From: Bryobacterales bacterium
GTDB taxonomy: Bacteria > Acidobacteriota > Terriglobia > Bryobacterales > Bryobacteraceae
Length of the DNA stretch: 48,012 nucleotides
Assembly: GCA_020852755.1 (NCBI GenBank)
Contig: JADZAF010000218.1
Location: 1 to 48,012, forward strand
Reading direction: 5' to 3'
The translations under genes were made by a program, and so were the position numbers. Numbering within the stretch: the first letter of the stretch is position 1; the number at the start of each line of letters is the position of its first letter. Below, piece by piece: positions 1 through 48,012 of this stretch. Under the pieces are notes generated by a model. The model did no database searches. It was given only the letters and a program-made list of their open reading frames with translations, and was not told where the DNA came from.

Positions 1-326
1 CCCGTGCCCCCCGCCAGCGCCGCGCCGTGGACCGCCGCCACCACCGGCTTGCGCAGCCAGGCGCCCAGGGAGAAGAGCCGCGCGTGGACCTCCGCCTGGC
101 CGGCGTCCTCCGCCTCCAGGGCCTCGCTCAGGTCCATGCCCGCGCAGAACGATCTGCCGTTGCCGGAGAGCAGCACGGCTCCTGCCGCAGGGTCTGCATC
201 CGCCGCCTCCAAAGCCCGGATCAGTTCGCGGCACAGGTCCAGGTTCAGGGCATTGCGCTTTTCCGGGCGGTTCAAAGCCAGGCGCAGTACCCGGCCCTCA
301 CGGCTGATCTGCAAGTTCGCGCTCAT
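1..326 (-). CDS. Enoyl-CoA hydratase/isomerase (partial, 3' end beyond window)
   Basis: Translating the minus strand from the ATG at 326 gives 108 residues of a crotonase-superfamily protein before the window ends. The start has the usual first strand (ISREGRVLRLALNRPEKRNA), followed by LSGNGRSFCAGMDLSE, the first oxyanion-hole segment, and VVAAVHGAALAGGT, the second oxyanion-hole segment where the sequence stops. Members hydrate or isomerise acyl-CoA thioesters in the cytoplasm. The start overlaps the upstream gene by 29 nt, so it is translationally coupled and last of the visible operon carboxyltransferase, AtuA-N, AtuA-C, hydratase. The catalytic glutamates lie outside the window, so hydratase, isomerase or hydroxymethylglutaconyl-type lyase activity cannot be separated. 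Family call secure, substrate inferred only from the neighbours. Confidence 0.88.
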   Translation of the reverse strand, partial: MSANLQISREGRVLRLALNRPEKRNALNLDLCRELIRALEAADADPAAGAVLLSGNGRSFCAGMDLSEALEAEDAGQAEVHARLFSLGAWLRKPVVAAVHGAALAGGT

Positions 327-636
327 CGACGTCGATCTCCAGGTCCAGCATGCGGGCGCCCAGCGCCTTGCCCTGCGCGTCCAGGCGCAGGGAAACGGTG
401 CCGCCGCCGCCCAGGGCGTGGCGCAACACGAAATTGAGCGCGCCCAGGTTGGGCAGTTCGTACCGCCGGACCTCGCCCCGCAGCAGGGGAGCGAACAGGG
501 TCCGGACCCGCTCCACGGTCACTTCGCGAACCAGAATGGGGTAGTCGCGCTCGCGCCAGGCGATCACGCCGATGTTGGCGGTGTCCCCCTTGTCTCCGGA
601 GCGCGTGTGGGCGATGCGGGCCAGCGGCACCCTCAT
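298..636 (-). CDS. AtuA C-terminal ferredoxin-fold domain protein
   Basis: A 112-residue protein beginning MRVPLARIAHTRSGDKGDTA, with the family's signature ARSGDKG(N/D)-type segment near the N-terminus (residues about 9-20) and a GALNFVLRHALGGGGTVSLR segment near residue 80. This is the small domain that forms the C-terminus of AtuA-type proteins (acyclic terpene utilisation). Here it is a separate gene whose ATG overlaps the stop of the larger AtuA protein as ATGA (633-636), so the two are surely coupled and probably form one complex. An upstream in-frame ATG at 654 would add six residues; the ATGA overlap and the domain boundary favour 636. Biochemical role of the family is poorly defined; involvement in branched acyl-CoA breakdown is inferred. 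Confidence 0.87.
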   Translation of the reverse strand: MRVPLARIAHTRSGDKGDTANIGVIAWRERDYPILVREVTVERVRTLFAPLLRGEVRRYELPNLGALNFVLRHALGGGGTVSLRLDAQGKALGARMLDLEIDVDERELADQP

Positions 637-1958
637 TCCACGACCTCCACGCACGGCCGGATCTCCTCGCGAGGGATCAGGGCCGACCAGTAGGCCACCA
701 CCTCGCGCACCTGGGGCCGCCCCTCGCCGTATCCGGTGGCGCCCGGCGGCCCGGAGAGAACCAGCGGGATCATCTCGCGGGTGAAACGCTCGACGGCATC
801 CCTGTTCCGCCCTCGCACGCCGATGCGCAGTTCCACTTCCGGCGGATCCTGCTCCACAATGCCCAGGCAGGCGCCCGCGCCGAACAACTCGGTGTGGGTC
901 TCCTCAAATTCCAGCTCCAGCCTGGCCAGACGCCGGCGCACGATGGCATCGGCCGCGCGCGCCTTCTCGACCGCGCCGGGCCGCGTGTAGACCAGCGTGC
1001 CCACCGCCTTCCACCCGTTGGCGTAGCTGATGGAGAGTTTCAATTCCGGCGGCCGGGGGGCGCCGCGGACTCCCGTGATCCGCACCCGGTCCGGCCCAGC
1101 GTCGTTCAGGCGGATGGTAGTGAAATCGGCCGTGCAGTCTGCGGTCAGATAGCGGCTGGGATCGTGGATTTCGTAAAGCAGCTGTTCCTTCACCACGTCG
1201 GCATTGACCCGGCCCCCGGTGCCGGGATGCTTGGTAAGGGTGAAGCTGCCGTCCGGCTCTACCTCCACGATGGGGTAGCCGATCTCGTCCAGGTCCGGAA
1301 GGCTGTTCCAGTCCACCTGGCAGTTACCGCCGGTAACCTGGGCTCCGCACTCGATCAGGTGTCCGGCCACGGTGCCCGAGGCCAGCCGGTCCCAATCGTC
1401 CTCGCGCCATCCGAAGCGATGGATCATGGGCGCCACGGCCAGGGCGGTATCGGTGGTGCGCCCGGCGATGACCACCCTGGCTCCGGTGGCCAGCGCCTCG
1501 GCCAGCGGCAGCGCGCCCAGGTAGGCGTTGGCGCTGAGGATCCGGTCGCGGATGGAGGCCAGCGGCAGGCCCGAATCCAGGTCTCGCATCTCGTAGCCGG
1601 CCGCCATCCAGCCGTCGATACGATCCAGCACGTCGTCGCCGCGTACGACCGCTACCTTCAGCCCCGGCGCCGCCTGTCCCACCGCCCTGGCGCAAGCCAG
1701 GGGATTGACTCCTCCCGCGTTGGCGATCACCTTTATGTCGCGTTCCACCAGGCGCCGGGCCAGACGTCCGATCAGGGGAGGGAAGTCGCGCGCATAGCCC
1801 AGGGAGGGGTCCCTCTGCCGCTGCTTTTGCAGGATCGACATGGTGACCTCGGCCAGGTAATCGAGCACCAGGTAATCGATGGGGCCCTGCTCCACCAGGC
1901 GAACCGGGGCTTCCAGCCAGTCGCCCCAGAATCCCTGCCCGTTGGCGATGCGAATCAT
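633..1958 (-). CDS. AtuA family (DUF1446) protein
   Basis: 441 residues matching the large N-terminal domain of AtuA: MIRIANGQGFWGDW at the start, VLDYLAEVTMSILQKQR near residue 32, VIANAGGVNPLACA near residue 78 and the VVIAGRTTDTALAVAPMIH segment near residue 160. AtuA is required for growth on citronellol/geraniol-type terpenes in Pseudomonas, but the exact reaction is not established, and relatives are common beside acyl-CoA carboxylases in organisms not known to use terpenes. The gene overlaps the carboxyltransferase by ATGA (1955-1958) and the small AtuA domain gene by ATGA (633-636), giving a tight operon. The normal fused protein is thus split in two here. It is cytoplasmic, with no signal or membrane segments. 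Confidence 0.88.
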   Translation of the reverse strand: MIRIANGQGFWGDWLEAPVRLVEQGPIDYLVLDYLAEVTMSILQKQRQRDPSLGYARDFPPLIGRLARRLVERDIKVIANAGGVNPLACARAVGQAAPGLKVAVVRGDDVLDRIDGWMAAGYEMRDLDSGLPLASIRDRILSANAYLGALPLAEALATGARVVIAGRTTDTALAVAPMIHRFGWREDDWDRLASGTVAGHLIECGAQVTGGNCQVDWNSLPDLDEIGYPIVEVEPDGSFTLTKHPGTGGRVNADVVKEQLLYEIHDPSRYLTADCTADFTTIRLNDAGPDRVRITGVRGAPRPPELKLSISYANGWKAVGTLVYTRPGAVEKARAADAIVRRRLARLELEFEETHTELFGAGACLGIVEQDPPEVELRIGVRGRNRDAVERFTREMIPLVLSGPPGATGYGEGRPQVREVVAYWSALIPREEIRPCVEVVE

Positions 1959-3526
1959 ACCGCTTCCAGCGCCGCGGCCAGCACCTTGCGCGTATCCAGC
2001 GGATCGATCAGCGCGTCCATGTGCCCCCGCGCGGCCGCATAGCGGGCGTCCAGCCAGCGCTCGTAATCGGCCCGGGTGCGTTCGATGGCCGCGGTCAGTT
2101 CGGAAGGAAGAGGCTGCCCGCCGCTCCTGTACTTATCGATCTCGGCGGAGAACAGCGCCTGCACCGCGGAATCTCCTTCCATCACCCCGATACGGGCGGT
2201 CGGCCAGCCGAAGGTGAAGGTAGGGTCGAAGCCCTGCCCGGCCATGGCGTAGTAGCCGGCGCCGGAAGCGTGGTTCAAGGTGAGGACGATCTTGGGTACC
2301 GTGGCGCAGGACATGGACTCCACCATCTCGGCGCCGGCGCGGATGATGCCCGAGGCCTCGGCTTCCGGACCGACCATGAACCCGGAGACGTCCTGCAGAT
2401 AGATGAGCGGAAGGTCCAGCCGTTCGCAGGTTTCCACGAAGTAGGCCGCCTTGCGCGCCGATTCCGTGTAGATGATGCCGCCCACGCGCGGCCTGCCGTC
2501 GCCTTTCAGAAAGCCGCGGCGGTTGGCGATCACCCCCACCGGCCGCCCCTCCAGCCGGGCGTTGGCGCACAGTATTTCAGGCGCGTGCTCGGGCTGGAAC
2601 TCCATGAAGTCGTCGCCGTCGAAAATCCGCTCGATGACCTCTTCGACCGGGTAGGGCAGGCGATGGTCGGGCGGCATGATGCGGTAGAGGTCTTCGGAAG
2701 ACTTGGGCGGCGGAACGCCGTGAAAGAGAGGGCGCGGGGCGGGCAGGTCGCGGAAACGCTGGCGAATCATTTCCAGGCACTGGTGGTCGTCCCTGGCCGT
2801 GTAGTGCGCCACGCCGCTCACGCCGGTATGAAGGCGCGCGCCCCCCAGAGACTCGAAATCGACATCCTGCCCGGTGGCGCCCTTCACCAGGTTGGGCCCT
2901 CCCAGGCCCATGAAACTGGTTCCCTCCACCATCAGGATGACGTCGCTGAGCGCGGGCAGGTAGGCGCCGCCCGCGATGCAAGGGCCCATGACGGCGGCGA
3001 ATTGCGGGATGTGCAGCTTGCGCCGCATCTGCGAGTTGTAATGGAAGATGCGCCCGGCCCCGTACTGACCCGGGAAGATGCCGTCCTGGTAGGGCAGATT
3101 CACTCCGGCGGAATCCACGAGGTAGACGATGGGCAGCCGGTTGCGCATGGCGATTTCCTGGGCCCGCAGGATCTTGGTGATGGTCTCCGGCCACCAGGCT
3201 CCGGCCTTCACGGTGGCGTCGTTGGCGACAACGACAGCGGGCCGGCCTTCGATCCTGCCGAGACCCGTCACCACTCCGGCCGCGGGCGCCTGCCCGCTGT
3301 ACTGGTCGTAGGCGATGAGCAGGCCGATCTCCAGAAAGAAGGCCCCGGGATCCAGCAGGGCTTCGATGCGCTCACGCGCGGTAAGTTTGCCGGCGCGGTG
3401 CTGTCTGTCGATCTTTTCCGGGCCGCCGCCCAGGGTCAGGCGCATCTCCAGCTGCCTGAGTTCCTGGACCAGACGGCGCATGCGCGCTGCCGCGCCGGTT
3501 TCGGCCTCCCTCTCCGTAGCAGGCAT
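1955..3526 (-). CDS. Acyl-CoA carboxylase carboxyltransferase (beta) subunit
   Basis: 523 residues of the biotin-dependent carboxyltransferase fold, which moves CO2 from carboxybiotin to an acyl-CoA. N-terminal half: RERIEALLDPGAFFLEIG (about 50-68), then GRPAVVVANDATVKAGAWW and VYLVDSAGVNLPYQ. C-terminal half: GFMVGPEAEASGIIRAGAEM and HASGAGYYAMAG, an acyl-CoA binding and oxyanion segment. Length and segments resemble methylcrotonyl-CoA or geranyl-CoA carboxylase beta more than propionyl-CoA carboxylase; the AtuA neighbours support that, but it is inference. The biotin carboxylase/BCCP alpha subunit is not in the window and may lie past position 1. First gene of the operon; a GATACT hexamer lies 9 nt before the ATG and no Shine-Dalgarno is seen. 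Confidence 0.9.
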   Translation of the reverse strand: MPATEREAETGAAARMRRLVQELRQLEMRLTLGGGPEKIDRQHRAGKLTARERIEALLDPGAFFLEIGLLIAYDQYSGQAPAAGVVTGLGRIEGRPAVVVANDATVKAGAWWPETITKILRAQEIAMRNRLPIVYLVDSAGVNLPYQDGIFPGQYGAGRIFHYNSQMRRKLHIPQFAAVMGPCIAGGAYLPALSDVILMVEGTSFMGLGGPNLVKGATGQDVDFESLGGARLHTGVSGVAHYTARDDHQCLEMIRQRFRDLPAPRPLFHGVPPPKSSEDLYRIMPPDHRLPYPVEEVIERIFDGDDFMEFQPEHAPEILCANARLEGRPVGVIANRRGFLKGDGRPRVGGIIYTESARKAAYFVETCERLDLPLIYLQDVSGFMVGPEAEASGIIRAGAEMVESMSCATVPKIVLTLNHASGAGYYAMAGQGFDPTFTFGWPTARIGVMEGDSAVQALFSAEIDKYRSGGQPLPSELTAAIERTRADYERWLDARYAAARGHMDALIDPLDTRKVLAAALEAV

Positions 3527-3535
3527 GCTAACTTC

Positions 3536-3541
3536 AGTATC
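3536..3541 (-). promoter_or_regulatory. Putative -10 box of the carboxylase operon
   Basis: Minus-strand GATACT, 9 nt before the ATG at 3526. It departs from the TANNNT seen elsewhere by its first base, but its placement is the same. No -35 element is recognised. Confidence 0.3.
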
Positions 3542-3615
3542 TTCTTTTGGCGGCGTGGAACGCCAACCAGGGCGTTAGGCGGGAGACAGTTCTGCCGCAC
3601 CGCGAGCCGGCGGTT

Positions 3616-4812
3616 TCAGTACGGGCTGCCGGCCTGGGCCGGTACCCGCGCGGCATCGCCGAACAGGCGGCGCACTTCCTTCTTCAGCGGCTCGAGGCTT
3701 TTCGCATAGATCATCTTGTAGGCCTCGCAGAAGTAATCCAGGTCCTCGAAGCGGCGGTAGCGGCCGTGGCGCAGCTTGGGGCACCCGCCGTGGCAGACCG
3801 GCTGGTACTCGCACACCTGGCACTCGGGACGCGGCAGCGTCTTCTTGGCGGCGAACTGGTAGCGCCCCTGGCGGCGCGCGATCTCCGGCCAGGAATCCAG
3901 GTTCACATTCCCAAGCTTCCAGCTCTTCTCGACGAAGAAATCGCAAGGGTAAATGTCGCCGTTATACTCCACCACCACGTAGCTGTCGCAGGTCTCGTGC
4001 ATGGTGCAGTTGCCCGGCTTCTGCCCGGCCACGGCCTCGGCAATGTTGTCGAAGAAGCGGATGCGCACCGAACGGCGATCCGGCCACCACAGGTCGAAGG
4101 TCTCGCACAGGAACCGGCCGTACTGCTGCGGGGTGATGGTGAAGGGCAGCAGGTTGCCCTCCCTGTCAAACTCGGCCAGCGGGATGTACTGGATGTAATC
4201 GATGCCCAGTCCGCGGAAGAACCGGTAGATCTCGCGAGGCTTGTCCACGTTGGCCTGGCTCAGCACGCACAGCACGTTGAACTCGACCTTGTTCGTCTTG
4301 AGCCTCTCGATGCCGCGCATCACCTGTTGCCAGGTGCCGTGCCCGGCTTTGTTGAAGCGGTACCGGTCGTGCACCTCCTCCGGCCCGTCGATAGACACCC
4401 CCAGCAGCCAGTTGGTCTCGCGAAAAATCGCGCACCAGCGGTCGTCGATGAGGATGGCGTTGGTCTGCAGCGCGTTGGACACGGTCTGCCCGTCGCGCCC
4501 GTAGTACTTCTCCAGTTCGACCAGCTTCTCGAAGAAGGCGGGTCCGGCCAGAGTCGGCTCGCCGCCCTGAAACGCCAGCACGCTGTTGGGATAGGAGTAA
4601 AACAGGTAAGTGTCGACCAGGCGCTCGAGGGTTTCCTCCGTCATGCGGCGGGCCGGGAGCGACGCGTAGGGATCGGCCTCGCGGTCCAGGTAGAAGCAGT
4701 ACGAGCAGTCCAGGTTGCAGACCGCCGAAGCCGGCTTGATCAAGACTGACGAAATGCGCGGCGTAGTTCCGAGTGAATCTCCCAGAACGGGCAGCGAAAA
4801 CCCATCGCCCAC
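3616..4812 (-). CDS. Radical SAM/SPASM anaerobic sulfatase maturase-type enzyme
   Basis: 398 residues from a GTG at 4812. The radical SAM cluster motif CxxxCxxC is C32, C36, C39 (CNLDCSYCFY), followed by FQGGEPTL, the GGE motif. The C-terminal SPASM cysteines are visible: CDSYVVVEYNGDIYPCDFF, CQVCEYQPVCHGGCPK and YFCEAYK. This is the anSME pattern: the enzymes oxidise an active-site Cys or Ser of a sulfatase to formylglycine using S-adenosylmethionine. No sulfatase or small precursor peptide lies nearby, so the target is unknown. An ATG at 4872 would add 20 residues unlike the family and would overlap the divergent gene; TACACT 6 nt before the GTG supports 4812. Confidence 0.9.
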   Translation of the reverse strand: MGDGFSLPVLGDSLGTTPRISSVLIKPASAVCNLDCSYCFYLDREADPYASLPARRMTEETLERLVDTYLFYSYPNSVLAFQGGEPTLAGPAFFEKLVELEKYYGRDGQTVSNALQTNAILIDDRWCAIFRETNWLLGVSIDGPEEVHDRYRFNKAGHGTWQQVMRGIERLKTNKVEFNVLCVLSQANVDKPREIYRFFRGLGIDYIQYIPLAEFDREGNLLPFTITPQQYGRFLCETFDLWWPDRRSVRIRFFDNIAEAVAGQKPGNCTMHETCDSYVVVEYNGDIYPCDFFVEKSWKLGNVNLDSWPEIARRQGRYQFAAKKTLPRPECQVCEYQPVCHGGCPKLRHGRYRRFEDLDYFCEAYKMIYAKSLEPLKKEVRRLFGDAARVPAQAGSPY

Positions 4813-4818
4813 CCCTTG

Positions 4819-4824
4819 AGTGTA
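4819..4824 (-). promoter_or_regulatory. Leaderless-type -10 box for the radical SAM gene
   Basis: Minus-strand TACACT with 6 nt to the GTG at 4812. The predicted transcription start falls at or next to the start codon. No clear -35 sequence. Confidence 0.45.
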
Positions 4825-4856
4825 ACAGAAGGATCCGGCGCGACCGGCACGCGGGG

Positions 4857-4862
4857 TATGAT
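4857..4862 (+). promoter_or_regulatory. Leaderless-type -10 box for the AlkD-like gene
   Basis: TATGAT with 8 nt to the ATG at 4871. It lies back-to-back with the minus-strand TACACT at 4819-4824, so both divergent promoters sit in a 58-nt gap. No Shine-Dalgarno sequence precedes the ATG. Confidence 0.45.
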
Positions 4863-4870
4863 GTGATTCC

Positions 4871-5575
4871 ATGATGCCGCGCGAACTCCTCCTGGACGTA
4901 CGCCGCCGGCTTCGCGCCGCCTCGGACCCCGATTTCCGCGCCGGCCAGGTGAACTTTTTCCGCGAAGCGGTGAATCCCCACGGAGTGCGCTCGCCGGAGG
5001 TGAAGCGGATCGAGCAGGGCGCCTGGCGGGAGGTGAAGCGCTGGCCGGCCGAATCGCGCATCCGTTTCTGCGACGAGCTTTGGAAGAGCGGCAGGTTGGA
5101 GGAAGCCACTCTCGCCATCTACCTTTACAGGCGTTTGAAGAAGCTGTGCGGCGCGGCCGAGTTTCGCCTCTTCGAAAGCTGGATCGATCGCTATGTGGAT
5201 AACTGGGCCAACTGCGATGGCGTCGCTTCCTGGCTGCTGGCCGCCTGTGTTGAAAACGAACCCGCTCTCGGCGAATGCGTTTTCGCCTGGACCGCTTCGC
5301 CCAACCGCTGGAAGCGCCGCGCCGCCGCCGTGGCGTTTCTTCAGGAAGCCAAGCGGGGCCGCCGCACCGGGGAGATCCTGCGCGTCGCCGACGATTTGCT
5401 TCAGGATCCCGACGACATGGTTCGGAAAGGAGTCGGCTGGCTGCTCAAGGAAGCCTATCCAAAGAAGCCTGGAGAAGTACTGGCGTTCCTTCGCGCCCGG
5501 GCCGTTCCGCGCCTGGTGCTGCGTCTGGCAGCCGAGAAAATGACGCAGCGCGACCGCGCTGTCGTGCTGGGATGA
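4871..5575 (+). CDS. DNA alkylation repair glycosylase, AlkD-like (HEAT repeats)
   Basis: 234 residues, the usual AlkD length, built from short helical HEAT-like repeats. Diagnostic segments are VDNWANCDGVASW (about 111-123), which carries the catalytic-region Trp and Asp, SPNRWKRRAAAVAF (about 143-156), and DPDDMVRKGVGWLLKEAYPK (about 180-200), where related enzymes read VQKGIGWLLREA. These proteins remove N3- and N7-alkylated purines without flipping the base. The gene is single, divergent from the radical SAM gene and followed after 22 nt by a gene with its own -10 box. ATG 4871 is used; ATG 4874, the next codon, would differ by one residue. Confidence 0.9.
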   Translation: MMPRELLLDVRRRLRAASDPDFRAGQVNFFREAVNPHGVRSPEVKRIEQGAWREVKRWPAESRIRFCDELWKSGRLEEATLAIYLYRRLKKLCGAAEFRLFESWIDRYVDNWANCDGVASWLLAACVENEPALGECVFAWTASPNRWKRRAAAVAFLQEAKRGRRTGEILRVADDLLQDPDDMVRKGVGWLLKEAYPKKPGEVLAFLRARAVPRLVLRLAAEKMTQRDRAVVLG

Positions 5576-5581
5576 GGGCAG

Positions 5582-5587
5582 TATACT
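5582..5587 (+). promoter_or_regulatory. Leaderless-type -10 box for the DUF4287/DUF5655 gene
   Basis: TATACT with 10 nt to the ATG at 5598. It sits just after the stop codon of the AlkD-like gene, so the downstream gene has its own promoter. The expected -35 position has only a weak match. Confidence 0.45.
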
Positions 5588-5597
5588 GTTAGCTCGT

Positions 5598-6170
5598 ATG
5601 CCCAGGTCACCCGCCGAGATGCAGGAGAAGATCCTCTCCAACCTGGCCGCCAGGACCGGCAGGACCGTCCAGCAGTGGTGCAGCGTCACGGCGAAATCGG
5701 GACCCGCCGGCCGCAGGGAGCGCCTGGAGTGGCTGATGCGCGAGCAGGGACTGGGGCGCGTAGCGGCCTCCCTCATCGCCGCCCGGGTGGAAGGCAGGGC
5801 AACCGGCTACGGGGATGCGGCCGCCCTCGTGGATGGCATGCTCGCCGGGCCCAAGGCCGAATTGCGGCCGGTGTATGACGCGCTGGTGCGCGTGGCGACA
5901 GAACTGGGCAAGGATGTGAAGGTGGTCCCCTGCCGAACCCAGGTGACGCTGTGCCGCCGGCGGCAGTTCGCCTGGATCAAGCCCGCCGCGCGAACCCGCC
6001 TCGACCTGGGCTTGGCTCTGCCCGGTTTCAAGGCCGGCGGCCGGCTGATCGAGATCACGGGCGCCAACGACAAGGACCGGGTCCGGCTGCGGATCCCCAT
6101 CACGGCCGTCTCCGGCGTGGATGGGGAGGTGCGGCAACTCCTGAAAGCCGCCTACGACCTGGACGCGTAG
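5598..6170 (+). CDS. DUF4287 and DUF5655 domain protein
   Basis: 190 residues. The N-terminal part (about 1-75) has the DUF4287 pattern: an initial helix (EMQEKILSNLAARTGRTVQQW) and RRERLEWLMREQGLGRVAASLIAA. The second half (about 80-190) matches DUF5655: YDALVRVATELGKDVKVVP, TQVTLCRRRQFAWIKPAART and a final helix after VDGEVRQLLKAAYDLDA. The DUF5655 domain is thought to bind nucleic acid in some relatives, but no role is established. No signal or membrane segment, so cytoplasmic. It may share function with the AlkD-like gene just upstream, but the promoter between them argues against a simple operon. Function unknown. Confidence 0.82.
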   Translation: MPRSPAEMQEKILSNLAARTGRTVQQWCSVTAKSGPAGRRERLEWLMREQGLGRVAASLIAARVEGRATGYGDAAALVDGMLAGPKAELRPVYDALVRVATELGKDVKVVPCRTQVTLCRRRQFAWIKPAARTRLDLGLALPGFKAGGRLIEITGANDKDRVRLRIPITAVSGVDGEVRQLLKAAYDLDA

Positions 6171-6183
6171 AGGAGAGTGATCC

Positions 6184-7197
6184 ATGCAGCGACGCGATTT
6201 CGTCAGAGTGGCGGCCGGTTTTCCGGCCATCGCGCGGAATGGCTGGAGTGCGAACGGCCGGATACGTGTGGCCATGGCCGGGCTGGGGAGCCGCGGGCGT
6301 GACCTGATGCGGTCGTTTCACCTGCTACGCGGGGAGAACGTCGAGATGGCCGCCCTGGTGGATACGGACGAAGCGGTCCTGAGCGGTCGCGCTGCGGACT
6401 TCGAGAAGCTCGCCGGCCGGCGCCCCGCTGCCTTCCGGGATATCGGCCGGTTGCTGGAGGATCCTTCCATCGACGCGATCGTGCTGGCCACGCCCACTCA
6501 CCGGCACGCCCGCGGCGCCATACAGGCTTGCCAGGCGGGCAAGGACGTGTACGTCGAGGCGCCCGGATCGGGTGATCCGCGGGAAGGGCGGGAACTCATA
6601 GAAGCGGTGCAGAGGTACCGGCGAATTGTTCAGCACGGCACGCAAAGCCGCAGCAACCCGGCCACCGCGCAAGCGGTGCGGAAACTGCAGGAAGGTCAGA
6701 TCGGCCGGGTCTTCCTGGCGCGCGCCATTGTTCCCGGGGCCATCACGGCTGAAACGGCCGGCCGGGGCGTGCACCAGCTCGATGTCATCCGCTGGGCTCT
6801 CAATCGGAACACGCCGCCGGCCCGAGTGGCGGCGATGGGAGCAGGCCAATCGCGGTCCGTGCTGTACGAGTGGGCAGGCTGCGGAGTACTGGTGATTCTC
6901 GAAAGCCGCGGCGCGGACGTCGGTTTTCCCTCAGGGGTAATCTTCGCCGGCACGGAGGGATCCATGATTCTGTCGGCTTCGGGCGGCTACCGGACGCTGC
7001 TGGGAGCCGGCAAGAGGCGCGGCCCTGCCGGATCCGGCGCGGGCGAGATCGCTACCTTGCTGCACGTTCGCAACTTCATCCGGGCGATGCGCAGCCGAAA
7101 TCCGGCGGACCTCAATGCCGGGCCTCGGGAACTCCATCTCTCGTCCGCTCTTCCCTGCCTGGCCGTCGCCGCCTGCACCGGCCGGCCGGAAGCCTGA
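6184..7197 (+). CDS. Degenerate Gfo/Idh/MocA family protein with Tat-like start
   Basis: 337 residues beginning MQRRDFVRVAAG, a Tat-like twin-arginine motif with only a weak hydrophobic stretch. The Rossmann domain is clear: RVAMAGLGSRGRD (28-40), DAIVLATPTHRHARGAIQA (97-115). Family members normally carry an EKP motif whose Lys is catalytic; here residues 125-127 are E-A-P. The segment between GQIGRVFLAR and GVHQLDVIRWAL (171-205) is also short by roughly 40-50 residues compared with related exported members, removing the usual WLGPAP and Trp-rich stretch. The reading frame is intact and a GAGGAGAG Shine-Dalgarno precedes the ATG, so it is expressed rather than a fresh pseudogene. Probably catalytically inactive; it may bind a sugar or cofactor. 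Confidence 0.8.
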   Translation: MQRRDFVRVAAGFPAIARNGWSANGRIRVAMAGLGSRGRDLMRSFHLLRGENVEMAALVDTDEAVLSGRAADFEKLAGRRPAAFRDIGRLLEDPSIDAIVLATPTHRHARGAIQACQAGKDVYVEAPGSGDPREGRELIEAVQRYRRIVQHGTQSRSNPATAQAVRKLQEGQIGRVFLARAIVPGAITAETAGRGVHQLDVIRWALNRNTPPARVAAMGAGQSRSVLYEWAGCGVLVILESRGADVGFPSGVIFAGTEGSMILSASGGYRTLLGAGKRRGPAGSGAGEIATLLHVRNFIRAMRSRNPADLNAGPRELHLSSALPCLAVAACTGRPEA

Positions 7198-7531
7198 AGT
7201 CCGAGCCGGGGAGCGCCGCTTTCCGGGCCGCGACAGGCGGGAGCGGTTGAGTTTCCCACGCAGCGTTCCCGAAACCCTCTTTCCGCCGGCCCGGTATGCA
7301 CGGCCTCCCGTTTCCGGTCCGAGGGCGGGGCAAGCATGGTTTCGAAGGGCGGCCCCCATGGGCCCGGGGCCCACCCAGGGTGACGAAACCTGGGGCGAGC
7401 GCGGTTTCCGGGCTGCGGCCGAAGGGAGCGGGTGGATCCCTCGCGTTGTCGCCAGGACCCGGTCGCGGCTGACTGTGCGGCAGGCAGGCTGGATCATCTA
7501 GAATAGCGGTAGACTGCACAGGAGAGAATTG
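7198..7531 (+). other. Intergenic region upstream of bacterioferritin
   Basis: 334 nt without a supportable gene. It holds a -10-like TAGAAT at 7499-7504 and an AGGAGA Shine-Dalgarno at 7520-7525 for the bacterioferritin gene. There is a GC palindrome around 7359-7373 inside a 7-bp inverted repeat (7338-7344 with 7384-7390). No iron box or Fur-type operator is recognised. Short reading frames here on both strands look like composition artefacts. Confidence 0.5.
7499..7504 (+). promoter_or_regulatory. Putative -10 box of bacterioferritin
   Basis: TAGAAT, 27 nt before the ATG at 7532, giving a leader of about 20 nt that contains AGGAGA at a good spacing. It contrasts with the leaderless-type genes, which have the hexamer close and no Shine-Dalgarno. 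Confidence 0.4.
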
Positions 7532-8008
7532 ATGCGAGGCGACCAGAAAGTAATCGACGAGCTGAATGCTGCGCTGAAATCGGAACTGACTGCCATCAGT
7601 CAGTACATTGTCCATGCGGAGATGAACCATAACTGGGGCTATCATGCCCTGGGCAGTTACATCAAGAAACAGGCCATCGACGAGATGAAACACGCCGAGA
7701 GCCTGATCGAGCGCATCCTCTTCCTGGAGGGTACGCCGAAGATGGACGTGATGCCGACTCCCCAGATCGGCGCGGACGTCAAAGCGCAGTTGGAGAATGA
7801 CCTGGCCGCGGAAACCGGAGCCGTCAAGCAGTACAACAACGCCGTGCGGCTGTGCGCCGAGGCGGGGGACAACCACTCGCGCGCGCTGTTCGAGGGCATG
7901 GTGAAGGACGAAGAGTCCCACGCCGATTTTCTCGAAGCGCAGCTGGACATGATCCGGCAGATGGGGATAGGACCCTACCTTTCGCAACAGATGAAGGGCG
8001 AGCACTAG
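7532..8008 (+). CDS. bfr: Bacterioferritin
   Basis: 158 residues, the standard length. All six ferroxidase ligands occur at the E. coli positions: E18, E51, H54, E94, E127, H130; the haem-ligating Met is M52. The protein should assemble into a 24-mer cage that oxidises Fe(II) and stores ferric mineral, with haem between subunits. The ATG at 7532 is preferred over the TTG one codon earlier because AGGAGA lies 6 nt before it and the ligand numbering then fits exactly. A Fe-S scaffold-like gene follows 25 nt downstream on the same strand, joining iron storage and cluster assembly. Iron-dependent control is likely from the family but no operator is visible. Confidence 0.96.
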   Translation: MRGDQKVIDELNAALKSELTAISQYIVHAEMNHNWGYHALGSYIKKQAIDEMKHAESLIERILFLEGTPKMDVMPTPQIGADVKAQLENDLAAETGAVKQYNNAVRLCAEAGDNHSRALFEGMVKDEESHADFLEAQLDMIRQMGIGPYLSQQMKGEH

Positions 8009-8033
8009 GGCGGGATCCGCGCGGGCTGCACGG

Positions 8034-8393
8034 ATGTACAGCGAGCGCCTGATCGAGCATTTCAGGAACCCCCGCAACACGGGAGAACTGAATTCCCCCG
8101 GCGTCACCGTCGAAGTGAGCAATCCGGCCTGCGGGGATATCCTGCGGCTCTCCGTTCTCGTCCAGGGCGGCCGGATTGCGGATGCCCGCTACCGGACGCG
8201 GGGCTGTACCGCTTCCATCGCCGCCGGATCCGCGCTGACCGAATGGCTGATCGGGAAGGGGCGCACGGAGGCGGGCGCCTTGACGACGGCGGACATCGAA
8301 GCCTCACTGGGCGGCCTGAGCGGCGAAAGCAGGCACGCGGCCGTGCTTTGCGTGGATGCCGTGCGCGCGCTGCTCAAGACCGGTTCACTGTAG
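8034..8393 (+). CDS. NifU/IscU-like Fe-S cluster scaffold family protein, third Cys moved
   Basis: 119 residues starting MYSERLIEHFRNPRNTGEL, the IscU/NifU N-terminal start. The first two cluster cysteines are C33 (NPACGD, with the conserved Asp D35) and C58 (YRTRGCTASIAAG). Where IscU has HC, this protein reads H101-A102, so the third ligand position is Ala; a cysteine appears four residues later, C106. His101 is conserved. It is therefore a scaffold-family member with altered cluster ligation, perhaps a carrier or repair protein. It follows bacterioferritin and overlaps the end of the convergent PLP enzyme gene by 9 nt. No cysteine desulfurase is in the window. Confidence 0.82.
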   Translation: MYSERLIEHFRNPRNTGELNSPGVTVEVSNPACGDILRLSVLVQGGRIADARYRTRGCTASIAAGSALTEWLIGKGRTEAGALTTADIEASLGGLSGESRHAAVLCVDAVRALLKTGSL

Positions 8394-9479
8394 CTTTCCC
8401 CGGCCGGCTACGTCCCAGACCTGCTCCACCCGATCGCCCCGGAGCCCGTACAGGTGCTCGTGCAGGTTGACCGCGGCGCAGATGTGGTTGGGGATGATGT
8501 GGACCCGGTCGCCCACCGAGAAGCTCACTTCCGAATTGCAGACGTCGATGTAGCCGTGCTCTTCGTTCATCCTGTGGAACACGCAGCCCGGCGCTTCCGC
8601 CACCCGGCCGAAGGTCACCTCCTGCGATCCGATCAGGCGGTCGGAAGAAAAGGTCTTCGATCCGCCGTCCACGATCATTTGTCCCGGGCGGACGGTCGAG
8701 ACCACGGTCACCAGGATGGAGGCCGCGCAGTCGTCCAGCGAACACGCGCCGCAGAAGGCGGTGTTCAAGTCGTTGAAGAGATAAGTGCCGGGCCGGACTT
8801 CGTTCATTCCGGGCACCAGGTGGGAGTAATACAGGGCCGGGGTGGAGCCGCCGCTCACGATCTTCAATTCGATGCCGGCGCGGCGAAAGTCCTCCAGGAT
8901 GCCTTGCAGGGTGTTGCGGAGCTGGTCCAATTGCCCCTTTCCCTCTTCATCCATGGCGCGGATATGGCCCGGATAGAACGCGATTCCCTCCAGGGTCAGC
9001 CGCGGCAGACGCAACAGGTTCTGGGCTAGAGTCAGCAGTTCCCTGCCGGGCGAGACGCCCACCCGTCCCAGCCCCACGTCGACTTCCGCCAGGACACCCA
9101 CGGTGACCTGCGCTTCCGCGGCAGCGTCCGACAACTGGCGGGCCGAAACCAGGCTGTCCAGCGCGACCGTAACCCGGGCCTTGCGGGCTACTTCCATCAG
9201 CCGCCGCAGCTTGGATGGCCCGATCACCGGGTAGGCGACCAGCAGGTCAGGCGGCTCCGCTCCCAGCATCACTTCCGCCTCGCCCACCTTGGCTACAGCC
9301 AGTCCGGCCGCGCCCAGGCACAACTGGCGCCGGGCGATTTCCGGGGTCTTGTGAGTCTTGGTATGGGGCCGCAGCCGCAGGCCGTGGGCGCGGGTGTAGT
9401 CCGCCGCCCGTGCGAGGTTGCGTTCCATGCTGTCCAGGTCGATCACCAGCGCCGGGGTTTCCAGTTCGGATACGTGCAT
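8385..9479 (-). CDS. D-threonine aldolase/D-serine dehydratase-like PLP enzyme
   Basis: 364 residues of the alanine-racemase-like barrel family that includes D-threonine aldolase and DSD1 D-serine dehydratase. Key segments: LETPALVIDLDSMERNL at the start, LRPHTKTHKTPEIAR (about 35-50) with the PLP lysine in the HTKTHK block, GLAVAKVGEAEVML, VSGGSTPALYY phosphate-binding segment, and a C-terminal metal/PLP region with GDRVHIIPNHICAAVNLHEHL, where the PNHxC motif binds the metal of this family. It removes or cleaves D-amino acids with metal and PLP in the cytoplasm. ATG 9479 is preferred to an upstream start at 9515 because the domain begins there and a TATACT box lies 8 nt before it. Confidence 0.9.
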   Translation of the reverse strand: MHVSELETPALVIDLDSMERNLARAADYTRAHGLRLRPHTKTHKTPEIARRQLCLGAAGLAVAKVGEAEVMLGAEPPDLLVAYPVIGPSKLRRLMEVARKARVTVALDSLVSARQLSDAAAEAQVTVGVLAEVDVGLGRVGVSPGRELLTLAQNLLRLPRLTLEGIAFYPGHIRAMDEEGKGQLDQLRNTLQGILEDFRRAGIELKIVSGGSTPALYYSHLVPGMNEVRPGTYLFNDLNTAFCGACSLDDCAASILVTVVSTVRPGQMIVDGGSKTFSSDRLIGSQEVTFGRVAEAPGCVFHRMNEEHGYIDVCNSEVSFSVGDRVHIIPNHICAAVNLHEHLYGLRGDRVEQVWDVAGRGKLQ

Positions 9480-9487
9480 GATGATCC

Positions 9488-9493
9488 AGTATA
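9488..9493 (-). promoter_or_regulatory. Leaderless-type -10 box for the D-amino acid PLP enzyme
   Basis: Minus-strand TATACT with 8 nt to the ATG at 9479. No Shine-Dalgarno and no clear -35. It decides the start of the downstream gene. Confidence 0.5.
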
Positions 9494-9535
9494 CGGGAAC
9501 GCGCGCTCCGCCCACCCTGCCAGGGGCCGCCTGGT

Positions 9536-10057
9536 TCAGCTTCCTGAAGGCAACGTGATCCCGACAGCCGCGTTGTCCTCCGGACCGCCCAGCCAGTGTC
9601 CGTACTTCGCGGCTGCGGCTGCAAGCCGTTGCATGTCTTCCGCCGCCGGCGGCGATTGGCCTCCGCCCTCCGTGGGCCTCCCCACCTCTTGAAGGAACCT
9701 GGCAAGTCCCGGTGTTGTGGTGATCAGCGCCACAGCCGGATCTTTCGAAGTGTTTCGAAACGCATGCTTGGCCCCGGCGGGCACGTGGAGAAAGTCCCCC
9801 GGCCTTACGCTCAGCCAGTCAAACCCTCCCTCCCGTTCGGAAAGTGCCAGCACAGCTCCGGAAATCAGCCAGAAGCTCTCGAAGTCGGGATGACTGTGTA
9901 GCGGAACCACGGCGCCCGGAGGCATGGTTCCTTTCATCACGCAGTAGACGGCGCCTTGTTCGTCGGGCGAAGTCAGGAACTCGATCGTTGGTCCGAGGAC
10001 ATTCGTAACGCCGTACATCCCTTTCGCAACGATGTGGGTTACAGAGGGTACTTGCAT
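9536..10057 (-). CDS. Cupin domain protein
   Basis: 173 residues with one conserved cupin barrel. Motif 1 is MPPGAVVPLHSHPDFESFWLISG (about 45-67), giving two His and a Glu as metal ligands (HSHPDFESF), and motif 2 is RPGDFLHVPAGAKHAFRN (about 85-102), with the fourth His ligand. The protein is small, cytoplasmic and probably binds a divalent metal; it could be a sensor or a small isomerase/dioxygenase. The region after residue 120 (Gly/Ser/Pro rich, then a short helix) is unlike known enzymes. It ends 56 nt before the start of the PLP enzyme on the same strand; co-transcription is possible but that gene has its own -10 box. Substrate unknown. Confidence 0.85.
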   Translation of the reverse strand: MQVPSVTHIVAKGMYGVTNVLGPTIEFLTSPDEQGAVYCVMKGTMPPGAVVPLHSHPDFESFWLISGAVLALSEREGGFDWLSVRPGDFLHVPAGAKHAFRNTSKDPAVALITTTPGLARFLQEVGRPTEGGGQSPPAAEDMQRLAAAAAKYGHWLGGPEDNAAVGITLPSGS

Positions 10058-10287
10058 ACTGAGTTCGATGCCGCGACGATTGCCGGAGGCTTCGTGGACC
10101 GGGCGTTGAAGAGGTCAAGTTGTTACATCCACGGCAACGCCGCAGCGTTGTGGGAAACCATGGCCCGGGCATCGCCGTCCGGGGACCGGACTCCCGCGAA
10201 AAGAGTAATCCGCCCGATTGCCGCTTTTCTTTCAACGGGGACAGGCGCATAATAGGCGCGTGCAAAACCGCTGTTTGGAGGTGTTTC
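10058..10287. other. Divergent intergenic region, cupin and HNH genes
   Basis: 230 nt between divergent starts. On the plus strand a CATAAT at 10248-10253 could be the -10 of the HNH gene, with GGAGG at 10276-10280 as its Shine-Dalgarno. No convincing promoter for the cupin gene was seen. Confidence 0.35.
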
Positions 10288-10644
10288 ATGCCGATCGCCA
10301 AATTCCTCGGCTTGACCCGCCTGGCCAAGCCGTTGACTTCTGAGGAAGGTCACAGAATCCTCAAACGCGACCACTATCGTTGCCAGTACTGCGGATTGGA
10401 CGGTATGTCGAACTTCGAGAACTCCCTGATCATGACGGTGGATTTCGTTCACCCGCGCGCGCACCAGGGGAAGAAGGTTCCGGGCAACCTGGTGGCCGCC
10501 TGCCGGCCGTGCAACGTGATCAAGGGCCGCCGGGTCTTCAGCAACCTGGAGCAGGCCAAGGCGTACGTCCTCGAGCGCCGCCAGGAGTTGCGCACGAATT
10601 GGGAGAGCCAGATGGACCGCCTGCGCAGCCACGCGGTGGCGTAG
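10288..10644 (+). CDS. HNH endonuclease
   Basis: 118 residues. The motif is a zinc-ribbon HNH fold: RDHYRCQYCG (about 31-40, first CxxC), LIMTVDFVHPRAHQG (about 49-63, which has the HNH histidine in a VDFVHP context, where DHxxP is usual), and NLVAACRPCNVIKGRR (about 69-84, second CxxC and Asn). The family nicks or cuts DNA, with roles from restriction to phage packaging. It is a stand-alone gene without an intron, intein or phage neighbours, so a homing role is not supported. A strong GGAGG lies 7 nt before the ATG; an upstream in-frame start at 10120 is rejected because it lacks family sequence. Confidence 0.87.
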   Translation: MPIAKFLGLTRLAKPLTSEEGHRILKRDHYRCQYCGLDGMSNFENSLIMTVDFVHPRAHQGKKVPGNLVAACRPCNVIKGRRVFSNLEQAKAYVLERRQELRTNWESQMDRLRSHAVA

Positions 10645-10667
10645 GCAGCATCCGGCCGGCAGGGCCT

Positions 10668-11813
10668 TCAACGGCTGCGCGGCGCCAGCCTCACGGTTAC
10701 CGTCGCGGGACTCGCCCGGTCCAGCCGCACGCCGGGCGGAAGGTCCAGGTTCTGCCGCTCGAGGGGCACGGTCAGAAGACCTTCTTTGGCCCCGGTCAGG
10801 TCAAAGCGCGCCACCAGGCGGGGGAAGCCCATTCCCTCCATGATCCAGACGCTGCCGCGAAGCTGCACTTCGAAGTGGTCCGCCGACTGCCGGGTGATCT
10901 GCATGCCGGCGGGCACGTTCCGGAACTCCACCGGAATGTTGAATGTGCGCACGGTGTTGCCGCCCGGCCGCACGGAGATGCCCAGGAACAGGGCCGCCAG
11001 CGCCAAGGCCGCGAGTTTGAAGCCCGGGTTGGCCGTGAGAGAGCGGCGGATTCGGGCGGTGACGCCGGCCGCCGGACGGGCATGCAGGCGCCGCAGGGCC
11101 GCGACCAGTTCCACCGCGTCGGGGAACTCCTGCGCACTGCGTTCCTGGAACAGGGTCACTGCACCGCGCTCCTCCGAGACGGCGATCACCAGGGCGTCCG
11201 ACCGCTCGGCAAGGCCCATGGCCGCGCGGTGCCGGGTGCCGAAGTGGCCGGGCACGTCCACCCGCTCGGTCAGTGGCAGGATGACCCCCGCCCGGGTGAT
11301 ACGTCCCTTCTCGGCTACCGCCGCCCCGTCATGCAACGGCGAGCTCTTCTGGAACAGCGCGATCAGGAGTTCCGTCGAGACCTCGGCGTCGAGAGCGACG
11401 CCGTCGCGCACCAGTTCTGAGACCGGCTCGTTCCTCACCAGCACGATCAGAGCGCCCAGGCCGGTGCGGGCCAGGGCGAAGGCAGCCTCGGCGAGCGGCT
11501 GAAAGCGCGGGCCCATCACGGCCGCGGGCTGCGTCCACAAGCGGGTGACGTTATCCAGCCGGATCAGGGCTTGGCGCAGTTCTCCCTGGAACAGCACGAC
11601 CAGCAGGACCACCGAGATGACGGCCGCGCCGTCCAGCACCCAACTGGTGATGATCAGGTCGAACTGGCGGGCCGCCAGGGCGGCCGCGTGCAGACCCGCC
11701 ACCACCAGCGCAATGCGCAGCACACGGGCCTGCCGGGCCCACACGAGCAAGGCGTAGAGCGCGACGGATAGCACCGTGAAGTCCACCGCGCTCTGCCAGC
11801 CTGGGAAGATCAC
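10668..11813 (-). CDS. Membrane diadenylate cyclase fused to YbbR domain (CdaA-YbbR)
   Basis: 381 residues. Three N-terminal membrane helices (about 10-28, 33-48, 56-76) precede a DisA_N/DAC domain with the two catalytic motifs intact: DGA at 162-164 (SPLHDGAAV) and RHR at 194-196 (GTRHRAAMG). This makes c-di-AMP from two ATP. A fourth membrane helix at about 265-281 leads into a single YbbR domain (about 285-380: FNIPVEFRNVPAGMQITRQS and a closing LAPRS). In Bacillus CdaA and the YbbR protein CdaR are separate adjacent genes; here they are one polypeptide with the YbbR domain predicted outside. The start overlaps the stop of the upstream PLP gene as ATGA (11810-11813). Confidence 0.9.
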   Translation of the reverse strand: MIFPGWQSAVDFTVLSVALYALLVWARQARVLRIALVVAGLHAAALAARQFDLIITSWVLDGAAVISVVLLVVLFQGELRQALIRLDNVTRLWTQPAAVMGPRFQPLAEAAFALARTGLGALIVLVRNEPVSELVRDGVALDAEVSTELLIALFQKSSPLHDGAAVAEKGRITRAGVILPLTERVDVPGHFGTRHRAAMGLAERSDALVIAVSEERGAVTLFQERSAQEFPDAVELVAALRRLHARPAAGVTARIRRSLTANPGFKLAALALAALFLGISVRPGGNTVRTFNIPVEFRNVPAGMQITRQSADHFEVQLRGSVWIMEGMGFPRLVARFDLTGAKEGLLTVPLERQNLDLPPGVRLDRASPATVTVRLAPRSR

Positions 11814-13417
11814 ACGTTCTTGACCGGCCTGACGACGCCGCCCGGCTGGCCGTAGCGATGCCGCTGTGCGGTCCAGCGTGCCTGGCCGTATTCCTGGAGG
11901 CCCACCGTGCCGCGCATGACTTCACCTTCCACGGTGCCGGTGAACTCGTAGCCGAGGCGGGTGCCCTCGTAGCGGTGTGAACTGCGGAACCGCACCTGGG
12001 TGCCTTCCACCACGCCCCGCAGGTCGCCGGACAGGATATCCCCCATGTGAGTTCCCACCAACTGGTTGTCCTTCTGCTCGAAGACGACCACGTGCTCGGC
12101 CTCGCCTCGCACGAACTCCAGGTGGAAGCGCCATTGCCCGGCGATGTTGGCGGGCGCGCCGGAAGGCCGCTCGGGCGGCTGGACCCGGGGCGGATGGGAG
12201 AGGACCGCGTGCAGCTTCTCGGCGGCGATCTTTTCGTCGCCCGGCATCATCATGTAGGGCATGATGGTGACGCTGCTGGGCATGTTGCTCAGCCGGTCGC
12301 CGCTGGAGCCCGCCAGAATGATGCGCGGATTACCCTCGTACAGCGTATCGAAGACTTCCTGGCCGGTAATGCCCAGCTGCTGCGCGTCCCACCGGATTCG
12401 CAACTGCGGGGCGCGGTTGGACAAGCCGCGCGGCTGCATCACCTCGGTGGTGACGCCCTGCACCCGGCTGACCGAGCGGGAGATGGTGTTCAGCCAGGAC
12501 TCCCACTGCTTCCATTCCGCCTCGTGGTCGCGCTTCACCCACATCTCGACCGCCGCCAGCATCCCCATGATCTCTTCCTTGCCGACCTTGAGCGAGCGTC
12601 CGAAGGCGTGATGGGGCGCGCTGTTCAACCAGGCGGCCTGGAGCAGGGTTTTGGAACCCAGCAGCAGGCCGGCACACTGGGGCCCGCGGATGCACTTGCC
12701 GCCGCTGTAAGCCACCATATCCGCTCCGCGCTTCAGATGAATGCTGGGGATGGTCAGATGCTCGGCGGCGGCGTCCACGATGACCGGCACGCCTTTCGGC
12801 TTGGCCATCCGGCAAATCACCTCGGTCCCCAGCGGACCCTCGTCGCCGGTCCCGGCCAGGATCATGATCATGGCCGTGCGCTCGCTGAACGCCGCGGCCA
12901 GTTCCTCGGGCGTGCCTACCTCCACAACCTTCACGCCCAGCATGCGCACGGCATGGTCGTATACGTTGCGCGAATAGCGCGGCATGATCACTTCGTTCTT
13001 CAGCCCGGCAAGATTGGGCAGGCGCTGCATCTTCTCGGGATCGGCGCCGGCGATGCAGGCGGCCGTGGCGTGGGTCAGGGCGGCCGCGCACCCCGCCGTG
13101 ACGATGCCATACTCGGCTCCGGTCAGCTCCGCCAGCCGCTTGCCGACTGCTTCCATGAGTTCGTCCAGGTGAACGTAGTGGCGCGAGGCCTCATCCATCG
13201 CGCGCTTCACCTCCGGCAGGGACTGGGAGCCGCTGATGATGGTGAAGGTTCCTTTGCAGTTGACCAGGGGCCGCACCCCGATCGATTGATACACACTGGC
13301 AGTTGCCGCCGCTACCGCCCGGGAGGCGCTGCCGCCGAACAGGCCGCCGGCGGTCAACCATCCTCCGCCGCGGAAAAGGTCGCGCCGGCTGAATCCACCG
13401 AAGAGACTTTTCAACAT
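11810..13417 (-). CDS. Tat-exported SelA-like PLP enzyme with C-terminal beta domain
   Basis: 535 residues from ATG 13417. The N-terminus has a Tat motif (SRRDLFR, Arg11-Arg12) and a glycine-rich hydrophobic stretch ending near ASRAVA. The PLP domain (about 45-405) is of the SelA/glucosaminate ammonia-lyase type, with VIVDAAAEH (213-220) and SGGK at 238-241 giving Lys241, the expected Schiff-base lysine in a GGKCIRGPQCAG context. From about 424 to 525 a second, mainly beta-strand domain follows (IAGQWRFHLEF ... AEHVVVFEQKDNQLVGT ... LGYEFTGTVEGEVMRG), with a lipocalin-like feel. The gene is coupled to the CdaA-YbbR gene. TAGTCT lies 7 nt before the ATG. Reaction unknown; export of a PLP enzyme is unusual. 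Confidence 0.83.
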   Translation of the reverse strand: MLKSLFGGFSRRDLFRGGGWLTAGGLFGGSASRAVAAATASVYQSIGVRPLVNCKGTFTIISGSQSLPEVKRAMDEASRHYVHLDELMEAVGKRLAELTGAEYGIVTAGCAAALTHATAACIAGADPEKMQRLPNLAGLKNEVIMPRYSRNVYDHAVRMLGVKVVEVGTPEELAAAFSERTAMIMILAGTGDEGPLGTEVICRMAKPKGVPVIVDAAAEHLTIPSIHLKRGADMVAYSGGKCIRGPQCAGLLLGSKTLLQAAWLNSAPHHAFGRSLKVGKEEIMGMLAAVEMWVKRDHEAEWKQWESWLNTISRSVSRVQGVTTEVMQPRGLSNRAPQLRIRWDAQQLGITGQEVFDTLYEGNPRIILAGSSGDRLSNMPSSVTIMPYMMMPGDEKIAAEKLHAVLSHPPRVQPPERPSGAPANIAGQWRFHLEFVRGEAEHVVVFEQKDNQLVGTHMGDILSGDLRGVVEGTQVRFRSSHRYEGTRLGYEFTGTVEGEVMRGTVGLQEYGQARWTAQRHRYGQPGGVVRPVKNV

Positions 13418-13424
13418 GTACCTG

Positions 13425-13430
13425 AGACTA
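13425..13430 (-). promoter_or_regulatory. Leaderless-type -10 box for SelA-like/CdaA-YbbR operon
   Basis: Minus-strand TAGTCT with 7 nt to the ATG at 13417. It would drive both the PLP gene and the coupled diadenylate cyclase. No Shine-Dalgarno is present. Confidence 0.35.
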
Positions 13431-13560
13431 CCGCCGGGGAGTGGACAACGCAAGCGGGAGGCGGACTGGCGGCGGCAGGGACGACGCCGCGGCAGGTTGA
13501 GAGCGTGCGCCGCCAGGGACCCACCAGCCACGTCACCCTTACTTTCCGTGCTGCCGCCGG

Positions 13561-14190
13561 TCACCAGTCTTTGTCAACGGAGGGAGGCCGGGAAGTCGCC
13601 CCGGGCAGGGACCGTCCCTGGCGCTCCTGGCCCAGGATGCCTTGCAGGCTGGTTCCCAGGTCGGGACCTGCCGCCGCCGCGCCCCCCGGTGTACCCTGGC
13701 TCTGGCGCTGCCTGACCTGTTCTTCGACCAGCTTGAGCCATTTCCGTGCGATTTCCCGGTTATGCGCCGCGTCCGGGAGCGTCTTCTCCAAACGAAGCGC
13801 CTCGGAATAGGCAGTGATCGCACGCCCGAGCATGGCCAGCGCGCCCTGCGGATCGCCGTTGGCGAGCGTCAGCCCGAGCTGGCACGCCGCGTTGCCGGCA
13901 TTGTACTGGCTGAGGGCGGCCAGATGCCCCCGCTTGCTCTCCCTTGCGGCCTGGGCGAAGTTGTCCAGGGCGCGCCCGTACTCTCCGCCCCGGTAGTAGG
14001 CCGTTCCCAGGTTATACAGGGCGTGCGGGGAGCGGGGCCGCAGGGCCACAGCTTTCTGATAGGCCTCCAGGGCCTGGTCATAACGTCCGGAGTTCCAGGC
14101 CGCGTTGCCCCGCACCACCAACTCCTGGGCCGGACCGGCCGCCAACGACTCAACCAGCAGGCACGCAAGCAGGAGCCGGCTTCTCCTCAT
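13561..14190 (-). CDS. TPR-repeat protein of the Bat operon (BatC-like)
   Basis: 209 residues. A signal peptide (RRSRLLLACLLVESLAAGPAQ) is followed by tandem TPR units: VVRGNAAWNSGRYDQALEAY, AVALRPRSPHALYNLGTAYY, GEYGRALDNFAQAAR, and a longer AITAYSEALRLEKTLPDAAHN unit. A Gln/Gly/Pro-rich tail ends the protein. In Bacteroides-type Bat operons a TPR protein follows BatA and BatB as an exported partner; the position here is the same. The ATG overlaps the stop of the second VWA gene (ATGA, 14187-14190), and 142 nt separate its stop from the next gene. Periplasmic scaffold role is inferred from context. Confidence 0.88.
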   Translation of the reverse strand: MRRSRLLLACLLVESLAAGPAQELVVRGNAAWNSGRYDQALEAYQKAVALRPRSPHALYNLGTAYYRGGEYGRALDNFAQAARESKRGHLAALSQYNAGNAACQLGLTLANGDPQGALAMLGRAITAYSEALRLEKTLPDAAHNREIARKWLKLVEEQVRQRQSQGTPGGAAAAGPDLGTSLQGILGQERQGRSLPGATSRPPSVDKDW

Positions 14191-15179
14191 GATCTCTTCC
14201 TCTCCGGGACGGCCAGAGCGGCCAGCAGGCTGGCGACGGCGGCGGCCAGCAGAAATGCGAAGACCTCCCGGCGCCGGTTCTGCGCACGGCCGCGGGACGC
14301 GGAGAGCAGGCCGGCCAGTTCCTCCCCCAGGTTCATTGCGCCGCGCCCGGCGAGCGCCGCGCGGCCGCCCCCGGCTTCCGCGATGAGCCTTGCCCCGGCG
14401 CTGTTCAAACGCGACCACACTTCCGCCCCCCGGTAGGTCAGGAAGCGCTCGGCGCTGTCCTCGATCACCGGAATCCGGGCGCCGTTCGCTTCGGCGCCCA
14501 GTCCCACAACGCTCACCCGGATGCTCCTGCCGGCCGCCTCCCGGGCCGCCGCCGCGGCCGCCAGGCCGTGATCCTCGGCGTCGGTCAGAATGACGATCTC
14601 ACGAGCGCGCTGCGCGAGATCGTCGAACCCCTCATTCAGCGCGGACCGGATGGCCTGCGCGATATCGGTGCCGCCGCGCGTGACGCTCTCCGGTGAAACC
14701 TCGTCCAGGGCCAGGCGGAAGAAGTCGAAGTCGGTCGTGAGCGGGCATCGAACTCCGGAAGTGCCGGCGAAGGCAACCAGCCCGATGCGGTCGCCGCGCA
14801 GCCGCCCGGCCAGTTCCCGAAGCCCGTCCTTCGCGTATTCCAGGCGGTTGGGCGGCAGGTCCCTGGCCAGCATGCTACGCGAGACGTCCAGCAACACCAC
14901 GATGTCGCGGCCCTTTCCCGGAGCGGGTTTGCCGGCATCCCAGGAGGGGCGCGCCAGGGCCAGGACCGCCAGGACGAAGGCCGCCAGCGCCAGGCCGGAT
15001 TTCAGCCCTCTCCGCCGCCGGCTGCGTTCCCCGGCGAGATAGGCGCGCGTCTCTTCCAGAGCGAAGGCCGCCAGCGCCTCGGACCGGAGGCGCTCTGCGC
15101 GAGCCGCCAGCAGCAGCAACAGCGGGATCGCCCACAGGAAGTGCAGCGCCGCCGGGGACAGCCAGGCGAATCCGTTCAT
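14187..15179 (-). CDS. VWA-domain membrane protein, BatB-like
   Basis: 330 residues. Two N-terminal membrane helices (about 9-24 and 58-78) are followed by a von Willebrand A domain with an intact MIDAS: VVLLDVSRSMLARD (DxSxS), the middle Thr in ESVTRGGTDIAQAI, and ILTDAEDHG. A final membrane helix (FLLAAAVASLLAALAV) lies close to the C-terminus. This topology, VWA domain between membrane segments, is that of BatA/BatB, which with MoxR ATPases help protein complex maturation and stress tolerance. Start and stop both overlap neighbours as ATGA. It is the second of two VWA genes and the better preserved match to BatB. Confidence 0.9.
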   Translation of the reverse strand: MNGFAWLSPAALHFLWAIPLLLLLAARAERLRSEALAAFALEETRAYLAGERSRRRRGLKSGLALAAFVLAVLALARPSWDAGKPAPGKGRDIVVLLDVSRSMLARDLPPNRLEYAKDGLRELAGRLRGDRIGLVAFAGTSGVRCPLTTDFDFFRLALDEVSPESVTRGGTDIAQAIRSALNEGFDDLAQRAREIVILTDAEDHGLAAAAAAREAAGRSIRVSVVGLGAEANGARIPVIEDSAERFLTYRGAEVWSRLNSAGARLIAEAGGGRAALAGRGAMNLGEELAGLLSASRGRAQNRRREVFAFLLAAAVASLLAALAVPERKRS

Positions 15180-16168
15180 GGAATTCTCCTCAGCCACGTG
15201 CAGGCGGCCATCTCCCCCAGCAGCAGCAGGATCAGCGCCGCCGCCAGCGGCGCGAAGCGCTCCCGGCCGTTGGTGTAGCGCATTCTGGCAATCTCGCTCT
15301 TCTCCAGCCGGTCGATCTCGGCATAGATGGAGCGCAGCGCCTCGCCGTCGTACGCGCTGCGGTAGATGCCGCCGCATTGCTTGGCAAGCTGCGCCAGGTC
15401 ACGCTCGGAAGCGAAGCGCAGCTGGACGCCGGGCGGCAGAGAGGTGTTGGGAGTTGAGCCGACGATGCCGATGGCGTGGACCCGTATGCCCCAGCGGGCG
15501 GCCAGATCGGCCGCCTGCCATACGTTGCGCACGCCCGCGTTGTTCTCGCCATCTGTCAGCAGCACGATGGTCCTGCTCCTGGCGTTGAACTGCCGCAGGC
15601 GGGCGGCGGCCAGGGCCACGGCATCTCCGATGGCCGTGCCCAGTTCATTGATGCGCCGGGCGGGGCGCAGCCGGGAGACCAGGCCCGGTATGGCGCCGTG
15701 CGACAACGTCAGGGGACACACCGTCTCGGGCTGCCGGGCGAAGGCCACCACGCCGACCCAGTCCGAGCCACGGCCCCGCAACTCCCTCCCGTCGCCGCGC
15801 ACGAACTCCGCCAGAACCAGCTTGCCCAGTTCCAGCCGGGTGGTCTGCCGGCCCTCATAGAGGATGGGCGACGCCATGCTGCCCGAGCGGTCGATCACCA
15901 TCTCGATCGCGATCCCTTGCCCCGGCTCCCTGACCCGCTCCACGCCGGTCTGCGGCCGGCCCAGGGCGAGGATCAACAGGCCGAGCGCCGCCAGCCGCAG
16001 CCAGAAGGGCAGGCTGGAGAGCCGGGCGCGCCAGGTCGGCTCAATTCCTTCGAAAGGCGCGGTGGAGGAGAAAAGCAGCGCGGCTTCGCCCGCACGGCGA
16101 GCGCGCCACCAGGCCAGCAGCGGGATGGCGGCCAGTAAGAGCAGCGCCCACGGTTGCTCAAAACGCAT
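15176..16168 (-). CDS. VWA-domain membrane protein, BatA-like
   Basis: 330 residues starting MRFEQPWALLLLAAIPLLAWW, the typical BatA first helix, with a second helix at about 54-70. The VWA domain has MVIDRSGSMASP (DxSxS MIDAS), the GTAIGDAVALA Thr loop and VLLTDGENNAG. It closes with FAPLAAALILLLLGEMAACTWL, a C-terminal membrane helix. It begins 11 nt inside the preceding gene and ends in an ATGA overlap with the second VWA gene. An upstream start at 16228 would add 20 residues of Arg-rich sequence without family similarity, so ATG 16168 is chosen. Confidence 0.91.
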   Translation of the reverse strand: MRFEQPWALLLLAAIPLLAWWRARRAGEAALLFSSTAPFEGIEPTWRARLSSLPFWLRLAALGLLILALGRPQTGVERVREPGQGIAIEMVIDRSGSMASPILYEGRQTTRLELGKLVLAEFVRGDGRELRGRGSDWVGVVAFARQPETVCPLTLSHGAIPGLVSRLRPARRINELGTAIGDAVALAAARLRQFNARSRTIVLLTDGENNAGVRNVWQAADLAARWGIRVHAIGIVGSTPNTSLPPGVQLRFASERDLAQLAKQCGGIYRSAYDGEALRSIYAEIDRLEKSEIARMRYTNGRERFAPLAAALILLLLGEMAACTWLRRIP

Positions 16169-16757
16169 TGCGGGTCTCCTCCACAAAGCCTCGCGCGGCT
16201 TCGAGCGCGCGGCGCCGCGCGTCCCCATCCGGGGTCCAGCCCGCGAATTTCGCCAGGTCGGCTTCCGCGAACAGGGCTCGCAGCACGCCCTGCTGCCCGG
16301 CGGCGATGCGCCGCATGCGGAACAGGATGCGCAGCAGCTCCGAACTGGTGGCGTCGGGCTCGTTCACCTCAAACCGGTCCGCGATATAGACGCGCAGGAT
16401 CTCCGCCAGGCGAGTGTAGTAGAGCTTTGCGGGCAGGTCCGTTTCCAGCGCTTCCAGCGCTTCCAGAGCCGTCTGCCCCGGCGGCGCCGGCGGGGGGCCC
16501 ACCCCGGCTTGCCGCGCACGCAGCGCGGCACGGCGCCTCCGGGCCGCATAGCCGGCCGCTGCTGCCAGGATTGCGCCGCCCGATCCGATGCCGGCGTACC
16601 ACGGCCAAACCGGGTCTTCCGGCATCTCCACCGGAGGCGCGATGTCCCGCAGGTCCCCCGGCGCTTCCGCCGCCCGGCCGGGGGCGGCGGCCAGCAGGAG
16701 GACGAAGGCCGCTTCAGCGCCGCGTTTCGCGCGCACGGAAAAACGAGACCAGGGCAC
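16158..16757 (-). CDS. Membrane protein of the Bat/MoxR operon (DUF4381/BatD-like)
   Basis: 199 residues with an N-terminal signal-like hydrophobic stretch (GAEAAFVLLLAAAPGRAAEA), a proline-rich stretch (IAPPVEMPEDPVWPWY), one membrane helix at about 53-72 and a cytoplasmic helical domain (ALEALEALETDLPAKLYYTR, ILRVYIADRFEVNEPDATSS). Small proteins with this layout lie between DUF58 and the VWA genes in many such operons and are called DUF4381 or reduced BatD. The start is a GTG at 16757, which overlaps the DUF58 gene by 44 nt; another GTG at 16736 is equally possible. Role unknown; membrane partner for the VWA proteins is inferred. Confidence 0.8.
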   Translation of the reverse strand: MPWSRFSVRAKRGAEAAFVLLLAAAPGRAAEAPGDLRDIAPPVEMPEDPVWPWYAGIGSGGAILAAAAGYAARRRRAALRARQAGVGPPPAPPGQTALEALEALETDLPAKLYYTRLAEILRVYIADRFEVNEPDATSSELLRILFRMRRIAAGQQGVLRALFAEADLAKFAGWTPDGDARRRALEAARGFVEETRNAF

Positions 16758-17589
16758 TCACGTACTCCTTGCCGGTGTCGATCGAAATGCGGTCCACGCC
16801 CGCGGAGCGGAACAATTCCTCCAGTCGCGCTTCGCGCCGCGCGCACTGTTCCGCGTAGGCGCGGCGCACCGCGGCCACGCTGCTGTCCACTACCACGCGG
16901 CGGCCGGATTCCACGTCGTACAGGGCCACCAGTCCGGCCGCGGGCAGTTCGCTCTCGCGCGGGTCGCCGACCTTAACCGCGATCAGGTCGTGCCGCTTCG
17001 CCAGCACACGCAGGGGGCGCTCAAAGTTCTCCGCCATGAAATCGGACACCAGGAAGACCACGCAGCGGCGGTGCATGAGGCGGCCGAGGTAGCCGAGCGC
17101 CATGGCCAGGCCGGTCCCCGACGGGCGGGGCTGGAACCGGATCAACTCGTGCAGCAGGCGCAGCGCGTGGGACGAACCCTTGGCCGGCGGCACGAAACGC
17201 TCGATACGGTCGCTGAACAACAGCAGGCCGACCGTGTCGTTATTGCGCAGCGCGGAGAAGGCCACCAGGGCGCAGAACTCCGCGGCCAGTTCCATCTTCC
17301 GCCTTCGCATGGAACCGAAATCCGCGGAAGCGGAAACGTCCACGGCGAACAGCAGTTTCAACTGGCGCTCCTGCACGTAGCGCCGCACGTGCAAGCGCCC
17401 GGTGCGGGCCGTCACGTTCCAGTCGATGTCGCGCACCTCGTCGCCGGGCGTATACTCGCGGACTTCGTCGAACTCCAGGCCGCGTCCCTTGAACGCGCTG
17501 CGGTACCCGCCCGCGAAGCCGCTGGCGATGGTCTTGCGGGTCCGTACCTGGATCAGGCGGACCTTGGCCCTGAGACTGCTGTCGATCAT
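16714..17589 (-). CDS. DUF58 domain protein
   Basis: 291 residues. The DUF58 signature is clear: GGYRSAFKGRGLEFDEVREY (about 27-46), GDEVRDIDWNVTARTGRLHV (about 49-68) and the VWA-like LLFAVDVSASADFGS (about 79-93). The C-terminal half is a VWA-like fold with VVFLVSDFMAENFERPL. DUF58 proteins are encoded beside MoxR ATPases almost everywhere and probably act as the adaptor or substrate-presenting partner. The start overlaps the moxR stop as ATGA (17586-17589). No membrane segment, so cytoplasmic. Confidence 0.93.
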   Translation of the reverse strand: MIDSSLRAKVRLIQVRTRKTIASGFAGGYRSAFKGRGLEFDEVREYTPGDEVRDIDWNVTARTGRLHVRRYVQERQLKLLFAVDVSASADFGSMRRRKMELAAEFCALVAFSALRNNDTVGLLLFSDRIERFVPPAKGSSHALRLLHELIRFQPRPSGTGLAMALGYLGRLMHRRCVVFLVSDFMAENFERPLRVLAKRHDLIAVKVGDPRESELPAAGLVALYDVESGRRVVVDSSVAAVRRAYAEQCARREARLEELFRSAGVDRISIDTGKEYVSALVSFFRARETRR

Positions 17590-18575
17590 GGCGCCGCCAC
17601 GCCCTGCAGAATCTGCCTCAGGAGATCCTCCGAGGTCTTGCCCAACGCCTCGGCTTCGTAGCTGGTGATGACGCGGTGGCGCAGCACGTCCATGGCAAGG
17701 GCCTTCACGTCCTCCGGCATCACGTATCCCCGGCCGGACAGCAGGGCGTGCGCCTTCCCGGCCAGGGCCAGGTAGATGCTGGCGCGCGGCGAGGCCCCGT
17801 AACGGATCATCTCGTCGATAGGGATGTTGTAGCGCCCCGGGTGGCGGGTGGCGTCCACCAGGGTGACGATGTATTCCTCGACCTTGGCGTCCAGGTAGAC
17901 GTCATCCACATGCGAGCGAAGCCGGAGGATGTCATCCCCGCACAGCACGGGCTCCACATCCAGGTCCGGTTTGGAACGCGCCATGCGGCGCAGGATGTCC
18001 AGTTCCTCGCCCCTTTCCGGGTAGGTCAGCTTGAGCTTCAGCATGAAGCGGTCCACCTGGGCTTCCGGCAGCGGGTAGGTTCCCTCCTGCTCGATGGGGT
18101 TCTGGGTGGCCAGGACCAGGAACGGCTCCTCTAACGGGTATGTCTGCCCGCCGATGGTCACCTGCCGCTCCTGCATGGCCTCCAGCAGGGCGCTTTGCAC
18201 CTTGGCGGGAGCGCGGTTGACTTCGTCGGCCAGGATCAGGTTCGCGAAGATCGGCCCCTTGCGGGTTTCGAACTCGCCGGTCTTGGGATCGAAGACCGGC
18301 GTGCCGATCAGGTCGGCGGGCAGCAGGTCGGGGGTGAACTGGATGCGGCGGAAGGAAAGCTGCACCGCCCGGGCCAGCGTCGTCACCGAAAGCGTCTTGC
18401 CCAGGCCGGGCACGCCTTCAATCAGTACATGGCTGTTGGACAACAGCGCCAGCAGAAGTCTCTCCACCAGGTCGTTCTGCCCGACAATGACCCGGGCGAT
18501 CTGCCCGCGCAGGCGGTCGAGCAGATCGAGGTCGGCTTGCGGTGGGGTTTTCAGGGGGAGTGCATTCAACGGCAT
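17586..18575 (-). CDS. MoxR family AAA+ ATPase
   Basis: 329 residues. Walker A is GVPGLGKT (about 53-60), Walker B is NLILADEVNRAPAK (about 111-124), with sensor 1 in FLVLATQNPIEQEGTYPLPEAQVDRFM, the best-known MoxR stretch. The C-terminal lid has YGASPRASIYLALAGKAHAL. MoxR ATPases act as chaperones for metal insertion or complex assembly with VWA proteins. First gene of a six-gene operon in which every pair overlaps. ATG 18575 is preferred to 18701 since the family begins there and AGGAG precedes it at 9 nt spacing. The 268 nt between it and the divergent Gfo/Idh gene should hold both promoters, but none is clear. Confidence 0.95.
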   Translation of the reverse strand: MPLNALPLKTPPQADLDLLDRLRGQIARVIVGQNDLVERLLLALLSNSHVLIEGVPGLGKTLSVTTLARAVQLSFRRIQFTPDLLPADLIGTPVFDPKTGEFETRKGPIFANLILADEVNRAPAKVQSALLEAMQERQVTIGGQTYPLEEPFLVLATQNPIEQEGTYPLPEAQVDRFMLKLKLTYPERGEELDILRRMARSKPDLDVEPVLCGDDILRLRSHVDDVYLDAKVEEYIVTLVDATRHPGRYNIPIDEMIRYGASPRASIYLALAGKAHALLSGRGYVMPEDVKALAMDVLRHRVITSYEAEALGKTSEDLLRQILQGVAAP

Positions 18576-18843
18576 GGCTGGAGGCTCCTGGCGGTCCGCG
18601 ACCGGCAGGCCGCCGGTTCCGCCATCCGGGAGGCCGGCGCGGCCAGGACGGGTGTAACGGGTTTCTGCATACCAACAGTCATTCCGTAGCATAGACACCA
18701 TTCCTCCGGGCGAGGTTCCCGCGGAGGCGGGCGGCGGGCCGCTGCGGATGCCTGTTGTATGCTTTTACTACACGGGAGTCTGAAATGGAAGCGCAAACGC
18801 CGGTTGGTCACGCCACCGCCGCGGAAACCGGCCGGAGGATCTC

Positions 18844-19908
18844 ATGAAGAAGATTGCCATTCTATTGCTGTGCCCGGCCCTGCCCCTGGCGGCGCAGGAC
18901 TACAAGATCGCGGTGGTAGGCCTGGGACACGCGCACGTCTGGGGACACCTGGAGAGGGTGCTGAAGGGAGGGATAGCCCGCCTGGTGGGCGTGGCCGAAA
19001 GCGAGCCTTCGCTGGCCGGCGAGGCCCGCAAGCGCGGCGTCCCGGACAAGCTGATTTACGCCGATTACCGGAAGATGCTCGACGAGACCCGGCCGGATTT
19101 CGTCTGGGCCTTCAATGAGACCTATCGTCACGCGGAAGTCGTCGAGGCGTGCGCGCCGCGCAAGATCCACGTGATGGTCGAGAAGCCGCTGGCCGCCACT
19201 TTTCAGGAGGCGCTGGCCATCCAGCGCGCCGCCCGCAAGCACGGCATTCACGTCATGACCAATTACGGATCCACCTGGCAGCCCGGCTACTACGCGGCCA
19301 AGGCGGCCGGCGAAGCGGGATCGGTGGGAGCGGTGTGGCGTCTGCGCGGCGTCACCGGACACGGCGGGCCGGGCGACCCCAGGACCTCGTACTTCGTTTC
19401 CTGGCTGGCCGACCCGGTGAAGAACGGCGGCGGGGCGCTGGTCGACTTCGGCTGCTACAACGCTGTGTTCGCGCTGTGGATCAAGGGGAAGCCGGAAAGC
19501 GTCTATGCCAGCGCCAACCACCTGCAGCCGGAACTGTTCCCCAAGGTGGAAGACAACGCCACCATGATCCTGAACTACCGCGATGGCGTGGCCATCTTCG
19601 AGCAGAGCTGGGACCTGCCGCCGCGGGCGCCCGGCGGCTTCGAGATCTACGGGCGCACGGGGAGCCTTACCATCCTGGGTAACCGTGTGGAATTGCGCCG
19701 CGGCCGTACGCCCGAAGAGGTGAAGGTGGCCCCGCTGCCGGCGGAGCGCGCCGAACCCATCGCCTATATGGCGAACGTGCTTCGCACCCGGGGCCAGGTG
19801 GACGGCATGTCGGCGCTGGACATCAACGTGGACGTGATGGAAGTACTGGAAGCCGCCAAAGCGTCCATCAAGACCGGCCGCGCGGTGCGCCTGCCGCTCA
19901 AGCGGTGA
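18844..19908 (+). CDS. Secreted Gfo/Idh/MocA family oxidoreductase
   Basis: 354 residues with a Sec signal peptide (KKIAILLLCPALPLAAQ). The NAD-binding domain begins DYKIAVVGLGHAHVWGHL (about 19-36), and the catalytic EKP is intact in IHVMVEKPLAATFQEA (about 112-127). The second half contains GGGALVDFGCYNAVFALWI (about 197-215), the usual substrate-domain block although Tyr takes the usual His position after the Cys. Relatives oxidise or isomerise sugars and inositols; the periplasmic members may receive cofactor after Tat or Sec export, which is not resolved. A GGAGG lies 6 nt before the ATG. It is single and convergent with the amidohydrolase cluster, 30 nt apart. Confidence 0.9.
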   Translation: MKKIAILLLCPALPLAAQDYKIAVVGLGHAHVWGHLERVLKGGIARLVGVAESEPSLAGEARKRGVPDKLIYADYRKMLDETRPDFVWAFNETYRHAEVVEACAPRKIHVMVEKPLAATFQEALAIQRAARKHGIHVMTNYGSTWQPGYYAAKAAGEAGSVGAVWRLRGVTGHGGPGDPRTSYFVSWLADPVKNGGGALVDFGCYNAVFALWIKGKPESVYASANHLQPELFPKVEDNATMILNYRDGVAIFEQSWDLPPRAPGGFEIYGRTGSLTILGNRVELRRGRTPEEVKVAPLPAERAEPIAYMANVLRTRGQVDGMSALDINVDVMEVLEAAKASIKTGRAVRLPLKR

Positions 19909-19938
19909 GGCGAAACCGGATCCGCCGCTCGCTGCACC

Positions 19939-21201
19939 CTACGGCCGCGCCAGGTACTTCTGATACAGCCGCCGGTGCTTGTTGTCCAGGTCCACGGCCC
20001 GGCCCTTGATGAACAGGTGCTTCACCTGGGTCCGGGTCTCCAGCGGATCGCCGTCGGTCACCATCAGGTCCGCCCACTTGCCTTTGGCGATGGAGCCGTA
20101 TTCGGACGCCACGCCCCAAATTTCCGCGGCGTTCAACGTGAGGGCCTTCAGTCCTTCCTGGTAGGGGAGGCCGTAGGCCACCGCCGTGGCCGCCTGCTCC
20201 GGCAGATTCCGGGCGCCGGACGTCGAGAACGAGGCGAACGCCAGCTTGATTCCCGCCTTGTACAATTCCCCGGGCAGGGTGAAGGACCGGTCGTAGGGAT
20301 CGTCTTCGTTCAGCGGGGGCACGTGGGTCGGTCCCAGAATCACCGGGATGTTGTGCTCGCGGATTTCCTTGACGACGCCTTCGACCTCCCTGGGTCCGGC
20401 CAGTATCAGGCGGATCTTCTGCTCGCCTGCCAGCTTGAGGGCCTCGCGGACGGCGCGTTCCCGGGTGGCCCGCGCCACCACGGGGACCTTGCCCTCCAGC
20501 ACCGGCAGCATGGCTTCGAACTTCAGGTCGGTCTTGAAGCCCGCCTGCCCGGCCAGCCTGGCCTGCCGGTAGCGGCGCGCAGCTTCGAAGAAGTCCCGCA
20601 GTTCCGCCAGTTTCTTCTCATAATTCCTGCGGGCTTCGGCGAAAGATGGACGCCCGGGTGGGCTCCCGCGCCCGCCGCCGGCCTGGATCACCGGGATGGT
20701 CAGCATCATGGCTGCGCTGCGGCGTATGTCCATCTCCTCCCAGGTCCAGCCGTCCAGGTGCACCAGGGCGGCCTGGCCGGAGATGATGCCGCCCATCGGA
20801 CCGGCGATCACGCTGGTGATTCCCGCCGCACGGGTGACCGGGATGTGCTCGCTGGCTGGATTGATAGCGATCTCCGCGCGCAACTGGGGATTGAAATCGC
20901 CCACCTCGGTGGTATCCACCGTCGCGGGCACCGCGCTGATCTCGGAAAGCCCGATCTGGGTGAGCGAATCGATGATGCCCGGATAGACGTGCAGGCCCTT
21001 GCCGTCGATCACCCGCAAGCCTCTGGGCACGGCCGCCGAGGCCCCCAGAGCGGCGATCCGGCCATCCACGACTACCAAAGTGCCTGCCGCGATTTCCGGA
21101 GCCGAAACCGGATGGATCGTGATGTTGCGCAGGGCGAAGCTGTCTTCGCTGCCGGCCAGCAGCGGGGCCAGGCATGCGAACAGCAGGGCGGCGGCTCTCA
21201 T
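19939..21201 (-). CDS. Exported amidohydrolase-fold protein lacking the HxH motif
   Basis: 420 residues with a signal peptide (AAALLFACLAPLLAGS). The fold is the imidazolonepropionase-like amidohydrolase type: small beta domain (LRNITIHPVSAPEIAAGTLVV), barrel start YPGIIDSL and closing GSIAKGKWADLMVTDGDPLE. In active enzymes the start is GxxDxHxH; here D78 is followed by S79-L80-T81-Q82, so both metal His are lost (H to L and H to Q). The GITSVIAGPMGGIISGQAAL block is kept. Enzymatic hydrolysis by the usual mechanism is unlikely, and a structural or binding role is possible. It is the last of three tandem genes, overlapping the active paralogue as ATGA (21198-21201). Confidence 0.87.
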   Translation of the reverse strand: MRAAALLFACLAPLLAGSEDSFALRNITIHPVSAPEIAAGTLVVVDGRIAALGASAAVPRGLRVIDGKGLHVYPGIIDSLTQIGLSEISAVPATVDTTEVGDFNPQLRAEIAINPASEHIPVTRAAGITSVIAGPMGGIISGQAALVHLDGWTWEEMDIRRSAAMMLTIPVIQAGGGRGSPPGRPSFAEARRNYEKKLAELRDFFEAARRYRQARLAGQAGFKTDLKFEAMLPVLEGKVPVVARATRERAVREALKLAGEQKIRLILAGPREVEGVVKEIREHNIPVILGPTHVPPLNEDDPYDRSFTLPGELYKAGIKLAFASFSTSGARNLPEQAATAVAYGLPYQEGLKALTLNAAEIWGVASEYGSIAKGKWADLMVTDGDPLETRTQVKHLFIKGRAVDLDNKHRRLYQKYLARP

Positions 21202-22538
21202 TGCGGCCTCCTCGCCGGCGCTGGTTTCACGGGCCCCGCTTTCTCCTTCTCCATCTTCTCCAGCAGCGCCTTCTTGCGCCTTTCGCGCTCGGCCTGCTCG
21301 CTCGCCGCGCGGTCACGGTCAAAGTACACCTGGCCGTCGATGAGCACCTTCTGGACGCGCGCGTAGGCGGAAAGCGGGTGCTTGTCGAACAGCGTCAGGT
21401 CGGCGTCCTTGCCCGGCTCGATCGATCCGACCCGCCGGTCGATCTCCAGTTGCCGCGCCGGGTTGATGGTGATGAGAGCCAGCGCCTCGTCTTCGCTCAG
21501 GCCCCCGTACCTGATGGTCTTGGCCGCCTCGGTGTTCAAACGGGCGGTCAGCTCCGCGCTGACGTCGTCCGAGTTGAGGGAAACCAGCACGCCCTTGCGA
21601 TGCAGCAGGGCGGCGTTGTAGGGAATCGCGTCGTAGGCCTCCACTTTATACGACCACCAGTCGCTGAAGGTAGTGACTCCAGCCCCGTTCCGGGCGATCT
21701 CCCGGGCCACCTTGTAGCCCTCCAGGCCGTGGTCCAGGGTGGCGATCTTGAAACCGAACTCCTCGGCCAGGCGCAGCGCCATGAGGATCTCGTCCGCCCG
21801 GTAGGCATGCACGTGCGCGCGCCGTCGTCCTTCCAGTACCTCGACCAGCGGCTCCAGCTTGAGGTCGCGCCTCGGCGGCACGGCAGTCTCATTCCGGGCC
21901 TTCTTGGTTTCGTAGGCGCGCCAGGCCTCACGGTACTGGCGGGCCTCGGTGAAGGCCTGCCGTATCACGTCTTCCACGCCCATGCGGGTGGCAGGGTAGC
22001 GCGGGGCGGTCCCGCGGCCCGGGGAGGCCCCCGCCCGCTTGGGATTCTCGCCCAGCGCGAACTTCAGGCCCGGCTTGGCCCCGCTGAACAGCAAGCCCTC
22101 CGCGTCCTTGCCCCAGCGGGTCTTGATGATCGCGCAGGTGCCGCCCACCGAGTTGGCGCTGCCGTGCAGCACGTTCACCGTGGTCACCCCGCCGGCCAGC
22201 GCGCGATAGATCGAAATGTCCTCCGGATTGACCACATCCTCGATCCGCACCATGGAGGAAACCGAGATGCTGCCCTCGTTGATGCTTTCCGCGGCGATGT
22301 GCAGGTGCGCGTCGATGATGCCGGGCATCAGGTACTGGCCGGCCGCGTCGATGACCGTGGCCCCTGGCGGGGCCGCGACCTTCTCTCCCATCCCGGCGAT
22401 CCTGCCGTCGCGCACCAGCACCGCTCCCTGAAAAGCGGGCCGGGTGACGGGCAGCACCCGGGCGTTCCGGATCACGATGACTTCGGCCGCGCCGGCCGGG
22501 ACCCACCATAGACAGGCTGCTACCGCCAGCGCTCTCAT
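21198..22538 (-). CDS. Exported amidohydrolase, metal ligands intact
   Basis: 446 residues with a signal peptide (RALAVAACLWWVPAGAAE). The HxH is present as H78 and H80 (PGIIDAHLH). Further ligands are in RRAHVHAYRADEI (His pair), KIATLDHGLEGYK (His) and VSLNSDDVSAEL (Asp). GSIEPGKDADLTLFDKHPLS is the usual C-terminal loop. These enzymes hydrolyse cyclic amides, imides or dipeptides; periplasmic imidazolonepropionase-like proteins in this group act on unknown substrates, possibly N-acyl peptides or cyclic dipeptides. Charged Lys/Glu-rich tail (ERERRKKALLEKMEKEKAG). Overlaps both neighbours by 4 nt. It is the only likely catalyst of the three-gene set. Confidence 0.92.
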   Translation of the reverse strand: MRALAVAACLWWVPAGAAEVIVIRNARVLPVTRPAFQGAVLVRDGRIAGMGEKVAAPPGATVIDAAGQYLMPGIIDAHLHIAAESINEGSISVSSMVRIEDVVNPEDISIYRALAGGVTTVNVLHGSANSVGGTCAIIKTRWGKDAEGLLFSGAKPGLKFALGENPKRAGASPGRGTAPRYPATRMGVEDVIRQAFTEARQYREAWRAYETKKARNETAVPPRRDLKLEPLVEVLEGRRRAHVHAYRADEILMALRLAEEFGFKIATLDHGLEGYKVAREIARNGAGVTTFSDWWSYKVEAYDAIPYNAALLHRKGVLVSLNSDDVSAELTARLNTEAAKTIRYGGLSEDEALALITINPARQLEIDRRVGSIEPGKDADLTLFDKHPLSAYARVQKVLIDGQVYFDRDRAASEQAERERRKKALLEKMEKEKAGPVKPAPARRPQ

Positions 22539-23827
22539 CGGGCTGCCTCCCCGGGCGTTTCCACCGCCGGCTCGAATTTCACTCCGTCCACGAAGACGTA
22601 CCGGATCTTCGTTTTCTCCTCGAACAGATCGCCGTCGGTGACTACCAGGTTGGCGATCTTGCCGGGTTCGAGGCTGCCCAGCCGGCCGGAAACGCCGTAG
22701 ATCGCCGCGGCTCCCAGGGTAAGCGCCTTCAACGCGTCCGCCGGAGCGAGCCCCGCGTCGATGGCCTTCTTTACCGCTTTCCGAAGGTCGCGCGGCCTCT
22801 CCACACCGCCCGAGTAGAAAGCGAAGGGAAGACCGGCGCGGGCCAGAGCCGCCGCGCTCGACGGGGCCTTGTCTCGAAACTCGAGCACCTGCAAGCTGTC
22901 CTTCTGTTCGGGATCCGCCTCCCGGTCCCGCTCCGGCCACTTGAGGTTGAGCAGGACCGGCGCGCCCGAAGCCCGCAGTCTTCCTATGGCGCGGTGCGCT
23001 TCGTGTCCTCCGTAGAGCACAGGCTTGAGATTCAACTCGGCGGCCAGGCGCAGCATGCGGTCGATCTCGGCGGCGCGGCCGGCGGGCAGCAGAACCCGGG
23101 GGCAGTCCAGCAGACCCTCTACCGCGCGGTCATAGGCGGGACGCTTCATGGCGGCCGTGCGCTGATAGGCCGCCTGAGCCGCGCGGTAATGGCCGGCATC
23201 CAGGAAACTCTGGCGGATGTAGGCGATCACGCCCATCAGCGAGCCCGGAAAGCCTGCATTCATCCCGCTCCGCAGGGAAAGGTAGAGGCCGGCCGGCGTG
23301 GCCACCACCATCTCGCCCGCCCTATCCCCGGCCAGATTGATGACCGCCCCCTGCCCGGCAAAGATGCCGGACGTGGGGAAGACCGCCGCGCTGGTGAAGC
23401 CGGCGCCGCGCGCTTCTTCCAGCCGCCGGTCGGAGGGCTGGATGAGGTCCGCGGCGCGCAGCCAACTGGTATTGGACGGGCGGTCCTCGGGGCCTTTCGC
23501 GGGAGCGGCCGGCGGTGGTGCGCCGGCTTGCGGGATCCGGTTCGCCGAGGACGCGCTCGCGGGAGCCGGCAGGCCCCACGAACTCAGGGCATCGATCAAG
23601 CCCGGGTACACCGTGAGACCTTTTCCCTCCATGATCCAGACGTCGGGCGCGGGAGACAGGTTCTCCCCCACCGCCTCGATCAAGCCGTCGCGAAGCACCA
23701 CCGTGCCCCGCTCCAGGACGGGGCCGCTGACGGGGACGATCCGGGCGCCGCGAATGGCGATGGCCGAGGGTGGTTCAGCCCCAAGCGCGGCTGCCAGCGC
23801 CAGGATTGCCGGGAGTACGCGTTTCAT
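22535..23827 (-). CDS. Exported amidohydrolase-fold protein lacking the HxH motif
   Basis: 430 residues with a signal peptide (KRVLPAILALAAALGAE). The first barrel strand reads VYPGLIDALSSWGLPA, where PGLIDxHxH is expected: H to L and H to S. The family frame is otherwise kept: IAIRGARIVPVSGPVLERGT, GAGFTSAAVFPTSGIFAGQGAV and a C-terminal LGSLEPGKIANLVVTDGDLF. A Pro/Ala/Ser-rich insertion (about 89-112) follows the altered motif. First gene of the three-gene set; ATGA overlap with the active gene at 22535-22538. It is not a frameshifted pseudogene, because the frame is full length and starts properly. Confidence 0.86.
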   Translation of the reverse strand: MKRVLPAILALAAALGAEPPSAIAIRGARIVPVSGPVLERGTVVLRDGLIEAVGENLSPAPDVWIMEGKGLTVYPGLIDALSSWGLPAPASASSANRIPQAGAPPPAAPAKGPEDRPSNTSWLRAADLIQPSDRRLEEARGAGFTSAAVFPTSGIFAGQGAVINLAGDRAGEMVVATPAGLYLSLRSGMNAGFPGSLMGVIAYIRQSFLDAGHYRAAQAAYQRTAAMKRPAYDRAVEGLLDCPRVLLPAGRAAEIDRMLRLAAELNLKPVLYGGHEAHRAIGRLRASGAPVLLNLKWPERDREADPEQKDSLQVLEFRDKAPSSAAALARAGLPFAFYSGGVERPRDLRKAVKKAIDAGLAPADALKALTLGAAAIYGVSGRLGSLEPGKIANLVVTDGDLFEEKTKIRYVFVDGVKFEPAVETPGEAAR

Positions 23828-23842
23828 GACCGTAACCGTTCA

Positions 23843-24277
23843 TTATGCCGGAGCGCCTGTCCCTGCGCTGATCAGGGGGGTGCCCTTGATGTAGGCCAGC
23901 CCCTTAAACAGGGCCACCAGTTCCTCCTTCTCATCCGTCACCCGGATCAAGCACGTGGACAGTTTACGGGTGCGGGCAATCTCTTCAGCAGTGGCCGTCA
24001 GAACGCCAGCCTGCACGGCCTTGAACCAGGTGACATCCACCTGGCAGGCCACCGCCAGCACTCCGTGCGAATTGGATGCGGCCGCGAACGCCAGGTCCGC
24101 CAGGGTCACCAGTGCACCGCCCTGCAGGATGCCCACTCCGTTGAGGTGGCGGGATTCAATTGTCATCCGCGTGCGGGCGAAGCCGGGGCGGATGTCGATG
24201 ACCCGCATCCCATTCTCGCGGGCAAAATGATCTCCTTCAAAGAACGCCGCCAGGCATTCCATCTCCTTGGATTCCAT
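23843..24277 (-). CDS. PaaI-type hotdog acyl-CoA thioesterase
   Basis: 144 residues, one hotdog domain. The active-site block is HLNGVGILQGGALVTLADLA (about 44-63), in which the Asn and Asp of the PaaI type are kept but the usual HGG His is Gln. The family hydrolyses CoA thioesters, often of aryl-acetic acids, in the cytoplasm. With Gln in place of the His, substrate or rate may differ, although some relatives have QGG naturally. Its stop lies 15 nt upstream of the start of the three-gene amidohydrolase set on the same strand, so they could be co-transcribed. TAGGAT lies 9 nt before the ATG and there is no Shine-Dalgarno. Confidence 0.88.
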   Translation of the reverse strand: MESKEMECLAAFFEGDHFARENGMRVIDIRPGFARTRMTIESRHLNGVGILQGGALVTLADLAFAAASNSHGVLAVACQVDVTWFKAVQAGVLTATAEEIARTRKLSTCLIRVTDEKEELVALFKGLAYIKGTPLISAGTGAPA

Positions 24278-24286
24278 AGCGCCTCT

Positions 24287-24292
24287 ATCCTA
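24287..24292 (-). promoter_or_regulatory. Leaderless-type -10 box for the thioesterase
   Basis: Minus-strand TAGGAT with 9 nt to the ATG at 24277. It may also drive the three downstream amidohydrolase genes. No -35 match was recognised. Confidence 0.4.
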
Positions 24293-24317
24293 ATACGAAG
24301 CGCGCGGGGCGGTGGAA

Positions 24318-24348
24318 TTGACACGGATGTGTTGCCCCTGCCTACAAT
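24318..24348 (+). promoter_or_regulatory. Promoter of the lipoprotein/ABC/Wzc operon
   Basis: A perfect TTGACA at 24318-24323, a 19-nt spacer and TACAAT at 24343-24348, with 11 nt from the hexamer to the ATG at 24360. This is the best -35/-10 pair in the window and again predicts a near-leaderless transcript. Confidence 0.55.
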
Positions 24349-24359
24349 GAAATTTCGGG

Positions 24360-25289
24360 ATGGATTCTCCAAAACGCCGCTCTACCCTTGTCTGCGTGGT
24401 GCTGACTGCTCTCACCCTGGTCTCCGCGACGTCCTGCGTGGTCCGGCGGCGTGTCATCACCCGGCAGGGCGGCGGCGGCAACCAGGCCTTGCTGACCGCC
24501 GACGAATCGGTGCTGAGCAAACAGGTTTCGGAGCGCTACAGCGCCATCCGCACCCTCAACGCCACGGTGGACATGGTGCCCGCCCTGGGCTCGGTCAATA
24601 AAGGCAAAGTCACTGAATACAAGGACGTGCGGGCCTATGTCCTGCTCCGGAAACCGGCCGACATCCGCATCATCGGACTGTACCCGGTGGTGCGCAACAA
24701 GGCCTTCGACATGGTCTCGAACGGGAAGCAATTCGAGCTTTACGTGCCGGCCAGGAACCGCGTCATCGTGGGAGCCAATGAAGTGCGCGCGCCGGCCAAG
24801 AACAAGCTGGAAAACCTGCGCCCGCAGCACTTCCAGGAAGCCTTGATCATCGAGCCGGTCAATCCCGCGCGGGAAGAGGCAGTGCTGGAGAATCTCACCG
24901 ACGAAGAGAACGCGGCCTATATCCTGCACATCCTGAGCCGCCAGGCCGGAGGCAGACTGCAGCTGGCGCGCAACCTCTGGTTTGACCGTCTGAACCTGCA
25001 CCTCGTGCGACAGCAGATTTTCGACGCTTCGGGCGATATCCTCACCGATGCCCGGTACCGCGAGTGGGAGACCTACGACGGCATCCGCTTCCCGAAGCAG
25101 ATCGAGATCAACCGTCCTCAGGACGAATATGGGGTGGTGATGACCGTGGTCAAGATGGACATCAACAAGCCCCTGACCGACGACAAGTTCGCCCTCGAGC
25201 GCCCGGCAGGCGTGCAGCTGCAGGTTCTGGGCGAACCCCCCATGGCGGCGGAAGGCCGGGTGTCGGCCAACGGCAAGAGAAAGAACTAA
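24360..25289 (+). CDS. Lipoprotein, LolA/DUF4292-like, of an ABC/EPS operon
   Basis: 309 residues. The N-terminal signal (TLVCVVLTALTLVSATSC) ends in a possible lipobox with Cys26. The body has the alternating beta-strand layout of LolA-like and DUF4292 proteins (IRTLNATVDMVP, PADIRIIGLYPVVRNKAFD, VSNGKQFELYVPARNRV, DGIRFPKQIEINRP). Such proteins bind lipids or sit near outer-membrane lipoprotein transport. It is the first gene of a tight unit: the stop at 25289 abuts the GTG of the ABC permease at 25290. The lipobox is imperfect (Ala at -3), so lipidation is uncertain. Specific role unknown; binding a lipid or polysaccharide for the ABC exporter is inferred. Confidence 0.8.
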   Translation: MDSPKRRSTLVCVVLTALTLVSATSCVVRRRVITRQGGGGNQALLTADESVLSKQVSERYSAIRTLNATVDMVPALGSVNKGKVTEYKDVRAYVLLRKPADIRIIGLYPVVRNKAFDMVSNGKQFELYVPARNRVIVGANEVRAPAKNKLENLRPQHFQEALIIEPVNPAREEAVLENLTDEENAAYILHILSRQAGGRLQLARNLWFDRLNLHLVRQQIFDASGDILTDARYREWETYDGIRFPKQIEINRPQDEYGVVMTVVKMDINKPLTDDKFALERPAGVQLQVLGEPPMAAEGRVSANGKRKN

Positions 25290-26387
25290 GTGATCAACAA
25301 ACTGGTGCTGGAGAACCTGAAACAAAGGCCTATCCGCACGTCCCTCAGTATTCTGCTGATCGGCGTTCCCGTGACCCTGATCCTGACCCTGGTGGGCCTG
25401 AGCGAGGGCACCCTGGAGGATTCGGCGCGGCGCCAGCGCGGCGTGGGCGCCGATATCGTCATACGGCCGCGCGGCTCTTCCTTCATGGCGCTGAGCAGCG
25501 CTCCCATCCCCGAAGGCATCGTCAAGATGCTGAGTCAGGAGCCGCACATCACGGCGGTGAGCGGCACGGTCATTCAGGCGCTGTCCGGCCTGAATTCCAT
25601 CACCGGCGTGGACCTGGAGTCCTTCTCCAGAATCAGCGGGGGCTTCCGGTTCATTGAAGGGGGCCCGTTTCGCGGGCCGGATGACATCATCGTCGATCAG
25701 TTCTACGCCGCCCAGAACAACCTGCACGCGGGCGGCAGGGTCGGCGGCATCCTCAACCGCGAGTGGCGTGTGGCGGGCATCATCGAAGGCGGAAAACTGG
25801 CACGCCTCATGCTTCCGATCCGGGTCTTGCAGGATGCCACCGGCAACACCGGCAAGCTGAGCCAGATCTACGTCAAAGTGGACCGGCCGGCCAACATTGA
25901 CGCCGTGGTGGCTTCGCTCCGGGCGAAGCTGGAAGGCTACCCCATATACTCCATGGAGGAGTTGCTCTCCCTGATTTCTGTGAACAACGTGCCCTTGCTG
26001 AGCGGCTTCATCGACGTAGTGGTAGGGATCGGCATCATCATCGGGTTTGCCGTGGTCTTCCTATCCATGTACACCTCGGTGCTGCAGCGGACCCGGGAGA
26101 TCGGGATTCTGAAATCCCTGGGCGCCTCGCGCTGGTACGTGCTGAACATCGTGCTGCGGGAGGCTACCCTGCTGGCGGTGGGCGGCACGGTTCTGGGTAT
26201 CCTGCTCAGCTTCGCCACCAAATGGGTGATCGCGGAGATGGTGCCGGCCTCGCTGACCCAGAAGATCGTTCTGCCGTGGTGGCCCATCGCCGGGTTGATC
26301 GCGCTGTGCGGCTCGCTTCTGGGCGGGCTGTACCCCGGCTACCAGGCTGCCAGCCAGGATCCTATCGAAGCTCTCGCCTATGAGTGA
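25290..26387 (+). CDS. ABC transporter permease, FtsX/MacB family
   Basis: 365 residues from a GTG. One membrane helix at the start (about 14-35), a large extracytoplasmic domain (about 40-230) and three C-terminal helices (about 238-262, 280-305, 325-350), as in the FtsX/MacB_PCD family. EIGILKSLGASRWYV (about 271-285) is the ATPase-contact coupling helix. Members do not import; they push lipoproteins, lipids or peptides outward or transmit mechanical signals. Four-helix subunit pairs with the ATPase gene that overlaps its end by 8 nt. Context with a lipoprotein and a Wzc kinase suggests envelope lipid or polysaccharide transport. Confidence 0.92.
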   Translation: MINKLVLENLKQRPIRTSLSILLIGVPVTLILTLVGLSEGTLEDSARRQRGVGADIVIRPRGSSFMALSSAPIPEGIVKMLSQEPHITAVSGTVIQALSGLNSITGVDLESFSRISGGFRFIEGGPFRGPDDIIVDQFYAAQNNLHAGGRVGGILNREWRVAGIIEGGKLARLMLPIRVLQDATGNTGKLSQIYVKVDRPANIDAVVASLRAKLEGYPIYSMEELLSLISVNNVPLLSGFIDVVVGIGIIIGFAVVFLSMYTSVLQRTREIGILKSLGASRWYVLNIVLREATLLAVGGTVLGILLSFATKWVIAEMVPASLTQKIVLPWWPIAGLIALCGSLLGGLYPGYQAASQDPIEALAYE

Positions 26388-27057
26388 GACCGTCATCCAA
26401 ATCGAGGGGCTGCGCAAGGTCTTCCGGGTGGGCAAGGTGGATGTGGAGGCCTTGCGGGGCGTGGATTTCGAAGTCCTCCAGGGCGAGTTCGTCTCCATCG
26501 TGGGGCCCTCGGGTTCGGGCAAGTCCACGTTGTTCCACGTGATCGGCGGGCTCACGCCGCCCACGGCCGGCACCGTGCGGGTCCTCAACTACGACCTGGC
26601 CGCGCTCACCGACGCCGGGCGCACCAACCTCAGGAAAACGGCGGTGGGGTTCGTTTTCCAGAAATTCAACCTGCTGCCCACGCTGACGGCGGCCGACAAT
26701 ATCGCCATCGCGCGCCACATCGCCGGACGTGACCACATCGCCGAGGATCCCGAGTTCCGCAAAGTGCTGGACCTGCTGGGCATCACTCACCGGCTGCACC
26801 ATAAGCCGGCGGCGCTTTCCGGCGGCGAGCAGCAGCGCGTGGCCATCGCCCGGGCCATCGTCAACCATCCCGCCATCCTGCTGGCGGATGAGCCGACCGG
26901 GAACCTGGACTCGCAGAACTCCCAGGCCGTGCTCTCGGTGCTGCGCGACCTGAACGAACGGATCGGCCAGACCATCCTCATGATCACCCACAACCCCGAG
27001 GCGGCGGCCTACGGACATCGCCTGGTGAATATGCGGGACGGGCGCATCGTACAATAG
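26380..27057 (+). CDS. ABC transporter ATPase, LolD/MacB type
   Basis: 225 residues. Walker A is GPSGSGKST (about 44-52), Q-loop in GFVFQKFNLLPTLTA, signature LSGGEQQRVAIARA (about 147-160), Walker B AILLADEPTGNLDSQN (about 166-181), and the H-loop in ILMITHNPEAAAYG. The TGNLDSQ stretch is the LolD/MacB/FtsE marker. It powers the FtsX-type permease just upstream. The stop codon overlaps a TACAAT box for the Wzc gene, which starts 7 nt later, so the kinase could have extra promoter input. Confidence 0.95.
   Translation: MSETVIQIEGLRKVFRVGKVDVEALRGVDFEVLQGEFVSIVGPSGSGKSTLFHVIGGLTPPTAGTVRVLNYDLAALTDAGRTNLRKTAVGFVFQKFNLLPTLTAADNIAIARHIAGRDHIAEDPEFRKVLDLLGITHRLHHKPAALSGGEQQRVAIARAIVNHPAILLADEPTGNLDSQNSQAVLSVLRDLNERIGQTILMITHNPEAAAYGHRLVNMRDGRIVQ
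27050..27055 (+). promoter_or_regulatory. Internal leaderless-type -10 box for the Wzc gene
   Basis: TACAAT overlapping the stop codon of the ABC ATPase gene, with 9 nt to the ATG at 27065. It is the same hexamer as the operon promoter at 24343. No Shine-Dalgarno precedes the ATG. Confidence 0.4.
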
Positions 27058-27064
27058 ATCCTGC

Positions 27065-29341
27065 ATGGATCGTCCCCCGGACTCCAGCCTTGTCCCTTTC
27101 GATCCGGCCCAACCGCCGGCCCCGCAGGCCGTCATCCAGATGCATCCGGCTCCTCCCCAGTGGCGGCAGGAGGAGGAAGTGCCCCTGCGGCTGTTCTGGC
27201 GCGTCCTCCGCAAGCGCTTTTGGAAGATCGTGTTCTGCTTCGTCACCGTCTTCTTAAGCGTGCTGGTCGCGACGCTCAAGCAGACTCCCGTTTACGAAGC
27301 CGCCGCCCTGATCGAGATCGACAAGGAGAATCCCCAGATTCTCTCCTTCAAGGAGATCCTGAACCTGGAGTCGAACAGCGACGAATATCTGGAGACGCAG
27401 TACCGGGTGCTGAAGAGCCGTTCCCTGGCTGACAAAGTAGTGCGGGAGCTGAAGCTGTTCCGGAAACCGGAATGGTATCGCAAGCGCCAGTTTCTGGATC
27501 TGTACCGCAGCGACCCGCCGCCCGATTCCCTGGCGTCGGTGGCGCACGGCGCCGCGCAGGTGGACCCGGAGAACGCCGCCTACCGCAACACGATTGAGAA
27601 TTTCCTCAAGGACCTGGACATACGGCCGGTGCGGCGCAGCAACCTGGTCGAGGTCGCTTTCTCGTCCAGCGATTCGCGACTGGCCGCGGCGGTCACCAAC
27701 GCGCTGGCCACCAGCTATATCGACCGTAACCTGGAAGTGAAATTCGAAGCCACCCAGAAGGCCTCGGAGTGGCTACGCGGCCAGCTGGTGGGCCTCAAGG
27801 CGCGGCTGGAGAAAGCCGAAGACGCGCTGCAGGATTACGCCCGGCGCAACGACATCGTCTTCCTGGACGACAAGCAGACGGCTTCCAACGAGAAGCTCCG
27901 CCAGGTGGAGACGGAGTACACCAAGGCGCAGGCCGAGCGCATCCAGGCCGAAGCCGTGTATCGCAGCCTGCTCGATGGGCAGCTGGACGCGCCCGGCGTG
28001 CTGGAGAACAAGCTGGTCCAGGATCTTTCCAGCAACCTGAACGAACTGACCCGCGAGTACGCCCGGCTCACCCAGTTGTTCAAGCCCGACTATCCCCAGG
28101 CCCAGCAATTGAAGCTGCAGATCGATACCGTGCAGAGGAATCTGGAGTCCGCCAAGAAGACCCTGATCGCCAATAAGGAGCACCTCTACAAGGCGGCTTT
28201 GGAGCGCGAGCAGATGCTGGCGGCGGCGGTGCAGGAGCAGCGCGCGGTGGTGGCTCAGGTGGCCGAGCGCTCCATCCAGTACGGCATCCTCAAGCGCGAG
28301 GTGGATACCAACAAGCAACTCTACGAAGGGCTGCTCAACCGCATGCGCGAGGCCGAGGTCTCGGCCGGGCTGAAGGCCAGCAATGTCCGGATCGTCGACG
28401 CCGCCCAGGTGCCCAAGCGTCCGGTTCGTCCCAAGGTGGCCTTGAACCTTTTCCTGGGCCTCTTCGTCGGCCTGGGACTGGGCATCGGCTACGCCTTCCT
28501 GGAGGAGCACCTGGACAATTCGGTGAAGAATCCGGATGATGTCGAGCGGCTGCTCGCCTTGCCGACCCTGGGGGTGATCCCGCTGTTCGCGCCGGGCCCG
28601 AAGCAGCCCGCCGTTCTCACCGAATCCGCGCGGGGCTCGCTCACGGAGCCGGCCTCCGACAGCAAGTCGCACCTGGCGGAAGCCTATCGCTCGCTGCGCA
28701 CCTCGATCCTTCTTTCCACGAATCCCCGGCCGCGCGTGGTGCTGACCACCAGCGCCCTGGCCAAGGAAGGCAAGACCACCACCACGGTGAACCTCGCCCT
28801 CACGCTGGCCAGCCTGGGCAGCCGTGTGGTGGTGCTGGATTGCGACATGCGCCGGCCCACCTGCCACAAGCTCCTCCGCACCCGGCCGGAGAAGGGCGTG
28901 ATCCACTATCTGACCGGGCAAGCCACCATGGAGGAGATCACGACGCCGGTGCCGGGAGTGGACAACCTGCACCTGGTGGCCTGCGGCCCCATCCCGCCCA
29001 ACCCCACCGAGCTGCTCTCCCAGCCGCTGGCGGCCTCGCTGGTGCGCTGGCTGGCGGAGCATCACGATTTCGTCCTCATAGACTCCCCGCCGGTGGTGGG
29101 AGTGACCGACTCGCGCATCCTGGCCACGCTGGCCGATTCGGTCGTCCTGGTGGTCCGCTCCCACGCCACCACCCGGCAACTGGTCCGCCGGACCCTGGAC
29201 GACTTCCGCCAGATCGGAGCCCGGGTGATCGGCGTGGTGCTCAACGGCGCCGACGTCCACTCCTCGGACTACGATTACTACGGATATTACTCGTACTATA
29301 AGAGTTACTATCTGGAAGACGGCAGTAAGAAGAGGGGATAG
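27065..29341 (+). CDS. Polysaccharide co-polymerase and BY-kinase (Wzc-like)
   Basis: 758 residues. A Wzz domain (about 35-240) begins with a membrane helix (about 51-70); a long coiled-coil region (about 230-440) has a second helix at about 459-480. The C-terminal tyrosine kinase has Walker A SALAKEGKTTTT (about 560-571), Walker A' VVVLDCDMRRP (about 588-598) and Walker B FVLIDSPPVVGVTDS (about 670-684). The tail is tyrosine-rich, with nine Tyr in about fifteen residues (DYDYYGYYSYYKSYY), the autophosphorylation cluster. This controls chain length and export of an exopolysaccharide through Wza-type channels. No Wza, Wzx or Wzy is nearby, so the rest of the pathway must lie elsewhere. Confidence 0.95.
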   Translation: MDRPPDSSLVPFDPAQPPAPQAVIQMHPAPPQWRQEEEVPLRLFWRVLRKRFWKIVFCFVTVFLSVLVATLKQTPVYEAAALIEIDKENPQILSFKEILNLESNSDEYLETQYRVLKSRSLADKVVRELKLFRKPEWYRKRQFLDLYRSDPPPDSLASVAHGAAQVDPENAAYRNTIENFLKDLDIRPVRRSNLVEVAFSSSDSRLAAAVTNALATSYIDRNLEVKFEATQKASEWLRGQLVGLKARLEKAEDALQDYARRNDIVFLDDKQTASNEKLRQVETEYTKAQAERIQAEAVYRSLLDGQLDAPGVLENKLVQDLSSNLNELTREYARLTQLFKPDYPQAQQLKLQIDTVQRNLESAKKTLIANKEHLYKAALEREQMLAAAVQEQRAVVAQVAERSIQYGILKREVDTNKQLYEGLLNRMREAEVSAGLKASNVRIVDAAQVPKRPVRPKVALNLFLGLFVGLGLGIGYAFLEEHLDNSVKNPDDVERLLALPTLGVIPLFAPGPKQPAVLTESARGSLTEPASDSKSHLAEAYRSLRTSILLSTNPRPRVVLTTSALAKEGKTTTTVNLALTLASLGSRVVVLDCDMRRPTCHKLLRTRPEKGVIHYLTGQATMEEITTPVPGVDNLHLVACGPIPPNPTELLSQPLAASLVRWLAEHHDFVLIDSPPVVGVTDSRILATLADSVVLVVRSHATTRQLVRRTLDDFRQIGARVIGVVLNGADVHSSDYDYYGYYSYYKSYYLEDGSKKRG

Positions 29342-29396
29342 CGGCCGGATTTCAACAGCGGCGCTGGCCAGTTGCAGCCGCGTTGCACAACACCAA

Positions 29397-30701
29397 TTAT
29401 CTGGCCTGACCAGCCACGGCCTTCTCCACCCTCGCCGTATCCTTCCTCGCGAACCCGGCGGCGCCCGCCACCAGCAGCAGGCCCGCCGCGACATAGACGA
29501 TCGCGGCCAGGGAGATGGCCGTTCCCAGGCTGGACTGCTGGGCGATGTAGCCCACCACCAGGGGCGCGGTGCCTCCTCCGGCAAGCCAGCCGATCATGTT
29601 CATGAAGCCGGCCGCGGTGCCGCGGGCCTCCGGACGCACTACGTCGAAAAGGGAAGCGAAGATATTGGCGTCGTAGACGCCCTTGAAGAACCCCCACGCC
29701 ATCAGGGCTACGATCAGCCAGGCGACCGATTGGGTGGCGCCGCAGAGCACCACGAAGGGCGCTCCGGCGAACACGCCCAGGGCTTGAACCAGCATGCGGC
29801 CGCCCGGGGTGCGGCGGCGCAGCCAGTCGGCCATCCAGCCGCCTAGCGGCGCCCCGGCCATGCTGGCCAGTTGGGCGAAGATGGTGGCGGTGAGGCCGGC
29901 CATGGCCAGGCTGAGATGAAAACGGTCGTACAGGAACTTCGGCATCCAGGAGAGCAGCACCAGGGCCACGAAATTCGCGCACATGAACGCCGCCATCAGA
30001 AACAGCACGGTGGGGGTGCCCCAGATGGTTTTGAGAAAATCGCCCAAACGCATGCGTCCGCCGGCCGCCGGCACTGCGGCGGTCCCGGCATCGCTGCGGT
30101 CGGCGGCGCCGCGCTCCGGCTCGTGGAGCAGGCGGTGGAGCAGGAAACCCAGTAAAATGCCCAGCCCGCCGAAGACGATGAACGACCAGCGCCAGCCGTA
30201 GTGCTGGCCGATGAGCCCGGCGAAAAACCCTCCCCCGATAGTCCCGAAATAGACGCTGGTCTGGTGGAACCCCATGGCCCGGGAGCGGGTCCGCTTGCCG
30301 TGATAATCGCTCACCAGCGACATGGAGGCCGGATAGTAAAAGGTCTCTCCCAGTCCCTCCGCGGCGCGGAAGAAAAGCAACTGGGGGAAGTTCCTGGCCC
30401 AGGCGGTTGCCACGCAGATCACGCTCCAGGCGTGCAGGCCGCCCAGGATGGCGGCCTTTCGCCGGATCCGGTCGACAATGTTCCCCGCCAGCGGAGCCGA
30501 CAGCCCATAGACCCAGGCGAACGACGATCCGAGCAGCCCGAGTTGAATGGGCGTCAGGCCCAGTTCCTTCTCCAGCAGCGGGAACACCGAAAAGATCGCC
30601 TGGCGGTCGGCATAATTGAAGAACGAGATCCACCACAGCATCCCCACCACGTGCCACTTGTAGTGGGGATGCGACGCCAGCCCGGCCGGCGCGGGTGTCA
30701 C
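29397..30701 (-). CDS. MFS transporter (sugar acid/organic anion type)
   Basis: 434 residues with 12 predicted helices and a central cytoplasmic loop (about 205-225). The start has the ACS/hexuronate family pattern WWISFFNYADRQAIFSVFPLLEKELG, followed by GSSFAWVYGLSAPLAGNIVDRI, the loop 2-3 region, and RAAEGLGETFYYPASMSLVSDYH. This family carries hexuronates, glucarate, galactonate and similar anions with H+. The start overlaps the stop of the exported ThuA gene as ATGA (30698-30701), a two-gene unit that suggests uptake of a product released outside. Downstream is the convergent Wzc gene, 55 nt away. Confidence 0.92.
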   Translation of the reverse strand: MTPAPAGLASHPHYKWHVVGMLWWISFFNYADRQAIFSVFPLLEKELGLTPIQLGLLGSSFAWVYGLSAPLAGNIVDRIRRKAAILGGLHAWSVICVATAWARNFPQLLFFRAAEGLGETFYYPASMSLVSDYHGKRTRSRAMGFHQTSVYFGTIGGGFFAGLIGQHYGWRWSFIVFGGLGILLGFLLHRLLHEPERGAADRSDAGTAAVPAAGGRMRLGDFLKTIWGTPTVLFLMAAFMCANFVALVLLSWMPKFLYDRFHLSLAMAGLTATIFAQLASMAGAPLGGWMADWLRRRTPGGRMLVQALGVFAGAPFVVLCGATQSVAWLIVALMAWGFFKGVYDANIFASLFDVVRPEARGTAAGFMNMIGWLAGGGTAPLVVGYIAQQSSLGTAISLAAIVYVAAGLLLVAGAAGFARKDTARVEKAVAGQAR

Positions 30702-31510
30702 GGTCTCAACTCAGGCGGAACCGGCAGGGTTACGTCGCCGGTAGCGGCCCATTCCGCTCCCCGGGTGAAGGTGACCACGAAGGCCGGTGTCTGCACGGCG
30801 GGAGCGTCGTGGCCCAGTACGGTGGTGAAGACACGGCCGCTGCCGTACTGGACGGTCCACAGCATGGGCTGGTCCCGCCCGTCGCCGGGGATGGGCTGGC
30901 GTGCCTTCCCCCCGTACAACTTATGGTCGTCCCAGGCAGTGGCCAGCACGTGGTAGCTGCCCTCCGGCTGCCACTTCAGGTTGGCATACAGCTCGTCCTT
31001 GGGCTGCGGGAAGGATTTCTTCAAGCCGCGCGTGACGGGATGGTTGGGGTCGCGGATATCGACGGTGAAATCGTGTCCGGGGGAATGGTGGCCGTTATTC
31101 GGCCGCCAGTTGCCGGCCGACATCTTCTCATATTCCTCCCAGCCGTTGAAAGCGGCCACGGAGAAGTGGTACACCACCACGCCCTTGCCGGAGCGAACGA
31201 AGTTGAGCAGGGCCTGGTCGGCGCGCTCGCCCCAGCGCAGCTGCGGCTGGGCGCGGTCGAAGTAGTTCAGTACTACCAGATCGTAGGGAGCCAGAGTCTC
31301 CGGCCCCGCGCCGCGGAACTCCTCGGTGACACGCACTTCGAACTTGCCCGTGTCCTCCAGGGCCTTCCGCAGGTAGGGAGTCACCGCGCGCCAGTCATGG
31401 CCGTTCTGACCGGTGATAATCAGGGTCTGAATCTTGCGGGGCTGTGCGGTTTGGGCATACAGGGGCGCCAGCAGGGACAAGGCGCACAGCCAGAGCAGAA
31501 AACGCTTCAT
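30698..31510 (-). CDS. Exported ThuA-domain protein
   Basis: 270 residues with a signal peptide (RFLLWLCALSLLAPLYAQ). The ThuA glutamine-amidotransferase-like fold is clear: IQTLIITGQNGHDWRAVTPY (about 27-46), YDLVVLNYFDR, SGKGVVVYHFSVAAFNGWEEY and a final PMLWTVQYGSGRVFTTVLGHD (about 220-240). It lacks the Cys nucleophile of amidotransferases; ThuA is implicated in trehalose use in rhizobia, and exported forms are common with sugar-oxidising enzymes, the role being unproven. ATG 31510 has GGAGGA at 9 nt, and a TATAAT lies 31 nt upstream. It is coupled by ATGA to the MFS transporter. Confidence 0.92.
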   Translation of the reverse strand: MKRFLLWLCALSLLAPLYAQTAQPRKIQTLIITGQNGHDWRAVTPYLRKALEDTGKFEVRVTEEFRGAGPETLAPYDLVVLNYFDRAQPQLRWGERADQALLNFVRSGKGVVVYHFSVAAFNGWEEYEKMSAGNWRPNNGHHSPGHDFTVDIRDPNHPVTRGLKKSFPQPKDELYANLKWQPEGSYHVLATAWDDHKLYGGKARQPIPGDGRDQPMLWTVQYGSGRVFTTVLGHDAPAVQTPAFVVTFTRGAEWAATGDVTLPVPPELRP

Positions 31511-31541
31511 CTTTGAGTCCTCCGGACCTGTCGGAATGGAG

Positions 31542-31547
31542 ATTATA
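31542..31547 (-). promoter_or_regulatory. Putative -10 box of the ThuA-MFS operon
   Basis: Minus-strand TATAAT, 31 nt before the ATG at 31510, giving a leader that holds GGAGGA. It is a leadered contrast to the many leaderless-type genes. Confidence 0.4.
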
Positions 31548-31620
31548 TCGCGCGGGCGTGCGGGGCCGCCCGAAGCCGGGTTGCCAAGCACAGTTAGGGC
31601 AGAGGAAACTGAGGATAACA

Positions 31621-32505
31621 ATGCCAGCGAAAGTTCGAAAAGCTGTTTTCCCCGCCGCCGGCCTGGGTACCCGGTTCCTGCCCGCGACCAAGGCCCAACC
31701 CAAGGAGATGCTGCCGCTGGTGGACAAGCCCATCATCCAGTACGGGGTGGAGGAAGCCATCCGGTCAGGCATCCAGAACATCATCATCATCACCGGCCGC
31801 GGCAAGTCGGCCATCGAGGATCACTTCGACGTCAGCTTCGAGTTGGAGAACATGCTCGAGTGCCGCGGCAAGAAGGACCTGCTCGAGGTGGTGCGCAACG
31901 TCTCGGACATGATCAACGTCTGCTACCTGCGCCAGAAGGAAGCGCTGGGGCTGGGCCACGCGGTGCTGCGGGCGCGCGAACTGGTGGGCAACGAGCCCTT
32001 TGCGACCGTGCTGGCCGACGACGTGATCGACTCCGACACCCCCTGTCTGAAGCAGTTGCTGGAGGTCTACGAGTTCTTCGCCGCCCCGGTGCTGGCCGTG
32101 ATGGAAGTGCCGCGCGAGAGCATCTCCTCCTACGGGGTCGTGGATGCAGAACCGGTGTCGCACAACGGCTCGCGCGACCGCCTCTTCCGGATTCGCGACA
32201 TGGTGGAGAAACCCGGCGCGGAGACGGCGCCCTCCAACCTGGCCATCATCGGACGCTACGTGCTGACTCCCGAGATCTTCGATTCCATTACCGAAGTGCA
32301 GCCGGGCAGGGGCGGGGAGATTCAGCTCACCGACGCCCTCAAGCACCTCCTGCGGACCCGGGCCATCTACGCCTACCGCTTCGAAGGCAGGCGCTACGAT
32401 GCCGGCGACAAGCTCGGATTCCTGCAGGCCACCGTCGAGTTCGCCCTCAAACGCGACGATCTGGGCGACGCCTTCCGCGAGTACCTGAAGACCCTCCCGC
32501 TGTAG
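31621..32505 (+). CDS. galU: UTP-glucose-1-phosphate uridylyltransferase
   Basis: 294 residues, the normal GalU length. The nucleotide-binding start is AVFPAAGLGTRFLPATKAQP (about 8-27), followed by EMLPLVDKPIIQYGVEEA, VRNVSDMINVCYLRQKEALGLGHAVL and FATVLADDVID, the Mg-Asp site. EIQLTDALKHLL closes the sugar site. It makes UDP-glucose, the precursor for exopolysaccharide, cell-wall sugars and trehalose; the Wzc operon nearby is a likely consumer. The ATG at 31621 has GAGGA 6 nt before it. It is single and ends 4 nt from the convergent Yip1 gene. Confidence 0.96.
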   Translation: MPAKVRKAVFPAAGLGTRFLPATKAQPKEMLPLVDKPIIQYGVEEAIRSGIQNIIIITGRGKSAIEDHFDVSFELENMLECRGKKDLLEVVRNVSDMINVCYLRQKEALGLGHAVLRARELVGNEPFATVLADDVIDSDTPCLKQLLEVYEFFAAPVLAVMEVPRESISSYGVVDAEPVSHNGSRDRLFRIRDMVEKPGAETAPSNLAIIGRYVLTPEIFDSITEVQPGRGGEIQLTDALKHLLRTRAIYAYRFEGRRYDAGDKLGFLQATVEFALKRDDLGDAFREYLKTLPL

Positions 32506-32509
32506 GGGC

Positions 32510-33241
32510 TCACGAAATCAGCGCGATTCCGGCTGATTTCAACGCGATCCACAGCAGCCACACTGCCAGCAGCCAGGCGGCGCTTCTTCCCCAGCTCACT
32601 TTGCCGTCCGCCACCGACAGCCCCGTGGCCAGCAGCAGCAGAGTCCACAGCGAGAACAGGTCGATGCTTGCGGCAGCCGACTGCAGCCAGCGCGGTATGT
32701 CCCCGGGCAGCCAGGCGGCCAGGTTGAAAACCAGCGGGTTCTGGAGGTTGAAATCCTCCGGGTTCTTCAAGTACATCACCAGGATGGTCAGTCCGGTGGA
32801 GAGAATACCGGGCAGCAGGGAGTAGCTGGTGAGGGCGAAAACCTGCCGGAAAGAGCACTTGGATCCCAGGAAGACTTTGAAGACGACGGCCGCGACGGCG
32901 GCCAGGGCCAGCGCGTAGATGGGAATGCCGGCGGTGGCGCCGACATATCCGAGAACCGATACCATCCGGACCTGTTGTTCCACCAGGCTCTCCTGGCGCT
33001 CGACGGGCAATTGCTGGAAGCGCTCGTTGGCGGACATCTGCTGCCGCAGGAGACTGTCCCAGCCGACCCGCTGCGAAAAGCAGTAGGTGAGGGCAAGGGC
33101 CGCCACAATCAGCAACAGGAGGGGCGCCCACCAGCGCGGGCGCGCGGCCACGTCGGCGAAGGTGGTCTTGGGCTCGAAAAGCACCCCGCTGAGGCGCTGG
33201 AGTTCGCCCAGGGGTTTTGCGGGCGCGGGTTCCGGAGTCAT
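32510..33241 (-). CDS. Yip1 family membrane protein
   Basis: 243 residues. After a short cytoplasmic N-terminus (RLSGVLFEPKTTFADVAARP, the typical Yip1 pre-helix segment) come five hydrophobic segments: about 41-58, 104-124, 140-162, 188-209 and 219-240. This is the bacterial Yip1 pattern, whose role is unknown. ATG 33241 is chosen because the family starts there and TATAAT lies 7 nt before it; an upstream in-frame start at 33502 would read into the divergent gene. The divergent pair shares overlapping -10 hexamers within 22 nt. Convergent with galU, 4 nt apart. Confidence 0.85.
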   Translation of the reverse strand: MTPEPAPAKPLGELQRLSGVLFEPKTTFADVAARPRWWAPLLLLIVAALALTYCFSQRVGWDSLLRQQMSANERFQQLPVERQESLVEQQVRMVSVLGYVGATAGIPIYALALAAVAAVVFKVFLGSKCSFRQVFALTSYSLLPGILSTGLTILVMYLKNPEDFNLQNPLVFNLAAWLPGDIPRWLQSAAASIDLFSLWTLLLLATGLSVADGKVSWGRSAAWLLAVWLLWIALKSAGIALIS

Positions 33242-33248
33242 CCGGGGA

Positions 33249-33256
33249 ATTATAGT
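33249..33256. promoter_or_regulatory. Overlapping divergent -10 boxes in a 22-nt gap
   Basis: The 8-nt string ATTATAGT gives TATAAT on the minus strand (33254-33249, 7 nt to the ATG at 33241) and TATAGT on the plus strand (33251-33256, 7 nt to the GTG at 33264). Minus-strand TTGACG lies 14 nt beyond its hexamer, a short spacer. Both genes would start leaderless. Confidence 0.45.
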
Positions 33257-33263
33257 AAAGGTA

Positions 33264-34061
33264 GTGACCGTCAACAATGCCTTCCCGGCCCTGTGGTCCT
33301 GTGTGGTGCTCGGGCTCGTCCCCGCCTCGGCGGCTGAACTGAGACAGCCCACCCAGGACGCCTTCGACCGGTACATCCGCTCCACCGAGTCCCGGCTCAG
33401 CCAGCAGGTGAAGCGCGGCGGCGCGTTTCTCTGGGTGGAGGGCTCTCCGGAACGGATGAGCGAGATCCGCAAGGGAACCGCCCTGACCCAGCCCTGGAAC
33501 AAGGAGGGTGAGATGGAGGTCCCGGACGGCCTGATTCACGATTGGGTCGGCGCCGTGTTCATCCCCGGTGTGACGCTGGAGATGACCCTCGCCCTGGTGC
33601 AGAACTACGACCGTCACAAGGAGATTTACAGGCCGGAGGTCGTGGATTCCCGCCTGCTCTCCCGGCAGGGGAACGATTTCCAGGTCTACCTGCGGCTTCT
33701 CAAGAAGAAGGTGATTACGGTGGTGCTCAACACCCGCCACGACGTGCGCTATTTCCCGCTGGACAAGCAGCGCTGGTACAGCCGCTCCTACAGCACCCGG
33801 ATTACGGAGGTCCGCAATCCCGGGGAAGCGAATGAAACGGAGTTGCCGCCCGGCGAGGGCCACGGTTTTCTGTGGCGCCTGTACTCTTACTGGAAATTCC
33901 AGGAGACCGGCGACGGGGTCATCGTGGAGTGCCAGGCCATCTCGCTCACCCGCTCGGTGCCGAGGGGTCTGGGCTGGCTGGTAGAGCCCATCATCCGCAA
34001 CCTGCCGCGCGAGTCGCTGGCCAATACGCTGGGCGCGACCCGGGCGGCGCTGGTCAAGTAG
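33264..34061 (+). CDS. Secreted protein of unknown function
   Basis: 265 residues from a GTG at 33264. An N-terminal signal peptide (NNAFPALWSCVVLGLVPASA) ends near ELRQPTQ. The mature protein is a mixed alpha/beta domain: QDAFDRYIRSTESRLSQQVK helix, GGAFLWVEGSPE strand, LIHDWVGAVFIPGVTLEMTL, then basic strand pairs (FQVYLRLLKKKVITVVLNTR, VRYFPLDKQRWYSRSYSTRI) and a closing LGWLVEPIIRNLPRESLANTL helix. It looks like a START-like or polyketide-cyclase-type lipid-binding fold, but the match is weak and no family is assigned. GTG start has no Shine-Dalgarno; TATAGT 7 nt upstream supports it. Confidence 0.75.
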   Translation: MTVNNAFPALWSCVVLGLVPASAAELRQPTQDAFDRYIRSTESRLSQQVKRGGAFLWVEGSPERMSEIRKGTALTQPWNKEGEMEVPDGLIHDWVGAVFIPGVTLEMTLALVQNYDRHKEIYRPEVVDSRLLSRQGNDFQVYLRLLKKKVITVVLNTRHDVRYFPLDKQRWYSRSYSTRITEVRNPGEANETELPPGEGHGFLWRLYSYWKFQETGDGVIVECQAISLTRSVPRGLGWLVEPIIRNLPRESLANTLGATRAALVK

Positions 34062-34160
34062 AAATCCGCGCGGGCCGGCGGGACGTTTCCAGCCGGCGCA
34101 AAGGCCCCGGGGATTGGGTCGCGGTTCAGAGACGGACTCGGACTCCCCGCGGACCCTTGT

Positions 34161-34166
34161 TATCAT
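34161..34166 (+). promoter_or_regulatory. Leaderless-type -10 box for the dehydratase gene
   Basis: TATCAT with 8 nt to the ATG at 34175. Identical to the hexamer before the NlpC/P60 gene at 44456-44461. No Shine-Dalgarno. Confidence 0.45.
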
Positions 34167-34174
34167 CGGCAGTG

Positions 34175-35344
34175 ATGAAGATCACGGCTGTCAGAACTCT
34201 GGTCGTCAACGCGGAAATGCGCAACTGGGTCTTCGTGAAAGTGGAGACCGATCAGGACGGCCTGTTCGGCTGGGGAGAGGCCTCGCTGGAGTGGAAGACC
34301 CGCGCCGTGGCGGGGGCGGTCGAGGACTTCGCCCCCATGCTGTTGGGGGAGGACCCGACGCGCATCGAGCACCTGGTGCAGAAGCTCTACCGGCAGTCCT
34401 TCTGGCGCCTGGGCGTGATCGGCATGAGCGCCATCTCGGGCATCGAGCAGGCCTGCTGGGACATCCTGGGCAAGAGCCTGGGCGTGCCGGTGTACAAGTT
34501 GCTGGGAGGGGCGGTGCGCGAGCGCGTGCGCATGTACACGCACCTGGGAGGCGGCGACATGCGGGCCGTCTACGAAACGTTCGACGCAGGCCCCCTGATC
34601 GACCTGGCCCGGCAAGTCATCGAGCGGGGCTACACGGCGGTGAAGGTAGTCTTCGTGCCCTATTCGGAGCCGCTCATGGGCATCGGCCACGTCAGGAAGT
34701 TTGCTTCACTGATGGAGCGCCTCCGGCTGGCGGTGGGTGAATCGGTGGATATCATGATCGACTTCCATGGCCGGACTTACCCAGCCATGGCGGTGGAGTA
34801 CATCCACGCCGTCGCCGAATTCCGGCCGTATTTCTGCGAGGAGCCGGTGCCGCCGGAAAACGTGGATGCGCTCCGCCAGGTGCGGGAGGCGGTGCGGGTG
34901 CCCATCGCCACCGGCGAGCGCCTGACCACCCGGCATCAGTTTCGCGAGATTTTCGAGAAGAGCGCCTGCCACGTGATCCAGCCCGACCTCTGCCATTGCG
35001 GCGGCCTGCTGGAGGGCAAGAAGATCGCGGCCATGGCGGAAGCGTATTACATGGGCGTGGCCCCCCATAACCCGCTGGGCCCGGTGGCCAACGCGGTGGC
35101 CCTGCATTTCGCGCTCTCCACGCCGAATTTCCTGATCCAGGAGGACATGCTGACGGACGTGCCGTGGCGCTGGGATGTGGTGGAGCACAGCCTGACCACC
35201 AGGGACGGCTACTGGCAGATCTGCGACCAGCCCGGCCTGGGAATCCGGGTGAACGAAGCTGAGGCCGCCCGGCATCCCTTCCGGCAGGAGATCATACACT
35301 CCACCACCATCCGCGCGGCGGATGGAGCGGTGCTCGACTGGTAG
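34175..35344 (+). CDS. Enolase-superfamily sugar acid dehydratase (galactonate dehydratase-like)
   Basis: 389 residues of the mandelate racemase/muconate-lactonising group. Metal ligands are in MIDFHGRTYP (Asp, with the catalytic His two residues on), YFCEEPVPPEN (Glu) and IATGERLTTRHQF (Glu); the second catalytic His is in GVAPHNPLGP. This DxH plus PHNPLGP layout is that of galactonate/mannonate-type dehydratases (DgoD: DFHGR, EEP, GER, PHCPLGP), which remove water from sugar acids to give 2-keto-3-deoxy acids. A DapA-family aldolase gene follows within about 2 kb, the next step in such paths. ATG 34175 has TATCAT 8 nt before it. Confidence 0.9.
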   Translation: MKITAVRTLVVNAEMRNWVFVKVETDQDGLFGWGEASLEWKTRAVAGAVEDFAPMLLGEDPTRIEHLVQKLYRQSFWRLGVIGMSAISGIEQACWDILGKSLGVPVYKLLGGAVRERVRMYTHLGGGDMRAVYETFDAGPLIDLARQVIERGYTAVKVVFVPYSEPLMGIGHVRKFASLMERLRLAVGESVDIMIDFHGRTYPAMAVEYIHAVAEFRPYFCEEPVPPENVDALRQVREAVRVPIATGERLTTRHQFREIFEKSACHVIQPDLCHCGGLLEGKKIAAMAEAYYMGVAPHNPLGPVANAVALHFALSTPNFLIQEDMLTDVPWRWDVVEHSLTTRDGYWQICDQPGLGIRVNEAEAARHPFRQEIIHSTTIRAADGAVLDW

Positions 35345-35359
35345 GCCGGGCGCTTACCG

Positions 35360-35365
35360 TACAAT
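35360..35365 (+). promoter_or_regulatory. Leaderless-type -10 box for the GT-C gene
   Basis: TACAAT with 6 nt to the TTG at 35372. No in-frame ATG or GTG lies upstream before the stop, so the hexamer supports the TTG start. Confidence 0.4.
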
Positions 35366-35371
35366 GACGGT

Positions 35372-37540
35372 TTGTTCGAACTGGCTACAGCCGTCCTGGG
35401 CGGTCTTGCGCCTCTCCTGGTGGCGTTTGGACTGGGTTCCCTGCTGTTCCGCTCCTGCGGCATGCCGGCGCCGCTGCTGCTGGCCGCGGGAACGGCGCTC
35501 GAGAGCCTCATCCTTTTCCTGCTCCTGCTCACGGACCGGTTCACCCCGGCTGCCCTCGCGGCGATGGCGGCCGCCGCTCTCCTGCCGCTGCCCATCGTAA
35601 GGCCCAGGCCGGCGCGGGAACCGGCCGTGGCGGAACTCGACCGCTCCTCACGCTGGCTGTTCGCGATCGTGTTCGGCGCCTTCGGGATCCTGTACCTGAT
35701 CTACGCCCTGGGTCCGGAGACCGAGTTCGACGCCCTGAACTATCACCTGGCTCTGCCGGCCGAGTACCTGCGCCTGGGCGGCTTCCCGGACCGCATCGGT
35801 TTCTTCGAGGTCCTGCCGCAGGGCCTGGAGATGCTGTACGCCTTCTCTGCCGCCCTGGGAGGAGCCGGCGCCGCCCGGCTGACGCACTTCGCTTTTCTGG
35901 CCCTCACCCCGGCGATGTTCCTGGCCGTGGGCCGGCGGCTGGGATTGCCGGACTCAGGTCCGTTCTTCGCCGCTGCCTTCTACTTCTGCGCGCCGGTGGT
36001 GGGAGTGGCCGGCACCAGCGTGCACAACGACGCGCCCATGGTCTTCTTCGTCCTGGCGGCGTTTTACCTGCTGCTGCGCTGGCGCGGCGAAGCGAACTCT
36101 CGCTGGCTGATCCCGGGAGGGTTGGCGGCTGGTTTCTGCTACGCGGTGAAACTGCCGGGACTGATTGTTCCCGGCCTGCTCGTTCTCTACCTGCTGTTCG
36201 CGCGGCGCGTGCGACCGGCGCTGATCGCGGGCCTGTCGGCCTTGCCTGCGATCGCGCCCTGGATGATCCGCGCCTTCGTTCTTACCGGCAACCCGGTAGC
36301 GCCCATGATGAATGCCTGGTTCCCCAACCCGTTCTTTCACCTCAGTTCGGAACTGGAACTGGCGCGCAGATTCACGCACGGAGATCCTTCCCTGGCGCAG
36401 GTTCCCTTACATCTGGCGCTGGGCGGGCCGCTGGAAGGCTTCTTCGGACCGATGCTGCTGGCGCTGCCTCTGGGCCTGCTGGCTCTGCGGCGCAAGAACG
36501 GCCTGCTGGTAGTCGCCGCTGCCGCGGCCCTGGCCCTGCCCTGGTTCCTGAATCACGGAGCTCGCTTCCTGATGCCGGGCTTCGCGCTGATGTCCGTGGC
36601 CCTGGGCATGGCTCTGCCGCGGTCCTGGCTGTGGCCCGCGGTGCTGCTCCACGCCCTGACCTGCTGGCCGCAAGTCATTCCGCTCTATGCCCGGGCGGGC
36701 GCGTGGGAATTCAAGGAACTGCCCTGGCGGGCGGCGTTGCGGCTGGAGCCGGAACGCGAATACCTGAAGCGCGCCATGGCTGAATATCCCGTGCTCGACC
36801 TGCTGGAAAAACACACCCGGCCGGGCGAGAGAATCTTCGCCGTTATCGGCGTCCCCAAGGTCTACGCCCGGCGCGAGGTGCTGGAGTTCTGGCATTCGGC
36901 CGAAGCCGACCGCCTGCTGGACAGCCTGAAGGTCGCGGCCTTCCAGGCCCGCGATCCCTTTTACGATGTGCGGGCCGACTGGATGCCGGCGCCGCTGCGA
37001 GCGCTGCGCTTCCGCCTGCCTCGCGGAGAACCGGAGGAGTGGTACATCCACGAACTCGATCTCTACGACGGGGAGCGGCGCCTGCCGCCCGGCCGGGGCT
37101 GGTCCCTGGACGCCTGGCCCAACCCGTGGGAAACGCCCTGGATGCTGGACGGCAATCGCGCTACCCGCTGGCGGACGTGGGAGCCCGTGCGGGCGGGCGC
37201 GTTCGTCGAGGTCGCGTTTGACCACCCTCAAACGGTAAGCTCTGCCGTCCTGCTCGCTCACATCCCGGGACGCGCCCCCGGCATCGAGTTTCACGGCCGG
37301 GACTCCCGCGGAGCCTGGCGGCGGTTGGCGGCCCGTCCGGAAATGACGCGCCGCGCCACCGAGGATCTGCGCCGTCCGGCCGTCCGGGCACTGAAACGCG
37401 CCGGGTTCCGCTACCTGCTCACACCGGTGGGCCGGAGCGATGCCGGCCCGCTGGGCCGGCTCATCGCGGGGCACGAGAAGGAGTGGGGCCTGGAACTCGC
37501 GGCGGAGTCCGGGGGGATACACCTTTTCCGCATCCCGTAA
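35372..37540 (+). CDS. GT-C membrane glycosyltransferase with discoidin-like domain
   Basis: 722 residues from a TTG. Ten or more hydrophobic helices fill about 1-450. The first long loop reads GPETEFDALNYHLALPAEYL, an acidic loop typical of GT39/PMT-type lipid-linked sugar transferases, and SVHNDAPMVFFVLAAFYLLL follows. The soluble C-terminus (about 455-722) contains a F5/8-type-C-like piece: WETPWMLDGNRATRWRTWEP (about 586-604) and VEVAFDHPQTVSSAVLLAHI (about 612-631), the usual start and next strand of discoidin domains. It probably moves a sugar from a polyprenyl-phosphate carrier to a periplasmic acceptor. The sugar-binding domain may hold the acceptor. Substrate unknown. Confidence 0.84.
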   Translation: MFELATAVLGGLAPLLVAFGLGSLLFRSCGMPAPLLLAAGTALESLILFLLLLTDRFTPAALAAMAAAALLPLPIVRPRPAREPAVAELDRSSRWLFAIVFGAFGILYLIYALGPETEFDALNYHLALPAEYLRLGGFPDRIGFFEVLPQGLEMLYAFSAALGGAGAARLTHFAFLALTPAMFLAVGRRLGLPDSGPFFAAAFYFCAPVVGVAGTSVHNDAPMVFFVLAAFYLLLRWRGEANSRWLIPGGLAAGFCYAVKLPGLIVPGLLVLYLLFARRVRPALIAGLSALPAIAPWMIRAFVLTGNPVAPMMNAWFPNPFFHLSSELELARRFTHGDPSLAQVPLHLALGGPLEGFFGPMLLALPLGLLALRRKNGLLVVAAAAALALPWFLNHGARFLMPGFALMSVALGMALPRSWLWPAVLLHALTCWPQVIPLYARAGAWEFKELPWRAALRLEPEREYLKRAMAEYPVLDLLEKHTRPGERIFAVIGVPKVYARREVLEFWHSAEADRLLDSLKVAAFQARDPFYDVRADWMPAPLRALRFRLPRGEPEEWYIHELDLYDGERRLPPGRGWSLDAWPNPWETPWMLDGNRATRWRTWEPVRAGAFVEVAFDHPQTVSSAVLLAHIPGRAPGIEFHGRDSRGAWRRLAARPEMTRRATEDLRRPAVRALKRAGFRYLLTPVGRSDAGPLGRLIAGHEKEWGLELAAESGGIHLFRIP

Positions 37541-37557
37541 CCGGGCGGCGTTGGCGG

Positions 37558-37563
37558 TAGAAT
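37558..37563 (+). promoter_or_regulatory. Leaderless-type -10 box for the DapA-family gene
   Basis: TAGAAT with 6 nt to the GTG at 37570, in the 29-nt gap after the GT-C gene. No Shine-Dalgarno. Confidence 0.45.
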
Positions 37564-37569
37564 TGGGTT

Positions 37570-38511
37570 GTGGCGCTCCCATCACCTCACGGAATCGTTC
37601 CCGCGATCGTTACTCCTTTCCGCCAGGACGAATTGATCGACTACGCGGCCTGGCAGCTCCTGATTGATCAGCAGATTGCCGCCGGCGTGGACGGCATCTT
37701 CGCAACCGGCGGCCAGGGCGAGTTCTTCTCCCTCACCCTCGAGGAGCGCATCGTGGCCCTGCGCTTCTGCCGGCAGGCGGTCAACAGACGCGTTCCTCTG
37801 TACGGCAACGTGGGGTGCGTGACCACCCGCCAGAGTATCGACCTGGCCCAGAAAGCCGAGGCTGAGGGGATCGACTATGCCGTCGTGATCACCCCTTACT
37901 ACATCAAGCCGACCGAATCGGAACTGGTGGATCACTACGTGGAGATCTGCCGGGCGGTGCACATCCCGGTGCTGGCCTACAACATTCCCGAACGAACCGG
38001 CCTGGAGCTGACGCCCGCCATGACGGCTCGCATCGCGGCCCAGTGCGAGAACTTCGTCGGCTTGAAGGACTCCAGCGGCAAGCTCGACCAGTTGCCCGAA
38101 TTCGTGGCCATCGGACGTGAGCGGCCCTTCTCGGTCTTCATGGGACGCGACCACATGATCCTGCCCGCGCTGAAACTGGGATGCGCGGGAGCCGTGACCG
38201 CGTGCGCCAATGTAGCCCCGAAGGCCTTCGTCGATTTGTACCGCGCGTTCCGGCAGGGCGACCTGCAGGAGGCGGCGCGCCTGCAATCGCTGATCGATCC
38301 GCTCCGGCAGGCCTTCGCCCTGCATACCTTCCCCTCGGTTGTGAAGGAGGCGATGAACCGGATCGGCTTGCCCGCGGGTCCCTGCCGCCGTCCGGTCGGT
38401 CCCATGCCGGCGGAGGCCCGGGCCAGGTTGGATGCGGTACTGGAAAAACTGAGAGAGGAGCGGCTCCTGCCCGAGGCGACCGCCGGAACCCAGGCCGGCG
38501 GCAGCGACTGA
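37570..38511 (+). CDS. DapA-family aldolase/dehydratase
   Basis: 313 residues of the N-acetylneuraminate lyase/dihydrodipicolinate synthase family. The Schiff-base lysine is K166 in [11 protein letters not shown], and the proton-relay tyrosine is Y137 in [10 protein letters not shown]. The [15 protein letters not shown] loop ([14 protein letters not shown], about 42-56) differs from the GTTGE of DapA, pointing to another keto-acid substrate such as a 2-keto-3-deoxy sugar acid or 4-hydroxy-2-ketoglutarate-type compound. The upstream sugar acid dehydratase supports that. Starts at a GTG with TAGAAT 6 nt before. It is not the lysine-pathway DapA on present evidence. Confidence 0.9.
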
Positions 38512-38536
38512 CCGCGGTACGGCAGGACGGCAAATC

Positions 38537-40606
38537 ATGCATACAAACCGGCTCGCAGGGGAGAGGAGTCCCTATCTGCTGCAGCACGCCCACAACCCGG
38601 TGGACTGGTACCCCTGGGGCGCTGAGGCGTTCGAGAGGGCGCGGCGCGAGAACAAGCCGATCTTTCTCTCCATCGGTTACTCGACCTGCCACTGGTGCCA
38701 TGTGATGGAGCGCGAGTCCTTTGAGGACGAGAAACTGGCGGAACTGCTCAACCGCCATTTCGTTCCGGTAAAAGTGGACCGCGAGGAACGTCCCGACATC
38801 GATCGCATCTACATGACCTTCGTGCAGGCCACTACCGGCGGAGGCGGCTGGCCCATGTCGGTTTTCCTGACGCCCGAACTGAAGCCCTTCTTCGGCGGCA
38901 CCTACTTTCCGCCCGACGATCGCTACGGGCGTCCGGGTTTCGGCACCTTGCTGGATCGCATCGCCCAGGCCTGGGCCACCGAGAGGGAACAGTTGGAGCG
39001 GTCGGGAGACGAGGTGACCGGGCAACTGCAAAGACAATTGGAATCCGGCCGTTCCGGGCGGATGGATAGCATGCTCTCGGAATCCTGTTTCCTGCAGCTC
39101 CGGCGCAGCTTCGATCCCCGGCGCGGCGGCTTCGGGGGCGCGCCGAAGTTTCCCCGTCCCGTGGTGCACAACTTCCTGCTGAGGTACTACGCCCGCACGG
39201 GGAACCGCGAAGCTCTCGACATGGTCCTGACCACGCTGAAGGGCATGGCCCGGGGCGGCATGAACGACCAGTTGGGAGGCGGCTTCCACCGCTATTCGGT
39301 GGACGAGCGCTGGTTCGTGCCGCACTTCGAGAAGATGCTCTACGACCAGGCGCAGCTGGCGGTTTCCTTCGTGGAGGCCTTCCAGATCACCGCGGAGCCG
39401 TTCTACGCGGACGCAGCCCGCGCCACCCTGGACTACGTGCTGCGCGACATGCGCGACCCCGGGGGCGCTTTCTACTCCGCCGAGGATGCGGACAGCGCCT
39501 CGGATCCGGACCGGCCCACGGTGAAGAGCGAGGGGGCTTTCTACCTCTGGACGGCAGCGGAAATCGACGGCGTGCTGGGACGCGAAGCGGCGGCGCGCTT
39601 CGGCGAGCTGTACGGCGTGGAAGAGAACGGCAATGTGCGTGACGACCCGCACGGCGAGTTCCGCGGCAGGAACATCCTGTATGCGGCTCGCGAGCCTGGC
39701 GAAGTCGAGCCCGCCGGCGAATGGCGCTCCAAATTGCTGGAAGCGCGCTCCCGGCGCCCGCGGCCGCACCTCGACGACAAGATCCTTACCGCCTGGAACG
39801 CCCTCATGATCTCCGCCCTCGCCAGGGCCGGTGCCGTGCTGGACGAGGCGCGTTACAGCGAGGCCGCGGAGCGCGCGGCGGACTTCATCCTGACCCGCAT
39901 GTACGACCGCGGGACGGGCGTGCTGCTGCGGCGCTACCGCCAGGGCGATGCCGCCATACAGGGCTTTCTCGACGATTACGCGTTTCTGATCGAAGCCCTG
40001 CTGGACCTCTACCAGACCGGCTTCGACCTGGCGCGCCTGGAAACCGCCCTGGAGCTGGCGCACTCCATGCTGGCGCTGTTCGAGGACAAGACCCACGGCG
40101 GCTTCTACAGCACGGCGGAGGGCGATAGCAGCCTCATCCTGCGGGTCAAGGAGGAGTACGACGGAGCCGAGCCTTCGGGCAACTCGGCGGCCGTGCTGGA
40201 CCTGCTCCGCCTGGCCGGGATCACCGGCCGCCAGGACTTCGCTCACTCGGCCGAGCGGGCCTTTGCGGCGCTGAGCGTCCGGGTGGCGGAAGCGCCGACC
40301 GCGGCGCCGCAACTGCTGGCGGCCTACGAATTCGCCAGCGCCCGGCGGAAGCAGATCATCCTGGTGGGGGACAGACGGGACGCTACCCTGCGGCAGATGC
40401 TTCGCGCGCTGCACGCCAGGTTCCTGCCGCATCATGTCCTGCTGCTGGTGGAGTCCGAGGCCGCCCGCCGCCGCCTCTCGGAATACCAGCCGGCCATCGC
40501 GAACATGCCGGCCATTCAAGGCAGGACCACCGCGTACGTCTGCGAGGACTTTACCTGCCGGTTGCCGGTTTCCGAACCGGCGGACTTCGTCAAGTTGTTA
40601 GAATAA
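38537..40606 (+). CDS. Thioredoxin-domain protein of the YyaL/SPATA20 (DUF255) family
   Basis: 689 residues. The N-terminal thioredoxin-like domain has [18 protein letters not shown] (about 11-28), the [20 protein letters not shown] block with C51 and C54 (CHWC), [12 protein letters not shown] and [24 protein letters not shown]. The rest is an alpha/alpha toroid related to N-acylglucosamine epimerases ([70 protein letters not shown]). Widely conserved, with no agreed activity. It starts 25 nt after the DapA-family gene, possibly in one transcript. All family landmarks are present; full length. Confidence 0.94.
40599..40604 (+). promoter_or_regulatory. Possible -10 box for tpx
   Basis: TAGAAT at the 3' end of the DUF255 gene, 76 nt before the tpx ATG. 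The leader then holds GGAGGAG 7 nt before the start. No clear -35. Confidence 0.25.
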
Positions 40607-40680
40607 AAGACTACTCGCAGCCGCCACCGGCATTCATCGGTTTCACCTGCCGCCTGCGAAACAAATCTGGAGGAGAACGA

Positions 40681-41202
40681 ATGGAGAGACCTGGAGCCAC
40701 AACACTGAAGGGCAATCCCCTGACCCTGATCGGGGCTGAACTGAAACCGGGCGACACCGCGCCGGATTTTTCCGTGGTCGATACAGGCTTGCAGACCGTG
40801 GATCTCGCCGCCACCGGAAACAACGTCCGCATCATCAGCGTGGTCCCCTCGCTGGATACGCCGGTGTGCGACGCGCAGACCAAGCGGTTCAACGAAGAAG
40901 CCGCGAAGCTGCCGGGCGTGGACATTTTGACCGTGAGTATGGACCTGCCCTTCGCCCAGAAGCGCTGGTGCGGCGCGTTCGGTGTGGACAAGGTCAAGAT
41001 GTTGTCCGACCACCGGGACGGTTCTTTCGGCAGGAACTACGGCACCCTGATCAAGGAACTGCGCATCGAGAGCCGGGCCATCTTCGTGGTGGACCGGAAT
41101 AACAAGATCCGGCACGCCGAGTACGTGAAGGAAGTGGCCGATTTCCCGGACTATGAGAAGGCCCTGGCGGCGGCCCGGTCAGCCGCCGCGGCCGCGGCGT
41201 AA
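40681..41202 (+). CDS. tpx: Thiol peroxidase
   Basis: 173 residues. The peroxidatic cysteine is C63 in VPSLDTPVCDAQT with the Thr and Pro of the active site, and the resolving cysteine is C97 in FAQKRWCGAFG; E. coli Tpx uses C61 and C95. It is an atypical 2-Cys peroxiredoxin that reduces hydroperoxides, especially lipid ones, with thioredoxin. A GGAGGAG Shine-Dalgarno lies 5-6 nt before the ATG. The Ala-rich tail (AARSAAAAAA) is an oddity of this protein. The following murJ gene begins within 45 nt of its stop and may be co-transcribed. Confidence 0.97.
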   Translation: MERPGATTLKGNPLTLIGAELKPGDTAPDFSVVDTGLQTVDLAATGNNVRIISVVPSLDTPVCDAQTKRFNEEAAKLPGVDILTVSMDLPFAQKRWCGAFGVDKVKMLSDHRDGSFGRNYGTLIKELRIESRAIFVVDRNNKIRHAEYVKEVADFPDYEKALAAARSAAAAAA

Positions 41203-41244
41203 TTGGACTCCGGCCTTAGATCGACGGGACCGGCGGTCGAGGGA

Positions 41245-42588
41245 ATGCTTGCCCGGGCTGCCGGAAGCCCCCTCGTTCGGGGCGGCCTGACTATTGGCGC
41301 CGGTATCGTCACCGGCAATCTCACCGGCTTTTTCCGGGTTGCCCTGAACGCCTACCTGTTGGGGACCGATAGCCTGGCCGATTCGCTCGCCGTAGCCATC
41401 GGTCCCATCGATACACTGAACGCCGTCCTGATCAACACCATGGTGTTCGCGTTCGTCCCCATGCTGACGGAACGGCAGGGCGAGGCGCGGACCGCATTGT
41501 TCGTGCGGCTCCGCCGGCTGTTCTTTCTGGTGTTCCTGGCCCTGTCCGCCGCCATCGCGGTGTTCGCTCCCTGGCTGATTCGGGTGCTGGCGCCCGGTCT
41601 GGCTTCGGACTACCTGGTCAAAGCAGAGTGGAACCTGCGGCTGGGCGCGCTCTCGACCCTGGCTGCCGGAACCGCCGCCGTTCACTCCGCCCTGCTCTAC
41701 ACGGAGCGCCGGTTCGCGCCTTCGGCTTTCTACCAGGCCTCGCTCAATGTGGCCACTGTTTTGAGCGCCCTTGCGTTGTGGTCCAGGCTGGGAGTCTACA
41801 GTTTCGCGGTTGGCTACGCGGCCGGCGCCTGGGTTCAGTTCGGAGTCGTGTGGGCCGCTTCCCGGAGCGGGCGCACTTTCAGAAACCTGCCCGCCTGCAC
41901 GGCCCCTATCCGCGACCTGCTCGCCAAGCCCGCGTTCGTGCTGACGTACGCCGGCTTGATCGCGCTGAACATCACCGTGTCCCGGGCCTACGCGACCAGC
42001 GCCGGGCCGGGCATGGCGGCGGCCCTGGAATACACCCTGCGCTGCATCGGCGTGCCGCTGGCGTTCCTGGTGATGCCCATCTCGAATTCGCTGCTTCCGG
42101 AAATCGCCCGCCTGCGCAGCCGTTCGCAATGGAAACAGGCCTTCCGGCTGATCGACCGTACCCTGGCCCTCGGCGCCCTGGCGGCGGTGGCCATCTGCGC
42201 CCTGGCCGTGGCGGTCCGCGAGCCGGTCATCGCGCTGCTGTTTGAACGGGGCAGCTTCACGGCGGACTCCACCCGCCTGGTCTCCCTGGTCTTCCTGGGA
42301 TTCGCCCCCAGCCTCATCGGCTGGAGCCTGCTGGAAATCGCCTCCCGGACCCTGTTCGCGCTCGACCGGCCCTGGCTGCCCGTGAGCGCGGCCATGCTGC
42401 CCGTGGTCTTCAACCTGGCGCTCTCGCTGGGCCTGCACTTCACCCGGCCGCAATACCTGGGGCTGGGGCCCTCCCTGGGCCTGATCGCTGCCTTCTTCTT
42501 CCTGTTTCTGCGGATGCGCGCCGCCCGCGGCCGCTGGCCGGCCGTTACGCCGGCCGCAATCCCAGACCGGGCGAATCCGGCAGGATGA
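41245..42588 (+). CDS. Lipid II flippase MurJ/MviN family protein
   Basis: 447 residues and about 12-13 membrane helices of the MATE-like MVF fold. The start GGLTIGAGIVTGNLTGFFRV and LADSLAVAIGPIDTLNAVLI match the MurJ helix 1-2 region, though basic motif residues of classical MurJ (RVLGFVRD) are replaced by TGFFRVA. LFERGSFTADSTRLVS (about 330-345) matches the family's LFERGxF block well. It would flip lipid II or another polyprenyl sugar lipid across the inner membrane; a role in exopolysaccharide is an alternative. ATG 41245 preferred; a TTG at 41203 directly after tpx is possible. Its end overlaps the convergent epimerase gene by 44 nt. Confidence 0.86.
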   Translation: MLARAAGSPLVRGGLTIGAGIVTGNLTGFFRVALNAYLLGTDSLADSLAVAIGPIDTLNAVLINTMVFAFVPMLTERQGEARTALFVRLRRLFFLVFLALSAAIAVFAPWLIRVLAPGLASDYLVKAEWNLRLGALSTLAAGTAAVHSALLYTERRFAPSAFYQASLNVATVLSALALWSRLGVYSFAVGYAAGAWVQFGVVWAASRSGRTFRNLPACTAPIRDLLAKPAFVLTYAGLIALNITVSRAYATSAGPGMAAALEYTLRCIGVPLAFLVMPISNSLLPEIARLRSRSQWKQAFRLIDRTLALGALAAVAICALAVAVREPVIALLFERGSFTADSTRLVSLVFLGFAPSLIGWSLLEIASRTLFALDRPWLPVSAAMLPVVFNLALSLGLHFTRPQYLGLGPSLGLIAAFFFLFLRMRAARGRWPAVTPAAIPDRANPAG

Positions 42589-43639
42589 GCCGGCCTTTCT
42601 CGACCTTCACCCCTACGTACGGATCGTTGGCGATGAGCAGGTTGCCGTCGAGGTCGGCATAATCCACCAGCGGGCTCAAATGGGCCGCAGCGCTGATGCC
42701 GATCGAGCTCTCGATCATGCAGCCCAGCATGGTCTTCATGCCCAGCGATTTCGCGATCTGGATCATGCGAAATGCTTCCAGGATCCCGCCGCACTTCATC
42801 AGCTTGATGTTCACGCCGTCGAAAGCCCCGGCCAGCCTGGGAATGTCCGCGGGGTGCAGGCAGGCCTCATCCGCCAGGATGGGAATGTGAACCCGGCTGC
42901 GCACCCAGCGCGTCTCCTCGAGCATGGGCGCCGGCATGGGCTGCTCCACGAACTCGACGCCCTGCTTCTCCAGCCAGTTGATCTTGCGAACCGCCTCCTC
43001 CTTGTCCTTCCACCCCTCGTTGGCGTCCACCCGCAAAGGCTTGCGAGTCACGCTGCGGACCGCTTCGATGGTGGCCTCATCGGTATCCAGACCGACCTTG
43101 ATCTTGAGCACCGGGAAATCGGCCGCTTCCCGGGTCTTCTGCCGGGTGATCTCGGGCGTGTCGATGCCGATGGAGAAAGTCGTGACCGGAGCGTCCGTCC
43201 TGTCGAGCCCGAAGTAGCGGTAGAGGGGCACGCCGAGTTTCTGCCCCACCCAGTCCATCAGGGCAATATCGACGGCCGCCTTGGCGGCGTACTGGCCGGA
43301 TCTCCAGCGGAACAGGAAGTCCATGACCTTGGCGAACTGCCAGGGATCGCGCTGCACCAGGAGCGGAGCGAACGCTTCCACCATCTGCCGGGCCGTTTCC
43401 GCGCTCTCCTGGTAGCGCACGATGGGCGCGGCCTCGCCTCTTCCGGTGACCCCGTCTGCGGTGTAGCGTACGTGCAGGTTGTCGCGGTGCTGGCTGGAGG
43501 ACATCACCGTGGTCCAGGTGTGGCGCAGTTTCAGCCGCACGACCTCGCTTTCGAGCCGGGGCTGCGCCGGGCTCGTGCGCGCGGCACACGCGGCCAGCGG
43601 CGCCTGGGCAGCTGCCAGCATCCACTTTCTGCGGTTCAT
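42545..43639 (-). CDS. L-Ala-D/L-Glu (dipeptide) epimerase, predicted lipoprotein
   Basis: 364 residues of the enolase superfamily. Catalytic lysines are K179 and K181 (VLKIKVG) and the NIKLMKCGG block (279-282); metal ligands are in RVDANEGW (D205), VEFVEQPM (E232) and LADEACLH (D257). The DLDGN stretch near the end is typical of L-Ala-D/L-Glu epimerases. Unusually the N-terminus reads MNRRKWMLAAAQAPLAAC: LAAC is a good lipobox with Cys18, so it would be anchored outside the cytoplasm, whereas YcjG and YkfB are cytoplasmic. The start overlaps the stop of the NlpC/P60 gene as ATGA (43636-43639), coupling the two steps of murein peptide breakdown. Confidence 0.91.
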   Translation of the reverse strand: MNRRKWMLAAAQAPLAACAARTSPAQPRLESEVVRLKLRHTWTTVMSSSQHRDNLHVRYTADGVTGRGEAAPIVRYQESAETARQMVEAFAPLLVQRDPWQFAKVMDFLFRWRSGQYAAKAAVDIALMDWVGQKLGVPLYRYFGLDRTDAPVTTFSIGIDTPEITRQKTREAADFPVLKIKVGLDTDEATIEAVRSVTRKPLRVDANEGWKDKEEAVRKINWLEKQGVEFVEQPMPAPMLEETRWVRSRVHIPILADEACLHPADIPRLAGAFDGVNIKLMKCGGILEAFRMIQIAKSLGMKTMLGCMIESSIGISAAAHLSPLVDYADLDGNLLIANDPYVGVKVEKGRLILPDSPGLGLRPA

Positions 43640-44448
43640 CTCAGCCTCCGGCAGGCCACCAGAAGCCCGCTCCAGTATGGTTCGTCCAGGCGGTCGATGC
43701 GCACCATGGGTCTTTCATGGGTGGTCGCGTTGATGAATTCCCCATGGCCCAAATACATGCCGGTATGGCTGATCTTCCCCGCGGACTTGCCGAAGTAGAG
43801 GAGGTCTCCCGGCTGAAGCTGCGTCCTTTCAACCGGCGCCAGGCCGTCCCAGCGGGCCTGGGGCGCCGCGTCGCGCGGCATAAGGACGCCCCGGCGGCGC
43901 AGCAGCATCTGGGTGAAGCCCGAGCAATCGTAGCCGAACGTGGAGGTGCCGCCCCACAGGTACGGCAGGCCGAGAAACCTGCGGCTGAACTCGATCAACT
44001 CGGGTATGCCCATGATCTTCGGCTGCAGGGAAACGTCGCCGCGCTGCACCCAGGCGGTGCGGCCGTCGGCCAAACGCGCCTCGATCCAGCGCTCGTTCTT
44101 CTCCGCTGTCAGCTCCAGCCTCGTCTCGAAGGGAACCGTGAGAAGCGGCTGGCGCCGGGTGACATCCGGCTCGGCGTAGAGGTTGGCAAACAGGCTCTCC
44201 ACCTGCGCCACCTTTCCCGATGCCGCGTAGCGATGGCCCTTCCGAAGCCACTTCTGCGGGATCCAGCCGGTGTAGTCGTCCGGTGTGCGTATGCGGGCCC
44301 AGTCCCCTTTCTCTTCCAGGACCTCGACGTTGGTGCCGTAGATGGCCTGGGACACGACGTCGGTATCGAAAGCGGGTTGCGAGTACATGTTGGCGGCCGG
44401 TTTGAGGACGGAGGAAACCAGCGCCATGGCAACCAGAAGGCTCGTCAC
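43636..44448 (-). CDS. NlpC/P60 peptidase with SH3 domains (YkfC-like)
   Basis: 270 residues from a GTG at 44448. Two bacterial SH3 domains occupy about 15-140 (AIYGTNVEVLEEKGDWARIR; LPLTVPFETRLELTAEKNER-type second copy with DGRTAWVQRGDV). The NlpC/P60 domain follows: LPYLWGGTSTFGYDCSGFTQ with the catalytic Cys, LQPGDLLYFGK, KISHTGMYLGHGEFINATTH with the catalytic His. This is the layout of YkfC, which cuts gamma-D-Glu from the next residue in murein peptides, giving L-Ala-D-Glu. That dipeptide is the substrate of the coupled epimerase. ATG 44427 is another start; TATCAT 7 nt before the GTG favours 44448. Confidence 0.9.
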   Translation of the reverse strand: MTSLLVAMALVSSVLKPAANMYSQPAFDTDVVSQAIYGTNVEVLEEKGDWARIRTPDDYTGWIPQKWLRKGHRYAASGKVAQVESLFANLYAEPDVTRRQPLLTVPFETRLELTAEKNERWIEARLADGRTAWVQRGDVSLQPKIMGIPELIEFSRRFLGLPYLWGGTSTFGYDCSGFTQMLLRRRGVLMPRDAAPQARWDGLAPVERTQLQPGDLLYFGKSAGKISHTGMYLGHGEFINATTHERPMVRIDRLDEPYWSGLLVACRRLR

Positions 44449-44455
44449 TTCTCCT

Positions 44456-44461
44456 ATGATA
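44456..44461 (-). promoter_or_regulatory. Leaderless-type -10 box of the murein-peptide operon
   Basis: Minus-strand TATCAT with 7 nt to the GTG at 44448. The nearby AGGAG is only 2 nt from the GTG, too close to act as a good Shine-Dalgarno. Confidence 0.45.
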
Positions 44462-44480
44462 CGTGAACGCCGGTACAGGA

Positions 44481-44693
44481 TCAGTGCATGGCCGCGGCCA
44501 CGATCAAGGCGATTCCGATGGCCACGGCGGCGGCCAGGATCGCCGCCGGCAGGTTGCGCTCCTCGAGGATCGCGGTCCACACCCGCGGCGGCGTCATCCG
44601 TTCCATGAGCGCCAGCGCGGCGGCGAAAACCAGCAGTCCCAAAACGGTGAAGATCAGGGCGTTGACCAGGTAGCCGATCCGGAAGTCAGCCAT
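44481..44693 (-). CDS. DUF350 family small membrane protein
   Basis: 70 residues with two membrane helices (about 8-28 and 48-68) separated by a short loop (MERMTPPRVWTAILEERNLP). The loop with the ILEERNLPAAI stretch is typical of DUF350, small inner-membrane proteins with no proven function, often near stress or envelope genes. A minus-strand TATACT 11 nt before the ATG and no Shine-Dalgarno. It is followed, 33 nt on, by the NlpC/P60 start, so co-transcription with the murein-peptide unit is possible, although that gene has its own hexamer. Confidence 0.82.
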   Translation of the reverse strand: MADFRIGYLVNALIFTVLGLLVFAAALALMERMTPPRVWTAILEERNLPAAILAAAVAIGIALIVAAAMH

Positions 44694-44704
44694 TTGCGAG
44701 GACG

Positions 44705-44710
44705 AGTATA
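44705..44710 (-). promoter_or_regulatory. Leaderless-type -10 box for the DUF350 gene
   Basis: Minus-strand TATACT with 11 nt to the ATG at 44693. On the plus strand the gap to the aminotransferase gene also has a GATAAT at 44748-44753, 15 nt before its ATG. Confidence 0.4.
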
Positions 44711-44768
44711 GCGTAAAGTGCTGTCAGCCATCAGCTATCCCCGTGCGATAATTCAGCTACAGAACCTC

Positions 44769-46025
44769 ATGCAGCGACGTTCTTTTCTCCGTGCCGCCAC
44801 CGGCTCGGCTTTCTTAGGTCCGGGAGGGCTGGAGCGGGTTCGGGCGGCTGTCGCCGCGGCGGATGCCGGCCCCGCTGAAATGGCCCGTAACGAGAGTTTC
44901 TGGCGGGAGATCCAGCTCGCCTTCACCGTCGACCGCACGGTCATCAACCTGAACAACGGCGGCGTCTCGCCTTCTCCGCGTGTCGTGCAGGAGGCCATGC
45001 GGCGCTACCTGGAATTCAGCAACATGCTCCCGGCCCACAACTTGTGGCGGGTGCTGGAGCCGCAGGTGGAAGGCGTGCGGCGGCGCCTGGCGGCGGAATT
45101 GGGGTGCGATCCCGAGGAACTGGCCATTACCCGGAACGCCTCCGAGGCGCTGGAGACCTGCCAGCTGGGGCTGGACTTGAAGCCCGGCGACGAGGTCCTG
45201 ACCACCGATCAGGACTATCCGCGCATGCTGACCACCTGGCAGCAGCGTGCCCGGCGCGACGGCATCGTGCTGAAGACTTTTTCGTTCCCCGTGCCGGCCG
45301 CCCCGGACGACCTGTATCGTCGCTTCGAGGACGCGGTCACGCCGCGCACCCGGGTGATTCTGCTCTGCCACGTCACCTTCCTGACCGGCCAGGTTTTTCC
45401 CGTGCAGCGCATCTGCCGGATGGCGCGCGCCCGGGGCATCGAGACTATCGTGGACGGCGCCCACGCCTTCGCCCATTTTCCCTTCAGGGTCGCCGACCTG
45501 GAGTGCGACTACTACGGCAGCAGCCTGCACAAGTGGCTGCTGGCGCCGCACGGCACCGGCCTGCTGTACGTGCGGCGGGAGAAGATCCGGAAGCTGTGGC
45601 CGCTGATGGCGGCCCCGGAGAAGATGGACGACGATGTCCGCAAATTCGAGGAGATCGGCACCCATCCGGCCGCCAATCACAATGCCATCGCAGAGGCGCT
45701 GACCTTTCACCAGACCATCGGCGGCGCGCGCAAGGCGGCCCGGCTGCGGTACCTGCGCGACTTGTGGGCGGACCGGCTCACGCGCCTTCCCGGCGTCGCG
45801 CTGCTGACCGGCCGCGATCCGGAACAAAGCTGCGGGCTGGCCACGGTCTCGTTCGGAAGGCGTGACGTAGCCGCAATCTCGGCAAAGCTCTGGGAGCAGT
45901 ACCGTATCCTGACCGTCCCGATCGTTCGCAACGACTTTCAGGGGTTGCGCATCACCCCGAACGTCTATACCACCACGGATGAGATCGATATCTTCTGCAC
46001 CGCGGTGGAAAAGGAGTTTCGGTGA
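44769..46025 (+). CDS. Tat-exported class V aminotransferase (isopenicillin-N epimerase-like)
   Basis: 418 residues. The N-terminus MQRRSFLRAATGSAFLG is a Tat signal with twin Arg3-Arg4. The PLP domain has LNNGGVSPSPRVVQEAM (about 61-77), the AITRNASEAL phosphate-site stretch, VDGAHAFAH with Asp229 and His232, and SSLHKWLLAPHGTG with Lys255 as the Schiff-base lysine. It resembles CefD/isopenicillin-N epimerase and cysteine desulfurase-like proteins; the true reaction is unknown. Exported PLP enzymes are unusual and this is the second in the window. Its last codons (EFR and stop) lie inside the hairpin element at 46012-46104. Confidence 0.88.
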   Translation: MQRRSFLRAATGSAFLGPGGLERVRAAVAAADAGPAEMARNESFWREIQLAFTVDRTVINLNNGGVSPSPRVVQEAMRRYLEFSNMLPAHNLWRVLEPQVEGVRRRLAAELGCDPEELAITRNASEALETCQLGLDLKPGDEVLTTDQDYPRMLTTWQQRARRDGIVLKTFSFPVPAAPDDLYRRFEDAVTPRTRVILLCHVTFLTGQVFPVQRICRMARARGIETIVDGAHAFAHFPFRVADLECDYYGSSLHKWLLAPHGTGLLYVRREKIRKLWPLMAAPEKMDDDVRKFEEIGTHPAANHNAIAEALTFHQTIGGARKAARLRYLRDLWADRLTRLPGVALLTGRDPEQSCGLATVSFGRRDVAAISAKLWEQYRILTVPIVRNDFQGLRITPNVYTTTDEIDIFCTAVEKEFR

Positions 46026-46104
46026 CAGGCTACATAACCCCTAAACTCAGGAATTCAATCACTTACGGAGTTTGGAGGTTATGTAGCCTGTCACCGAAAC
46101 TCCT
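46012..46104. repeat. 93-bp near-perfect inverted repeat (hairpin element)
   Basis: Arms 46012-46048 and 46068-46104 pair over 37 bp with one C-A mismatch (46040/46076) and one G-U pair (46042/46074); the outer 28 bp (46012-46039 with 46077-46104) are perfect. The loop is 19 nt and richer in A+T than the genome. Both converging genes stop inside the arms: TGA at 46023-46025 on the plus strand and TGA at 46093-46091 on the minus strand, so each ends with the same residues, EFR. It could act as a two-way terminator, but it lacks a U-run and its length suggests an inserted REP/MITE-like element. A GTGACAGGC core resembles, from memory, repeats near RAYT transposases; no transposase is present here. 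Confidence 0.9.
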
Positions 46105-46984
46105 CGGCCGCGGTGAGGAAGGTGCCGGCGTGGGCTTCCACGGTCAGGGCGATGGGCTCGGAGTAGCCGCCGCCCAAGGTGATCACCAGCGGGATGCTGC
46201 CGGCGCGGCAGATCTGGAACACCCGGCGGTCGCGTTCCCGGAGTCCCGCCGGGGTCAGCGCCAGCCGGCCGAGCCGGTCCGTCGCCAGGCCATCCACGCC
46301 TGACTGATAGAAGACCACCTCGGGCGCGAACTCCTTAACCCGCGAAAGCAGTTCATCGAGCGCGGCCAGGTACTCCTCGTCGCCCGTGCCGTCCGGAAGC
46401 GCCACGTCGATCCGGCTGCTGCGTTTCCGGAACGGGAAGTTGTTCCTGCCGTGCATGGAGGTGGTCAGGACCGCCGGATCGTTCTCAAAGATGGCCGCGG
46501 TGCCGTCGCCCTGGTGAACGTCCAGGTCCACGATGGCGGCGCGGCCGGCACGGCCCTGGCAGCGCAACACGTGCACGGCGACCGCCAGGTCGTTGAAGAT
46601 GCAGAAGCCCGACCCTTCCGAGTAGAAGGCGTGATGGGTGCCGCCGGCCAGGTTGCCTCCGAAGCCGAAGAGGAAAGCATCGGCCGCCGCTGCCAGGGTG
46701 CCGCCTACCGAGGCCAGCGTCCGGGCCACCAGCCCCGGACTCCACGGAAACCCGATCCGGCGCATGACGGCCGCCTCCAGCCTGCCTTCCATGAAGGCCC
46801 GCACGTACGCGGGGTCGTGGGCCAGTTCGATCAGGGCCGGGTGGGCCGGCGGCGCCTCGCACAGGTCGAAAACCCCGCTTGCGCTCAGTGCTTCCCGCAG
46901 CAGGCGGTACTTGGCGGCCGGGAAGCGGTGCCCCGGCGGCAGCGGGAAAGAGTGCTGGTCGCAGTAGTACAGGCGCCGCCGCAT
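46091..46984 (-). CDS. Histone deacetylase family protein (acetoin utilisation/acetylpolyamine type)
   Basis: 297 residues of the arginase/deacetylase fold. Catalytic and zinc segments are in order: GGTHHAFYSEGSGFCIFNDLA (His pair), VDLDVHQGDGTAAIF (Asp-x-His zinc site), FYQSGVDGLATDRLG (second Asp) and LGGGYSE. Bacterial members deacetylate polyamines, acetoin-linked or protein lysines; substrate not resolved. ATG 46984 begins with MRRRLYYCDQHSFPLP, the normal family start; it lies 8 nt after the stop of the DUF1080 gene, so they are probably one transcript. The C-terminal EFR is encoded by the hairpin element. Confidence 0.9.
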   Translation of the reverse strand: MRRRLYYCDQHSFPLPPGHRFPAAKYRLLREALSASGVFDLCEAPPAHPALIELAHDPAYVRAFMEGRLEAAVMRRIGFPWSPGLVARTLASVGGTLAAAADAFLFGFGGNLAGGTHHAFYSEGSGFCIFNDLAVAVHVLRCQGRAGRAAIVDLDVHQGDGTAAIFENDPAVLTTSMHGRNNFPFRKRSSRIDVALPDGTGDEEYLAALDELLSRVKEFAPEVVFYQSGVDGLATDRLGRLALTPAGLRERDRRVFQICRAGSIPLVITLGGGYSEPIALTVEAHAGTFLTAAEEFR

Positions 46985-46992
46985 GGCGACGT

Positions 46993-47625
46993 TCAGCGCC
47001 GGGACAGGTCGCGAATCCAGATGTCCTTGAAGCGCATGTTGCCCTGCCCGCCGGAATGGAGCTGCAGAGCGATGGTTCCGTCGAACGATTTCGGGTTCGG
47101 GTCGGTGAAGTCGAGGACCTTCACGCCGTTCAACTCCGCCACGTAGTGGTTCCCTTCCACCTTGAGCAGCATGTCGTTCCAGTCGTTCGGACGGATCACG
47201 AATTCGTATTCGGGTGAAGGCCAGGCGATCCACCCGCGCCCGTCGCCGTAGATCCCCCCGGTGTGGTGCATCGGCGTGCGGTCGATTTCAAACTGCAGCC
47301 CCTGGCTTACATCCGCCGTGCCGGGTTTGAAAGCCGTATGGAAGAAAACGCCGCTGTTGCCGTCGGCCTCGCATTTGAAGCGCAGGGCCATGTGAAAGTC
47401 CTTGTACTTCTTCACCGTCTGCAGGTAGCCGTACTCCCTGGTGACTCCCTGGCCGTGAATGACGCCGTCTTCCACGTCCCACTTCTCGTTGCCGACCTTG
47501 TCCCAGCCGGTCAGGTCCTTGCCGTTGAAGGCCTGCTCCCACTGCTCGTTGGGCAGCGGAGGACGCTTCTGCGGCTGGGCGAAACCCAGTCCGGCGATGG
47601 CGATGAACAGAATCAAGGTACGCAT
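46993..47625 (-). CDS. Secreted DUF1080 (3-keto-disaccharide hydrolase-like) protein
   Basis: 210 residues with a signal peptide (RTLILFIAIAGLGFAQ). DUF1080 landmarks: FNGKDLTGWDKVG (about 33-45), WDVEDGVIHGQG, YLQTVKKYKDFHMALRFKCE and GNSGVFFHTAF, then the concanavalin-like ending NDMLLKVEGNHYVAELNGVKVLDF and KSFDGTIALQLHSGGQGNMRFKDI. Relatives act on 3-keto sugars produced by Gfo/Idh enzymes, or bind them. An AGGAGAG lies 8 nt before the ATG. Upstream by 30 nt is the TIM-barrel isomerase gene and downstream the deacetylase, so this seems a small sugar-related operon. Substrate inferred from family only. Confidence 0.92.
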   Translation of the reverse strand: MRTLILFIAIAGLGFAQPQKRPPLPNEQWEQAFNGKDLTGWDKVGNEKWDVEDGVIHGQGVTREYGYLQTVKKYKDFHMALRFKCEADGNSGVFFHTAFKPGTADVSQGLQFEIDRTPMHHTGGIYGDGRGWIAWPSPEYEFVIRPNDWNDMLLKVEGNHYVAELNGVKVLDFTDPNPKSFDGTIALQLHSGGQGNMRFKDIWIRDLSRR

Positions 47626-47655
47626 GATCGTGTCTCTCCTGAAAGCTCTCCGTCT

Positions 47656-48012
47656 TCAAGCGTAAATGGGCGCGAGCACCCGGTCGATGTACTCTTTCTG
47701 AACCTTCGCGCTCTCCACCGGCGACACCCGGGCGTTGTCCAGGTCGATCGTGATCCAGCCCTTGTACTTGACGCTCTTCAGGATCCGGTGCAGGGCGGGG
47801 AAGTCGAGCACTCCGCGGCCCAGTTCGATGACGTTATCCATGTAGCCCCGCAGGCCCCGATGGTAGGCGCGGATGTCCTTGTAGTGCATGTAGACAATGC
47901 GCTTCTTATATTTCTCGTACATGGCCAGAGGATCGCCGCCGCCCATCCAGATCTGCGCGGTATCGGGGGAGAGGCCGAAGTAGCGGGGATTGGTCTTTTC
48001 CATCAGCAGGTC
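47656..48012 (-). CDS. Sugar phosphate isomerase/epimerase, TIM barrel (partial, 5' end beyond window)
   Basis: The C-terminal 118 codons of a xylose-isomerase-like TIM barrel are visible, reading on to the window edge without a stop. Landmarks: GLSPDTAQIWMGGGDPLAMY (with the Asp metal-type residue), IVYMHYKDIRAYHR, where HxKD is the typical metal/substrate His, and WITIDLDNARVSPVESAKVQ (Asp). The final helix KEYIDRVLAPIYA closes the barrel. Members isomerise or epimerise sugars and inositols; exported family partners such as DUF1080 and Gfo/Idh often neighbour them. It is first in the minus-strand run with the DUF1080 and deacetylase genes. The missing N-terminus prevents more exact naming. 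Confidence 0.88.
   Translation of the reverse strand, partial: DLLMEKTNPRYFGLSPDTAQIWMGGGDPLAMYEKYKKRIVYMHYKDIRAYHRGLRGYMDNVIELGRGVLDFPALHRILKSVKYKGWITIDLDNARVSPVESAKVQKEYIDRVLAPIYA

Follow-up and report, generated by a model that had tools for sequence, protein, structure and literature searches.

Predicted -10 boxes close to start codons in a Bryobacterales genome, and divergent gene pairs facing each other across one symmetric core

The window analysed here is the whole 48,012-nt stretch of contig JADZAF010000218.1 from a Bryobacterales bacterium; our analysis likewise put the lineage in Acidobacteriota, and probably in Bryobacterales. An earlier note on this DNA had named 15 starts with a TANNNT hexamer 6–11 nt upstream, and on rechecking the letters all 15 hexamers have this form and distance. 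On the reverse strand, TACACT (4819..4824) lies 6 nt before the GTG start at 4812 of a radical SAM protein, TATACT (9488..9493) 8 nt before the ATG at 9479 of an alanine racemase-like/D-serine dehydratase domain protein, TAGTCT (13425..13430) 7 nt before the ATG at 13417 of a class V aminotransferase (weak match), TAGGAT (24287..24292) 9 nt before the ATG at 24277 of a 4HBT thioesterase, TATCAT (44456..44461) 7 nt before the GTG at 44448 of an NlpC/P60 and SH3 protein, and TATACT (44705..44710) 11 nt before the ATG at 44693 of a 70-aa DUF350 protein; product assignments throughout are by Pfam. On the forward strand, TATGAT (4857..4862) lies 8 nt before the ATG at 4871 of a DNA alkylation repair protein, TATACT (5582..5587), overlapped by a TACTGT at 8 nt, 10 nt before the ATG at 5598 of a DUF5655 protein, TACAAT (24343..24348) 11 nt before the ATG at 24360 of a LolA-like protein, TACAAT (27050..27055) 9 nt before the ATG at 27065 of a protein with Wzz/GNVR and AAA domains, TATCAT (34161..34166) 8 nt before the ATG at 34175 of a member of the MR_MLE enolase superfamily, TACAAT (35360..35365) 6 nt before the TTG at 35372 of a PMT-like protein, and TAGAAT (37558..37563) 6 nt before the GTG at 37570 of a DHDPS family protein. 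The two remaining boxes lie within one symmetric core, ATTATAGT (33249..33256, both strands): TATAAT (33249-33254, reverse strand) is 7 nt before the ATG at 33241 of a Yip1-domain protein, and TATAGT (33251-33256, forward strand) is 7 nt before the GTG at 33264 of a product without a Pfam match. The 22 bp at 33242..33263 form the entire gap between these two start codons. At 44448, the box is followed by an AGGAG 2 nt ahead of the GTG, probably too near it to work as a Shine–Dalgarno (SD) sequence. Scanning the window for Rfam families and tRNAs gave no matches, and no 16S gene was found in the source genome. Genes with a strong SD had been said to have their hexamer at least 27 nt away; this holds for 31510 (29 and 31 nt) but not for 7532, which has a second hexamer, TAGACT, at 16 nt, and 10288 and 40681 have no hexamer within 70 nt.

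With free choice among candidate starts, in the control bins as well, a box at 5–9 nt is found in 14 of the 46 called genes of the window, against 0–8 (mean 3.4) in seven shifted spacing bins. Other stretches of the source genome give 71 of 440 against 29–52 (mean 41), and the window is about twice as box-rich as this remainder (p = 0.014). Because start choice is free and a gene may have several candidate starts, the chance level is not the 3% of genes first estimated but about 9% for each 5-position bin. A count of the kind that the earlier note had named as a check, run on 874 kb of the source genome, also lies above its shifted-spacing control: TANNNT ending 6–8 nt ahead of candidate starts is found 95 times, compared with 43.9 expected (z 7.7), so that by this control roughly half of the raw hits would arise by chance. 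At spacings of 5, 6, 7 and 8 nt the counts are 7, 31, 38 and 27 (674 genes), where the background is 14.1 for each spacing. The excess over chance amounts to 6.9% of all 674 genes and follows gene context, at 12.0% for divergent genes (n=200), 7.7% for co-directional genes with a gap above 40 nt (n=194) and 1.8% for close operon genes with a gap of at most 20 nt (n=203). The enrichment thus stands, but the share of about half of likely first genes put forward for the window is too high, and leaderless genes are likely a minority in the source genome. The restricted pattern TAKRMT occurs exactly 6 nt before ATG 88 times in the whole source genome, against 42 at 21 nt; over 5–8 nt it is enriched only 1.4-fold.

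When gapped patterns of 3 letters were scanned across six columns, TANNNT came out as the top non-SD pattern at 6–8 nt, while AANNNA, AANNNT, TANNNA, TTNNNA, ATNNNT, ATNNNA and TTNNNT reach only 0.87–1.21-fold there. This bears on the idea that an A/T-rich stretch before the start works in translation, as an unstructured landing site for the ribosome, and not in transcription. An SD excess in only about a third of genes would suit such a role, as would the 1.2-fold rise of AANNNA and AANNNT; the signal is nevertheless specific to TANNNT among A/T motifs of equal composition, is nearly absent before close operon genes of the source genome (though not in the relative G004), and comes with opposite-strand boxes that overlap in symmetric cores, and we hold the translational explanation to be very improbable. 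Box genes start with ATG in 66 of 95 cases, compared with 173 of 360 in a comparison set. SD sequences occur at 2 of the 95 box starts; since A/T motifs of other sequence that occupy this position and end in T likewise have almost no SD, this absence is confounded and was dropped as an independent argument. No enrichment of a -35 element was found in the source genome at spacers of 16–18, 9–11 or 22–24, and at least four -35 matches occur at 7 of 95 box genes versus 39 of 360 (p 0.99). The lack of a -35 signal fits -10-only promoters, yet it removes an independent confirmation.

The same script recovered an excess of 12.1% of genes (n=128) and 21.1% of divergent genes in stretches of Deinococcus deserti plasmid 1 (L123, from a D. 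radiodurans plasmid, was left out of the counts). It gave no excess in E. coli (n=41), at 70 other rpoB loci, mostly from Proteobacteria (n=726), or at ten Acidobacteriota rpoB loci (98 genes). Across the family genomes, TAKRMT occurs 3374 times at 6 nt before ATG against 2302 at 21 nt and is higher at 6 nt in 40 of 41; within the phylum, 11 of 60 genomes are not above control. In G004, examined as a replicate, the excess is 11.4% of 280 genes and extends to close operon genes (10.6% of 99), which departs from the context pattern of the source genome. Alternatively, the boxes might be chance TANNNT strings or the usual -10 elements of promoters that give leadered transcripts, with start codons chosen to fit; the large chance share of raw hits would allow this, as would the several box starts at which codon score favours a different start. 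Against this stand the sharp peak at 6–8 nt under a control with equal freedom of start choice, the family genomes above control and the FGGY, TP_methylase and Amidohydro_2 products of the shared-box pairs described below, in which the Pfam domain already starts at residue 4, so that a start codon further downstream would hardly fit. We consider this explanation improbable.

Leaderless transcription is the best interpretation, as the earlier note had proposed at an overstated magnitude: the peak lies at 6–8 nt, is motif-specific, shows most at divergent genes of the source genome and hardly at all at its closely spaced operon genes, is found neither in E. coli nor in the control drawn mostly from Proteobacteria, and recurs as an excess in all but one of the family genomes. 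It is highly probable, in our judgement, that the excess TANNNT 5–8 nt before the start, in about 7% of sampled genes (12% of divergent ones), represents a -10 element, that transcription begins on the start codon or no more than a few nt from it, that ribosomes load on the bare 5' start codon, and that the symmetric cores serve both strands. The mRNA of box genes would then lack a leader and would presumably be translated in that form. We infer that the housekeeping sigma factor reads the box and, given the lack of -35 enrichment, that it relies mainly on the -10.

Conservation of the box among orthologs is patchy. For three window genes (the alanine racemase-like, Yip1-domain and MR_MLE proteins), picked as queries because they carry a box, a box at 5–10 nt occurs in 18 of 62 ortholog rows, against 8, 3, 6 and 1 of 62 at shifted spacings; removal of the three source-genome rows leaves 15 of 59. 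SD sequences occur in 8 of the 62 rows, box and SD together in none and neither in 36, and the MR_MLE rows have a box in only 4 of 19. Loci were dropped when identity was below 40%, when the first aligned residue exceeded 10, or when a match or a nearby start codon was missing (12 of 26, 11 of 30 and 1 of 30), and the dropped Yip1 rows include L183, with a box, and L181 and L191, with an SD. In two of the 15 boxed relatives (L248 and L253) the box seems to overlap the stop codon of the preceding frame, which may be chance.

Leaderless genes in Acidobacteria were already predicted in 2011, and the core claim is not new: Zheng et al. (BMC Genomics, PMC3160421) list TA-led genes in all three Acidobacteria genomes, with a mean of 13.3% (9.7–19.4), so that the view that the arrangement is undescribed for this lineage fails at the phylum level. 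As here, their TANNNT stands about 10–12 bp before the start and such genes are mixed with SD genes, whereas divergent pairs with a common box are not treated in the parts of that paper available to us (PMC3160421). For Acidobacteriota annotation, gene finders that expect an SD may misplace the starts of box genes. One of the three Acidobacteria in the 2011 study was, we assume, Solibacter usitatus; the word Solibacter is absent from its text. In Deinococcus, of another phylum, a -10 motif TANNNT likewise adjoins the ORF and was tested by mutation, and an added -35 enhances transcription; the words 'divergent' and 'bidirectional' are absent from the available text (PMC12340547). Mycobacterium tuberculosis shares with the Bryobacterales case a TANNNT -10 and no conserved -35, but there mapped starts show roughly one in four genes that have a primary transcription start site to be leaderless, whereas here the fraction is smaller and comes from sequence alone (PMC3898074).

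The overlap of -10-like hexamers on opposite strands at 33249-33256 has counterparts elsewhere in the family. A search for start codons 20–24 bp apart around a symmetric -10 core ANTATANT returned 36 sites in the 41 family genomes against 13 with shifted spacing (p 0.0007); L152 and L277, identical site sequences at contig ends of one genome, count as two of the 36. Coding ORFs, called with the codon model of the source genome, lie on both sides at 15 of the 36 sites and at none of the 13 shifted controls (p 0.004), or at 14 of 35 once the duplicated locus is merged (p 0.005); 12 of the 36 have one on one side only and 9 on neither. When the codon model is not used, both ORFs reach at least 100 aa at 18 of 36 sites versus 0 of 13, and at 17 of 30 versus 0 of 8 among loci of GC at least 0.58. 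The shifted-control loci are somewhat poorer in GC (0.50–0.62 versus 0.50–0.67), and long spurious ORFs are rarer there. Of the 30 products of the both-coding sites, 29 were scanned and 23 of these have Pfam domains; the one left out is a 33-aa product at the end of a contig. Among 100 divergent pairs of the source genome, 13 have boxes at 5–10 nt on both sides, compared with 4 and 4 at shifted windows, and in 5 the boxes overlap, compared with 1 and 1; none of 21 D. deserti divergent pairs has overlapping boxes. The 33241/33264 pair was not seen to be conserved, as no match to the 33264 product at E 1e-3 was found beside the Yip1 homologs L169-L193 (flanks of about 1.5 kb or less). Two other shared-box pairs are each present in more than one genus; there the core is retained while the flanks differ.

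Palindromic cores between divergent genes could be repressor operators and not shared promoters, and one pair does include a small HTH_17 protein (L150). The domains of the pairs are varied, however, and the sequence they have in common is only the -10-like ANTATANT, at leaderless spacing from both starts, with core and spacing imposed by the search pattern; we regard operators as unlikely. With shared promoters, one core ANTATANT at 33241/33264 and at similar family sites would serve both strands as the -10, with RNA polymerase binding it in either orientation. Each product would be a leaderless mRNA, the two 5' ends would lie about 21–25 bp apart on opposite strands, and an upstream element of either promoter, if any, would fall inside the coding sequence of the other gene. 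We think it reasonably likely that Bryobacterales possess such a compact regulatory region, in which a symmetric -10 box is the sole separator of two divergent leaderless genes 20–24 bp apart, both started by the same TATA core and kept between genera as a unit while the flanks change. A leader, ribosome site or operator would find no space in such a promoter except within coding sequence, and the arrangement raises the questions of whether one 8-bp core can set the output of two genes and whether polymerase bound in one orientation excludes the other.

Shared-box pairs would unite leaderless mRNAs and bidirectional promoters, two themes known separately; in the literature we found no description of divergent start codons facing each other across 20–24 bp around one symmetric -10 box. 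In E. coli and Salmonella, symmetry of the -10 gives divergent transcription starts from one element, most commonly in an 18-bp geometry read as hexamers in TANNNTA, and the Salmonella study counts divergent start pairs 7–25 bp apart (PMC12825309, PMC10268837). The Bryobacterales form differs in its core, in the 20–24 bp between start codons and in the predicted lack of a leader on both products; the word 'leaderless' is absent from both texts as available. In our searches the 18-bp geometry yielded few sites, 9 against 2 for a reversed pattern as the only control, and 2 of the 8 sites examined are coding on both sides.

All 15 TANNNT hexamers that the earlier note had placed shortly before start codons, as candidate -10 elements (boxes) of leaderless genes, are present in the window sequence. 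Among the 46 window genes found with a simple codon-based caller, 14 have TANNNT 5–9 nt before some plausible start, compared with a mean of 3.4 for seven bins in which the same motif was counted at shifted spacings. The shifted bins show a higher background than the note had assumed; its chance estimate was too low because several candidate starts are available per gene. In other stretches of the same genome, 71 of 440 genes carry the motif at 5–9 nt (shifted mean, 41), and box frequency in the window exceeds that in this rest of the sampled genome (p 0.014). The window gene at 10668–11813 codes for a protein with a DisA-type diadenylate cyclase domain (PF02457), and its candidate starts carry no TANNNT at 5–9 nt.

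The genome comprises 7.44 Mb in 398 contigs, including C218, from which the window is taken. In its best segment, rpoB shares 88% identity with rpoB of a Candidatus Solibacter MAG and 86% with its counterpart in a Terriglobia MAG; on account of these identities, the genome is assigned from sequence to Acidobacteriota and Terriglobia, and probably to Bryobacterales. For gene-level counts, 874,381 of 7,437,602 bp were sampled, yielding 674 genes with a closed 5′ side. Boxes peak at spacings of 6, 7 and 8 nt (31, 38 and 27 genes) over a background of 14.1, and the excess at 5–8 nt amounts to 6.9% of the 674 genes, with a Shine-Dalgarno (SD) excess of 34% in the same sample. By context, the box excess is 12.0% for divergent genes, 7.7% for co-directional genes with gaps >40 nt and 1.8% for gaps ≤20 nt. 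The identical script found a box excess of 12.1% on D. deserti plasmid 1 (200 kb), usable as a positive control in view of the reported work of De Groot et al. on D. deserti (cited in PMC9581028); it found none in E. coli (50 kb), at 70 other rpoB loci (mostly proteobacterial, 726 genes) or at 10 Acidobacteriota rpoB loci (98 genes). We infer that the script undercounts.

The signal is also specific to the motif. In a scan of three-letter gapped hexamer patterns at 6–8 nt before candidate starts, the top eleven patterns read as SD pieces and TANNNT ranks next (95 versus 43.9), and seven other A/T motifs with identical fixed columns gave 0.87 to 1.21. The start codon after the box is ATG in 66 of the 95 matches. 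No enrichment of a -35 element was found at the box genes of this genome; M. tuberculosis likewise lacks -35 enrichment (PMC3898074). The box would act as a promoter read by a sigma factor: -10-driven transcription would initiate at or adjoining the start codon, giving leaderless 5′ ends, and for translation the ribosome would load on the start codon at the 5′ end. The leaderless transcription proposed in the note is not novel in kind, since it falls in a category already known from Zheng et al. (PMC3160421). A literature search combining Acidobacteria with both dRNA-seq and transcription start site returned no paper.

The box recurs in relatives. In 41 family genomes, one per genus, the restricted pattern TAKRMT is more frequent exactly 6 nt before ATG than at 21 nt in 40 (26 at p <0.05, 9 after Bonferroni), including the present genome (88 versus 42); the sole exception is G008 (77 versus 94). 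Across 60 phylum genomes, counts at 5–8 nt exceed those at 20–23 nt in 49 (27 at p <0.05, 16 after Bonferroni), and 11 show no excess. The largest excess among the 60, 4.6-fold (211 versus 46), belongs to G055, a genome outside the family whose sharp gene-level peak at 6 nt comprises 16 genes out of 183, over a background of 2.6. Gene-level excesses in the relative G004 (11.4% of 280 genes) and in G055 (7.9% of 183) agree with that of the present genome; unlike the context pattern there, close operon genes of G004 also have a box excess.

Starts were also compared for orthologs of the window genes 33241, 34175 and 9479. Of 62 usable starts, three from the present genome, 18 have a box at 5–10 nt, 8 an SD, none both and 36 neither; the box count in four shifted windows was 8, 3, 6 and 1. 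The 14 Yip1 orthologs (33241) divide into six with a box, five with an SD and three with neither. Many orthologs of the D-serine dehydratase-like gene 9479 (loci L241–L245, L249 and L251) seem, by their upstream letters, to follow immediately on another reading frame, and they lack both elements; their translation may be coupled. The MR_MLE protein of 34175 has 52 matches in the present genome and 0–56 per genome in 40 relatives; by such matches, the enolase superfamily is strongly expanded across much of the family.

Between the divergent window starts 33241 (minus strand) and 33264 (plus strand), 22 bp apart, lies a single symmetric core, ATTATAGT, which reads TATAAT on one strand and TATAGT on the other; a spacing of 7 nt separates each hexamer from its start codon. 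The pattern CATN6-8ANTATANTN6-8ATG, which leaves out the window pair as one of its starts is GTG, occurs at 36 sites in 20 of the 41 family genomes, compared with 13 sites in 10 of 41 at shifted spacing and 5 for the reversed pattern. Surroundings were inspected for all 36 sites and all 13 shifted controls. With the present genome's codon model, coding ORFs start from both ATGs at 15/36 sites versus 0/13 controls, from one at 12 versus 2 and from neither at 9 versus 11; the 15 sites are spread over 10 genomes, this one included. When ORFs were judged by length and not by a codon model, both had at least 60 aa at 21/36 versus 2/13, at least 100 aa at 18 versus 0 and at least 150 aa at 13 versus 0; control loci are slightly less GC-rich, and at a locus GC of at least 0.58 both reach at least 100 aa at 17/30 versus 0/8. 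Pfam domains were found in 23 of 29 scanned products of the both-coding pairs.

Two pairs recur. MR_MLE with a 3-keto-disaccharide hydrolase is found in G023 and G031 (60% and 64% identical), with AGTATACTA in register within the 21-bp gap; G014 and G035 share an FGGY kinase paired with a small unknown protein (70% and 56% identical), with the core retained and displaced by one base. The pair in the present genome (L155) joins a TP_methylase to a beta-propeller protein, and the TP_methylase gene has its box at 8 nt here and at 6 nt in G001 (L154). Boxes also precede homologs of a metallo-beta-lactamase-fold gene (6 nt here, L119, and in G003, L263) and of the FGGY gene in G022 (7 nt, L159). 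In the homolog of the small FGGY partner here (L130), by contrast, TATAAT lies at a distance of 12 nt, and inspection of the sequence showed no close box before the aligned start of the 3-keto homolog (L136).

Among 100 divergent pairs of this genome, 13 have boxes at 5–10 nt on both sides (shifted windows, 4 and 4); in 5 pairs the boxes overlap (1 and 1). Overlapping boxes number 2/48 in G004 (1 and 1), 1/23 in G055 (0 and 1) and 0/21 in D. deserti, counts too few to decide alone. No report of a bacterial divergent pair with one shared -10 for two leaderless genes was found among the titles and abstract openings listed by the literature searches (20 of 283 in the largest), in a library where most subscription papers are absent. 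PMC5648196 describes a 108-bp region in which the promoters of lysG and lysE overlap, with a leaderless transcript from one of the lysE starts; Warman et al. 2021, as cited in PMC12825309 and PMC10268837, is further prior work. In G003, the same shared-box site stands at the end of contig C154 and the start of C329 (L152 and L277), probably an assembly duplication.
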